Source: Branchiostoma floridae
Lineage: Eukaryota > Chordata > Leptocardii > Amphioxiformes > Branchiostomatidae
Direction of reading: 5' to 3'
Assembly: GCF_000003815.2 (NCBI RefSeq)
Contig: NC_049986.1
Coordinates: forward strand, 15,145,811-15,209,810
Length of the DNA: 64,000 nt
Positions 1 to 64,000 of the stretch are shown in pieces (position 1 is the first letter of the stretch; each line of letters begins with the position of its first letter). Made by a program: the position numbers and the translations under genes. Below the pieces are notes generated by a model that worked only from the letters and a program-made list of their open reading frames with translations, did not search any database and was not told where the DNA came from.

Positions 1-1
1 T

Positions 2-145
2 CCGGAAACCCTGGAGAAGGCCTCCAAGGTCACCGATGCCTACGAGCTAGTGCGCGTGCGCCAGGGCGGCTGGACAGAGTTCTTCATCACCCTGTTTCCT
101 GTGCACCAGGGACAACTGCGGCGACGCATGTACGTCCACCCGTAA
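2..145 (+). CDS. 3' end of an unidentified gene (partial exon)
   Basis: Frame 2 is open from the window edge for 47 codons and then stops at 143-145. The peptide has a natural composition and includes ETLEKASKVTDAYELV and GGWTEFFITLFPVHQG. The alternation of a charged helix, a Gly-Trp turn and a second hydrophobic helix faintly recalls helices 5-6 of death-fold (CARD) domains. That is only an impression, and the family is not identified. The last residues (RRRMYVHP) already lie in the degenerate repeat that follows, so the gene may end inside repeat DNA. The 5' part is outside the window. Confidence 0.35.
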   Translation, partial: PETLEKASKVTDAYELVRVRQGGWTEFFITLFPVHQGQLRRRMYVHP

Positions 146-305
146 AGACGTCAAACCGTGACGCATGGACGTCAGGTCGTGACCCATGAACTTTTCCCAA
201 TTGTAAGTGACGCAGGGACGTCCACGTGCATCCTCGATGCATCAGTGTCGCGACGCATGGATCATGGACGTTCACCCATGACTCATGAATGTAAAACCGT
301 CACGT
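121..305. repeat. Degenerate short tandem repeat (GACGCATGGACGTC type)
   Basis: A motif close to GACGCATGGACGTC recurs at irregular 25-35 base spacing, interleaved with variants such as ACCCATGAC and CGTGACGCATGG. Copies have diverged, so the unit length cannot be fixed by eye. The array starts inside the last codons of the preceding reading frame. Confidence 0.5.
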
Positions 306-1697
306 TAATTTGCCCCTGTTTGATTTTGATTGAGCTTCCTTTACTTTATACACCTAGCTAACTAGCACAATCATCAATACCATTATTTTGCCCTGAGTGG
401 ACCATTTAGGGACATGAGCTGAAGTATACGAAATGGGAAACTGATAGATTAAGGTACCAGGTGATAGTTATTGTGGCCATAGTGTGGACAGCAACTTCGA
501 CTACCGGCAGGACTGCAGCTTGCAATGTGGACTAAATACATTGATATTCATTTACTTCATTTAATTCCATACACAAGACACGCAGTAATGCATGGAGGAT
601 CAAGATTACAATAGTAGTTGATGTATAAGATAAGATACCAGGATATAATACTAGGGTGAGACTTGAATTTTTCATGGTGTCAAAGGTTAATCAGAATTTC
701 AAGATGTCGGTGAATTTATTATTTTTATTTCTATTTTCAGAATCCATTATACATTCACATTATCTAGGTGTCAAGTGAATGGTCATCAGAATAGCTCAGA
801 AAGAGTAGTTTAAGTCCAGACTTGAACTAAGGGGACATAGGCAAGGTTTAAACTGCAATGAAAGAAGTTGTGGGGATATATATTCGTGTGGTGTATTAAA
901 ACAACAAAAACGTCAGTTCTGCATTTGTGTCAATGTTCGTGCCCGATGTTATGTCGTTCATGGCAGAGAAAACAATACAAATTCTTGAAAATGCATGTAC
1001 ATACAAAAAGGACCACTAGAGACCTTATGTGAATGTTATCGTCTGATGATTCACATGAAAGTGCCATCTAATTCACTATTAATTAACTGCAACGTTTTTA
1101 TCAGTTTAAGGTCATCCTCTTAAAATGTATACAACACAAGAAGTGAAATCTATGACTGAAGCCGCCACTACCAGTAGATCAATTATGATACGTGAAACCA
1201 AGGACTTGGTGAAACACGGTGTAACAGCGAGTGCTCATATGTGTACATAGAAATATCAAACAACTGATTGAGCTAACGTAACACATATAGCTTGTCACGA
1301 TAGTTAAATTGTGAAACTCTTCAACCATTGCAATGAAAAAAACTCACTAATGATCAAACCTATTAATTAAAGAGAGTTTGCTTTTACATTCCATATTCTG
1401 GTCACGCTAATCCATTCATTTACTTTATTGATATCAGTGAAATAGGTGTTTCATTCGCGAAATAGAGCCTAAAATATTCACAATTTTAGCAATGCCAATT
1501 GTAGGGTTATAAACGTAGGAGATTTAACCTAATAAATGCTACCTGACCCTGTAACCTAGTTGGTGCCAAAATGCTGCTTCAGTAGGGAGGAAGGTTAAGG
1601 TATACGGGAAAACAAAACATTAAAAAAGCTGCTCAAACTCGTATCATTAGATTATCCTCCCTGCAAGCTTTATCCTTACTGCCCTCACACACGCGGA
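306..1697. other. Intergenic, no gene seen
   Basis: AT-rich sequence with stops in all frames. No splice-bounded exon, RNA gene or clear repeat was recognised. The last ~100 bases are probably the 3' UTR of the minus-strand gene ending at 1698. Confidence 0.5.
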
Positions 1698-3309
1698 CTA
1701 CTGTCTAGCTGCCTCAGCCAGTTCAAGTCTCTTCATTCTCTCCTCGGCTGTTTCTTCCTTCTTCGTCACAGCATGGATGATGAAGGCGAGCACGAAAATG
1801 GCCACCACTCCTCCGGCGGCGCCGAATATTACCCAGAAGGGCCAGACGTTACCCTGTTCCATGATGACGTCCAGGAGAGACTTGTGGGGGGTGACTGCAG
1901 GGGTACCGGTACCGGGGTATGCAAAGGTAGTGGGGTTCGTCGCTGTGGTGGGGTTCGTCGCTGTAGGGAATTCAAATATCAACTTCTATTATCAAAACAT
2001 TCTGAAAATTATGTCACTATAATGAACAAGTCTCTCTAAACATACGTTAGTCTATGCAGGAAGCAATAAACAAAGCCAAGCCTAAGAAAACAGTATCATA
2101 AGAAATATTTACATCTATTTTGCAACATTGGAAATGAGTGAATTACCTGTAGCAGCAGTACTCTGTGCCTGTCGTTTGATTCTGACGTCAGAGACAAGCA
2201 TTTGGGCGTCATCCTGTGGAAAAGTGAGTGTCAAGATTTCATAACCTACTTCCTCAGCTCTTGGACACGTAAAACTGCCCTTAACGTTCTAATCGCCATG
2301 GCCAACAGTACATTTGTAGGCCAATGCAAACATTATGTGTGAATGAATATTTACAGTATACGTAGGGACAAAAGTACATTTTGTCTAAAGTATTTCATAC
2401 ATTTCAACCTCCTATTGTTGTTTTTGCATCAAAGTTTACAAGATACAAGCAATTTGTCGTGGAACGCAAAGGTTGTGTTTTATATAATGCTGGGTATACC
2501 TAAAATTGATATTCTACACACAGCTTGCAGCAACTACATTACAGGCATAGTAATAAAACACATGTGAAAGGAAGATAGCTCAATCAGACAGTGAACGCGT
2601 TAAAGCCTTTGATACCTGTAGTTTAGATCCATCTTCCTGCTCCAATGTGTCACCTAGCGATGCCCCTTGACAATCATACAGCAGGCCTGAAAATATGAAA
2701 CATTACAAGGCACTGTAAGGTTGAGACAAAGAATTAATTGTGTCTCTGGTGCCGTAGGGGGAACAAGGCTATAGCTAACAGGAACTAGAATAATTTTTGC
2801 CAGGCACGTACATTTCTTACAGGTATCATACATGTTATCATGATATAAAGAAGAAATATTCTCAGCTCTTACAGTGTATTTGTCATTGGTATGACCCACA
2901 AAGAAAGACATGATCGAGAAAACGCCATGTTTGTTTTGGACTTTGAACCTCTTTCTCCGGTAAACTTTCTCGTGCTACTGCAAGCAAATGTTGGCATTGT
3001 CTAGTGAATGCGTTACTGTCAAAACATACAAACAGTTTGACAACGACGACAACATAACATGACATTGCTAGTTCCTGAAGCTCCCATACCTCGCAACATA
3101 CCAAACTTATCTAATATCTTGCCTTGGCAATACCACTTGACTTCTGTCTGGATACCATTTTTCGTATGAGGTATTCTGAAGAGAATCACTTCTCCGAAAC
3201 TTAACCACTGCATAAACCCATACAAAAATTGTTTAAAACACTTACCCAGCATCCACACGGCCAAGAAAATTTGCAGAAACGCTCCATGGAACACGCGGCG
3301 TGCAGCCAT
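1698..3309 (-). CDS. Small type I single-pass membrane protein, 4 exons
   Basis: Exons on the minus strand: 3246-3309, 2616-2686, 2147-2213, 1698-1960. All junctions have GT/AG ends and the phases agree (1, 0, 1), giving a 154-residue product. The ATG (3309) has a good context (AAAATGG). Residues 1-30 form a signal peptide with core FLQIFLAVWMLGLLY and likely cleavage near CQGA. A short acidic ectodomain follows, then RIKRQ, a furin-type site. Next come a Thr/Pro-rich mucin-like stalk (ATNPTT repeated) and a transmembrane helix (FWVIFGAAGGVVAIFVLAF). The ~25-residue cytoplasmic tail is charged (KKEETAEERMKRLELAEAAR). A second donor at 3090 would add 52 in-frame residues. The family is not recognised. 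The architecture is that of a cleaved cell-surface or adhesion mini-protein. Confidence 0.6.
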
Positions 3310-4200
3310 TTTGATGACCTTGGTATAGCTTACAGCCTTTCGCTGGCAAAGTGCAGAAAAACACGTCATAAACGGACACAGGTCCTTGGTTAAGCAAACA
3401 TTGAGCTTTGGTAGCCCTTTCACTAATGGCACGTAGGGCCTTCTGGGTGTGCATAGGTGACTTATTTCTGACGTTATCATCCATGAGGCAGTTATAAACT
3501 ACGTGCCAGCGGAGACAGACGCCACAACGCATATGATAGCCATTGCTTTCTTGGACTCCGAAAGTTTGAATTGTTAGCCGATGCTCATAGTAACTACATT
3601 TATACAAATGGCGATGTCCTTTTCAACTACAGGACGTGTACTGGTGCTGGTAATGTCTAGGTGTGCTCGCTTCGAATGAGCTAGGAAAATTGCCCTGTAC
3701 ATTATCGACCGGAGGTCAGGACCAGGCTAGGCCATATTTCACTCCATGGGGCCCTATCTAACATTGAAGGCTTGTTCTAAGTTCACAAATTCGATACCTA
3801 GTCTTTATGAATTACGTAGTCTTTATAAATTACGTACTGAAGGTGAAATTCAGGCCCGACAAGGCCCTCCTCTTCCCACCCCAAATGGTTTCGGCGGAAG
3901 GCTGAACTTGTCCACATATTATCGACATAACATACAGATGTCTGGAGCAGGGCGTTTCTTTATTTAGTTGGGGAGGGGGGCAGCGCTGATTCGCTATTTT
4001 CAACATCGGCCAGCATGGAAAATGGAGTTTTGAAACCTTAGAAAATCGCAAATATAAAATCTGTTAATCAGCACTCCCCAAAAAATAAACGCCGCCGCTC
4101 CAGACGTATGCGAATTACGATACAAACGTGATGTTGTTCCTGACAGTAATTGGGGCTTCGTCGGGCGGGCAGTGTGTAACATGGGCTTGAAAAGTGATAA
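3310..4200. other. 5' flank of the membrane-protein gene and intergenic
   Basis: The minus frame stays open upstream of the chosen ATG to about 3480, but the better initiation context and signal peptide favour 3309. From about 3610 to 4200 no gene or repeat is recognised. Confidence 0.35.
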
Positions 4201-5005
4201 AAACGACCAATTACCGCAAACGTTTCGAAAATGACTTGGGAAATGGTGACATCGCGAAATTATTTCTCGTTTTTTGACGGAGTGTATTTTTTTTTACTTC
4301 TGACGAACGCATTGGAAGGCCAAGAATTCGTATCAGCAATTTGTATCTGCAGCAAAAACTGAGTGTCTAAGTCAATCGCTGTAAAACTTCGTTTCGGCTT
4401 ATCACAAACTTACATAGAATGTAGTTCCCTCTTCTCCGACTCCGACCACCAAGGCTGTCTGTAGATGTACCGGTAAATTATCAGACATGTATTACATTTT
4501 GTACATCAGGCATATACCGCCGTAGACCTATTTGTTCTCATCCTTAATGTACTAACGAACTTCTTTAATATTTACGACCTTTCATAGGCAACTAGACATG
4601 TAAGACGACGACTCGAATATAGTGAAAAGTGCCTTTTTTTAATCAGAGGTCACATATACTGTACATGTAAAGCAGCAGTATACTTTGAATCTCACATTTC
4701 ATTTGTCAGGACACATGCATAGCAGCTGCTAGTGCTTCTTGTCATTTCCTGTTAACATTTATTCCCTTTCCTATAAGCCACAATATGAACCACATAATGA
4801 AGCTCATATTTTAAAAATTGTCGACGATGTTGTTTGGTTTACATTTGGAAGTGTGACATTTTTAAAAAGACAAATGCCATCGCATTATATCATGGGACAA
4901 TCAACGGGAAATAATTCATTGCTAAACAAAATCATACTAAATAAATAACGCTAATTAAAGCATTTTTTGTTCGTTTTGTTCGTTTTTTACGTAATTATCT
5001 GTTTG
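4200..5005 (-). other. 3' flank of gene copy A
   Basis: Noncoding on both strands, and closely matched by 16370-17067 in copy B. A possible minus-strand AATAAA signal is at 4758-4763, but the copy-B counterpart is altered. The open frame at 4739-4948 (+) recurs in copy B, yet it shows no codon bias or splice context and is judged noncoding. Confidence 0.4.
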
Positions 5006-6127
5006 TTAAATGTCCATCGCACGCGCATCTTGTCCCTCTTCCTGCTTGTTTGGCACAGCCGTGTCGACTGACGCGTCAACCATGTCGCACAGCCCGGAGT
5101 CGGCCCAGTCGTACGGCTCGATCCACAGGTAGTTCTGGTACCTGGCCACCATGTGATCGGGACATGTGGAGGTGGACTGTAACGGGGAGCCGGGGTGCTC
5201 CAGAACGCCGACTCTGCGGTACGGCGTCAGGTAATGATTCATCGGTTTGCTTCTCCCCGTGGCGCCGAAGCGGAGCGGGTAGCTAGGGTGGCGCGGCGAG
5301 CCCGGGCTGGTCGGGGGAGGGCTGTCCTGGACGTGCTCCAGCCCCGGGGGACGGGGACGGTATAACGGAGGAAGAGGCGGCGGTCTGCTCAGGCTCTTCA
5401 CCGGCTTGCAGGAGTGCCAGAGCCCGCCCTCTGAGCGGCTCAGGGACAGGTTTGGGGTGACGCCGAAGTTCCACGGCGTCTCGTAGCCGTCGACACCGTC
5501 GTCTTTCTTCACGTTGTACGAAGCGTCGGAAACGTCAACAGGCTCACATGTGTTATACATCGTCGTTAGGCTGCCCTGCGGCTTGGTGAGTGCGCCTGTA
5601 CTAGTATCTGTCGTGATGCGCGCACGCTTCTTAGGCCCTTTGTCACCAACAGTAGTCGACTGACTGGTTGGCAGGAGGTTCGAGGAGCTATTTCCACTGC
5701 TTCGTCCCCTTTTACCAGTAGTAGTACTGTTATCTGAGCTGCTCTGAGCTCGCTTCATTGAATCAGCGCTTGTAGGGGACTCTACCGTTTCTGCCATTGA
5801 ACTGTCCACGCGGGGACTTGGGTCATCCTTGCTTTCTGTCCCAACTAACAGTCTAATGGCGTCTTCCAGAGGAATCCTGTCTGGCAATACAGCCGGCAAA
5901 GCTGGTGTCGCTGTTGCCGTGATTGTGTTGTTGTTCATATCTGACGTTGGCACCATCAATGGTACAGCCATCGCTGTCCGATTACTGGAGCGGCCCTGCA
6001 TCGGCATCGATGCTGTTGCTGACCCCAAGGTGGCAGAGTTGTCGGTTTTCCTGACTTTCACTGCAACGTGTGGCTTCCTTCTTGGCGGTCTGTCTTTGCG
6101 ACCTGCCTGGTTATTGTTGCTCTTCTT
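5006..6127 (-). CDS. Copy A last exon
   Basis: A 373-codon exon plus stop. Its acceptor is a T-run followed by GCAG at 6128. It has Ser/Thr-rich disorder, a GPKKRARITTDT basic patch, and a better-conserved central part (CEPVDVSDASYNVKKDDG, then DGYETPWNFGVTPNL). A polyproline stretch follows (PPPLPPLYRPRPPG). The C-terminal WIEPYDWADSGLCDMVD segment is nearly identical in copy B, so this region is probably the most constrained part. Confidence 0.75.
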   Translation of the reverse strand, partial: KKSNNNQAGRKDRPPRRKPHVAVKVRKTDNSATLGSATASMPMQGRSSNRTAMAVPLMVPTSDMNNNTITATATPALPAVLPDRIPLEDAIRLLVGTESKDDPSPRVDSSMAETVESPTSADSMKRAQSSSDNSTTTGKRGRSSGNSSSNLLPTSQSTTVGDKGPKKRARITTDTSTGALTKPQGSLTTMYNTCEPVDVSDASYNVKKDDGVDGYETPWNFGVTPNLSLSRSEGGLWHSCKPVKSLSRPPPLPPLYRPRPPGLEHVQDSPPPTSPGSPRHPSYPLRFGATGRSKPMNHYLTPYRRVGVLEHPGSPLQSTSTCPDHMVARYQNYLWIEPYDWADSGLCDMVDASVDTAVPNKQEEGQDARAMDI

Positions 6128-9100
6128 CTGCAAAAAAAGAGACGACAAAAGTTAATCATAAGTTATTGACGAATTACCGTGACAAAGATCTATTGCGTGG
6201 AAGTCCTCTTAAGGATTTGGAGGATATTGCGGATAATAGTTCGCTCCTTTGTTCGCTTCTGCCATGGAACAGCAGAGAAGCTATATATGTATAGTGTATA
6301 ATGAATTTCAGAGCTAGAAGCGACTGTATACTATATAATGATAATATATCGGAGCGAACTACTATCCGGATGGTACCAGGCTAGAATTTGTAGCATTACA
6401 AGCAAATTTGGTACCAATTTAATACATAGATGTGCTAATAAAATGTGAACGAGTGAATGACTGGCTGGCAGAAAAAGTACAGTTAACTGAATGGTGGCTA
6501 TGTCATAACGAAAACAAACTGAACTGAAGAACCTTCCGTCTTGTGGGTGGTGACGTCTTTGGCCTGGACAGTGACGCCTGCCATCGTACGTCACTGGACT
6601 CCTGACGTACAGTAGCTTCACGACCCGTACTGGAGTGGCCCTGTACCGGCATCCATGCTGTCGCTGACTCCCCTGCAATGGGCGGTTCCTCTGGTCTGTC
6701 ACTGCGTCCCGCCTGCAGCTGGTTGTTCTTCTGAAAGAAGAGGCACCAAAAGTTAAGTTCATGACAATATGGAGGTTAGGAACTATTTCATATAAGTCTT
6801 GTTTAGGATTTTTGAGGATATTGCGGATATTGTAGTATTACGAGCAATTTTGGTATACCCATTTAGTTTATTTGTTTGAACCTTTGTTTATTCATTTAGT
6901 ACATAGATGTGATCATGTGGCCGATTGAATTGCTGAATAAAAGAAAAATAAAATATACTGAATGGTGGCCGTGTTATAACGAAAAACAAACTGACCTGAA
7001 GAGCCAGTGTCATGAGTGGTGACGTCATAGGCCCGGGCAGTGACGTCTGCTGTCGTGCGTCGCTGGACTGCTGACGTACGGCTGCTTCACCAAACATACT
7101 GTCTCTTTGCTTCCTCATAAACTGTCGGGAAAAGGGTGCCAACGTTTAAACGTTTACTTAGAGACCTCGTCACATGAAGATCACCACACAGGCATGGTCA
7201 GAAACGGAACGTAAGATTTAATGCAGAAGAGTGCACAGTGTTGAATAGTAACATCACACAGAGATGGATAATGATCATTTGTCATCAGGTAAAATCTGAC
7301 CTGTAAAACCTGCTGAGGTGTGGGCAGTGACGACAGGGGTGGCGGTTTGGACGGCCAGGTTTTGGGCAGTGACGTCAGGAGTGGCGGATTGGACAGTCGT
7401 GGTGTAGGCAGTGACGTCAGGAGTGCCGGATTGGACAGCCGTGGTGTGGGCAGTGACGTCAGGAGTGCCGGATTGGACAGCCGTGGTGTGGGCAGTGACG
7501 TCAGGAGTGCCGGATTGGACAGCCGCGGTGAGGGCAGTGACGTCAGGAGTGCCGGATTGGACAGCCGTGGTGTGGGCAGTGACGTCAGGAGCGCCGGATT
7601 GGACACTCCAGGTGCAGGGACTGCCGCCAACCTCTGCTCGTGTGAGGAGGGAATTTCAGCGTCGGCATTTCGGATGGAGCGAATTCCCTGTGAGAAAAAG
7701 TTAATTTCCGTGTAAAAGAAAATGCCATCTGCACAAAATAGATGAAATCGGAGTTCTTTTCCACATGAGATTTGTATATAGGAGTATATATAGGGGATGC
7801 TGATCTACGTGTAGGAACAAGTTAGAGAACATGGCCATGTTTATCAATTTGGTATTGTGAGGCAATGTCTGTAATAAAGAAATGGTCAACAAGTAAAGCG
7901 CCGTAAAGCAAGTCAGAAAGGTACACTGCATAGTATGAACCACCGACGTTCCGTTTGTTATCTGACCTGCTCAATTTCCTTTGCTGTATACACAGCCTGG
8001 ATGGGCATGGACCTCAGAGGTGTCTGAGTTGACGATCGGGGTGCGCGCCATCGTCTGTGGGCGTTTTCATCAGCAGGACGACACACGTCACTGAGCTTGT
8101 TGTCTCTCGGTTTGTCCGTCCGGACACCATGTGGCAAGTTTTGGGGTGATGCAGCGACAGCCGTCGCCGCTAGGAGACGTTGAACCTCCGCGCCGCTCTG
8201 TGATATCTGTTGGACAATGATGTTTCCAAACAGATAAAAATAGGTTTTAAAAAACGCCGTCTATGTTCACATATTTAAACACCGATTGCTACAATCATAT
8301 CAACATACCTTTATATTACAAGTGTTCTATATACTATGCTGGACACCTTACTTACTTGTAGAATAAAGTTTCAAGCTGTCATTTGAAAAAAAAACGCTTT
8401 TCTTAAACTCATGACATCCCCCTCCATATTAACATAATACAAAGAGAGCTAAACTACGCACAAGGTCTTGTTACATGTTGTCTTTCCCTGATATTTTTTC
8501 ACATGACAGTCTATATCAATTGATGATAACTGCTGATATATAGTTTATATCTACTCACCTGTGAAATGTTGCTTGGCCGGAGAGGGTACTGCTGGGCCGG
8601 TAGTCTGCTATCCGTCTTCTGGTCGCTAGGAGGCATGTTTGACTGACCCAGGCTGTGCCGGAGACGTCCGTCCCCACGTTTTGAAGATTCCGATCTGACC
8701 GACTTCTCCCGTAACTCCGCTGCCGCTGGAGGCCCGCTGCTGCGCCTGGCTCCATCACCTCCAATCTTCGCCGCCAGCGCCGCCGCCTTTTTGCGGAAGA
8801 GCTTCCGGAGCTTTTGGTCTCTTCTAATCTTCTCCTCCTCTCGTTTGATGAACTCGATGAGGGACTTCCCAATGCTTAATCTCGATGACGTCGGCTTGTG
8901 TGTAATGACGTCACGTCCGTGACGTACGCCCGCGGTCTCGCCGTCGGTGCCGACAGCAGGTGTTTTTTCCTGGGTTGGTGCAGCGGCACTCAAATCAGCT
9001 GAGCCGCAACAGCGTGTTGCTGAACTGTGTGCTAGCTCGGGTTGGGACGAGGTAGGGCGGCTTGTGGAGTCGGTCGTCTTCTTCTCCGTTATCAGAGGGC

Positions 9101-11495
9101 ATAGAGCCTCTTTACGGGCGCGTATTTGTGATGAGACTTCCGCTAGCTCATGCTGGCTCATCCGCCGACGTGCTTTGATCACTCGGCGATCGGAAATTGG
9201 GCTCTTCTCCGTCTCATCCGGGACCTTGGTGCCGGTTTCAACTGTAGTTGCACTAGCGGTCACGTTTCTGCTATCACCACTCCTGCTCCTCTTAATGTAC
9301 TCTGCGTACGAAATCCGACGTTTGCTGCCTTGACGACGGGACTCGTCCGAGTCCTCTAAGGTAGAGCAAGGGCGCTTTACGCTACCTGTGTCGTCATGGC
9401 AAACTTTTGGATTTGTTGGTCGGTTGGTTTGTACGACTACGTACTCTTTACTTGCTCCAGCGGCCTCCTTGGCATTGTGGTGAGGAGACGGAGCGACACG
9501 GCGGAGTGTCAGCACGACAGGAGGAGGAGACAGCCGTCTCTTCTCCTCTCCGGACGGGACAGCGGGGACGTGAGGAGCGGTTGGAGTGGAGGACGCGATC
9601 CGTGAAGACTTCTCCTGATGTGACCCGTGCCTCTCCTGTCGCGGCCTGCTCCCGCTGGAGCTTCTGTCGTCTTCAGACTCCTCGTCTCCGGACAGCCATG
9701 AGGTGTTGTATGGCTGGTTTCTTCTGTCCCTGCGTTTTGTTGTAGACGTGCGCTTTGACACAGCGGTCTGAAAGGGTAACATCGAACAATATATATCTGT
9801 TATTGTCAGTTTGTGACTATGCAAACATAGCATTGTGTATTAGGCAAAGGATGCCCTAGTCTGTGCCTGGTGTTAACCAACCATCCACACAGAGGCGAAT
9901 AGGCCCGTCTTTCTTATCCACTTGCAATACGCAAATACTCAAACATTGATCACACATATCCCTGTCGCCAAAAACGTCCACCAAACACAGCGAAATGGTA
10001 CCGTCCTTGGTGCTGAATTACAGAGCTGCACATGACAAATGTTGTGATACGTGGTCGCTATAATTTCTGTGTTTTTTTTTTTTTTAAGTTTAGCTAGGGC
10101 AGTATTAGTTCAGTTTCTATTATTCTGCTGGTATTGTAAGTCAGTGCGTAACGTAGAAAAGGATCTGTTGTCGATACGACAAATTAGCATAATGCCTGTT
10201 GGACTATAGCTATCGAAACAATACGTCTTGTTTGCAAGCAGTCTGTCCGTTAAACACTACTACCTATCAACAAAGGATCTCAAAGTGTTTTGGTGAGAGT
10301 AGGTTGGAGGTTGTGTCCTAAGTTACCTTGTACGTAGTGCACAATCTGTCCTGTGAACACGACTTCAGCTGTGCTGAACCGTGCCTGTCCTGTCCCTGTC
10401 TGCCCCGGCTGGGGCTCCGCTCGTCGTCCGTGAACTCTCCGTCACCGGCCCGCCATGACGATTCGTAGGGCCTTTTCCTTCTGTCCTTGCGGTTTTGTGC
10501 CCCTTTATGTTTCGACACAACCGCCTGGAACTGGAAGGGCAATATTGAACAATGATACACAGTCGTATCATGAACCTACATCCTACAAAAGTAACTCGGA
10601 ATAACCATAAATTGCGAAAAGGAGAAGATAAAGACTATGTTCAAAACTTGTTCAGACGATGTTCAAGAAAGATCGGAAAACATATACTGTATAAACTTCT
10701 AAATACCAGCTAAGACCATATTGTGCTTTGCCGAGAACACGTTAAAACTGAGTGTCCGTACCTTGTCGTGAGGCCGGGCGCTGAGCGCTCGGGTCTCCTC
10801 CTCTACACGCTGTGGCAGCGGGAGGGTTGTTCCGGGGGGAAGCAGAAAACCTAAACGTGGACGAAATGAACTTTGTTGCTATTGATAACAAATGATCGTA
10901 GTTCTTCAAAGAGACACTATCAGGAAATAGTAATAGCACAAGTAAGGTGCACGTAAGATAGCCAAAAAAATAGTTTGCATCAACACGAGTGAAACAACTC
11001 GCTATAGAGACAAAACAAATTCGTTCACGGTCCAAGTCATACTATGAGAATTGAACCTTGACTCGTAACAAATTTCAAAGCTTATTTCTCCCAGTACAAT
11101 CTACGCTTATCGAGGAGTTTCTTAGATATGAACCGAACGTTGACGATAGGTTAGTAGTAAGTGAGATACACGATTGTTCAATGTGAAGTTCTTCACTTGG
11201 GTGTTAAAAAAAAAACAAGAGCATAAATATAATCACACTTGAAAGTACTGTCCTAGTGGTATATATATTTGAGTAAAATAAATCATACAGGTGCAGGAAT
11301 AGGCAACTATGAACGTTAACAAATAAAATGTAAAAGTCAGTTTGACATAAAATGTTGTTGATGCTCACCAAACTGCTCCCTTCTGGACTCTCGCTCTTCT
11401 CTGTGAAGAGCGTCGTTCTGTCCGATTTTCGCCGACATAGCGACTCCTTGCGTCCGATCGACGCGATACTTCTTCTCTCTTCCTTCTTTAGGCAT
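5006..11495 (-). CDS. Unrecognised disordered nuclear-like protein, copy A
   Basis: Exons on the minus strand: 11369-11495, 10762-10850, 10327-10524, 8559-9767, 7967-8206, 7301-7687, 6996-7121, an optional exon 6524-6730, and 5006-6127. Without the optional exon the frame is continuous for 1165 residues. The start peptide MPKEGREKKYRVDR is followed by an Arg/Glu helix and GFLLPPGTTLPLPQ. Residues 73-200 hold two related blocks (VVSKHKG and AVSKRTS, each followed by RRDRR, PY and SW). Residues 436-475 are a very basic helix (IEFIKREEEKIRRD, then KLRKLFRKK), possibly a coiled coil or nuclear localisation region. Residues 645-745 are the 14-residue repeat. The last exon is Ser/Pro/Thr-rich with PKKRAR-type signals and ends in an acidic tail (EEGQDARAMDI). 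No known domain is recognised. Short Gly-Leu-Pro and basic-helix motifs only faintly recall the centrosomal protein CSPP1, which is not enough to name it. Confidence 0.72.
6524..6730 (-). CDS. Copy A optional exon 8 with a lost splice donor
   Basis: A 69-codon open block (KNNQLQAGRSDRPEE through RRKVLQ) with a good acceptor (TCTTTCAG) at 6731. At its 3' end the sequence is CTTCAG|TTCAGTTT, where the related exon 7 has CTTCAG|GTCAGTTT. One G-to-T change therefore removes the donor. Copy B carries the same change. The exon length is a multiple of three, so skipping is frame-neutral. Read-through reaches a stop after FSLFSL, which would make an alternative terminal exon. Its first codons resemble the start of exon 9 (KKSNNNQAGR), and its second half plus flanking intron resemble exon 7. 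Confidence 0.55.
7301..7687 (-). CDS. Copy A exon 6: coding minisatellite (14-residue repeat)
   Basis: A 129-codon phase-0 exon. After GIRSIRNADAEIPSSHEQ it consists of about seven 42-base units encoding variants of SNPALLTSLPTPRL, then PSKPPPLSSLPTPQQVLQ. Six units contain the perfect palindrome TGACGTCA, starting at 7370, 7412, 7454, 7496, 7538 and 7580, exactly 42 bases apart. The repeat is Pro/Leu/Ser-rich and likely unstructured. Variation falls mainly at residues 4 and 11 of the unit. Confidence 0.8.
8559..9767 (-). CDS. Copy A exon 4 (large exon, basic helix)
   Basis: A 403-codon exon in phase 0 at both ends, between CTTTCAG and GTGAGT splice sites. Its first ~50 codons resemble exon 3: VSK, then RRDRR, PY, SW, GDEE, DDRS and RHGS occur in the same order, so the two exons derive from one duplicated ancestor. 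Its second half holds the SISYAEYIKR-like segment and the basic helix KREEEKIRRDQKLRKLF. This is the only region with strong helix-forming periodicity. Confidence 0.75.
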
Positions 11496-11960
11496 TGCGA
11501 ATACCAAATGAACTCATTAACACGAGAAAACGGCACGAGTGAAAAACACGTGCGGTCTCGTTGAAAGCAAAATGTGCTCTGTTTACTAGAGCGGTTGTCA
11601 GGTTCGACTTCGAGGCATAAAGATGTTCTGGAACGGGGCATTGTTGGGTGGTGGCGTTCTTTCATCCTGACCTGAGATGACCCCAACTAGGTCCCATTCG
11701 GGAACAAGAGACACCGAGTAGAAAATAAATGATCTAGTTTCACTACAGACACTAACATTTACTACTTTCATATCATTTACATACATTTATGTTTTCTTGC
11801 ACCCCATTACCCTTTTATTGCTAGTAGTCACCCTTACTATACTATCTAGTAGACGAGTATCTGTAAGACAGTACTGTGTACGTTCCTGCTAAAGGTGTTT
11901 AGAGAACCATGTGAAGACACCTCGGGTGGCCCATAGTCATGCACGTACATTTCCTGTTCA
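11496..11960 (-). promoter_or_regulatory. 5' flank of gene copy A
   Basis: This is the sequence upstream of the copy-A ATG. It is matched by 24476-25030 in copy B, so the putative promoter was duplicated with the gene. No TATA box or transcription start could be assigned by eye. Confidence 0.35.
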
Positions 11961-12009
11961 TTACCTGCATGTATGCAGGTATGGTTTTCACGGGCGTGGG
12001 AACTTTTGG

Positions 12010-12610
12010 AAGCTGGGGATTTAGGGCGCTGTATCTCGAGAACGTATGGTGCGAACACGACGATTTTTGGTACGTGGGTTGGGGGTGGTGGCTTGACACT
12101 CAGGTGTGATTTTGGGCCTCCTGGCACTTGACCTTGACATTGCAGGTGACATTTTTTGTGTTTTTTGGGCACTTTTGGCGCTGTGTGTCCGGAACGATAC
12201 GCGGGATTGCAACGATTTTTGGTGCATGGGTGGGGGGTTATTGCCTGTTGCCTAGGATTGACTTTGGGCCTTGTCGCATTTGAACTTGACACGGCAGGTC
12301 AAAGTTTGTGTCCGAGAGGGGTATTTCCGGAGTTATATCTTCTGAATGGTTGGTGCGGGCGCGATGATATTTGGCACATGTGTCGGCGGTGGCTGAATAA
12401 TTCTCAATTTTGATTTTGGCGCCCTTGGTGCTTGAACTTGACATTCCAGGTTACCTTTTGTGCGGGCACGGGGCGTGCACTGTATCTCCGGAACGCAAGG
12501 TGCCATTGTGTTGCTTTTTGGTACATGAATTGTTGGTGGTGTCCTGGCGGTCAGGTTTGATTTTGGGCTTCCTTGTTCATGAACTTGACACTGTAGGCTG
12601 ATGCTGATTT
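12010..12610. repeat. Diverged ~145-base tandem repeat, about four units
   Basis: Four successive blocks share, in order, a segment like GCGCTGTATCTCGAGAACG, then GGTGCGAACACGACGATTTT, then a ...TGGTACATGGGTTGG segment, then GATTTTGGGCC and CTTGAACTTGACATTGCAGG. Units begin near 12030, 12175, 12325 and 12470. The array is absent from unit B of the segmental duplication. The short open frames here are by-products of the repeat. Confidence 0.7.
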
Positions 12611-12737
12611 TTTCTTGGTTGGGATTCAGGACCACTAACATCTGCTTGGTTTTTTGAAAACAGATTATGGTCCAGGTTTGGGTTGATTGATAGCTCTTTA
12701 CTTGTGTAATTGTCATCTGGTTTGCAGGGGCGTACAT

Positions 12738-13106
12738 GTAGGTCACGTTCAATATATTGGGTTACTTTGTATCTGCCAGATGATGCTACAGCTCCTGCCA
12801 TACTGGTTAGGTATAATTTGAGTTTGCTTCTTAGTCTTTGTGGTGTTTTGACAGCTGTATAAACTATATAGTTCTGGTACAAGTTCCTTTACCCTGTTTG
12901 GCAATCATGGTTAAACAGAAGAAGGTCACGTTCAATATATAGAAATGAATAGAGCATAAGCATGATGCTACAGCTCCTGCCATACTGGTTAGGTATAATT
13001 TGAGTTTGCTTCTTAGTCTTTGTGGTGTTTTGACAGCTGTATAAACTATATAGTTCTGGTACAAGTTCCTTTACCCTGTTTGGCAATCATGGTTAAACAG
13101 AAGAAG
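12738..13106. repeat. Two-unit direct repeat of ~185 bases
   Basis: The segment from GGTCACGTTCAATATA (12738) through GATGCTACAGCTCCTGCCAT, the TATAGTTCTGGTACAAGTTC block and GGTTAAACAGAAGAAG recurs from about 12924 to 13106. It is almost unchanged over some 145 bases. The units differ mainly just after their shared start. Confidence 0.8.
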
Positions 13107-14645
13107 ATACAACTTTCTAAAGTGGAGGAGAAATGAATAGAGCATAAGCATAGGAGAAAGGTATGTGTATGATTTTTCCTGTGTTTCTTTGGTGATGCCA
13201 TTTCCATACTGTATGCAGGTAATTTTGGGCCAGTCATATTCACTTGATTTTTGGGCCTGCTTTTAAATCTATAGTACAGGCAGGGTTAAGTGGTGGAGGC
13301 TTTGTCAAGTATCGTCTGGTGCATTTTGTCACTGCAAATATATGATGAAATTGTTTTCCCCTTCTAAGCATCTGCTCATTGGTTTTGGGGGATGTTTGCC
13401 GGGTGTTCGCTCTGGCTACAACAGTTTTCTGAACTTTTCAAAGCTTCCATTGCCAGCAGCTTGCCATCTATAAATGGGATTGACAAGGACATTTTGATTA
13501 TTAATTCTGCTGTTAAATTTGGCTTAAATACTAGAAGAGATTTAGGCCCACGTTACATTACGGTTTTCGCGAGAGCGGGACTGGCGAGAGCGGGAGCCCC
13601 ATGTAAAGAGAGTTCCCGTCGTTGTAGTCCCGTTGTCTTCAAATTTTCTCCCGTCCACTCCGAAGTGTATGCCCGTAGGCTCAGTGGGAGTCCCCGACAA
13701 CTTCAAACTGCGTATAAAGAGAACGCGTCGGGCCCCCGACAGCCGGAGTCAGGGTTTAGGTGATTATTTCAGTGCGTAGCCATAACTTAGCAAGTTATCA
13801 CTGAAAGAAAGGGATCTTCTTTCAATTTTGAATGGGTTTTTAAAGTCCTTTTTTATCAAAAATTTTGTGGTCGAAGTTACCAGAAGTGTCAGCGAAACAA
13901 CAACGTAGTCAGGGACTTGTATTTCTTATGAAATTCAAATACTATTTGAATTTCAATCAGTTGGAAGTGGTAAGCAAACAAAAAATGAAATTTTGTTCAA
14001 TATGACAGCGTGCAGCTAAAAAAAACTGCGATCTTTATGGTTAGACTTTCCTGCGGGTGGGTTGGGTTGGTCAGATTGAATGAAAATATGATACCACCCT
14101 GGGGACTAACTGTTGCTGTTGCATGGGGGCTACCACAGTGAGATTGTCTATGGAACTACTGTACTAAGTACCATTGGTGAAATTATGCAAAGAACCTTTC
14201 AATGTCAAGTGATATATCACTCCAGAAATAAATCTTTAATGGAAGAATACACACCAAGGAGACTTAGCAGCTGCATCAGGTCAGTACATTGAAATAGGAA
14301 GATATCAGTACTAAATATATCATGTGACAGAATAAATGCATGGGCCATCTGAGAAAAAAAAGTAGCTAAAAGTTGTCTCAACAATTTCAAGGTACTGTGG
14401 TTGGTTATGTACTTAAGAAATCCAAAATAAGTAATGTTCATCCATGTCCAAACTTACAAATTCAGAAAATGGAATTTCAGACTTTTGCATGGTGCACAAC
14501 CAACACGGTAAAAAGCTGACTTTTCCAAGCACGTACCGCAGACAAAAAATACACAATAGGTCTACAGACACCCAATATATTTCATGCAGGCCTGAGGTCT
14601 ACGAACTCTTGTTTTTACTGAGACACTGTGAAAACTTCTTTTTTT
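13107..14645. other. Noncoding spacer within the unit-A insertion
   Basis: No gene is recognised. An open frame at 13392-13763 (+) includes a GC-rich patch (13560-13745) but has no splice context or family resemblance. The patch may be an unclassified repeat remnant. Confidence 0.35.
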
Positions 14646-14649
14646 TTAA

Positions 14650-15611
14650 ACCCTCAAACCACCGTATGGGGTCAAAACTGACCCAAGGCGTATATCAATG
14701 TGTGCCATTATGACATTTCTGGTCGAAAACAAATTTCCTTCCAGGAGTTTGTTTGTATATATGTTTTATAACTTCTCAAACGTTTTTACCGAGATTGGCT
14801 CATTGCTGATTAAGTTATCCTAGAAAGTTTTTGCATGGTCCAGTGGGGTCAAAACTGACCCCAGCATTTTTTTAAACAAACTTTTGCGACCCACACCTAA
14901 ACTACTTATCGTAGGACCATGAAATTTTCAGAGAATGATGTATATGTAAGCCAAAACTTTTGAAACAACTTTTGTGCCATTATCATGTTATATGACGACA
15001 TTATGGCGTCATCTTGGTAATCTCGGACGCCATCTTGGATTTTGACTGAGAACGTCATCAAATTAGCATAAATAATGAATATTGAGTCATGAAATTTACG
15101 TTGAATTTCATAAGATGTGATAAACAACTGTTATTTGCTAAGAAAACCTTAAAATTTAAATGTTTAATACAAAATTAGAAAATTTCGTAATAAATATGTC
15201 TGTCAGAATTCCGTTGCCATGGCAACATGAAAAATGATAAACATACTTTGTTTACCGAAAATGTTTGCTATCAACATTTTCTAAAAAGCTACTAAGTTTG
15301 GTGGCCCTAGCATAAGCCATTCAGGCGCTATACTGCATTGAAGTCGGTACATGCATCAAAAACCTCCTTCCCGGTCTGAATAGCGTTGGTGCAAAATGTG
15401 GTCCTCGTGATCTTTTGCATAAATTATGATAAGGAGCCAGAAGTATTCTCACCTAATCATGTCAGACTGTCCCACATAGATTGATGAAACTATACATATA
15501 TACAAATCACAAAAAGAGTCACACAAAAAGTGTATTTGTAAAAACGTTTTGGGGTCAGTTTTGACCCCATACGGTAATCTACGTCACAAAAAAGCTACGG
15601 TGGTTTCAGGG
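14650..15611. mobile_element. Non-autonomous piggyBac-like element (MITE), ~960 bases
   Basis: The ends are inverted: ACCCTCAAACCACCGTA on the left, and on the right TACGGTGGTTTCAGGG (which reads inward as CCCTGAAACCACCGTA). TTAA flanks both ends (14646-14649 and 15612-15615), the target site and duplication typical of piggyBac. Just inside each end is GGGGTCAAAACTGACCC or its complement, a palindromic subterminal motif. Another copy of it is at 14848-14864. No transposase frame is present, so mobility would need a source element elsewhere. Confidence 0.75.
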
Positions 15612-15835
15612 TTAATCAAACTGGTGTTGACGAATGTTCAATCCCTGTGTACTACCGTGGCAAGAAAAAATTTATCTTCTTAATTATGTTACGTTAGAGC
15701 GACAAAAGTGACAAAGCTGTAATGTTCTTCCAAGTTCAGCTCCTTTTTCTATGTCACCCTTTGATTGTGAAAGACTTACACTAAAAGAACATGTAGGGAG
15801 ATCTCCATACCATTAAACCTTAAGGGCAGGGATTT

Positions 15836-16370
15836 CTATTGGCGCATGCGTGCAAGCTGCCCGGTGAGTGTGTACACTGGAATGTAGTACAGGGTATAGA
15901 ACAGTAAAACTTTTTTTTTGGAAGATGTAGTGCCTTTTTTGTCATTTTTGATGTGAATGTTATAGGTTAGGGTTACTAGTCACTTATTTTGGCCCCAAAC
16001 TGTGTTTTGGAAGGGTTGGAAGACCACTAGGAGAAGTAGTCCCAAGAGGTGTGATTAGGTTAATTCTTGGATGCTTGAGGCTAAAGATCAGGTTTCCGTG
16101 TGACAGCTTTGATAAAAATTATCAAAATTATACTTTTCGGGTCCAAACTTAAAATTTCACTATATATTCTGCCCAAAATACGGAGGCAACAGACGATACC
16201 AATATAATATTGATACCTTTCTCGGAAAGAAGCAGGAAACGGCTTTCCATTGTATTTATTACGTTTTACGTCCTACGTCTCGTCGAAACTACATGTATAG
16301 ACCTTAGGGTGTCCGCCTACCTCCGAAATCGTAAAAAAAACTCCGGTCTGAGACCAAAAGTGATGCACAC
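15836..16370. other. Spacer between the two duplication units
   Basis: No gene is seen. GCGCATGCG at 15842-15850 matches the core of the NRF-1 motif but lies in no recognisable promoter. A T-run and AT-rich DNA follow until the unit-B homology begins near 16370. Confidence 0.35.
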
Positions 16371-17067
16371 ACGTTTCGGACATGACTGGGAAATCGCGAC
16401 AGGCTCGCATTCGCCGTTTTCTGACGAAATCTATTAATTACTTTTTACTTCTGACAAACGCAGTGGAGGGCCAGGAATTCGTATCAGCAATTAGTTACTT
16501 CTTCTACGTTGATGATATACCCGATTGCGATCACCAGGTAGATCATAAGACATGTATTAAATTTTGTACATCAGACATTTGCCGTCGTAGACCTATTTGT
16601 TCTCGTCCTTAATGTGCTAACGAACGTCTTTAATATCAGCTGCGACCACTCATAGACAACGAGACATGTAAGACGACGACTTGGATATAATGAAAAGTCC
16701 TTTTTTTTTAATCACAGGTCACATATACATGTACACGTAAACAGCGGTATACTTTGAGTCTCACATTTCATTAGTTAAGACACATGCATAGCCGCTAGTG
16801 CTTCTGATCATTCCTGTTAACATTAATTCCCTTTCCTATAAGCCACAATATGAACCACATAATGAAGCTTATGTTTTAAAAATTGTCGACGATGTTGTTT
16901 GGCTTACATTTCGAAGTGTGACATTTTTAAAAAGACAAATGCCATCGCATTATATCATGGGACAATCAACGGAAAATAATTCATTGCTAAACAAAATCAT
17001 ACTAAATAAATAACGCTAATTAAAGAATTTTTTGTCATTTTTGTTTTTTTACGTACAAATCTGTTTG

Positions 17068-20000
17068 TCAAATGTCCATCGCACGCGCATCTTGTCCCTC
17101 TTCCTGCTTGTTTGGCACAGCCGTGTCGACTGACGCGTCAACCATGTCGCACAGCCCGGAGTCGGTCCAGTCATACGGCTCGATCCACACGTAGTTCTGG
17201 TACCTGGCCACCATGTGGTCGGGACATGTGGAGGTGGACTGTAACGGGGAGCCGCGGTACGGCGTCAGGTACTGACCCATCGGTTTGCTTCTCCCCGTGG
17301 CGCCGAAGCGGAGCGGGTAGCTAGGGTGGCGCGGCGAACCCGGGCTGGTCGGGGGAGGGCTGTCCTGGACGTGCTCCAGCCCCGGGGGACGGGGACGGTA
17401 TAACGGAGGAAGAGGCGGCGGTCTGCTCAGGCTCTTCACCGGCTTGCAGGAGTGCCACAGCCCGCCCTCTGAGCGGCTCAGGGACAGGTTAGGGGTGACG
17501 CCGAAGTTCCACGGTGTCTCATAGCCGTCGACGCCGTCGTCTTTCTTCACGTTGTACGAAGCGTCGGAAACGTCGACAGGCTCACACGTATTGTACATTG
17601 ACGCTAGGTTAATTTGCGGCTTGAACCGTTTGCCTGTACCAGTATCTGTCCCGGTGCGCGCACGCTTCTTAGGCCTTTTGTCACCATGACGAGTCGGCTG
17701 GCTGGTTGGCAGGAGGTTCGAGGAGCTACTTCCACTGCTTTGTTCCATTTTGCGAGTAGTAGCACTGTTATCTGAGCTGCCCTGAGCTCGCTTCATTGAA
17801 TCAGTGCTGGTGGAGGACTCTACCGTTTCTGCCATTGAACTGTCCACGCGGGGACTTGGGTCATCCTTGCTTTCTGTCCCAACTAGCAGTCGTATGGCGT
17901 CTTCTAAAGGAATTCTGTCTGGCAACACTACCGGCAAAGCTGGTGTCGCTGATTCCGTGATTGTGTTGTTGTTCATATCTGACGTTGGCGTCATTAGTGG
18001 TACAGCCATCGCTGTCCGATTACTGGAGCGGCCCTGCATCGGCATCGATGCTGTAGCTGACCCCAAGATGGCAGAGTTGTCGGTTTTCCCGGCTTTCACT
18101 GCAACGCGGGGTTTCCTTCGTGTCGCTCTGTCGTTGCGACCTGCCGGGTTGTTGTTGCTCTTCTTCTGCAAGAAAAAAGAGGCACCAAAAGTTAATTATA
18201 AGTTAATGACGAAGTACCGAGACTAAGACCTATTGCGTGAAAGTCCTCTGTAGTTGATCGAGGATATTGCAGATATTGTAGCATTACAAGCAAATTTTGC
18301 ACCAATTTAGTACATAGATGTGCTAAAGTGAACGATTGAATGGCTGGCTGGCAGAAAAAGTAAAATTTACAGAATGATGACTATGTTATAACGATAACAA
18401 ACTGAACTGAAGAACCTTTCGTCTTGTGAGTGGTGACTCCTTTGGCCTGGACAGTGACGCCTGTTGTCGTACGTCACTGGACTCCTGACGTACAGCAGCT
18501 TCACGACCCGTACTGGAGTGGCCCTGTACCGGCATCCATGCTGTCGCTGACCCCACTGCAATGGGTGGTTCCTCTGGTGGAGGTCTGTCACTGCGTCCCG
18601 CCTGCAGCTGGTTGTTGTTGTTCTTCTGAAAAAAGAGGCACCAGAAGTTAACTCCATGACAATACGGAGGTTAAGACCTACTTTATATAAGTCTTGTTTA
18701 GGATTTTTGAGGATATTGCGGATATTGTTATACAGTAGTATTACAAGCAATTTACCCCATAAGTACATAGATGTGCTAATGTAACCGATTGAATGATTGA
18801 CTACAAGAAAAAATTACAGTGAACTGAATGGTGGCTGTTTTATAACAAAGCTCCTTGGTTATAACGACAAAAACTGACCTGAAGAGCCACTGTTATGAGA
18901 GGTGATGTCATTGGCGTGGACAGTGACGTCTGTTGTCGTGCGTCGCCGGACTGCTGACGTACGGCTGCTTCACCAAACATACTGGCTCTTTGCTCCCTCA
19001 TAAACTGTCGGGAAAAGGGTGCCAACGTTTAAACGTTTACTCAGAGACAGTTACTATCAATTTTCTTCAAACACTGACTATTTATCAAGGGTAGAGAACG
19101 TACCTCCAAATTTTCGATGTCTATCAGTACATCTTGGACGCGGTGCAGGGTCTTTTATGAGGGTTTGCTCTATGCATAAGGGTTCTTGATGTACGCAAGC
19201 CTGGTCTTGTCTCGTATTCTCTCACGAGATCGAGACTAGACCATTCTCCGCGTCCAAAATTTGGAGGTACGTTCTCTACCTTTAATAAATAGTCACTGTT
19301 CGAAGAAAATTGATAGTAACTGTAAACATACGTGACTGATGAACCTCTTCAACGTTACTTAGAGACCTCGTCATATGAAGATCATCACACAGGCATGGTC
19401 AGAGACGGAACGTAATCAATAAGAGTACACTGTGTTGAATATTAACATCACACAGGGAAAGATGATGATCTATCATTTTTCATCAGGCAAAATCTGACCT
19501 GTAGAACCTGCTGAGGTGTGGGCAGTGACGACAGGGGTGGCGGTTTGGAAGGCCAGGGTTTGGGTAGTGACGTCAGGAGTGGCGGATTGGACAGTCGTGG
19601 TGTGGGCAGTGACGTCAGGAGTGGCGGATTGGACAGCCGTGGTGTGGGCAGTGACGTCAGGAGTGGCGGATTGGCCAGCCGTGGTGTGGGCAGTGACGTC
19701 AGGAGTGGCGCATTGGCCAGCCGTGGTGTGGGCAGTGACGTCAGGAGTGGCGGATTGGTCAGCCGCGGTGTGGGCGGTGACGTCAGGAGTAGCGGATTGG
19801 ACAGCCGCGGTGCAGGAACCGCCAACCTCTGCTCGTGTGAGGAGGGAACTTCAGCATCGGCATTTCGGATGGTGCGAATGCCCTGTGAGAAAAAGTTAAT
19901 ATCCATGTAAAAAAAAAAACACAAAATAGATGAAATCAGAGTTCCTTTTCCACATGAGATTTGTAGGAGTATATGGGACGCTGATCTACGTGTAGGAACA

Positions 20001-23000
20001 AGTTAGAGAACATGGTCATGTTTATCAATTTGGTATTGTGAGGCAATGCCTGTAATAAAGAAATGGTCAACAAGCAAAGCGTCGTAAAGCAAGTCAGAAA
20101 AGTACACTGCATGGTATGAAACATCGATGTTCCGTTTGTTATCTGACCTGCTCAATTTCCCTTGCTGTATACACAGCCTGGATGGGCATGGACCTCAGAG
20201 GTGTCTGAGTTGAAGATCGTGGCGCGCGCCGTCGTCTGTGGGCGTTTTCATCAGCAGGGCGACGCAAGTCTGTCGTGGTCCCTGGCTGCCGTTTGTAACG
20301 TGACTGCAGTGGTGGAGGGAATAAAGTTAACGGGGACAATTTTTGAAATTCAAATAAAAAACGTAGCAAGCAGTGTGTTATCCCCTAAACGTTCCCTGCT
20401 GCCGTTTGTAACCATGGTTACCACACAGACGCCCATCTGGTCTTGTGGGATGAGGCTCAACGCTTGACTGCGGTGGTGGGGGGAATAACGGAAACAATTT
20501 TTGAACTTCAAATAAAAATGTAATAAGCAGTGTCGATAAGACACTGCTTATTACGTTGAACGGCCCCTGAAGTACATCTGAAAATAGCCTATGATAATGA
20601 TCTGAATAACACAATCCTATCTTCGTCTTATGTTGTTTTTTTTTGGCAAGTAAATCAGTAAATGCCATATTGGATGGTGTACCGCACTGCTGTCCACAAG
20701 AACTATGTTGCAGAAATTGTAAATGGCTGTCCGTATGACCACTCAGCTAATGCCACCACTCCGATGGAACTTTGAAAAGCACCAAGGAGAGAGTATATTT
20801 CTCACGCAAAGATGAGAAAAAAGTTCAGGCCAACGCATGAATGCGGAGTCGGGGATAGAACTCACCTGTCTGACGTCACTGGGAGGGAACTGGTCAGGAC
20901 GAGATGACGTCATGTGTCTGTGGGCGCTGCTGTATCCTGCCTGGCTGTCCGTCCGGACACCATCAGGTACGATGTCATGGAGCCTGTTGTCTCTCGGGTT
21001 GTCCGTCCGGACACCATCAGGCACGATGTCACGGAGCCTGTTGTCTCTCGGGTTGTCCGTCCGGACACCATGGGGCACGTTTTGGGGTGGTGCAGCGATA
21101 GACGTCGCCGCTAGGAAACGTTGAACATTCCCACCACTCTGTGACATCTGTTGGACAAGGATGTTTGCAAACGGACATGATTTAGAAGAAAACATAATAC
21201 CACGTCTATGTCGACATGTTAAAACATATCAAGATACCATTTTATTACAAGAACAATTTACACTATGCTGGGTACCTTACTTACTTGTAAAGTTTCAAGC
21301 TGTCATTTGTAAGACGACGTTTTTCTTAAACTCATGACATCAAGCCTATATTTCAAAACTATACATTTCAGATATTTTTCACGTGAGAGTCCGTAACAAA
21401 TGATAACTGCTGATATATAAATTCAGTTGATACCTACTTACCTGTGAAAAGCTGCTTGGCTGGAGAGGGTACTGCTGGGCCGGAGGTCTGCTATCCGTCT
21501 CCTGGTCGCTAGGCGGCATCTTTGACTGACCCATACCATACTGGAGACGTCCGTCCCCGCGTTTTGAAGAACCTGATCTGACCGACTTCTCCTGTAACTC
21601 CGCTGCCGCTGGAGGCCCGCTGCTGCGCCTGGCTCCATTACCTCCAATCTTCGCGGCCAGTGCCGCCGCCTTTTTGCGGAAGAGCTTCCGGAGCTTTTTG
21701 TCTCTTCGGATCTTCTCCTCCTCTCGTTTGAGGAACTCGATGAGGGACTTCCCAATGCTTGATCTCGATGACGTCGACTTCTGCGTGATGACGTCACGTC
21801 CGTGACGTACGCCTAGGCTCTTGCCGTCTGTGCTGACAGCAGGTGTTTCTTCTTGGGTTTGTGCAGCGGCACTCAAATCAGCTGAGCCGCAACAGCGTGT
21901 TGCTGAACTGTGTGCTAGCTCGGGTTGGGACGAGGTAGGGCGGCTTGTGGGGTCAGTCGTCTTCTTCTCCGTTATCAGAGGGCATAGAGCCTCTTTACGG
22001 GCGCGTATTTGTGACGAGACTTCCGCTAGCTCATGCTGGCTCATCCGCCGACGTGCTTTGATCACTCGGCGATCAGAAGTTGGACTCTTCTCCGTCTCAT
22101 CCGGGACCTTGATGCCGGTTTGCACCGAAGTTGCACTAGCGGTCACGTTTCTGCTATCACCACTCCTGCATCTGTTCATGTACTCTTGGAACGAAATCCG
22201 ACGTTTGCTGCCTTTACCATCTTGACGACGGGACTCGTCCGAGTCCTCTAAGGTAGAGCAAGGGCGCTTTACGCTACCTGTGTCGTCATGGCAAACTTTT
22301 GGATTTGTTGGTTGGTTGGTTTGTACGACTGCGTACTCTTTACTTGTTCCAGCGGCCTCCTTGGCTTTGTGGTGAGTAGACGGAGCGACACGGCGGAGTG
22401 TCAGCACGGCAGGAGGAGGAGACAGCCGTCTCTTCTCCTCTCCGGACGGGACAGCGGGGACATGAGGAGCGGTTGGGGTGGAGGACACGATCCGTGAAGA
22501 CCTCTCCCGAGACAGCCGTATCTTCTCCTCTCCGGACGGGACAGCGGGGACGTGAGGAGCGGTTGGAGTGGAGGACGCGATCCGTGAAGACTTCTCCTGA
22601 TGTGACCCGTGCCTCTCCTGTCGCGGCCTGCTCCGGCTGGAGCTTCTGTCGTCTTCAGACTCCACGTCTTCGGACAGCCATGAGGTGTTGTATGGCTGGG
22701 TTCTTCTGTCTCTGCGCTTTGTTGTAGACGTGTGCTTTGACACAACGGTCTGAAAGGGTAACATCGAACAATAGATATATCTGTTATTGTCAGTTTGTAG
22801 TTATACAAATATAGCATTGTGTACCAGGCAAGGGAAACCCTAGTTTGTCCCTATTGTTAAGCAACCATCTACACACAGGCCAATAGGCCCGTCTTTCTCA
22901 TTCACTTGCAATACGCAAATACTCAAAAATTGATCACACATATCCCTGTCGCCAAAAACGTCCACCAAACACAGCAAAATGGTCCCGTCCTTGGTGCTGA

Positions 23001-24475
23001 ATTACAGAGCTGCACATGGGAAATGTTGTGATATGTGGTCGCTATAATTTCTGTGTTTTTTTTTTTAAGTTTAGCTAGGGCAGTATTAGTTCAGTATCTA
23101 TTATTCTGCTGGTATTGTAAGTCAGTGCGTAACGTAGAAAAGGATCTGTTGTCGATACGACAAATTAGCATAATGACTGTTGGACTATAGCTATCGAAAC
23201 AATACGTCTTGTTTGCAAGCAGTCTGTCCGTTAAACACTACTACCTATCAACAGAGGATCACAAAGTGTTTTGGTGAGAGTAGGTTGGAGGTTCAAGTGT
23301 CCTAAGTTACCTTGTACGTAGTGTACAATCTGTCCTGTGAACACGTCTTCAGCTGTCCTGAACCGTGTCTGTCCTGTCCCTGTCTGCCCCGGCTGGGGCT
23401 CCGATCGTCGTCCGTGAACTCTCCGTCACCGGCCCGCCATGACGATCCGTAGGGACGCTTCCTTCTTTCCTTGCGGTTTTGTGCCCCTTTATGTTTCGAC
23501 ACAACCACCTGGAACTGGAAGGGCAATATTGAACAATGATACACAGTCGTATCATGAACCTACATCCTATAAAAGTAACTCGGAATAACCATAAATTGCG
23601 AAAAGGAGAAGATAAAGACTATGTTCAAAACTTGTTCAGACGATGTTCAAGAAAGATCGGGAAACATATACTGTATAAACTTCTAAATACCAGCTAAGAC
23701 CATATTGTGCTTTGCCGAGAACACGTTAAAACTGAGTGTCCGTACCTTGTCGTGAGGCCGGGCGCTGAGCGCTCGGGTCTCCTCCTCTACACGCTGTGGC
23801 AGCGGTAGGGTTGTTCCGGGGGGAAGCAGAAAACCTAAACGTGGACGAAATGAACTTTGTTGCTATTGATAACAAATGATCGTAGTTCTTCAAATAGGCA
23901 CTATCAGGAAATAGTAATAGCACAAGTAAGGTGCACGTAAGATAGCCAGAAAATAGTTTGCATCAACACGAGTGAAACAACTCGCTATAGAGACAAAACA
24001 AATTCGTTCACGGTCCAAGTCATACTATGAGAATTGAACCTTGACTCGTAACAAATTTCAAAGCTTATTTCTTCCAGTACAATCTACGCTTATCGAGGAG
24101 ATTCTTAGACGTGAACCGAACGTTGACGATAAGATAGTAGTAAATTAGATACACGATTGTTCAATGTGAAGTTCTTCACTTGGGTGTTAAAAAAACAAGA
24201 GCATAAATATCATCAAACTTGAAAGTACTGTCCTAGTGGTATACATATTTGAGTAAAATAAATCATACAGGTGCAGGAATAGGCAACTATGAACGTTAAC
24301 AATTAAAATGTACAAGTCAGTTTGACATAAAATGTTGTTGATGCTCACCAAACTGCTCCCTTCTGGACTCTCGCTCTTCTCTGCGAAGAGCGTCGTTCTG
24401 TCTGATTTTCGCCGACATAGCGACTCCTTGCGTCCGATCGACGCGATACTTCTTCTCTCTTCCTTCTTTAGGCAT
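17068..24475 (-). CDS. Unrecognised disordered nuclear-like protein, copy B
   Basis: Exons on the minus strand: 24349-24475, 23746-23834, 23311-23508, 21442-22749, 20866-21147, 20148-20303, 19499-19882, 18879-19004, an optional exon 18407-18625, and 17068-18165. The frame is continuous for 1255 residues without the optional exon. It is the paralogue of the gene at 5006-11495, with the same start, domain order and C-terminus. It differs in a 90-base duplication in exon 4 and in splitting of copy-A exon 5 into two exons by an insertion. It also has a triplicated PDGVRTDNPRDNRL unit and different residues in the 14-residue repeat. Both copies look intact, so both may be expressed. Function unknown. 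Confidence 0.72.
18407..18625 (-). CDS. Copy B optional exon 8 with a lost splice donor
   Basis: A 73-codon open block (KNNNNQLQAGRSDRPPPEE through RRKVLQ). It has a good acceptor (TTTTTTCAG) and the same CTTCAG|TTCAG end as copy A. It can be skipped in frame, or read through to a stop after FSLLSL. The shared lesion with a preserved reading frame implies the change predates the duplication and that the frame has not decayed since. Confidence 0.55.
19047..19323. mobile_element. Fold-back (MITE-like) element, ~277 bases
   Basis: The ends are ACAGTTACTATCAATTTTCT and its inverse at 19304-19323. The inverted arms continue imperfectly for about 70 bases, to GGTAGAGAACGTACCTCCAA on the left. Copy A lacks the insert at the matching place (7160). 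The flanks AACGTTTACTCAGAGA and AACGTTACTTAGAGACC look like an imperfect duplication of the target. No coding capacity. Confidence 0.65.
19499..19882 (-). CDS. Copy B exon 6: coding minisatellite
   Basis: This is the counterpart of 7301-7687, with about seven 42-base units encoding variants of RLSNPPLLTSLPTP. TGACGTCA begins at 19568, 19610, 19652, 19694, 19736 and 19778, again exactly 42 bases apart. The unit sequence is more uniform at residue 4 (Pro) than in copy A (Ala), which suggests each array has homogenised separately. Confidence 0.8.
20148..20303 (-). CDS. Copy B exon 5b, partly exonised insertion
   Basis: The acceptor CCACCACTGCAG lies at 20304-20315. The first ~14 codons (SRYKRQPGTTTDL) come from inserted DNA absent from copy A. 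The rest (RRPADENAHRR through MPIQAVYTAREIEQ) matches the second half of copy-A exon 5. The phase is 0 at both ends, so the two half-exons join in frame. Confidence 0.6.
20304..20865. repeat. Insertion in copy B: direct repeat plus perfect hairpin
   Basis: Two related blocks (about 20277-20374 and 20394-20534) share TGCCGTTTGTAAC, then a ...ACTGC(A/G)GTGGTGG segment, then ACAATTTTTGAA and CAAATAAAAA. The second ends in a perfect hairpin at 20520-20554, with 15-base arms around ATAA/GATAA. The insert now acts as the intron between exons 5a and 5b and supplies that intron's acceptor. Confidence 0.55.
20866..21147 (-). CDS. Copy B exon 5a with tripled 54-base unit
   Basis: This exon matches the first half of copy-A exon 5 (SQSGxxVQRxLAAT, then PHGVRTD). 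It then repeats the 18-residue unit DIVPDGVRTDNPRDNRL; the two complete 54-base units begin near 20949 and 21003, and a partial third follows. Copy A has only one unit. The end of the exon (SAHRHMTSSRPDQFPPSDVR) has no counterpart in copy A. The donor GTGAGT is at 20865. Confidence 0.65.
21442..22749 (-). CDS. Copy B exon 4 with internal 90-base duplication
   Basis: A 436-codon phase-0 exon, longer than its copy-A partner mainly because a 90-base segment (22421-22510 and 22511-22600) is repeated in frame. The duplicated peptide is about SSRIASSTPTAPHVPAVPSG. The rest, including FLKREEEKIRRDKKLRKLF, is nearly the same as copy A. Confidence 0.75.
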
Positions 24476-25215
24476 TGTGAATACCAAATGAACTCATTAA
24501 CACGAGAAAAATGGCACGGGTAAAAAACACGTGCGGTCTCGGTGAAAGCTAGAACTGCTCTGTTTACTAGAGCGGTTGTCAGGTTCGAATTCGAGGCATA
24601 AAGATGTTCTGGAACGGGGCATTGTTGTGAGGGGCGTTCTTTCATCCTGACCTGAGATGACCCCAAACTGGGTACCATTCGGGAACAAGAGACACCGAGT
24701 AGAAAATAAATACAGTCTAGTAAATAAGCTAATTTCGTTATAAACACTAACATTTTCTACTTTCAAATCCTGAAGACGGCGTACATGTGTTATACTATGA
24801 CATTATGCTATGTATTTGGGTCATATTACCTCGTACCATTTTATTGCTAGTTGGTTATTTATAACACGCAACGTCTCTTGAGACGAAAAGGGCCGAAGAA
24901 GCAACACAAACCATCCATACTACTGTCTAGTAGACTTGTACTAAATATATATGACAGAACTGTGTACGGTCAGTGTTTGGAAAGTCGTTGGGAGACACCT
25001 GAGATGGCCCTATAGTCATAGACGCACACTTACTGTGTGAAACGTTGTCAATCCCCGTGTACTACCATGGCTAGAAAAAGTCCTCTTCTTAAACAGCAAC
25101 AGAAGTGACTAACTGTATTGGTCTTGCAAGCTCTGTTTTTCTCAACCCCCTTTTGTGAAACGTATATACTTTGGAAAAAAGTATGTAGATCTCCACACCA
25201 TTGAACCTTGAACAG
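24476..25215 (-). promoter_or_regulatory. 5' flank of gene copy B
   Basis: Homologous to the copy-A 5' flank. 25045-25215 also matches 15630-15835, showing that the unit-A insertion separated DNA that was once contiguous. No core promoter element could be assigned. Confidence 0.35.
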
Positions 25216-26557
25216 GGATGCAGAAATCAGCAACATCACCACAGCAGAAATTTGCACACTGATGAAGGACAGGGCTGTGTTGAGTAGAGGAACCCATTGT
25301 TTCATGTGTTGGCTTCGCTACATGTCCCCGTTCCAGGTTCATATCATTCCAACAGTGAACAGTTGTTTGAAAGTTGTACATATCATCTAACCTACAGCTC
25401 TGTACAATATTTTATTTCCTAAAGTATTTAGAGACGAGCCCTTCAAGGTGACAGTAAAAACACATACAAAATTGGAAGGGGACTGTATTCCAAATGACAG
25501 GTTCACAAAAAGTGTCCCATATAGCCTAGTGTCAATACTGTTTTGCAGTTAGTACTTGTGGTTCAAATGTGATTTGTTCTCGTGTTTTATACATTTATAT
25601 TTATAGACCAGTTCTTAAATATACCAAAGGTGGTATAACAATTCATACCAAAGGCCATGTTTTCAGTTAACAGCACTTTAAAGACACACAATGTGCTTAC
25701 TGGAAAACTGCAGCACCAAAGTATCTGTCCTATAGTGTCATGCAAATGTGCATGACATTACGCATTTCATCCTGTGCTTTTTCTTGCATAACTGAAAATC
25801 TTCTTGACAAGGCTCATTTCATGCATCAGAATGTCTGTACTGTACCTGGGAAGTAACAAGTGGGGGTAACAAGAATCTTGGCACAAATCTTATGACAGAA
25901 CATCAACAGTATATTGAACTACACATCAAAAGTTCATGAAAAACAACTGGAATTTCACCATACACATAATGAGTTGTGCTTTGTTAGTATTTTTACATAA
26001 GGATAAATATCATGATCTTTCCTGAAGTTTGGTTAAGCCCTTGTGGTTACATAAATCCACATATATCAAGAAAATGTTGATTTCTTTTACAGATGGGCTC
26101 AGAAAATGACAGGCAAAGCTTACATATACAGGAGAGGGGCACATATTTTTTTGCAATGGCTCCCTCTTGTCTCACCAAGTATATGTGTGTTTCCCTTTCC
26201 TATGGTATCAAACTTATTATGATTCTAAGCTCAAGAAACGAGCACCAGGCCTGCTTACATGAGTGGGTCACCTTTTGTTGCAGCTAACTACGGACTACTT
26301 TACTACTATATTGTGTAAAAAAAACACTAAGGCTTCTACATTGTACCTAAAATGCAAGTTCATAAGCCATTAAGGTTCAAAAACCTACAAAGTTTCAGAA
26401 GACCTGTACATGGCAAAATTCATAAGAATAAAACAGGAAAGACTAAAAAAATAACATGAAGCCATGTTGATTCTCTTGCTCTGGGCAATCTGCAATAGTT
26501 CACCCCTGATACCCTGGAAATTTGCCCAGGCACAACTTCAACAGAAGTCTCATACGA
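25216..26557 (-). other. Intergenic and probable 3' UTR of TTF1
   Basis: No coding exon is seen. The half nearest 26557 probably includes the TTF1 3' UTR; the exact poly(A) site is not determined. Confidence 0.4.
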
Positions 26558-27180
26558 TTATCCTTCATCAGATGTGTCTACTTCAGTTTCACTGTCATCA
26601 TCAGTGTCATCTTCAGAACTTTCTTCATCTGACTTGTTATCTTGGCTGGTCTGACCAGTGTCTTTGCCTTTAGCCCTTGTGGGAGTTGGCTTATCATCGC
26701 CCACTGTACCATCTATGTTATTATCATCCTCAGTATCATCATCTTCTTCAGAGCTTTCTTCATCTGACTTGTTGTCCTGGGTGATCTGACCAGTGTCTTT
26801 GCCTTTAGAGCTTTCCTTAACTGATGTGGGAGTTGGCTTATCATCGCCCACTGTATCATCTATGTCATTATCATCCTCAGTATCATCATCTTCTTCATCA
26901 GAGCTTTCTTCATCTGACTTCTTGTCCTGGCTGGTCTGACCAGTGTTTTCCTCTCTAGAGCTTTCCTTATCTGATGTTGGAGTTGGTTCATCATCGCCCA
27001 CTGTACCATCTAGGTTGTTATCTTCCTCCTCAGTATCATCATCATCTTCATCTTCATCATCAGAGCTTTCCTCAGAGGATGTGAAGATGAAGGGTCCACT
27101 CTTGGCTTCTCTTTGTACGCGTGGTTTCGTTCCACTGTCAGCCTTCTTCTTCAGGTCTGCCTTCAAGTAATCCAAGATTT
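26558..27180 (-). CDS. TTF1: TTF1 last exon with acidic repeat tail
   Basis: Starts with EILDYLKADLKKK, the counterpart of human PEIIDYLYETTL. It continues into about 165 residues of Asp/Glu/Ser-rich sequence in three to four units of about 45-50 residues (GTVGDDKPTPTS, KESS, DTGQ, QDNKSDEESSE, DDDTEDDN). The acidic tail is far longer than the short acidic end of human TTF1. The stop codon is at 26558-26560. Confidence 0.85.
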
Positions 27181-30100
27181 CTGAAAAAAAAAAGAAGAAA
27201 TTTTTCAAACTTTACTTTCAGACCCTATATTAGAGTGATAGCAAACATACCAACTGTGATGTGGTCTTATACATACATCAGGTCTGAAACATTTCAACAT
27301 CTTTTAAAAACCATACATGACATACAAAATGACTTATATCTGGTGGACGTACCAACTTATGTCATACCAGCTCAGAAAAGGCCAAACATAGTAATGTCCT
27401 CAAGTACCAGTGTTAGAGTTATCAAGCATCAACCAAAAATTGATGTGTTCGAAAATTATGTTTTTCACTAGAACTTTTATGAGGTGGAACACCAAGTACA
27501 GTATCATCTTTATCAAATAACATTAAACGCTGCTTACAGGTATATGTGCAACGGTCATGTGTGACAGGCCATTCAGTGTAATATAAGTTATAACCAGCTG
27601 CTACTGCACCTGGATCTACCTGCAAAGCTGGTGTGTTATACTGAAGGGCATCTATACCAGCTACATGTATTTAGATACAGATACATGTACAAATTGGTAA
27701 CCCCACTTCAGCAAAAATGTCTTCATGACTGGCATTGCTGGTCAAAAAGTAAAGACATCACATGACACTAAGACATGTATAAGAATGAAAGAGACTAGGA
27801 AAAAGGTACAGAAATCTCCCCCACCATCCATGTCCTTCCTATGCCAGTCTGGCACCTTGAGCTTCAGCCTGTGCCAGCGTCTCCTCAGGTGGCCCTGGTG
27901 CTTCACCCTAGGGATATACAAAAACAACTTCTACATGTACTCGACTGCAAGTTTACTTGTGACAGCAAACAACATTATCTTGATTGAATATGAATCTAAA
28001 GCACATTCATATAGAATCGGCACAATATTCTGTGGATTTTGACAAGGTGAAGATAACGTTACTGGATTCCGAACAGGACTACTTTCAAAGGGGAGTGAAA
28101 GAGACTACTAATATCAGAGCCCACCAACTTTCCCTCAACCATTAACTGAGAGAGGGACCAATACCAACTTCCAAGCACCTCTGGCCTTTTTGCTGATGTC
28201 ACACTTCCAGCCTAGTTGTGTGACATAGGCTTTGGACATTTCAACTTGATAAGGATCAGAGAACTGATCGAAAGCTTGTTGGTAAGCGCTTTATTTTGTG
28301 ATCCTGCATCATTAGCATCAACACCTAGCTGCAGTGCGAAATAGCAACAGTCAGTATTGTGGGGCACGCTATCATGTGACAGCCAAAGAAAAGCAGTAGG
28401 ACAGAAACTAAGTGAAAACAAGCTTAGAAGACGTCTTTGTCATAACTTTCCTAATCCGATTCCACTTGTTTAAAAAAGATGTAAAAAAGTAATTAGCTTG
28501 GAGCAATATAAGTTATATAACCCAAAGACAACTGACCAGCTCGTTAAAGAGATTCATTAGTCACGTATGTTCACAGTTAATAAAAGTTTTCATCGATCAG
28601 TGACTTATCAAAGNNNNNNNNNNNNNNNNNNNNNNNNNNNNNNNNNNNNNNNNNNNNNNNNNNNNNNNNNNNNNNNNNNNNNNNNNNNNNNNNNNNNNNN
28701 NNNNNNNNNNNNNACCAAAAACTCCTGATGCTAGGTTGATAACACTAGAATTTGTAACTTTCTGCAACCTTCTTGGTCATTTTGTACATCAAGTACAATT
28801 AACATATAGCCAGGCGCCATGTAGCCTGATTAAATCTCGCTTATAGCAGCCCGCCAAACATCCGCCGGCCCTCTAGAAGCTTGATGGAGAATGGCCATAA
28901 GCCAGCGGAACTGGGTTTTCCATATACGGGTAATGTATGTAATTGTCATGAGCCCACCAGAGCCTGGCTTTTGGTTGCTATGGACTGGGGTGGGTTGCTA
29001 TGTGGTGATTGACAGCATCACACCTCTTATCTGTCGTTGATCTCCTTGATCTGTGCCACTTGTACTGATGGTAAACCAACTATGTATACAAAGTTCTACT
29101 AAAATGATGTCTTTTTTTTAACAGTTGTCCCGTTACACCGAAGAAGGAATGTGAAAATTGTGAACCAACTGTTTTTCTGCAGTTGTCTGCCCATATAGAT
29201 CAAAGAAATGTACTTTAACGTTTAAGCCAAGCTTTTGTTGCTGGCCACATAAGATCTCACCACCAGGCAAAATAATAGTTCCAAGAAAGTCTGCGCTCCA
29301 AGATTCCTTCAAGTTTCTTGAAATCCCCACAAGATGTTGTTTTCCCGACACAAACATGCCTCTGCTCCCATGGGTCCTTCACACAGAGAACCACAGCCTG
29401 CACAGACAATGGGAGAGGCAACTATAGCCCGCCCACCGTCTGGGTGGTGGAGACATACTAATTTACTGGTTTCCACGGTAATGTGGGCTCGACCTAAATC
29501 CTGGCCTACCATTGGTGTTGAGACATTCCACAACAGTTCCCTCAGCTTATAGCTAGTGGAGCACAAACTCCGCGGGAGGGGCCAGTTACAGCCCTGGACA
29601 GTGGAGTTTGTGTTACACAGACTAGGCGCCATGGACCAATCAGAAGGCCCCGTTCCATGTTGGTTATGATGCCGTAACACATAGATTCCAGCCAGCCCGG
29701 CCTCCTTTTGATTGGCCAATGTCTGCATAATCCCTTAATTTCCTGTGTATTGCTCCTTCTGATTGGTCAGAATTTGCATCGACACCAGTTGGTCAACACC
29801 ACGCTTGAGGTGTGTCTCCTTAAACATTGAGCCATGGTCCCTTTGTTCTATCTGAGAGGATGCCCTTAATTGAAGCTAGGTACCAGTACTCATTTTCACC
29901 TGCCGTGAGTACAATGAGGAAATAAGTCCCTTTTGCCAGGGCACAACACTGGCCTGCTCGGGATTCAAACCCAGAACCTTCAGAATCCAAGTCAACAATC
30001 TTTACCACATGACAACCTCAGGTGTCAGAGAACCAAGGTAACTCAGTGTGGATTACTTACTACAGCCAATACTATGACTCACCAGTGGTTGTGACATTGT

Positions 30101-33100
30101 CTACCATTCCTCACATTGTTCATGAAGTCTGAGCACGCCTGCCAGCTGATGCCTGAGGTGACGTTGGTGACGTCTTGCTTCCCTGTAACTGCCTGCACTG
30201 CTTGGATCAGCAGTCTGCTCTCTTTGGCCGACCATCTTCCCATAGCTGCTGGGGGGATCAACAAGTAAAACATAGTCAGAACATGGACATTTTTTCTTCA
30301 GACAACATCAAGATATTTGACAATCAACAGGATTATGTAGTGAGGGGAGAAAAAGAAGCTATCTACATCAATGCCCAACCTGAGTCAAGTGAGGAAATAG
30401 ATGTCAAGTGCCTTTCTCAAGGGCACAACATCAGGACCTGCTGGAGATTCAAATCCAAAACCTGTAAATTCTAAGGTAACAAACCTACCCACAAGACCAC
30501 TTTGCAGTTTGCATGATAACAGTACATGCACAGGCTAAAAAATTTGGACTCATTCATCTAAGCCACTATGCTCACAGTTATAGTAACTTATACAAGCTGA
30601 CAGTACTCTACAAGGCCAACACCTCCAGAGTACTTGTCAAAGGATATACTAATCCTGTTGCCCACAGCTTACAAGGGGGTTGCATTTTGAAAATCTTGCA
30701 TGGGGAGTGAAACATTCTACAGTTACTACAGTTGGCTTCATTTTTTTATTGTATATTGTATATTTTTATTGTATACTGTATATATATATTGCTGGTAAGT
30801 CTCATCAACATTTAGCAATTACATTTCAGGTCCTGGGAGTTAGTTCATTTTATGCTTGAAGAGTAAACAATTGCATAGTGCCACATACATTTCCTTCTCG
30901 TATGGCGAAACCTTTGCTTAATGTTGTCCTCAAAGCGCCCCAGGGACTTGCTGATAAGTGCCCAGCGAGGCCCGTGCTGCTCATACAACTGCATGAGCTT
31001 CTTGTGCTCCTTTGGTGTCCATCTGCAAAAAGCATGCACATGTAAATTACTGCAAATGCAGAAATGTTCGCGGTGGTTTAATGTTTGCGGTTTTCGCAGC
31101 GGCCACGTTACCGCGAATTCAAAACCACCGCGAACAATTTTCCATAACAGTAAGAGATTACAGTGCATGTTGCTACCGCGAAATTGAAACCACTGCGAAA
31201 AGTCCATTTCCCCGCTACCGCAAAATTAAATCTCCGTGAACATTTACAGTACTTGATTTCAGTTCCTGATAATGAAATTAACCAAAGCTGTTAAAGCTCA
31301 ATTTGCCATGAGGTCTTCAACATAGTCAAGATCATAAAAACAATATTTCCACAAAAGATCATGAATCTTAGGAACAATTTCTAGTAGGCATTCCTTGAAC
31401 AGAAACGCTACCATGAACAAAAAGAAATGAAACTACTTGGTAGTCTTTCTCAGTAAAGATACTTATAGGCATTACTTGAACAAGAACGATATCATGCAAA
31501 AAAACAACTGCTATGTATTATTTCACAGTAAAATAAAGTACATGTAGATTGTCACTTACTTGCCGGTGACTTCTGCGTTACTGTACATATACCTGGCTCT
31601 GGTGTACACATTCCACAAGGGCCGGTCCAGACCTTGGGCTTCAGGGCATAAAAAACATATATCATTTTTGCATCAATGAAGGTTGGACATCCAGGTAATA
31701 ATATATGCCAGATAGTATATGCAATTACCCAAGTAACTGGATATGATTTGGGCATCTGAGTAACTGCTATTTGACATGTACTTCTTATGATTTGGACACA
31801 AGAAATAGTCCAACAACAAATATGTTCGTATTAACTCCAACAATGCTGTGGCGAGTTGAGCTATGTCACTATTTGGTAACGTCTTGAGCTTAGCTGAAGT
31901 CATCGAATTAACCAACCATTAGCCTGTGACAAAAAAAGGTAGGTTGCACATCTATATTTGTACCACAATGATCATCAAACATATTTCATTTAATACAAAA
32001 AGAGTCTACATTCTATGCTTATGAAGCCATGGAATGTTCCTTTTTTCTTGAGACCTAAAATTCTTACCTAGATGTCTGAACAGCCCTGCCTCATGGATCA
32101 GTTTCTTCAGTGCCTTCCTTTCCTCATACTGGTTTGGGTACAGAAGAGTCCTTGGTTCCTCCACACCATGTATCTACAAATCATCAACAACAGGGCAATC
32201 AGAGATGGCAGACTTCAGCCCCTTACCCTCCCTAATTTTGCAAGTAACAGTAAAACAGCAGCACTAATATGTGGCAAGACTGTGTGAATGTTTGGAATCA
32301 CTGAAATGCAGAGAAAAGTTGAAATGCAGGGAAAAGTTGAAATGCAGGGAAAAGTTAGGGACAATATTTAACTCCCTTGGGGTGTAGTAACTACTTGTTA
32401 CAGTGAATATGTCCTTGTACTTGAAGAGAGCAGTAGAGTTGTGCAAATATTTTTTATAAAAATGGACCAGAAGTACTTACCTCACAGAAGCTTTCCATGT
32501 TCTTCTTCAGAATTGCGATCTCTTGTCGACTGAAATGTCCAAATTTGATAGTCACTCCTGAAGAGAAATAAAACAGTGACAAGTGTAAATGACAAATGTA
32601 CTACTACTACATGTACTAGTGCTTTGACTGCAACAACCAATCTCAAATCTGAAGACAGTATGCACCATTACTGGGGCTAAAACCATCTGCCCAACATAAT
32701 GTCATTTTCAATCACGCAATCTTACAGAGAAACACCTTACTTGCTGAAATTTACTGATTTAGATACCNNNNNNNNNNNNNNNNNNNNNNNNNNNNNNNNN
32801 NNNNNNNNNNNNNNNNNNNNNNNNNNNNNNNNNNNNNNNNNNNNNNNNNNNNNNNNNNNNNNNNNNNTGGAAGGGTCATCTACAGACTCTGTTGTTGATC
32901 TTTTTTAGCCATATCTTCCCTTGTACCTCACTAACAACAGGTTCACCTTCTTGTTCTGTCCCTGCATCATTATCAGAACTATCATCCATACTGTTCTGTT
33001 GTTGTCTTTCTCCATCAGTGATTGCCTTTCCTTTGGCACTTTTTTGCTTTCCCTTCTTTGAAAGCTTATGTTTGTCCCCATGCTTCTTTATAGCCTGGTC

Positions 33101-35613
33101 CTGAGCTTGCTCCTTTGGGTTTATTTCCTTATCTACTTCCTCTGTAGGGTTTTGTTTCTCTGTGCTATCCTGCTGTTTTCCTGCATGTTCAATCTTTCTC
33201 CTCTTCTCAGCATGCTCCTTGTCTACTGCAGACTCTGTTTCTTCTGACACACCTCCCTTCTTGACTCTCTTTGTTCCCTTTCTTCTCTCTGTAATGTTGT
33301 CTTGTGCAGGTTTGCTGAGCACTTTACTGAAAGAGTCATCTACAGACTCTGTTATTGCATCTTCTTTAGCTGTATCTTCCTTGGTACTTTTACTAGACAT
33401 AGGATCACCATGTGTCTCTGCATTGTTCCCTGAACTATCATCTGCATTATTCTGTTGTTGTTTTTCTGCATCATTGATTGCCTTTCTTTTGTCACTTTTT
33501 TGCTTTCCCTTCTTTGAAAGCTGACTTTTCTTCTGAGGAGTGATAGTAACAGCAGTTTCATCATGTGATTGGTGCTCAAACGTAGTGTCTTTTCTTCTCC
33601 TTTCTACACCAGTACCTCCTTCTTTACCCACCACCCTGTCAAGTTGGGCTGTGCACTGGGAGTCCTGATCAGACCCAGACTGGAATGCCTTGTACCTGAA
33701 CTTGATGGTTTGTTCTGCCCCCATCCAAACAAATCAAACACCTCAGACACTGTCTGTGACTCCTGGCCTGCATCCTCTATGCACCAGACTGGCAGCTTTT
33801 TTGTAGTAGACTTTGGCTTGTTCTTAGAGCCAGCTTTACTTGCCTCATTGTGCTCTATTGCATGTCTCCTTGGAAGAGGCAGGGGGCTGTCCACTGGTGG
33901 GTCAACGTCGGATTCAGGAACCTCAGATTCTGACTGTGAAGTGTATGCAGATTCTGACCTCTTGTCCTTTGATTTCTTTTTCTTCTTTTTGCTGTCTGTG
34001 TCTGTATTTGAAGCATTTTGGCTTTCAGAAGACACATTACCATTCAGTGTTGTATCTTGTGAGCATGGCACTACTTTCTCCCCATTTACCTCTGAGTCAT
34101 TTGTCTTCTTTTTGTGCTTTTTCTTAGATTTCTCAGGTTTAGATAATTCTTGTGATGGAGGAATGATATCACTGTCTTCAGCTTCTGACACTTGCATTTC
34201 CAAAGTGCTTGACTCTGTATCCTTGTTCTTCTTTTTCTTCTTCTTCTTTTTGTGTCTTTTTTCTCCATCCCCTTCAGCATTATCATCTTCAGTCTGGATT
34301 CTTGAAACACTGGACTGACCATCTGAAGTGTCTTCAACATCTCTATCCTTTTTCTTCTTCTTCTTCTTGTGTTTTTTCTCTCTGCTCTCTTCATCATTGT
34401 CTTCTCCAGGCTGGATGGTGGCCTTGCCTTCCAAAGCATTTGATTCTTGATCATTTTCCTTCTTTTTCTTCTTTTTGTGTCTTTTTTCATCACTTTCTTT
34501 AATATTATCATCTGCAGACTGGATTGTTGAGTCACTTGTGGCCTGGTATTCCAGAGCATCAGATTCTAAATCTTTGTCCTTTTCCCTCTTTTTCTTCTTC
34601 TTCTTCTGTCTTTTTTCATCACTGTCTTTGGCAGTATCATCTGCAGACTGGATAGTTGAAACATTTGTGGTCTGGTTTTCCAAAGTATTCGATTCTACAT
34701 CTTTATCCTTTTCTTTCTTTTTCTTCTTCTTCTTGCGTCTTTTCTCATTGCCACTTTCACTATCCTCTTGTGCAGACTGGACAGTTGAAGCACTTGTAGT
34801 TGTACTTGTGTCTGTCTCTACACCTGACGTATCATCCGACATACTACCTTTCTCTTGACGTTTCTTCTTCCTTTTACCTGACCTGCTCACCAGACCACTA
34901 CAGCATTTTACAGGCTCTAACGGCTTCTTGAAGATATCCTCTTGCACCAACAGACCATCAGCATCAAGCCGTATAGGAGGCTGACTGTCTTTATCACTCT
35001 CCTGGCTGCTTGAAATCCAAGGGAACACGCCACTTGCTGACGACCTTTTTGCAGGGCTTTTCTGTGGACTACAAGTAAGTTCAGCATTTCTCTCTTCTTC
35101 TGTTGTGTCATTTTTCTTTTCTAGGCCACTCAGAGGAAAGTAGTCAATCTGAGAGAGGGAAGTGTTCCCGTGGTCTGTACCTGTGCTGCTCTGACTTGAG
35201 GTTCTCTCCCTTCTGTACTGTCTTCTGAGGAGAACGCTAGACTTTGTAGGGGACATTGGCAAATTGTTGGCTACACCTCTTTTGTTGCTGTTACCTGTAA
35301 TGTCTGAACTTCCATTGACAACATTACCATATTTGCTCTGCTTTGAAGCTGTTGATGTCTCGTTGTCTTTGTTTTTCTTCTCCTTTATCCTTCTATCACC
35401 ATCAGAATCTGTGTTGGATATTTCTGCAGAGGATTTTGAACCCAATTTTTTCATCTGCTTCTTCTTGTAGATCCTGCTCTTAGTAACGATGATGTCATGG
35501 CTGTCTCGGGTGTACCTCCCATCTGCACTGCCCATGTCCGAGACGTCTGCCAGGCTTCCGTGGCTGTCCAGTCTTTTCCTCTTCTTACTTGGAGATGTCT
35601 GTGTGGCATCCAT
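26558..35613 (-). CDS. TTF1: Transcription termination factor 1 (RNA polymerase I)
   Basis: Minus-strand exons: 33628-35613, 32927-33532, 32481-32557, 32068-32173, 31560-31638, 30889-31022, 30083-30245, 27825-27907, 26558-27180. TTF1 is a nucleolar Myb-type protein. It binds terminator sites downstream of rDNA, stops RNA polymerase I and remodels rDNA chromatin. Recognition rests on collinear motifs shared with the vertebrate protein: GVTIKFGHFSRQE, GVEEPRTLLYPNQYEERK, RPLWNVYTRARYMYSNAEV, GKWTPKEHKKLMQLYEQHGP (Myb 1), GRWSAKESRLLIQAVQAV with ISWQACSDFM (Myb 2), and RRRWHRLKLKVPDWHRKDM joined to EILDYLKADLKKK. The N-terminal half is Lys-rich as in mammals. At least one exon before 32557 is not found and probably lies at the assembly gap 32768-32867. 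The ~55 residues that follow Myb 2 in human are also missing, possibly in the gap 28614-28713. Confidence 0.9.
28614..28713. other. Assembly gap (100 Ns)
   Basis: A run of exactly 100 N, the customary placeholder for a gap of unknown size. It lies in the TTF1 intron where an exon encoding the segment after Myb 2 is expected. Confidence 0.99.
29634..29768. repeat. Perfect 14-base inverted repeat with CCAAT boxes
   Basis: GACCAATCAGAAGG (29634-29647) is inverted exactly at 29755-29768. Two further CCAAT/ATTGG motifs, overlapping in TTGATTGGCCAAT, lie between them. It may be the ends of a small element or a buried regulatory module inside the TTF1 intron. Confidence 0.5.
29832..30030 (-). mobile_element. 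tRNA-derived SINE
   Basis: Read on the minus strand it begins TGGTAAAGATTGTTGACTTGG (an A-box-like start). It continues to GGTTTGAATCCC, a close match to the B box GGTTCGANNCC. The non-tRNA body AGTGTTGTGCCCTGGCAAAA follows. Related copies are at 30350-30500 and 43600-43745. Confidence 0.65.
30083..31638 (-). CDS. TTF1: TTF1 Myb-domain exons (three exons)
   Basis: Exon 31560-31638 encodes RPLWNVYTRARYMYSNAEV. Exon 30889-31022 encodes Myb repeat 1, with tryptophans at the starts of helices 1 and 2 (KWTPKEHKK, RWALISKSLGR), and ends HTRRK. Exon 30083-30245 encodes Myb repeat 2 (GRWSAKES, ISWQACSDF) and ends QCHNHW. Phases 1, 2, 1 and 2 all agree. The acceptor of the last exon is a NAGNAG pair (CCCAGCAG), giving or omitting one residue. 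Confidence 0.85.
30350..30500 (-). mobile_element. tRNA-derived SINE, second copy
   Basis: Shares with the copy at 29832 the order GAGGAAATA, GGGCACAACA, GAGATTCAAATCC and a final ACCCACAAGACCAC-like segment. It is more diverged and lies in the TTF1 intron between the two Myb exons. Confidence 0.55.
31047..31251. mobile_element. Short palindromic MITE-like element
   Basis: The ends TTACTGCAAATGCAGAAATG and (inverted) TACTGTAAATGTTCACGG are related, and the interior is built of repeated ACCGCGAAATT/CGCGGTGGTTT segments in both orientations. About 205 bases with no coding content. It sits directly beside the acceptor of the TTF1 Myb-1 exon. Confidence 0.6.
32768..32867. other. Assembly gap (100 Ns)
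   Basis: Exactly 100 N between TTF1 exons 32481-32557 and 32927-33532. The flanking phases (0 on one side, 1 on the other) require at least one further exon here. Confidence 0.99.
32927..33532 (-). CDS. TTF1: TTF1 second coding exon, repeated KKGKQKS blocks
   Basis: 202 codons with acceptor CACTCCTCAG and donor GTACAAG. Two ~250-base units share LSKKGKQKS, KRKAI or KGKAI, QQQN, DDSS and a downstream acidic part. The exon joins the first in phase 0 only if the 95-base intron 33533-33627 is removed. Otherwise the two frames are out of register. A one-base assembly error would be the alternative explanation. Confidence 0.65.
33628..35613 (-). CDS. TTF1: TTF1 first coding exon, Lys-rich repeats
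   Basis: 662 codons from MDATQTSPSKKRKRLDSHG. The middle holds at least seven diverged blocks of a poly-Lys run (KKKKKKREKDKD type) followed by an acidic/Ser segment with IQSADD or IQTEDD. The blocks recur every ~33-40 residues. The N-terminal half of vertebrate TTF1 has similar KSKKKKKK blocks and serves regulation and nucleolar targeting. The exon ends at TGGTGG before GTAAAG at 33627. Confidence 0.85.
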
Positions 35614-37002
35614 GCCTTATGCACACACAGTAAAACACAACAATTATGATGTACCACAGGCTTTGTGGATCTTTGTCAGAGGTGTGGCTTACTTGACTTT
35701 GTTCTTCCTTGACTGGTGTATTCTTGGGGGCATCATAAGTGTTGTGGCTTCCCTACATAAAAATAAAAGAGAAGCATATCAGTGGACATGAAACTTATTG
35801 AAAGATATTTGATGATATAACTTTCATCTAACATTCCCATGATGACAGCGAAGAAACGTCGAACCGTCCAGGCACTGACTGACTGCCGGCAAACCGGGAC
35901 AGGGCTTGTGGTAAAACATGCTGATTGCTGATACATTTCTTAGCTATATCTGGACTTCTCCACACGGTTAGATTTGATCGCTAGCGAGTGCAGTTGCAAC
36001 AAAATTACCTTCCAGCTTCTAAAAAGCAAAAGGTGTTGCTTATTCATATATTACACCAAGATTTGTATATAAAAGTGGACTTCTTTTGCCAGAAACATGC
36101 TACGATTTGGGGGACTTGAAATCGCTGCTGTTCCCGCACCTTGTTCCCGCCAAGGACGTTATATCGTCCTTGTTCCCGCCAAGGCGAGAACTCATGGGTT
36201 CAAGCCTTGCCCCCCTCCCCCAGCTCGGCTTGGTGTACCGAAACCCACGCCAGCACACACCCTACTGTGCATTGCTCGTTCCTCAGTCTGTATCAACAAA
36301 ATTACTGCAGACAAGAACCTCATATCTTCCCGGTTCTCTTTTGTATGTTTTTGTTTCACTGAAGCTTACCTATGAGTAAGTTACAGCTGAAGTTGTGAAG
36401 TTTTACAGGTCCGGACTCGGCAAGCCATGGCAGGCAGACATGTTGGGTTCAACTAATAGCTAAATGGGGTACAATCATTCCTAACGAAATTTATAAAATA
36501 GAAATATCACACACAACTAGCACCATGATGATCGGACATAGATATATTTAGTTTGAAAAAATATATTAAATTTTGTTAAATCTTCAGATTAACGTTATTA
36601 TTCTATGTTTAGGCTACATACCATTTCAATTTTACCTGTACTTTAAGTGGCATCGTCTACTTTCACTTTCCTTCGGGTAAAGAAGAGACCACTTGGAAAA
36701 GAGGGCGGCGGAACAATACCTATTCTCATATAACCTATTTGTTTAACAATACCATCCTTAACGTTTTAATAAAAGTGTTCTATACAAATTTAAAACCTTA
36801 GCCTTATGTATATAACGATATAACGTTACCTTATCCAGTACGTCTAGCAAAAATTATTTTACCGAGAGAAAAAAAATGCCCTATCCAGTAGTCGTCTTGG
36901 CCTAAGAAAAGATGGCGGTAAATCGATCATAGAATTGCTGTTCGTTTGAAGAAAAGTTGTGTTTTTGTCTATATTTGAGTGTTACTACACTTCTACCTCG
37001 CC
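35614..37002. promoter_or_regulatory. Divergent TTF1/FBXL6 promoter region
   Basis: 1.39 kb separates the two divergent start codons. A 17-base direct repeat CCTTGTTCCCGCCAAGG occurs at 36139-36155 and 36168-36184, with another TTCCCGC just before it (36131). TTCCCGCC matches the E2F core. AAGATGGCGG at 36909-36918 matches the YY1 consensus and lies just upstream of the FBXL6 ATG. TTF1 may have a noncoding 5' exon here. No TATA box is evident. Confidence 0.55.
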
Positions 37003-40000
37003 ATGCCACCAAAGCACCCTCGGGGAATCTTCGGACTACCGAAGGACCCCAAAAATATGGTCCTGTTCTCCTTTACAGGGGAGTCCTGGCCCTCAGATGA
37101 TGACGGTAGTAGTGACTCCGACTATCTGCCCCCTGGAGAGACAACAACACAGGATGGGGCTGGGAAAACTGGCGGGAAACACGAGAAAAGGCGCAGTGCA
37201 AAAGGAGAACTCGGCGAAGACAGTGACGATGAAGACTATGTGCCTCCTGGTGTCTCCGAGAAAGGTAAAAAAATGTCAGCAAAACGAGTTAAAGGGGCCA
37301 GAGGAGGGGGTAAAAAGTCAAAAGACTTTCAGGCAGCAAAGCCCAAGGCAAGGCCTCAAAGAAATGTGAAACGTATACGAATATTTGCTGACACAGATTC
37401 AGAGAACAGCAGTGAGTCATCATCATCATCAGGCACTTCAGATGAGGAGCTAAGTGATATTTCAGATGACAAGGAAGATGTCCCGAAAAGAAAAACTAAA
37501 GACGATGTAAAGAAAAAAAGAATCACCAGATCTAGAAGTAGTGGCTCGCAAATCTTGAACATCGTTGAAAGTGAACACGACTATATTTCCTCACCAGAAA
37601 AAGAAAACAAATCTCAAGAAAAAGAATATGATTCTGAAGACGTTGAGGAAGAAAAAGCAGGTCTGAAACATGATCATGACTATACAGAGTTAAGTGCGGC
37701 AGGCCCCAGCACTAGTACTGATGAGGACCAAGACATTGCCTCAGAACAAGTAAGTGAAAATGATGATCAAGACAAGGCTGTCCAACAAAAGAAAATAAGT
37801 AATCTACATAAAGAAAAGTCTATACTCAAATCAACACCTCAAAAAACTGATACATCATCGAGTGTAACTAGCAAGAAAAACAAGAAAGCTGCAAAGAAAC
37901 ATGTAAGTTTTAAAGGCATTCCTGAAGACGAGTCCAGTCAACACAAGAAGAAGAGAGTGAAGAGTCGGAAGGATTCTGGGAGCTCTGAGGAGGGTCAGCA
38001 GTGGGGCCAACTGTTACCTGTGGAGGTCATTGTGAACATACTGCAGTTTGCTGTGGCAGATCAGGGGGCAGTGCCTTTACTCTGTAGGTATGTACTTTGA
38101 CTTGAAAGCCTCTTGAACCAGCTGTAAATGATTGATGTTGATACACGGCAACAACAGACTTGGTCGCCAACATTTTTCAGCTGCCATGATAGGACCGCAT
38201 AATCTCTTTCCAAAATCTTAACAAGTTTCGTGACATTGGTAGTAGTGCTGACAGTACATTTGTATTTTAAATCATTTAGTAGTTGGGAAATAGGCAGAAA
38301 TCTCTCTTTGATGATCTCTCACTTACCTAGTCGGAGATAGTTATTTCATAGATAAAGACATCATGGTATTGTGTAGGAAATAAATCAGTCATAATCTGGT
38401 CTTTGTTCATTTTGTTTTATCAGTACATAGATAAACATGTTGTATTATTGATTTCTTTCTCTAGAGCAGCCAAAGTTTGCCATTTCTGGTACGAGGCGAC
38501 CAAACACCCCTCCCTGTGGCGCCATGTGGACCTGTCCACGGGATACATCAAGCCCAACGCCAGGTCAGACAAGACTCTGCAGTGGCTGGCCAGGAACAGG
38601 TTCTCACAGCTCCGCAGTCTCAACCTCAGTCACTGGGTCTTCATCACCAAGCAAGGCATCCAGGTACTTAGTAAGAGACTGGTCTGGGTGCAGGGTTGTA
38701 GTGCAGGAAAGATTAAAATGTTTCAATGAAGTGTACTTAGATTACTTTCTAGTGTACTAAATTATAAGTTTACTTTCTTGTGTTTGTAGACTAAAAATTT
38801 AAACTTTCAGAAAGTTACTCGTTAAAGTAAAAGTGTACAGCTAAGGGCATTGGGTCAGCGAAATCAAATACAGTAGCCATACATTACAGCCACATCTGGT
38901 AATGATTCAAAAGAAACAGGTAAATGAACCATTATGTCATCATTTCTTCCAACTATGTCTATATCTGTGAAATGCTTGATAAGGAACTTCATGCCTCCAA
39001 TCCCTTCAAAAAGCTTTCCTAAAATCAATTAAAATTCTACTCAAAGAACAAAACACGTTATATATTTTGTATGTTTTTCTTATATCTGTTTTGAGCTGTG
39101 TACCTTAATTTTTGCCCTACTTCGTTTTTATAGCACCTTGCCTCCAGTTGTCCCACACTGAAGCACATTAGATTATTCAGATGTGGTAATCTGTCAGCTG
39201 AAGGGATCACAATGCTCGCTGATAGGTGCCCAAATCTTACCAACTTAGACCTTTCTGGTGTAAAAGTAAGTACAGTGTTCATGACTGGTTCACTGTTAGG
39301 AGCAGACTAGAAAGGATCATGTGAGGAAAGGGGCCCATTCTTTTATGGCATGAGGAAGTTTTGGACAAGGACCATTGGCATACATTTTACAGGTACATGT
39401 ACATCTACAACCAACCAAAGAACCAATCAACCAAAGGAAGTGTTGCCAGAATTTCTCCTACAAAAAGTTTGTCCTGTTTACAAATCTCTGAAAAAAATTA
39501 TGTTCTTTGTGAATGTGTAGACTTGTTTTCCATAGACTGTAGCTGAGAGGTGCCCCCATCTGGAGTCAGTGGACCTGACCAAGTGTATAAAGATTGGCCC
39601 AGAAGGGGTGACAGCTCTGGCAGACAGGTGTAGCAAGCTCTGTAAAATTCAACTTGCCTCTGCACAAGTAAGTATGGGACCGTCTCAGCATACATTTATA
39701 CTACACATATTTTTATGATCTCATCATACATGCATATACATGTTCCACTTCACTGTATTTTTGTTAAGTGAAATAAGAGCAGTTTTTTTACAGAAATATA
39801 ACAGTAAAGTACATAGTATATGAAGCCCCTATATATGGATGCTTTCTGGTCTGTTCCCGATGAAGTGAATATTTGTGAATTTGCAGATACATGTGTGAAT
39901 TTCGGTTCTAATTTACTTGTACTTGTACTTATTAACACTAACTATATTCTTAATTTGCATGTCTTGAAATTTTTCTTATGTCTGTCTTGTAACATTACAA

Positions 40001-43000
40001 TCTCATGTATTCACCATCAAATAGATGTATCTTGTACCTCGTATGATACGGTATACAAATGTACATTCTTCATATATGTGTGACTGAAAGTTTTCAAACA
40101 AATCTTTGATACTTTTTTGATTTACCGAACATGTACATGTTTCTGCTGTAGTCTCACATGGTGACTCCCACCTGTCTGAAGCATGTTCTCGAGAAGACAG
40201 GCCCCAGACTTAAGGAACTCAACCTCTCCAGTAACAAACTGGTGGGAGCTCCCGGCATCTTCAAGTGCATCGCTGTAAGTAGTGCCATATATAGTATACA
40301 TTCAAGGTTTAGAAAAATGGATTTAGAATTAGAAATATAGATTTAAGTTTTGAATACTGGTCAAAAGAAGTGAACATCAGGCCAGATAATGGCGTGCTGG
40401 ATGACAGAATGCCTGTTTACGGGGTGCCTGATTCTGGCGTACCGATTACAGCGTGCACTAAGAAGTTGTGTCTAAGAATGTCTAAGAAGTTTGAGTGATT
40501 TTTCTTTAGAAGTCTCTAAATATTTCATGGAAGTATGAGGTCTACAAACTCTTGTTGTTATTGTTTTTGTTGTTACTGTTATTGTTTGTTATTATGTTGT
40601 TATTTCCCAGAGATGTCCGCAGCTGGAAGTGTTGGACATGAGTAACTGCCATTTCTCCTCGACCCCCCTGCTGCCGATCGAGGCGCTGCAGACAGGCTGC
40701 CCCTGCCTCAGGGTCCTCAGACTGGCTGGGTCAGTCATGGCGGCTGGCAATGCAACAAGTGCCATCCAGGTAAGGTGGACAATCAGAGTGTGACATGAGA
40801 TCTTTTTGAAACAGTTATGTAGTCTAATTATATTAGAAGACAAGTCTACTCCATGTAGATAATTATCGCATAAGGTCTAGCTACCTGAAGAGTGCTTTAG
40901 GTCTCTGTATATCACAAGAACAGTGCAGCTTAATGCTTATAGGTTCTATATTATGTACAGGATGGTTCCCCTGGCTTCCCTGAGCTCCGTGAAGTCAGCC
41001 TGGCTAGTAACACACTCCTCACATCAACCACTGTTAATGACAACTTCATCTGTAGGTAAGGGACCCGTTCCAAATCGGAAACGTTTGTCTGAATACAATT
41101 GGAGGAACACTGCGTGTATGAATGTAACACTTCCATCAATATCTGTCATCATATGAAAGTTTTAGCGATTTACTTCAATCAATTTGTGAAACACTATATG
41201 TGTATTGACTGTAGCACTTATCCATCCATATCTTGTTGTAAGTTTTGATTGTTTACCTTAGTTTTAACCATTTACTTCCCTCAATTTGAGAAACACTATG
41301 GGTATGATTGGCTGTAGCACTCATCCATCTATGTCATAAATTTTGACCATTTACCTTTCCTTCGACTTTTCCCAGGTTGTTGAAGACCTCATACAAGCTG
41401 AAGCTGCTTGACCTGAGGGGATGTTCAAACGTCAACACGGCGGGACTGCAGAGTCTGCCTGTCACCTGTCTGGAGCAGTTCTTCATCTCAAACACCAGCA
41501 ATATATGCTACAGCTATGAAGGGATAGAGACCATCATCCAAAAGGTGGGAGATGCTTTGGTCTTGGTGGATCGTAATGCTCACTTTCAAACTACCAGAGA
41601 AGTAAAGTTAGATTTCAGTTTCTACATTTTGAAGGGCACCATGGTTCTGATATGACCATCATCCAAAAGGTGCTTTGCTCTTGGTGACTGCCACTTTGTT
41701 CTTGATCTGCTACGCTAATAAAGTTTTTTGATGATTTGGTGGACGTCATGCTCACTTTCAAACTACCAGAGAAGTGAAGTTAGATTTTGTCTTCAGATTT
41801 CAGGTTGTTCATTTTTAAGGGCACCATGGTTCTGATATGGAGCCTCAACATTTCATGATGACAAAAAAACAATGTTTCTTATGCTTCCACCTTTGTCAGA
41901 AAATCTGACCCACGCATTTCTTACATGTGACCCTACAAAAATGCTATACCTATAGTTTTATATCGACAACTACAGCTTAAATCTTGGCTATTCTATCTAC
42001 CAATACTGATGAGCTTTCATTGTAATCTACTTGTTTCTCCAGTGCCAGCACAGCCTGGTGGAGGTGGACCTGTCCTGGAATGTCTATGTCGACACAAACT
42101 TGGACAGAACTCTGAAGAAGCTGTCCTCCTCCAGAGCTACCTCCCAACTCAAGGTGCTGAACCTGAGTGGAACATGTGTGACTGCAGACATGGTCAGGTC
42201 AGGGGTTACACACATCTTATTTATACATCAGACACATGTTCTCTGGTCTGCTTTCTGTATAAAAGTCTTTTTTGTTATCGTTGTTTTGTTCTTTTTGGGT
42301 TCAGCTGATATGCAGCATAAGTACCTAAAGGTTATTGCAAATCAAAGATCAAGTACTATAGAGTATATTCTTGAATCCTCCAAAGCATAAAAACCCACCC
42401 CTGCCTTGTATTTAAACTCTCAGGGGACAGTGGGATATGCACATAAATCACACTACAGGTAAAGTGAGTCAAATCTTGGCAGTCATTCAGCACAACCTGA
42501 GCCACTGTCTGTCGCAGGTCCAGTCAACCTGCTACAAGACGTTTGCAGGCAACAGTACCAAGAGTACAGTGCTACAGTGTGGGGCCCAGACTTAGAGGGA
42601 GTCCAACATTGGACTGCCTGCCAAGAGGGAGTCCAACATTGGACTGCCTGCCAAGAGGGAGTCCAACATTGGACTGCCTGCCAAGAGGGAGTCCAACATT
42701 GGACTGCCTGCCAAGAGGGAGTCCAACATTGGACTGCCTGCCAAGAGGGAGTCCAACATTGGACTGCCTGCCAAGAGGGAGTCCAACATTGGACTGCCTG
42801 CCAAGAGGGAGTCCAACATTGGACTGCCTGCCAAGAGGGAGTCCAACATTGGACTGCCTGCCAAGAGGGAGTCCAACATTGGACTGCCTGTCAAATGCCT
42901 GTCTATAATTGTTGATGCCATTATAGACAGGCATTTGGAAACTTTTGGGCCATTGTACATTAGGCATGTGCTTGATCTTATCAACAAGAATAGAAGCATT

Positions 43001-43354
43001 TAAGCCCAGAAGTGAGATTTCTATCCAATAGACCATGGTTGCTATAGGCTAGAGGTTGAAGGGTTGAACATTTAAAAGACAAAAGTAGGCCTATTATTAA
43101 TCAATTATGAATTTGTTTGAAAAAGATGCCTACACATAGAAGCCATGGATTTGTTTAAAATAAATGAATTGGACATGATGGAAATGTTCTTGTCCTGTAG
43201 GTGTGTTCTGGAAGGCTGTCCCCATCTGACCTCCCTTAACCTGACCTCCTGTCGAGCCCTGCCTCGCGGGATGAAGCAGCTGTTTGGTGAAGAGGCCATC
43301 GCTGAGCTCAGGAGAAATGCAGCAGATATTTTAGCTTCTACCTCTGACCTCTGA
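37003..43354 (+). CDS. FBXL6: F-box and leucine-rich repeat protein 6
   Basis: Ten exons: 37003-38087, 38465-38663, 39134-39265, 39536-39667, 40152-40274, 40611-40769, 40961-41055, 41376-41544, 42043-42197, 43201-43354. All junctions are GT/AG with matching phases, and the product is 800 residues. FBXL proteins are substrate receptors of SCF (SKP1-CUL1-F-box) ubiquitin ligases. Residues 1-330 are an acidic/basic disordered extension (DDEDYVPPG, SSESSSSSGTSDEE) longer than in mammals. The F-box is at about 334-385 (WGQLLPVEVIVNILQFAV, then AAKVCHFWYEATKHPSLWRH). The rest is leucine-rich repeats, one or two per exon (LKHIRLFRCGNL, LESVDLTKC, LKELNLSSNKL, LEVLDMSNC, LKLLDLRGC). The end SLNLTSCRALPRGMKQLF matches the human LNLESCRCLPRGLKR ending. 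The start ATGCCACCAAAG is chosen because it is the first ATG in frame. Confidence 0.92.
42198..42592 (+). other. FBXL6 last intron, proximal part
   Basis: Follows the donor GTCAGG. No coding content. It leads into a 30-base minisatellite. Confidence 0.5.
42595..42894. repeat. 30-base minisatellite, ten nearly perfect units
   Basis: The unit GAGGGAGTCCAACATTGGAC followed by TGCCTGCCAA repeats ten times with no visible change until the last unit (TGTCAA). It contains the dyad TCCAACATTGGA. Thirty is a multiple of three and the unit lacks stops in several frames, so long shadow frames appear on both strands. It lies within the last FBXL6 intron and is noncoding. Confidence 0.95.
42893..42936. 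repeat. Perfect 17-base hairpin at minisatellite end
   Basis: AAATGCCTGTCTATAAT (42893-42909) is inverted exactly at 42920-42936, around a 10-base loop. The hairpin directly abuts the last minisatellite unit. Confidence 0.85.
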
Positions 43355-44625
43355 TGTAACCTTTGACATGAGATTCTTAACTCAATTATTCTTGGTAAAA
43401 GGGAAGAAATTCGTTTTTTTTTGGGGGGGGGGCATAACTGGTAAACCACTTTTAGGCACAACATGGCCAGTTTTTTACATAACGTACAAGCTGTGTAAGA
43501 CCCATCTGTAAGGTTTGCTCTACATGTATTCACACCAGGATGGACCCAACTCTTTACCATCAGTGTGGTGGGACATTTAACATGCTTGAGGTTATCCTCA
43601 AACACTGGACTTTCATCCCATCAAAGAGGATGTCAGGTGAGAAACTAGGTGTCAATTGCCTTTTCTGAGGGCACAACCTGATGGATTGCTAGGGATTCAA
43701 ACTTAAGATTCTAAGTCAAGAACCCTAAGTACATGACAACTTTATGTACAGTTCAGTTCTGTTATGTACATCTTATATTTCCACCAAAATGATTAACTTT
43801 CCTGGCTGTAAAAGTTACAGTACTTGATAAAATGATAACTCATGTGGCCACTCACGTAGTTTGTAGTTTCACAATTTTAGTCCACTGTATTCTGCTGCTG
43901 TAGTGGTCAGAACATCTACAGCTATAGCTAGTGTCACAATACCTCCATGTAACTTGTAAGTACCACATGTCTCATATAGGTAATGCTACCTCAAGCATGA
44001 AATGTTCATTATCAGTAGTCTATGCTTCGAAGTTCTACATCATCAATTTGGATTTTATCTGTAAATTTTGAAAAGGTTTTTTTATAATGTTAGATAGCAT
44101 GGGATTAATGTTACATACTGAAAAGTGTCCTCAGTACATGTTATACATGTTAGTCTGTCGAGGTATCATGGTGCAATGGTCAAAGGTAAAGTTAATGGTA
44201 ACAGGTCTTAAGTAAGTGAATGAATAACTGATGGATATGCATTGTACATTTCTCTGTATAGTGACAGTAATATGAAATTTGATGGTGATATGTTCCAGGT
44301 AATTTTGGCGGTTGGAGCTAAGGATTTTATTATAAACATGTAAACTGTAACAGATGCCATTCCGTGACTCATTATTACACCTGTATTTCTATACTGTGAG
44401 CCTGTAATGTTATGGCAAGTTTTGCATGTATGTTAAGGAACAAGAAGAGTAACTGTTAAGGTTAAACGAAACGATGTAACTATCTCAAGACAAGAGTGAC
44501 ATGCGGATTTTTTTTCCAATTTTGATTTGATTACTGATCAGTATTATTGATGATATTTCATTCTAATAAGAAACACCTTTCGCTGGCGCTATTCTCTTCC
44601 GATTCTTTCGAAATATTGATGGAAA
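43355..44625. other. FBXL6 3' UTR and spacer to CFAP77
   Basis: Noncoding. It includes a diverged SINE copy (about 43600-43745). The CFAP77 promoter should lie in the final few hundred bases or within the annotated first exon. Confidence 0.45.
43600..43745 (-). mobile_element. tRNA-derived SINE, third copy
   Basis: Contains GAGAAACTAGGTGTCAATTG, GGGCACAAC, GGGATTCAAAC and a final AAGTACATGACAAC, in the same order as the copies at 29832 and 30350. It has lost part of the B box. Confidence 0.5.
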
Positions 44626-47600
44626 ATGTCCAAAACGAAGAAAAAACGTCATGTTAAATCGCATCGTTTTGTGTCACTTCCGGGTTTGCTTTCTCCACCC
44701 CTCTCTTGCGTCATCATGGAACAGTCCTTGTCACCACGACGCCAAATGGTGCCTTGTGATTGGTCAATCCTATCAGCTGACCCAGCTGTAGCAACAGTCG
44801 CTACGGAAACAGACCACGCCCCTTCCTGCTACACAACAGTGAAAAACATTGGAGTAGCGTGCGAGTTGATAAGCAAGGCGATCGCCAGCTCAATTAGACG
44901 ATTTTCTGCGGCTCCTGAACGTTCAAACCGCGAGGAACAGGTGCACAAGATGGCACAGGACCGGATAGGACTTGTCAGGGACTCGATGAACGAAAACCCG
45001 CTTTTGGCTAAGGTAAGAAGACGTTTTTTGTGACATTTCTGCAACCATGTGGTGGTCAGACCGAAGAGATTCAAGTGCTCTTGAATTAAATCAGAGCGTC
45101 TCGCCTTTTCCCTGCCTCATTGATAAAATCCCGACTTTTCTACACTCCTTTCACTGATTTTCATCATTTCGGAAATCTGCGTCATTTTATGATGTTACGT
45201 ACGTACTGATGTTATTCTTTTGTTGATATTCAATTATTTCGGTAGATAACGTCAGAATAAAGGGGGTGGGGGGTAAGTTGAATGGTCTTTTTTCGACCAA
45301 TGTTTGCCATTCAAATTAATTTCACCTCTTATCTTTCCTTTTCAAAAGTGCTGTTTAGTGGAAACGCTAACTCAGTAGTTTTCTTTTACCATGAAAACTA
45401 AGATTGGGTAACATTAATGATTACAAGGGTTTAGATATCGAAGTTTCCATTTGTTTTGCTGTATGTTTGTTATTGTATCATAGCCACCAAGCCAAGAAAG
45501 TTTTCCCCAAGGCGTCAACAACAACATATCACATTGCATGATTTTCTTTAGAAGTAAAACAAGTAATTGCAAGTCTGGTGCATACATTTCAATCTTCAGG
45601 ACTGTGATACTTGTAAAAAGACTAAATTTTCCCTTAAAGTTAAAACTCCAGATTTCACCTTCAAACAACCCTGCTGTGGCTTTATTACAAATGGGAGCAG
45701 CACTTATCTAATTTGTAAGGTATCTTAATTTCCCTCCATAAAAAATTAAATTGGCGTTATATGAATTTGGGCACCAAAAACTGAAAATATTCTGAATTCA
45801 AAACTCTCCATTCAAATTGACAATGGCAAGTACGATGTGATTTTCAACATATTCATACCATTTCTCACATTGCTAAACAACACAAAAGCAAGCCACGTAA
45901 AGTGCATATTTCAAGACGTTTTCACAATACAACATTCAAGTCACATTCATATGCTGTGAGTATAGCTATGCAGCGTACTTTCCACTTTTAGATTCCACTT
46001 ATGATGAGGAAAAATCACCAAAGCAGCATCTTTGTTTGAATTTTGCTATCAATCCAGTTCTATGATATTCTTCTTTAGATTTGGCTGTGGGTCAAACGCC
46101 AGTTGACACAATGTTTATGCCAGTATGATTCTTCAAATGTAACGTTAAATGTATTGTAGAGTGGTTGCCTCATGTAGATTTTTTTTGCAATAGAAACATA
46201 ATATTAGTAAAGCTTGAACCAAGCCTGTCCCATAGGTCTGCTGTCAGAATTTTAGGTATCGAGGTAATGTTACACCAAAACCTTTCACAGTCACTCAGGT
46301 GCAAGGGGTAGCTGCCTCTGAAACAGTTTTCCTGAAAACATATCCGACTTCTATCCTAACATGGCTGGAGGGACGTGCGTTGCGGGGCATTGGATACAAA
46401 TACCGTCTTTGTTTGGTTGAAGAATAAACCTTCGGCCTGTTTTGTTTGGTGCTATTGACATCTAACATCTGACTCCAAAACTCCCAAACACGTCCACTCA
46501 ACCTCAATGGCAGTGTTATGGTCCTCTTTGGGAATTAAGTTCCCAGTTTTGCAGGTACCCCCTACCTGGATGGGCTTGAGGTGTGTTTTTCAGGGTGGGG
46601 TCACCTGTGCAACACCTGTTCTGTATAAGGTGTTGCTATAGTATCTTATTTTCTCCAGTAACTATTTAAATTTGATATTGTAGTTATCCTATATTAGGTC
46701 ATCACTTATAGATTGTTTATTCTATTACCAAAGCTAACAATATTGAACAGCGAAAGTGACAAAACAGGTACAGATTACTTTAACTGGTTGTCACCCTGGT
46801 CATATAACATTGCTGTTATTACATCAGCATACCTTGTAAATGAGAAAAGCTTTCCATTGCAAATGTATTAGTGTGGTAACAAAGTTTGTTGGTAACTTGC
46901 CCAGTCTTTGAGTGGGTATTCGGCAAAGTGTGAAAATAACATGTTTATCCAAATTTGATTTTTTTCTTTTCAATTTCTGGATGACGGCATTATATGCCAT
47001 TCCCACTCAAATCTATGACTTTCCAGCACAACTGATTAGTCAAAATCTTGTAGAGTGCTCTACTTTAAAAATGCACACTATGGTTCTTCTTAGAATTGTG
47101 TATTTAGCCATTGATGGTGAAATTGACTATCATCTCTGTCATCAACCAGCAAAAAGCAATGAGGATCAACTTCATCTTCTGAATTTTTAAAAGCTGTCAT
47201 GTTTCCAGTCAAATCATATCCATCATAGATTTCTCCTTTGTTATGAAACAAAACCTTTTTATGGTGCAAAATGACTGGTCACGCACTGAATTATTGACGA
47301 ACACCCCATAAAAGAGTGCCTTACTTTCCATAGCAACCTAATTCTGCTCATTTACCTCCATTTCCTGTTAGGTTTTGGTTGAATTGAAGCAGTTTTTATG
47401 TATGTATGGGGCACAAACATGTCAAACAGCCGGTGTAAAATAAAAGGTGTTAACTGGGTGTTAAGATTCCAATTTACTACAGCCACCTTTGTGCTTTTTC
47501 TTTTTGAAACCCTTTCCCTTTTTGAGATCAAACCTTTTTTTGCATGATTAGGTTTCCGAGAGCCAGGCTGAAGTATTGTTAAGTGCATTGGCATGTTACT

Positions 47601-50600
47601 GGCTGCCAGATCCAGACAAAATGTCCCCTTGCCAACCATTGTTAGCCATAGTGGCGTGGAAGACAGGAATGCATCTTGGGATATTGCCATGGTAACCGAC
47701 CAGGTGTGCTACAACACTAAAATGGTGAAGAATATTTACCTGGAAATAATCTTACTATGTTGTGATTGTGAATATCACCAAATCAGGGAAAAGGGGCCGA
47801 TAGTTTAGGTTGAAGTGGCTTGAAGTGGTTGAGTTGTGCACTCGCCATTCTTTCCACAGTTAAAGGATGGGTGCAGAACAAAAGTGTCTGGGTTTTCTGA
47901 AAAAGTCTGCTGGTAAATGATTTCTAAAAAAATCTATAATGAAGAACCTATAATGATTATGCCAGTGTTTCACAAGTGGTGTGTTTCAAGTGCTCTTTAG
48001 AGAAAAATGATCATACCAATTGTTTTCTACTGGGTGTTGTTCTTTTTCTTTAAACCAACCAGTACCTACTGTTCAACACTGTAACCAACACAAAGATATT
48101 GTTAAGACTACCTCACCAGGGAGAATCCTATAAACAAGCCAGGCTAATCAATGATATGTCATTTTCGTGACAACTATTTTAGAAACAATAGAACAGGTGC
48201 ATGACTATGGTCAGGACCAATACTCTGTTTATCCTAGACATAGAAGACAACTATTCATAGCTTCATTATTCTGTCACAACCAATACTGATAACAGTTCTA
48301 GAATTGGATTGTTGCATGCACAAATGGGATCCATCACAAAACCTAATAGCTAGAAAAAAAGAAAACTATGAAGTGTTTTGTTCTTCCCTAACTATAATGA
48401 TATTGGCATATGTCCATGTAAGTTAACATCAATTTTGAGCATTTTTTTTCCAAAATGAAATCAGAGATCTTTATGATAGGCAATCATAGAAAAACATTGG
48501 AATCATCTGCATTATTTTATCACATAAAATCAGACTGATAATCTGCACTTCAAAAACATAGTTTTTTAGCCACAGTGACATTTTTTGATAATTTTCTAAT
48601 GCCATTTCCTTTCTCCTACCACATATTTATTTGACCAGATGGTAAGATGACACATTATTTTCCGTCCATCCCTCAGTCCCAGCTTGGCAGACCACTGAAG
48701 AGAGGGTTCAGCTTGCCCCCTGATGACTTCACATATGGCAGACCAAACACAGGGAAGGATGGAGGCACTGCAGAAGGTAACAACATGTCCACAGGTCTTC
48801 ATGTACAGTAGTTTTGTACTTGTAACATCATTCCTACTTTCAATCACTGAAGGTCCGTGGCATCTACAACTACAGTTGAAATTGCCTTGCAATTCCACAA
48901 CTGTCCCCTAGGTGGCATGTCAGAACAGTCAGTCCATTTTTCTTGCGTGTTGTTGCTGCAGTTTGATTTCCTACAACTAGATGGCGCCTTTGTCACACAG
49001 GACGGTTCCCTCCAGTTTTGCCTTCAGGCAAAAATATCATGTCCTTTGGTCATAAAAAAATTCTTATGTCCAACTTTTCTATAACTTGTCTAGAAATTGG
49101 TGTTAAACTTGGATTACAAGTGCTTTGGACAAAAAAATTGAAATGATGTTGTAGCTAAATTTTCCTTCTTAACTCAAACAGAATGTTTCCTGATAAGAAA
49201 ATGAATTGCTCCCCCCACTATTCACCTGTATAGTAGATTGTTTTATTGCCCACTTCTCAGTTATAAACTACAAAGAAAAGAGTTTGCATCAAAGACTCCC
49301 CTGAGACTGCTTAAGATGGTACAGCCCTACTTCACAGGTGGGTGTGAATGGGAGGCACCTGTTTCAGAACCAGTTTTTGTACTGTGCTTTTGTCAAGCAA
49401 GAAAAGATAGATAGCCCAAATTTAAAGCAAAACAAAGAATGACATATTATTTTGTGTATGACGAAAATAAGAATTTCTCATCAAAAACAAAACACCATTA
49501 AATCTCCTGAATGGCATTGACAGAAAATCTTGAAATATCAGTGGCTTATTTGGGAGGCTTTTTCATTCCTACAGAAATTATCACAAAGTCTTCAAACAAG
49601 TTTCATTGATTCTTTGTTTTTTTTACAAATAGAAGGGAAAGAAAGAAACCAAATAGTCGGAAGTTGGTCATCAAAGAAACTTGAAGGTTTAATTCAAAGT
49701 GTAAAGCACAATGGCAAGCTGCAAAATTGTGTTTTTGATCATGGGACAGTCTTATTCCACATGATGTTTGCAGTATTTGAAATCCATAATTTTGCCATGT
49801 CATTGCACAAGGAGATTAGACTTTAATGGTTTTCTACCATTACGTAAGAATTGAGAAATGACATCACCCTTAGCTCATTCTTTTGGCATGTCTTCATTTG
49901 TACAATTACTGCCCATTCTACAATACCAGCACCGGCTATTACACCACTTAGCGGGCGGGACCAGGAGTATTTACCAAAATTGCTCTCAAGTCGTCTCTCC
50001 CTAATTAAAGACCACGTTAAGTAAATTAAAAGGTTCTTAAACGGCAAGTGTCTCATCTGACACAAAGGTTGCCCGTTTGCGGGTGAGAAAAATTGTTGTG
50101 ATATGAGATCACCTCAGGTGGGTTGTTAGAGAATGAGTGGTAAGTGGTGGGGAGGGCTCTGTGTCTCCGGCAATGTGCGTCTCTCTACCTGACTTCAGGA
50201 AATTACACACTGTCGTACTTTTATAGAAGGGAATTACAGGTTTTGTTTGGTTCAGTTCTTCCGTTTTCATGAATCATACACAACCTGTCTTTATTACGAA
50301 TACTGTTCAACAACAACCAAAAGACGAAAGACGTTAGTTTACAGGCTAAGTGGACAAATAACATTAATATTGACAACAACATTTTAGATCTATATACTGT
50401 GAAAGTTTCTAGACTCCTACAATATCATGAGAAAAAGATCTAGTACATACACATGACTTCAGTCACTTGGTATTTCAAATTGCCTCAGTTTATCTATTTA
50501 GCAATGCATTCTTGTCACGACTTTCAAAACATTTGAGAATCAGCAAAGAAAAATGTTGCGGCCTAACATTTTTTTCTGTGCATATGAGCATCCACAAAAC

Positions 50601-53600
50601 GGAGGAAGCTATTTACTGGACGGTTAACTCTTCAAGGAAGTGTTGCATGGAAAAGTGGCATGCTTGCCATTGCAAGTTGTATGTCTCCCATTCCCCAACA
50701 AAACTGAGTTGCATTTGAAAGGCAACGATGCTTGCAATTGCAAGTTACAACCCTGCCAACGAAACAAAACACAAGCTATGTTTGGCAGGCAACGGTATTT
50801 GCTGCTTACTCCGGAGTATGGTCTGTTTTCTTTGGTAAATTTCTGCCATTCTAAAATTGGTAAATACTGACGATGCTCAGAGAGTCAATGATATTGTTAT
50901 CCCTCTCTCGACCATAAAGCGTTGAAAAGTTCTGGCATTTGTTTACCGCATACGCCACGTTGCCGGGATGTCGCAGGTTTTGTGTCAGCCATGGCAGGTT
51001 AGGCTTCTAATATGACGCGGACGCGGCTAATTTGAAAAGAATCGGTTTCCTGACTCGTCTTTTCACAAGGCTGAAGTTGGGTATATTGTGTAGCAAGTTG
51101 AGCGTAACCCGCTGTCAAAAGGCGTTTGCACAAAGCAGAAAAGGAACTTGGATAAGCATCCTGTTTGATGTTCTGCACAGTTTCATTCCTGTGTTTTTCT
51201 GTCCGCCCATGTTGAAGTCTTTGACAGGCTTACGTAGAAAAACAGTATAGCCACAACATCCTGTTGAGTAAAACAGTAAAAAGTTAAGAACTGTGCTGCT
51301 TTCAAGCGTAAAATTGAACGTCAAACTTCACGCTTCCTTTATGTACTAATTGTGTTTGTCTTCACTGGAGCATAAAAACTCACAGCGTAAACTTGACCAT
51401 GGATGGTTTCCTACTTAAAGTCTCCAGGACAAAACTATGCCAGCTGGTTCAACTGAGCATCCTCGCTTTCTGTGGTGCTCAGCTATTCTGTTGCCAACCC
51501 TGCTGACGGTTTTAAGATGTTTATGTTCAAAAAGTGGCCAGCAGTATTGTTTGTACATATTTTGGTACAATTTCTTTAAGCATCAAAATTGCAGCATATT
51601 ATACAAGAACAAAATTGGACAATTTGTGAAAGGAAATCCAGTCGGGCTCTCAAGTTAGCCATGATTTGTCAGTCTCCCCACCAGCTAACCCATTCTTACA
51701 CCTCAAAGTGCCGCAAAGCCAAAAAAGTTTGTTCGAAAGATCCAGCTGTATTATGTTGGAGACTTTTTTTCTAGCCGATTATATGTAGTGTTCCCTGTAA
51801 TGACATCCTGCAAGTCAGTGCAAATCGATTCCCCTTTCGAGGACTTGATCCTCAAATCTTCCGCACAATTTGTGGCGTGTACTTATCTGAGACATTGAAT
51901 CCTGTTTACACTTGTAATATCTGAGCCTTTTCAGAGCCTAACTCCCGGTAATTGCCCTTTATAGCATCCAGGTCTTCTCGTACATACCACATGGCTTGCA
52001 TCACTTTGTTCCCATTGTTGCCTAAGAGCTTAAATTTTCTTTGAAATNNNNNNNNNNNNNNNNNNNNNNNNNNNNNNNNNNNNNNNNNNNNNNNNNNNNN
52101 NNNNNNNNNNNNNNNNNNNNNNNNNNNNNNNNNNNNNNNNNNNNNNNNNNNNNNNNNNNNNNNNNCTTGATCGTACCTTCCGCTGCGTAGACCTACAAAG
52201 TGTTGAACACTCAAGCTGGATTTTCTCAACAATAGGCAGGGCTTACCGACTTGGACAATGGAAACTCAATACCCCATTGACACTCAATGGATAGAATAGG
52301 TTAGGATCTTTCTGTGTAGCAGTTTTCAGCTCAATACACTTTGCTAAAGATGTTCTGTGCCCAACTATTGTACAACAGGAAATGTGTCAGACTACTTAGG
52401 TTGTGGTCATGTCATGATTACAATACAGATTTTCAAAGAGCCTCAAACCCTGAAGAAAAGTACATTGTGAAAGGGGGAAGAAAAGCACTTGTTGTCAGTG
52501 CAAAATGTTTGTTGTCACTTGTCAGTATATGTTAAATAGGTTTAACAACTGTTACAGTACAAGATAGCACAATGGGCCCTCAATGACTTCAGAAATTAAG
52601 ACACTCACTCACTATCCGTTGTTTGTCAAGAAATTGGATTAAAAGGTTAAATTTCTCAGAGGTCAATAGTCTGCATGTTTTTGTTTTTTTTTGGCATCAT
52701 CTGTGCATCACTTTTACACCACATTTTTCCCAAACACTTCTTCCTAAAGCTACTTGCTCCCAATTCAAAATACATTCATCTATGAACAGAATATTTCATT
52801 TTGTTATTCCTAAATTTAGATACTTTGATGACATTGTTAAACTTGTTTGTTTAACCTGTTCTTCCTTTTCCTGTTCTTCCGTTCCAATGTGGATCCATCT
52901 GGACGAAATCCACAGAAGAGTTAACTTTAAAATTCTCTATCACTGATTGACTTTTTGCTCCAGCATGACAATTGTTGTACATGTACATGTACATGCACTA
53001 GGTAATCTAACATGACATTTTGTTTTTGCAGCCATGGGCAACTGGAACTCAGCGCTACCGTCCATGACTTCCAAACCTGGCGAGCAGAAACGGGAGCGGG
53101 ATTTCATCGGCCTGAACCGTGCGGCCATCAAGGCTGGCCTGGTCACGTCCGGCGAACACTACCACTTCCGCGCCAACCACGACATCCGGCGGAAAATGTC
53201 GCCAAGCGAGAACAAAATCCGCACCAGACGCATTCCTCCTGATATGACCTTCGGCATCTCCACAAGGTGATTTGGATTTTAAGATTGTTAGGATCAACTG
53301 TTGACATTACTGAAAGTAACTTTTAAGTTCATTTTTTTCTGTATCGTGTGTTTTGTATCAGCTTAAGTGTCACATTTAGCAGAGGTTATCAAAGTCAGGA
53401 GCAACATATGAACAAAATTCACTTGAAGGTTGATACAAGACAAATGCACATTGTCAATTAAAACCAAGATTGTACTATTGCTCACTTGATGAAAGTGTTT
53501 TGGGGTTTTGAATTTTCCCCCCTCTGTATGCTTACCCATAGTACATGATTACGTAAAGGACTCAGACAGAGTTTTCCCTGGTTCCTCCCCAGACCATCCA

Positions 53601-54232
53601 CCCCAGTGTTTGACCTGCTAGAGCACAAGTACCAGGACCGCTGGCTGCAGCAGCGAAGGCTATCGGAACTGGCCAACCGTGAGAAACAACAGAAAAAGGT
53701 ACACCCTACCACATTGATTCACTTATTACCAAGAACCAACAAAAAAGCAAATGAAAAAATGCCTCTTTCACTCTTTTAAGGAAATGTGACAAAGACCAAC
53801 ATTTCATAGCTTTCATTCCTTTCATCCATTCCTTCAATTATTCATTTGCTTACCATATTAATTTATTCATCTATCCATGATGATCCATCCATCCATTTAG
53901 TCAAAAAGTGTGAATCTGGCTTGATAACATCTTAATACCAACATACTGAGGGTGTTATGTTTTTGAGTAACACACATGTAATTAGAATAAAACACAGAGC
54001 ATTGCAAGAATTCCACCATCTATGACACTATGCCAGGGTAAAACGTCCCAAGTAATGTAGACATTGCTTTTACTATTATGGCAGTCAATGAAGCTGTACC
54101 TAAAACTCTCTTCTTGTTGCCCCTTTACAGATCCTAAATGGCAACATCTACGAAACGAGGGCTTCCTTGTTGAGAAAGTATAGCCCTGTCGTGGAGCCCC
54201 CGCCACTCTGGCACATGCCTCGCTTTGAGAGG
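44626..54232 (+). CDS. CFAP77: Cilia- and flagella-associated protein 77 (3' exon outside)
   Basis: Exons 44626-45012, 48677-48776, 53032-53266, 53593-53698, 54131-54232. Phases 0, 1, 0, 0 agree and give 310 codons so far. CFAP77 is a microtubule-associated axonemal protein of motile cilia (known role of the family). Collinear motifs with the human protein: VRDSMNENPLL, LGRPLKRGFSLPPDDFTYG, GLNRAAIKAGLVT, PPDMTFGIST, RPSTPVFDLLEHKYQDRWLQ, GNIYETRASLLRKY and LWHMPRFER. The final ~40-residue exon (HLDTFPTE-like in human) was not found before 64000. The ATG at 44950, within AAGATGGC, is an alternative start in frame. The upstream part of exon 1 is not obviously conserved. Confidence 0.9.
44758..44810. 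promoter_or_regulatory. CCAAT box and X-box-like motif in CFAP77 exon 1
   Basis: GATTGGTCAATC (44758-44769) is a CCAAT box on the minus strand. GTCGCTACGGAAAC (44797-44810) resembles the RFX X-box of ciliary genes (GTNRCC, spacer, RGYAAC) with two mismatches, and GTAGCAAC lies just before it. Promoter-like motifs at this position suggest transcription may start near 44830 and translation at 44950. Confidence 0.35.
45013..48676 (+). other. CFAP77 intron 1
   Basis: 3.66 kb with no coding exon, RNA gene or recognised repeat. Short open frames lack splice signals. Confidence 0.5.
49900..50250. promoter_or_regulatory. Candidate conserved noncoding element in CFAP77 intron 2
   Basis: Unlike the AT-rich surroundings, this block is compositionally complex and repeat-free. 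It holds homeodomain-type cores (CCTAATTAAAG, GTAAATTAAAAGG), a TTAAACGG motif and a CAGGTG E-box. Assigned by texture only; no alignment was possible. Confidence 0.3.
52048..52165. other. Assembly gap (118 Ns)
   Basis: A run of 118 N within a CFAP77 intron. The length differs from the other two gaps, so it may be an estimated size. Confidence 0.99.
52977..52996. repeat. Short (GTACAT)n run
   Basis: About three and a half copies of a self-complementary hexamer beside the acceptor of CFAP77 exon 3. Confidence 0.7.
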
Positions 54233-54739
54233 GTAAGTTGTTGATGATTGATGAATGAATAATAAATAATAACTTTATTGCAAGTTCATGCCAAAGGCTA
54301 ATTTATTTTTGCTGATTAACAGAACTCTTGTCTATAGTGATACTGTGTTGGTTTACTGATCAATTATCACTTCACAAATGCTGTAAAAAAACAGATTGAA
54401 TGGTAGTTAAGAGATAATAGACTAATCATATAGCTTTCACGAAAGTTGGGACCTCTCCATCTGAACTCTACGTAGGCTTCAAAGTAGCCATAAAATGATA
54501 AAGATAACAAGCATAATCCTGAATACCACAAACTTTAGTACACTTTTGCAAATGCAATAAACTATATTTGTGACCATTTGTATTACTGGTAACGTTAAGT
54601 TGAACACGGAAATATTTGAGCACTAGTCTTACGAAACATTATGATTCAGCAGATGAATGTTTTAATGGTGTGTGTACCACGTGTGCCTTTCTGATAATAT
54701 AGCTCATAGACATTCCTTTTTTTATGAAGTTGACCTGTC

Positions 54740-55530
54740 AGTGAGTCTATAGAATTAAACAACAAAGTACATCCAGGCACTGAATATTGAAAGAACATAA
54801 AGCACTCTCAACATCGCCCAACCCGCACAGTTCAACAACCGATGGAAAGACATTCCGTTGCTTTGATTTAAGTGCTGCCATCAAACTATATTTTCCAAAC
54901 TTTAGGGCGCCGTGTTTTCTCAGTAAAAAGCACATTAACGTCCGGGGTTGCGTGCCAAGCAAGCTCGTTTGTGCACTTTATCCTGCCAAATGGCGTGATG
55001 TTCGCTTGTAGTTTGTAAAACGAACGACTCTCTCACTTCTATTTGATGGCATCAGCCTGTATCAATGACTTCTTACACTCCGAAGGGCCCTTTTCTCTTG
55101 ATTTAGAAACAATTTGAGCCCCGAGAGATCGCCAGTCACTAAGCTTTAATTTGCTTGCCACTAATTCAATGTTTGGTTATTACAGCGCGATGTCCCGAGT
55201 GCCCGATAAAAACCCGTACTAACATTCCGTCACTGCCGTCAATTGATTGGGGTGTTGGCAGATCAGATGAAGGCTTGGGCACTTTATGTCGACTTTCATC
55301 GAGCCCAACCGTACAAGAACGAAAGGCTTGATAGATGGGGGAATAATCTAAACACACTTACTGGTCCCGCGATAAAAGCCGCACGCCCGTCAAATATGCG
55401 TTTTGCCAATTTCGCTTCACGCAACTTTGTGATCCTGATGCATATCTGTAGTTGGAAGGGCTCCCTTTGGAGGTGTATAATAGAGTTGTTAATGCCGTCA
55501 GCCCCATCGCTGCGCTAATGTAAGTACTCC
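54740..55530. promoter_or_regulatory. Candidate regulatory block 1 downstream of CFAP77
   Basis: About 800 bases of balanced-composition, repeat-free sequence with CAATTGATTGG, GCTTTAATTTGC, ACTAATTC and TGATTTAAGTGC. There is no sustained codon bias, although stretches are open. It resembles developmental enhancers by texture. Confidence 0.35.
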
Positions 55531-56350
55531 AGATTGAACCATTCCCAGTGAGTCAAACTCCCCATCCAGGCTGGCAGCTTGATGGAGTGATAGGCTGCTG
55601 CCCCTGAGATTAGCTGGGAACTATGGAGACAACACAGAAAAAACTTTCCCACTCCCCTGTCATCTAAAAGCAATTATAAGATAGCCTAATTTTTTTGTTA
55701 TGATCTTAAGATGATATTTTAGTGGAAAGTACACAATAATGAAATAAAAAATAAGATTAGCTAATGTATAAGTTTTATAAACAAGGAGCTTTAAAATACC
55801 ATGTTAACGCTCTTAAGTAAACTAACTTAAAGGACTAAAACAAAAAGGAGATTTTAGAATTTTTCCATCCTCTTGAATAACAAAAAGATCAGAGGATGTG
55901 AATTATTTTGCAAATTTTAGACAATATTACAGAAATTTCAAAATGGCAATTAGGCAATGGCAATTACCTATTAATGAATACAAACTTTCTCACTCTCCTG
56001 AGATTTTGCATTTTTGATGTATAGTATCAGTCAAAAAGGTGACAAAAAAGTCATGCTTAAAACAAAATATGATAACAAGTTCTCTTATCACAGGAAAAAG
56101 AATAAAACAAAGCAATTTGATATTAAATGCATTAAAAATAAGGAATGTGTAATGTTTTCCTGTGATGCTTTTAAGATAACATTCATGAAAAAGAGGATAG
56201 AATAAAATCAAACCATAAATGATATAAAAACGAATTAATAAATTTTCCCTCTTGATGCCACCTATAATTTTTTACTACTAACAGTTTGGATTTCAAAGAA
56301 ATGATGAATTACCTAGCGATAGTTTGTCAGACTGAACTTCAAGTTTTCTG
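55531..56350. other. AT-rich spacer
   Basis: Long A/T runs, no gene and no clear repeat. Confidence 0.5.
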
Positions 56351-56560
56351 CAGAATTTAGACACTCACAATCCTTCGGCAGTGTTGATTGTTCATCTGCT
56401 CAGCATTATAAGCACCGCGCCAAGCTCATTGTGATGCCGTATGGGTTTTAAAAAGCACCCCAGGCAGTTGGTTAATTCCCTGTTGAACTCCGCCAGCCCT
56501 ACTAATGATGTTGATAATGCACTTAGTCATGTATACTCACTGGGGTATACATAATAAAGA
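56350..56560. promoter_or_regulatory. Candidate regulatory block 2
   Basis: A short complex block between AT-rich stretches, with TTGATTGTTCATC, GGTTAATTCCC and CTAATGATGTTGATAATGC. These are homeodomain and Pbx/Meis-like cores. Confidence 0.3.
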
Positions 56561-56939
56561 CTTCACAATTTCATGATGGGATTTGAAAATGCTTGCAGGG
56601 GACAAATGTTTGCTCACAGTTGTATATTTTAAAAGCAACCAAAAGGGCTACCAATAACTTATTTGGAATTGATCGAAAATTCTTAATTAAGTCTAAGTGG
56701 TATTTGATGATAGCAAAAGTTAGGCTAGCTTTATCAGTCAGAAGTCGTCTGAAAATCTGTTTCAGTGGAATATTTAGAGGAAAAATTTAACACAAAGGTT
56801 AAGTTTAAGTACAACTAAGACTTTCAGATTATAACTTTCCAGGTGTCAGTTCTTTTTTATTCAAAATAAACAGACTAGCAAAGATTTTAACAACAGTACA
56901 TCAATCTGCCTTGTTATTACTAAGTTTTGATAGAAGTGT

Positions 56940-57790
56940 CCATATCTGTCTTTTAAGTGGCACTTGAGATTCTCCTTGCAATATTCGATGCAGTTTGAAT
57001 TTGTTAGAGAACCCAGGGAATAAGTTGGAGCAGCCTGAGCGCCGTTGGTTGCTCGGAGAGTCTGAGTCCGAACACTTTTATCAGGCGTCATTATCGGGTG
57101 TCTCTCCATCAAGCAGTCGATGTCTTCCCTTAAAACATCACTGGGAACACTCTGAAGAACTTTCAAACAAGATGCCATCAGAAAATTGTTCATCTAAATT
57201 CAAATTAGGGAGACAAAGGTCCCCAAACACGTCTTTTTCTCGCCCGCGTACAAAGCCGGGTCGTAGACCTTCACGCCTTTAATGCAGTTTTAATGAAATT
57301 CCAGGATTTAAGTACAGTAACCGCTGCCACTTTCAATCTCACTCCACGCCAAAATGGAACACCAGCGTCAATAATGGCGGGGCTGGCGATAGATCTTATC
57401 CGTGATTTGGATTTTTAGACGCAACGCAATTACCCTCAGAAGTGTGAAATGCATTAAAACTGGTCGTAAGTGACAGATATGGAGCTTTCCATCCATCGAT
57501 ATGGCCCTTGTCTGAAAGGAAACGAGAGTAGATTGCGAGCGGCGTTTACTCTAGGGGTTTACCCAAATGCATTAAGAGTTTTCTTATTCCATCTGTTTTC
57601 CGTAGGTGCACCCGCATTTGGAGACTTTCCGGTCACCAGAGGCGAGAAAATTGGCATTCCGGGCGCATTCTCACGACGCCACGTCTCGGACTGGAGTGTT
57701 CGGCCACGGAATCTACGCCGCGGCAAAGAGTTAAAGTCTTTAATTAAATTGGCCAACTACAAAGTTGTTAACCTCTTATGTATGGTCATT
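56940..57790. promoter_or_regulatory. Candidate regulatory block 3
   Basis: About 850 bases of complex sequence including CGCAATTACCC, AGTCTTTAATTAAATTGG and TTAATGCAGTTTTAATG. Frames open on both strands (56861-57282, 57470-57829) have no splice context or family resemblance. Confidence 0.35.
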
Positions 57791-59384
57791 TCTATTATTT
57801 TCACACATATCATGAGTGTATTAATCTGACTGATTATTTTGTTGGTAAAAGCAAGTGCTAAACAAAGCCATGTGTTAATAATTCTAACTGCACTTGACTT
57901 TTGCCAACATCTTAGTTTTTATTCCATCCAGCAAAGGAAAATCTTTGTGCCATTGAATTGTCTCCATTATACAGAATTTGCTAATTGCAAATTGTACATG
58001 CTTACAACAGTGTTACAGTAATCTGGAAGAGAAAAACATTGTGGATAGAGAGTAGTTTTTGTATGATGAATGTATTATAACTTCTTTTTTTTTCAATTCT
58101 AACCTGGTACAAATCATACAAGATTGTAAACATTCTTGTCACACGTCTGGCTAGTTACTGGTTTAACTGAGTTTTGTTGATGACCCAACTGTTACCAATT
58201 AATAGGTTAACAAGTTATAATGGATTGTCTGTCAGATTATACTGGTTACCAATTATTTGCACCATTCAAATCAAACAGAAAGGATTTCATCAGTCACATA
58301 TTAGAATCCATCCACAAAAAAATCTGACAGACAAGCCATGGGAGAGCCTCTCTCAGAAAGGGTTCTAGATTGTTTTCATTGTTGTCTTTAAAGTCATTGA
58401 ATTCTTTACTTTATCTCAAGACAAAGAGTGAAAGGAAAGATCGAACATGTTATATATGTATTTTGTAACAGTGGATAATATGTATTTATCATTGATATTT
58501 TATTTTTTCATATAATGTTAAAAAGAAGCTACTACAATTACAGCATTTTATCTAACACCTCTAACTATGGAGGATACTTTCATATGCTTGAAGTAAGAAT
58601 ATCAGTGATACATACATATCCACTATTATATGTGTTTGTACAGTATGTTTTGTGATAGTAGCCATTTGCTTGTATATATATGTGAAGGGAGATTATGTGT
58701 GATTGCAACAACACAACTTTGCCTAAAGTAAAATGACAGCAACAGGAACTGGAGAAGAGTTTCATTTTTAATATTACAAGAAGTAATTTCTCGCTTGAAC
58801 ACAGAGGAAAGAGTGTTTTTGTTGCTGTCACTATTTGATATGAAGAGTTGGGAATTCACAGTTATTTGTCCATAAGAATTGTTTAAGTTGAAGCCAGGGT
58901 TGGCTAGCTGCAGTCACCATGAGGTGTGTCCAAATAAATTTCTGTTGCATGTAAATGTGAACATGTCTGTGTTTTTTTCCATGTAGGCATTTTAGGGTTC
59001 CCACTGAAAGGGAGATACCCTATATTTTCAGGCCAAAGTCTGATGTAATTGTTGTAATAATAGTTTTAAACATTCAGATCGACATGTCACTGTTTCCAAC
59101 ATAGCATGATGCAAAGAGAACTATATAAGCAGCTTTTGCATGAACAACTTTTGATGATTCAAACCCAAAACCTATCTAACTTAGTGGGCTGAAAGAATCG
59201 CACAAATTAGCTAAAAAGATTACTAATTTTTCAGGGGAGTTTTGGTTGGTCCAAGAGTTGAAAAGCACGGCTTGGCCCTTTAGCCCAGCTAATCTTTCAC
59301 CCAATATAGGCAGCTTCTGCTTTTCTATTCTCTCCTTGAGCAAAGAAGTCTGATTGAAGACTTTAATGCAGATAAACTCTTCAG
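57791..59384. other. AT-rich spacer
   Basis: No gene, RNA or clear repeat was recognised, except a weak SINE-like B-box motif (ATTCAAACCCAAAACC) near 59156. Confidence 0.45.
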
Positions 59385-59910
59385 CCATTCAACGGAGCCT
59401 GGTGTGTGATCCTACTCATTTATCGATCAATGGACCCCACCAACCTCGTGAAACAAGCCGCCTTGGTGGAGCCTACTGTGCCAGGCTAATCATGGATCCA
59501 TCCTCCCAGCAGCCTAGTGAAATGAGCCGCATATTAAGTGGAGCCTGGACTGTGAGGCTAGTCATGTATTGAACCAGCAGTAGTTAGAAGAAAAAAAAGT
59601 CGCCTTGGCAGAGCCTGATGTGTGAGGCTAATCATGGATCCATCCTCCCAGCAGCCTAGTGAAATGAGCCGCATATTAAGTGGAGCCTGGACTGTGAGGC
59701 TAGTCATGCATTGAGCCAGCAGTAGTTAGAAAAAAAAGTCGCCTTGGCAGAGCCTGATGTGTGAGGCTAATTATGGATCTGTCCACCCAAGTAGCCTTGG
59801 TAGAGCCTGGTGAGTGAGGCTAGCCATGGCGGACCCTGGTGAGCTATACTAGCCTTGACGAAGCCTGGTGGGTAAGGCTAACCTTGTATCGATCCTCCCC
59901 ACAGCCCGTT
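59385..59910. repeat. Imperfect tandem repeat, two main units of ~125-130 bases
   Basis: The segment ATCCATCCTCCCAGCAGCCT, then GAAATGAGCCGCATATTAAG, then GAGCCTGGACTGTGAGGCTA and CAGCAGTAGTTAGAA occurs at about 59496-59620 and 59636-59755. Shorter GAGCCTGGTG(T/A)GTGAGGCTA pieces flank it on both sides. Confidence 0.75.
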
Positions 59911-59989
59911 GAAACAAGCCACCAGGCACTTGAAAGCCGAACTGGGGGATAAAGAAGGCGACTAGATTGATGGTTTAATCAGCTGACGG

Positions 59990-60340
59990 AGACTTTACTC
60001 AAGCGGGTGCCCGGCTCTTCGCAGCGCTCCCAGATCCCTTAATAGCTGTTGAGGGAAAGAAAAGTGCTCAATTTGTCTTAGCGTAGCGGTTAGAAGGACA
60101 GAACGCAGCCTTTAATAGCGTCTTTTGACGGTGACAACGGCTTACCGGAGCAGCATATGCGTGGGATAATAACTTTACTTTCCCCATAGTTTACCCCGGG
60201 CTTTAGGCGTACATGGATTGATGTATCGTGCAATTTGACTTCACAAACGCTGCCGTTGACTAGAGAAGTTCCACAGATACATCACGCTGCCGGCTCAAAC
60301 CGGGGTGGGTCTGGGCTACAATTACCGACACAGGTGACTA
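59990..60340. promoter_or_regulatory. Candidate regulatory block 4
   Basis: Complex, GC-balanced and repeat-free, with ATGGATTGATGTATCG, GGGATAATAACTTTAC, CCTTTAATAGCG and CTACAATTACCGACACAGGTG. It resembles a conserved enhancer by texture. Confidence 0.35.
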
Positions 60341-61555
60341 GTTAGACAATCTGTGGACACTAAACTAAGGCAAACATAGGAAAGGCTTTGTTGATCTATA
60401 CACTGCGTAATTTCTCGCTACCGTTAGACCAAATTCCAAACTATGTCATTTTCCTCTTTCCGGTATTCCTTCTTTTTCGTCAAGAAAACACAAACGTTTC
60501 TGAAATTCTGACGTATTATGTTTGGTTACGTTTGCCCTTGTTTACGTTACAGGGCCAATCAATTGCATGGATGATGGTTTGAAGAAAACTTTTTTGTTGT
60601 CCTTCATGTAGATACTCGTATGCTTATTGATAAAGTCTCACCGTTAGATATGTGAAATGCATCTCTTATGCCAGACAATCTGTGCTTTGATATGTATAAT
60701 TGGTAAACTGCAAAGGCAAGTTTAGCCTTTATTTGGAAGTACATCTTATAGCCTATTTCTTATCACTTGTTCTGTTCTGATTTTGTCATGGGCACTTGCT
60801 TGCCGGACCTATGAGCAATTGAATTGAAATGTCACAACTGCACTGTTTCTCTGCCATTCTATTTTCAAATCTTTACGAAAAAATTGTATGTTCTTCGTGT
60901 GCATATTTTTTCATGCAGTTAATGTATTTATATTCTTGTACTCCAACGACTTCTGAGAACGGGTGTCCAGCTCTCAGAATACATGACATTGTTGGCCCAA
61001 TACATGACAAACCCCACAAATATTCATTGACATTGTATAATCTTCTCATGAACAATTTACACTCGGACGGGAAATAGTGACACCAAAGCTAGTGTGACTT
61101 TGCAAACAGTGGCTATTTTAGACTTAGAAAAACACTAGGAATATATATTTCAACCTCTTGTCATACATGTACATGTGTTACATGTTAATCGAATTCGTGT
61201 TGTCGTTTTTTTAATATCTCGGTATCTTGAGTTTGCTGCTCCTTATCTACTGATATAGACCATATCGACTATTAAGTTGACTATACGGGGAAAAAATCGG
61301 AGAAGTCTGAAGTTGCTACTTGGAACACGTGACATAGCCAACAAAAAGCACGTGGCAATTGCTAGTTTCGGCTTGCCAACCGACAGTCACGACCCCGCTA
61401 TGAGTCAGTATGACGGAGGTGTTCTGTGTTTTTTACCGGTCGATTTGTTGCATAGAGGGAAAACAAACAAGTCGCACAGAATGGATCAAAGAAATAGTAT
61501 TCTACGTGGTCGAATAATGACATACTTTCTTATTCTATTTTATTTTATTTTTTAA
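60341..61555. other. Spacer, no gene seen
   Basis: Several short open frames (60388, 60829, 61277) lack splice context. No repeat was recognised. Confidence 0.4.
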
Positions 61556-61826
61556 AGTTTAGTTTAGCTTAGCTTAGCTTAGCTTAGCTTAGCTTAGCTT
61601 AGCTAGCTTGGCTTGGCTTGGTTTGGTTTAGTTTAGTTTTCAGTTTAGTTTTAAATAGTTTAGTCTAGTCTAGTCTAGTTTAGTCTAGTTTAGTCTAGTT
61701 TAGTCTAGTTTAGTTTAGTTTAGTTTAGTTTAGTTTAGTTTAGTTTAGTTTAGTTTAGTTTAGTTTAGTTTAGTTTAGTTTAGTTTAGTTTAGTTGGATT
61801 GAATTGAGTTGAGTTTCGCTTAGTTT
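61556..61826. repeat. Pentanucleotide satellite (TTTAG/CTTAG)n
   Basis: About 50 copies of a 5-base unit: first CTTAG, then GGCTT/GGTTT transitions, then TCTAG, then a long pure TTTAG tract. The ordered change of variant along the tract records stepwise expansion. Confidence 0.95.
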
Positions 61827-62029
61827 AGTATAATTTACAGCGTATTTGATAATGTACATATATTTTGTGGTTAGAAAATACCATTTAATGGGCATTAAGT
61901 TTTTTTATGGAATGCTTGATGTTTCTGTCATTTCCATGGTTTCAATATTACTGTAGAGTTAACCAAAGCTGAGTGGAGCAGGGAAACATTTTAGTGACCT
62001 ACAGTCCGGGATGTTGTCCTCAGACGGCT

Positions 62030-62620
62030 CCGGGCTCTAAGTTTCTGCAGGTTCGATACATCCCCGGTTAGGTTCAACTTGGAGTAAGTGAAACCATTGG
62101 GAATGGGATGATATCGGACAACTTCTTGGAAAGCGTGTTGTTAAGCGGAGTTTCCAGTTGAAATGCTGCGTGCTTCGCCGGTTCTCTCCGCACACGGCGG
62201 GCTCGCTCTGACAGGCGCTCCCTGGCGGCCCACCCTCCAGAGTTAATCGCGGTTAAACGACCCCCGTAATTGGACAGGTCGGCACCTCTCATGACGCAAA
62301 CCGCCGCCCCTCGTCTTATTTCCCGCCGTTAATTGCCCCGGCTACCCCACCTTTGAAGGTTAACTCACGCACAAACAAATCTAAGCGAGTGATGAGGAAC
62401 CTGCCGAGACTCAGACGCGCGCCCAAGCGAGCGCTAAACAGACAGGACCTAACGAATCGGAAAGGGCGAAGGTCGATCTGCTCCTACTTTTCCAGGAATT
62501 ATAGAATAACGCCTAAGTCTTTCCAGGAAAAACTACAAGTCAGCAACCTAGGAGGCAAATCGGGAACGGCATTGACATTTCTTTCTCCAGGCATCAACGA
62601 GCTGCGTGGTTAGGTAATAA
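62030..62620. promoter_or_regulatory. Candidate regulatory block 5 with BarH-type sites
   Basis: GC-rich, complex and repeat-free. TAAACG at 62254-62259 and TAATTG at 62267-62272 and 62330-62335 match the two core classes known for BARHL homeodomains. GAGTTAATCGCG and CCGCCGTTAATTGCC are nearby. An open frame at 62353-62613 has no family resemblance. Confidence 0.4.
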
Positions 62621-63199
62621 ATGGTACATTAAAGTGGCGTAGGTCCAACTAGGTGATAGTACGTTCCATTCATTTATAACAGAACTGCGGAATAAAATGA
62701 TATTGGTCTATTTGTTTGTAACAGTGAGGATTACAGCGAGCAGATTACTATTGGACTGAGGAGAGCACTTAATCAAAACTTAGAAACATCTCAAGATTTA
62801 ACAAAAGATCTTTGCTATAAATCTCAAGATTTTTTTCAATTTTCAACGAAGCTTGAAGACCCGCTGAGCGTCACTATGATCCGTTGAGTACCAGAGAAGT
62901 TTCTAAAAAAATCAAATATCAACGTTTAAGCTGTAAAAGGCTACAAATATTAGTCCAAATTGCTCTGCTCAGTCCAATAATAATCTCTGCTCGCTGTTCG
63001 TAATAATTAAAAAGAGGATATGTTTGAAGGAACAGATGAGTTTCGCAACTACGACAAGAGTTGAAATTACATGCCAAAACTGTCAAACAACTTTACTTGA
63101 TTAGTCTAATGCTTTATAGCCAATAGACACGAAACGAGTTGATTCGTCCGATTCATCTGTCAATCATATACTAGTACCCCTAAAAGTGGCCAGCCGCCG

Positions 63200-63372
63200 C
63201 CGTCCTATTCTTTACACTAAACTTCATGAGGGCCCTTTTTATGCTGTCTTATCTTGTGGTTATACTACTCTGTATTCTACTATATGTGTCCAGGGAGTCC
63301 TGAAAAACAGGCTGAAGCCTGAGCGATGTAACTCTGGTGAAACAAATAAAATGAAATGAAATGAAATTAAAT
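63200..63372 (+). mobile_element. Probable 3' end of a non-LTR retroelement
   Basis: GGGAGTCCTGAAAAACAGGC, then CTGAAGCCTGAGCGATGTAA and CTCTGGTGAAACAAATAAA, lead into a short (ATGAA)n tail. A hairpin-capable region followed by a simple-repeat tail is typical of CR1/L2-like LINE 3' ends or SINEs that share them. The 5' part is truncated. Confidence 0.4.
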
Positions 63373-63579
63373 GTATCCTTAACTTACACACTGGCCATGA
63401 AGTAGTCGTTTCTCTTCTATGCCTCCACGTACACGGACACGCACACTTTCATCTTCAAGGTGTTCAATCTAAGACTTATTTGATTTAAATTTGTGAAGTG
63501 AAAGTCTCACATCAATGTACTTGTTTCTAAAGTGCTAGAAATGCTGATAGTTGTCACATGATTATGAATTGCACAATCG

Positions 63580-64000
63580 CTCCTAACATCGGCACAAATC
63601 AGTGTGTAAGTAGCTTAATATATAGCTGGCAACGTCTGCAAAAATGACCATGACCTCTGTTGTAAAACCATACCTAATCTGTTTCCGAGCCGTATGAATA
63701 TCGCTGCCAAAGTTTCCATCTCCAGTCTGACTCCCCTCCCGCTCGTTAATCGTGTGTATGGGGTTAATAAGGAGCAAATAAAAGGACCTTTGCGGAAGTC
63801 CTGCACGCCGGCACCACGCACCATTATCAAATAAACCTCTCTCTCGACTCAACAAGCGGGCGACCACGCTGCCTAATGATTCAGATAAAGGGGTGTTTGA
63901 CGATATTTGCGGCCGATTATTGCTTGTTAGTAGTCGGCGAGCGGTGAAGTGAGGGGAGAAATTGCCTCCCTATAGAGCCAATTACGGTGCAGAAGTTTAA
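63580..64000. promoter_or_regulatory. Candidate regulatory block 6 (continues past window)
   Basis: Complex and repeat-free, with GCTCGTTAATCGTG, GGGGTTAATAAGG, CCTAATGATTCAG and CCAATTACGG (63978-63987). It continues to the window end. Confidence 0.35.

Follow-up and report, generated by a model that had tools for sequence, protein, structure and literature searches.

We analysed a window of 64,000 nucleotides from the lancelet Branchiostoma floridae (bases 15145811-15209810 of the 25.6-Mb contig C8; the genome comprises 431 contigs totalling 513.4 Mb), together with 200 kb of sequence to its right; coordinates above 64000 continue the numbering of the window. The results showed five genes on this one contig in the 5' to 3' order TTF1(-), FBXL6(+), CFAP77(+), BARHL(+) and putative DDX31(-) (Table 1), with two of the five gene names (FBXL6 and DDX31) leaning on presumed resemblance to the human sequences. 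The Pfam and PDB matches and the located exon pieces confirmed the original prediction that TTF1 lies on the minus strand and CFAP77 on the plus strand, with FBXL6 between them.

Table 1. Genes and other features in the window and its flanks, in window numbering unless marked L029.
Feature	Position	Strand	Basis or content
TTF1	35613..26558 (approximate)	-	Pfam Myb matches, PDB Reb1 alignment, located exon pieces
TTF1 pieces	first exon from 35613; 32555-32481, 32155-32009, 31024-30893, 30240-30082, 27181-26558	-	
FBXL6	37003 to at least 42198	+	LRR_6, F-box-like, PDB F-box/LRR proteins, exon pieces
30-base repeat array	42594-42894		
CFAP77	44950-57734	+	six coding exons: 44950-45012, 48677-48776, 53032-53266, 53593-53698, 54131-54232, 57606-57734
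AGTTT repeats	61556-61837		
BARHL	75550-83371 (right of window); homeodomain stretch 80709-80870	+	homeobox search, PDB homeodomain match, start and last exon located
Putative DDX31 (DEAD-box helicase)	132187-110959 (right of window)	-	open frames; name from presumed resemblance to human DDX31
Tandem duplication	4469-11730 and 16533-24711		
Peroxidase/lyase frame	L029:6000-9350 (4000 to 650 bases left of window)	+	1117-aa open frame
Endonuclease-like frame	L029:1804-2547	+	

The first exon of TTF1 is large and rich in lysine and serine, and the C-terminal exon is acidic. A Pfam Myb match at about 31024-30905 was above the cut-off (37.4 vs 24.4 bits), and another, at about 30240-30075, was below it (17.1 vs 22.9 bits). 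The joined stretch of 177 aa gave 17 PDB matches, among which c-Myb had the lowest E-value, covering a shorter part. Reb1 (5eyb), which is related to TTF1, was the only match aligned nearly end to end (residues 6-173 of 177, at a modest E of 2.4e-4). Myb-type DNA-binding repeats are thus present in the arrangement of Reb1 and TTF1.

The open frames of FBXL6 carried LRR_6 above the Pfam cut-off and an F-box-like domain slightly under it (23.2 vs 24.3 bits), and eight PDB matches to the region included F-box/LRR proteins, FBXL6 itself being absent from them; the name is presumptive, being taken from resemblance to the human gene. The 3' end of the gene may lie further right than the last exon piece located. 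FBXL6 and TTF1 stand head to head, with 1389 bp from start codon to start codon. In human, TTF1 and CFAP77 are, as we take it, neighbours in divergent orientation, which would favor a shared divergent promoter that holds the two genes together. In the lancelet, however, FBXL6 intervenes, so that TTF1 faces FBXL6 and the start of CFAP77 is 9.3 kb away from TTF1. We therefore rejected the shared promoter, which is very improbable and largely refuted for the lancelet genome by the presence of FBXL6 between the two genes. The position of FBXL6 also indicates that the TTF1-CFAP77 pair is not tightly locked; the gene was either gained in the lancelet or lost from the vertebrate copy. Directly after the FBXL6 exons, we observed ten near-perfect (99%) copies of a 30-base unit.

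The CFAP77 exons could be spliced with GT/AG borders to give a protein of 244 aa. PF14825 was above the Pfam cut-off in two CFAP77 frames, and the protein matched the PDB chain 8snb_4N, which we take to be sea urchin CFAP77, at E 2.2e-91 over residues 15-244 of 244. Four further CFAP77 chains, presumably mammalian, matched at E 5e-63 to 1.5e-60. These results showed a full-length match to the CFAP77 of ciliary doublets, and a genome-wide search gave one match, at this locus. The presence and strand of CFAP77 had been predicted correctly, and its end had been placed at 54232; this position closes exon 5, the last exon having been missed, and the true end is 57734. About 56 copies of AGTTT were observed between CFAP77 and BARHL.

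A BarH-class gene had been predicted within about 200 kb to the right of the window, and we found BARHL there on the plus strand, with its ATG 11.55 kb beyond the window end. The whole-genome homeobox search, in which 150 of 246 candidates were scored and at least 135 matches were obtained, placed a homeobox at C8:15226525-15226680 on the plus strand. None of the at least 135 homeobox places listed was within the window, and a Pfam search in six frames of 54380-64000 found no homeobox above threshold and one sub-threshold match to another family. Close to the start of BARHL are two short motifs of the type that we take to be FIL. The homeodomain scored 105 bits against BarH-like 2 and 67 bits against BarH-like 1 (chain 2dmt, which we take to be BARX1), so that BARHL is its nearest family, ahead of BARX and others. 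A genome-wide comparison gave 26 places (E<=1e-8), of which this locus alone was identical to its 52 residues and the runner-up reached 65%, indicating that the genome holds a single BARHL. A published study also gives one barhl locus for amphioxus (PMC3235082). BARHL is a developmental regulator, the kind of gene that is the target of a genomic regulatory block.

DDX31 and GTF3C4 had also been proposed to lie to the right. We take the DEAD-box helicase found there on the minus strand as DDX31, and this part of the prediction appears to stand; the GTF3C4 family gave one match, on contig C16. The best PDB relatives of the putative DDX31 were HAS1 and DDX18, with no DDX31 in the best 60 of 86 rows, and a C-terminal piece with its motif appears to agree with human DDX31. 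The gap that separates BARHL from DDX31 (about 83.4-111 kb) showed no obvious gene. Ten of the 44 frames of at least 90 aa in 83.3-126 kb were scanned with Pfam, giving one sub-threshold match, so a small gene could escape notice between the two.

The rest of the window and its left flank were also surveyed. No RNA genes were found, and the minus-strand frames of 1-4950, 12000-17000 and 17000-26500 contained no Pfam families; the scan did not take in minus-strand 4950-12000, which nearly repeats 17000-24700, nor the plus strand of 1-36900. The repeated stretch belongs to a tandem duplication whose copies are mostly 89-95% alike, with one short piece at 78%. Both copies have minus-strand open frames and a 42-base repeat array each, and the second copy gave no Pfam match. 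An open frame of 1117 aa in the left flank combines two domains, a peroxidase of the DyP type (PF20628, E 6e-19) and a glycyl radical enzyme domain resembling pyruvate formate-lyase (PF02901, E 1e-96). This frame, on an apparent animal chromosome, stops at a probable splice donor, after which a further frame resembles the continuation of the enzyme. The single pattern tried did not find the glycyl-radical motif in it, and a literature search for a pyruvate-formate-lyase-like enzyme together with amphioxus found nothing. Another plus-strand frame, at L029:1804-2547, matched DNA/RNA non-specific endonuclease weakly, below the threshold, and resembles, by eye, a minus-strand frame in the left flank, some 23.4-23.9 kb from the window.

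We take the order at human 9q34.13 to be TTF1(-), CFAP77(+), BARHL1(+), DDX31(-) and GTF3C4(+). The order and strands of lancelet TTF1, CFAP77, BARHL and DDX31 match this presumed arrangement, with FBXL6 as an extra gene. The chance of this order with these strands is about 1.5e-9 under random placement, given that all four genes are on contig C8, which is a weak null, since some old neighbourhoods are expected to persist passively. The figure indicates only that the block was inherited and does not address the reason for its retention.

Three further genes from 9q34, GTF3C4, TSC1 and SPACA9, served as controls (n = 3 only, their human neighbourhood being partly presumed), and all three were outside the block. 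TSC1, with eight exon matches, is on C8 at 1.10 Mb beyond the DDX31 end. SPACA9 is on the same contig, 1.57 Mb left of TTF1, with weak matches (E 1.7e-7 and 4.2e-5), and an extra match (E 3.0e-5) was found elsewhere on C8. TSC1 and SPACA9 are therefore still on the contig of the block, indicating that large-scale linkage is generally retained here. This is what passive retention would predict, in which the lancelet genome rearranges slowly and the neighbourhood stayed unbroken by luck, and the vertebrate literature matches, in which we found no tie of TTF1 to BARHL, also fit it. However, all three outer neighbours lie outside the block, whereas order and strand persisted among the genes next to BARHL, and the vertebrate evidence points to CFAP77 and DDX31 in particular; we consider passive retention unlikely.

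In a mouse QTL study, Med27, Ntng2, Setx, Ttf1, Rapgef1, Ak8, Cfap77, Barhl1, Ddx31 and Gtf3c4 are listed as candidates in an interval of 1.8 Mb, which indicates linkage and not gene order (PMC10950258). For DDX31, a BARHL1/DDX31 super-enhancer has been described in human tumours, where medulloblastoma hijacks it (PMC4911170, PMC12209359); at the DDX31 locus, a genetic study points to BARHL1 as the candidate gene. For CFAP77, the promoter regions of Barhl1 and Cfap77 interact in mouse hair cells, where both are named hair-cell genes and both loci carry H3K4me1 and H3K4me3 (PMC12568336). The original prediction had held that TTF1 and CFAP77 share no role, and for CFAP77 this picture is incomplete, as the mouse gene is counted, alongside Barhl1, among hair-cell genes.

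The naming of Cfap77 as a hair-cell gene makes shared control a real rival to the view of CFAP77 as a bystander. Under such co-regulation, the ciliary gene CFAP77 would itself be a target of BARHL enhancers in ciliated sensory cells, and the common control would hold the two genes together; the mouse promoter contacts and histone marks favor it. On the other hand, this support comes from one mouse organ, and co-regulation leaves DDX31 and TTF1 unexplained. We regard it as somewhat doubtful as a separate account; it overlaps with, and does not exclude, the explanation that we prefer, a BARHL regulatory block.

The lancelet block resembles the synteny and genomic regulatory block described for vertebrate barhl1, in that BARHL appears to be kept with unrelated neighbours (PMC3235082, citing Kikuta 2007; PMC2745767). 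According to the former, barhl1 synteny between human and zebrafish is highly conserved, possibly with regulation included; as a point against, constraint on the barhl1 locus of teleosts seems lower than on that of barhl2 (PMC3235082). Elsewhere, BARHL1/2 are listed among duplicated block target genes, and three conserved amphioxus elements have been proposed near human BARHL2; against these, their identity or length is given as too low for unaligned genome-wide searches of vertebrate genomes. Unlike the vertebrate barhl1 block, the lancelet one surrounds the only BARHL of an invertebrate chordate, contains FBXL6 and has GTF3C4 elsewhere. The medulloblastoma super-enhancer (PMC4911170, PMC12209359) lies in a similar arrangement, with putative DDX31 as the downstream neighbour of BARHL in the lancelet.

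The literature matches listed included no report of the block in any invertebrate, and searches for TTF1 and CFAP77 with synteny, and for C9orf171 with BARHL1, found nothing; the catalogue of Irimia 2012 was outside the search. That catalogue reportedly covers conserved ancestral microsyntenic pairs of animals, which are similar in that unrelated genes adjoin in distantly related animals, in many cases next to a developmental regulator. This kind of neighbourhood is already known, and the lancelet block appears to be an older member of it.

Taken together, the stretch is probably one flank of an old regulatory neighbourhood around the single BARHL. A BARHL regulatory block that predates the vertebrates appears to account best for the retention of CFAP77 and DDX31. 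The account is weaker for TTF1 because FBXL6 separates it from CFAP77; at the block edge, TTF1 would either be within the BARHL domain or have been passively carried along. We infer BARHL regulation as the cause of retention, for which the vertebrate data lend support in the case of CFAP77 and DDX31. In the proposed mechanism, old enhancers for neuronal and sensory-cell expression of BARHL would sit within CFAP77 and DDX31 and also beyond them, and a break within either gene would cost BARHL part of its control. Since such breaks would sever BARHL from that control, selection would have kept CFAP77 and DDX31 beside it ever since lancelets and vertebrates shared an ancestor. More tentatively, the BARHL domain may have extended from TTF1 to DDX31 before the genome duplications of the vertebrates; CFAP77 and DDX31 would then already have contained BARHL enhancers, and CFAP77 and BARHL would have been under shared control in ciliated sensory cells.

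A vertebrate regulatory neighbourhood whose enhancers are hijacked in medulloblastoma would thus be traced to an animal with a single BARHL, and CFAP77 and DDX31 would be two genes in which ancestral BARHL enhancers could be sought directly.
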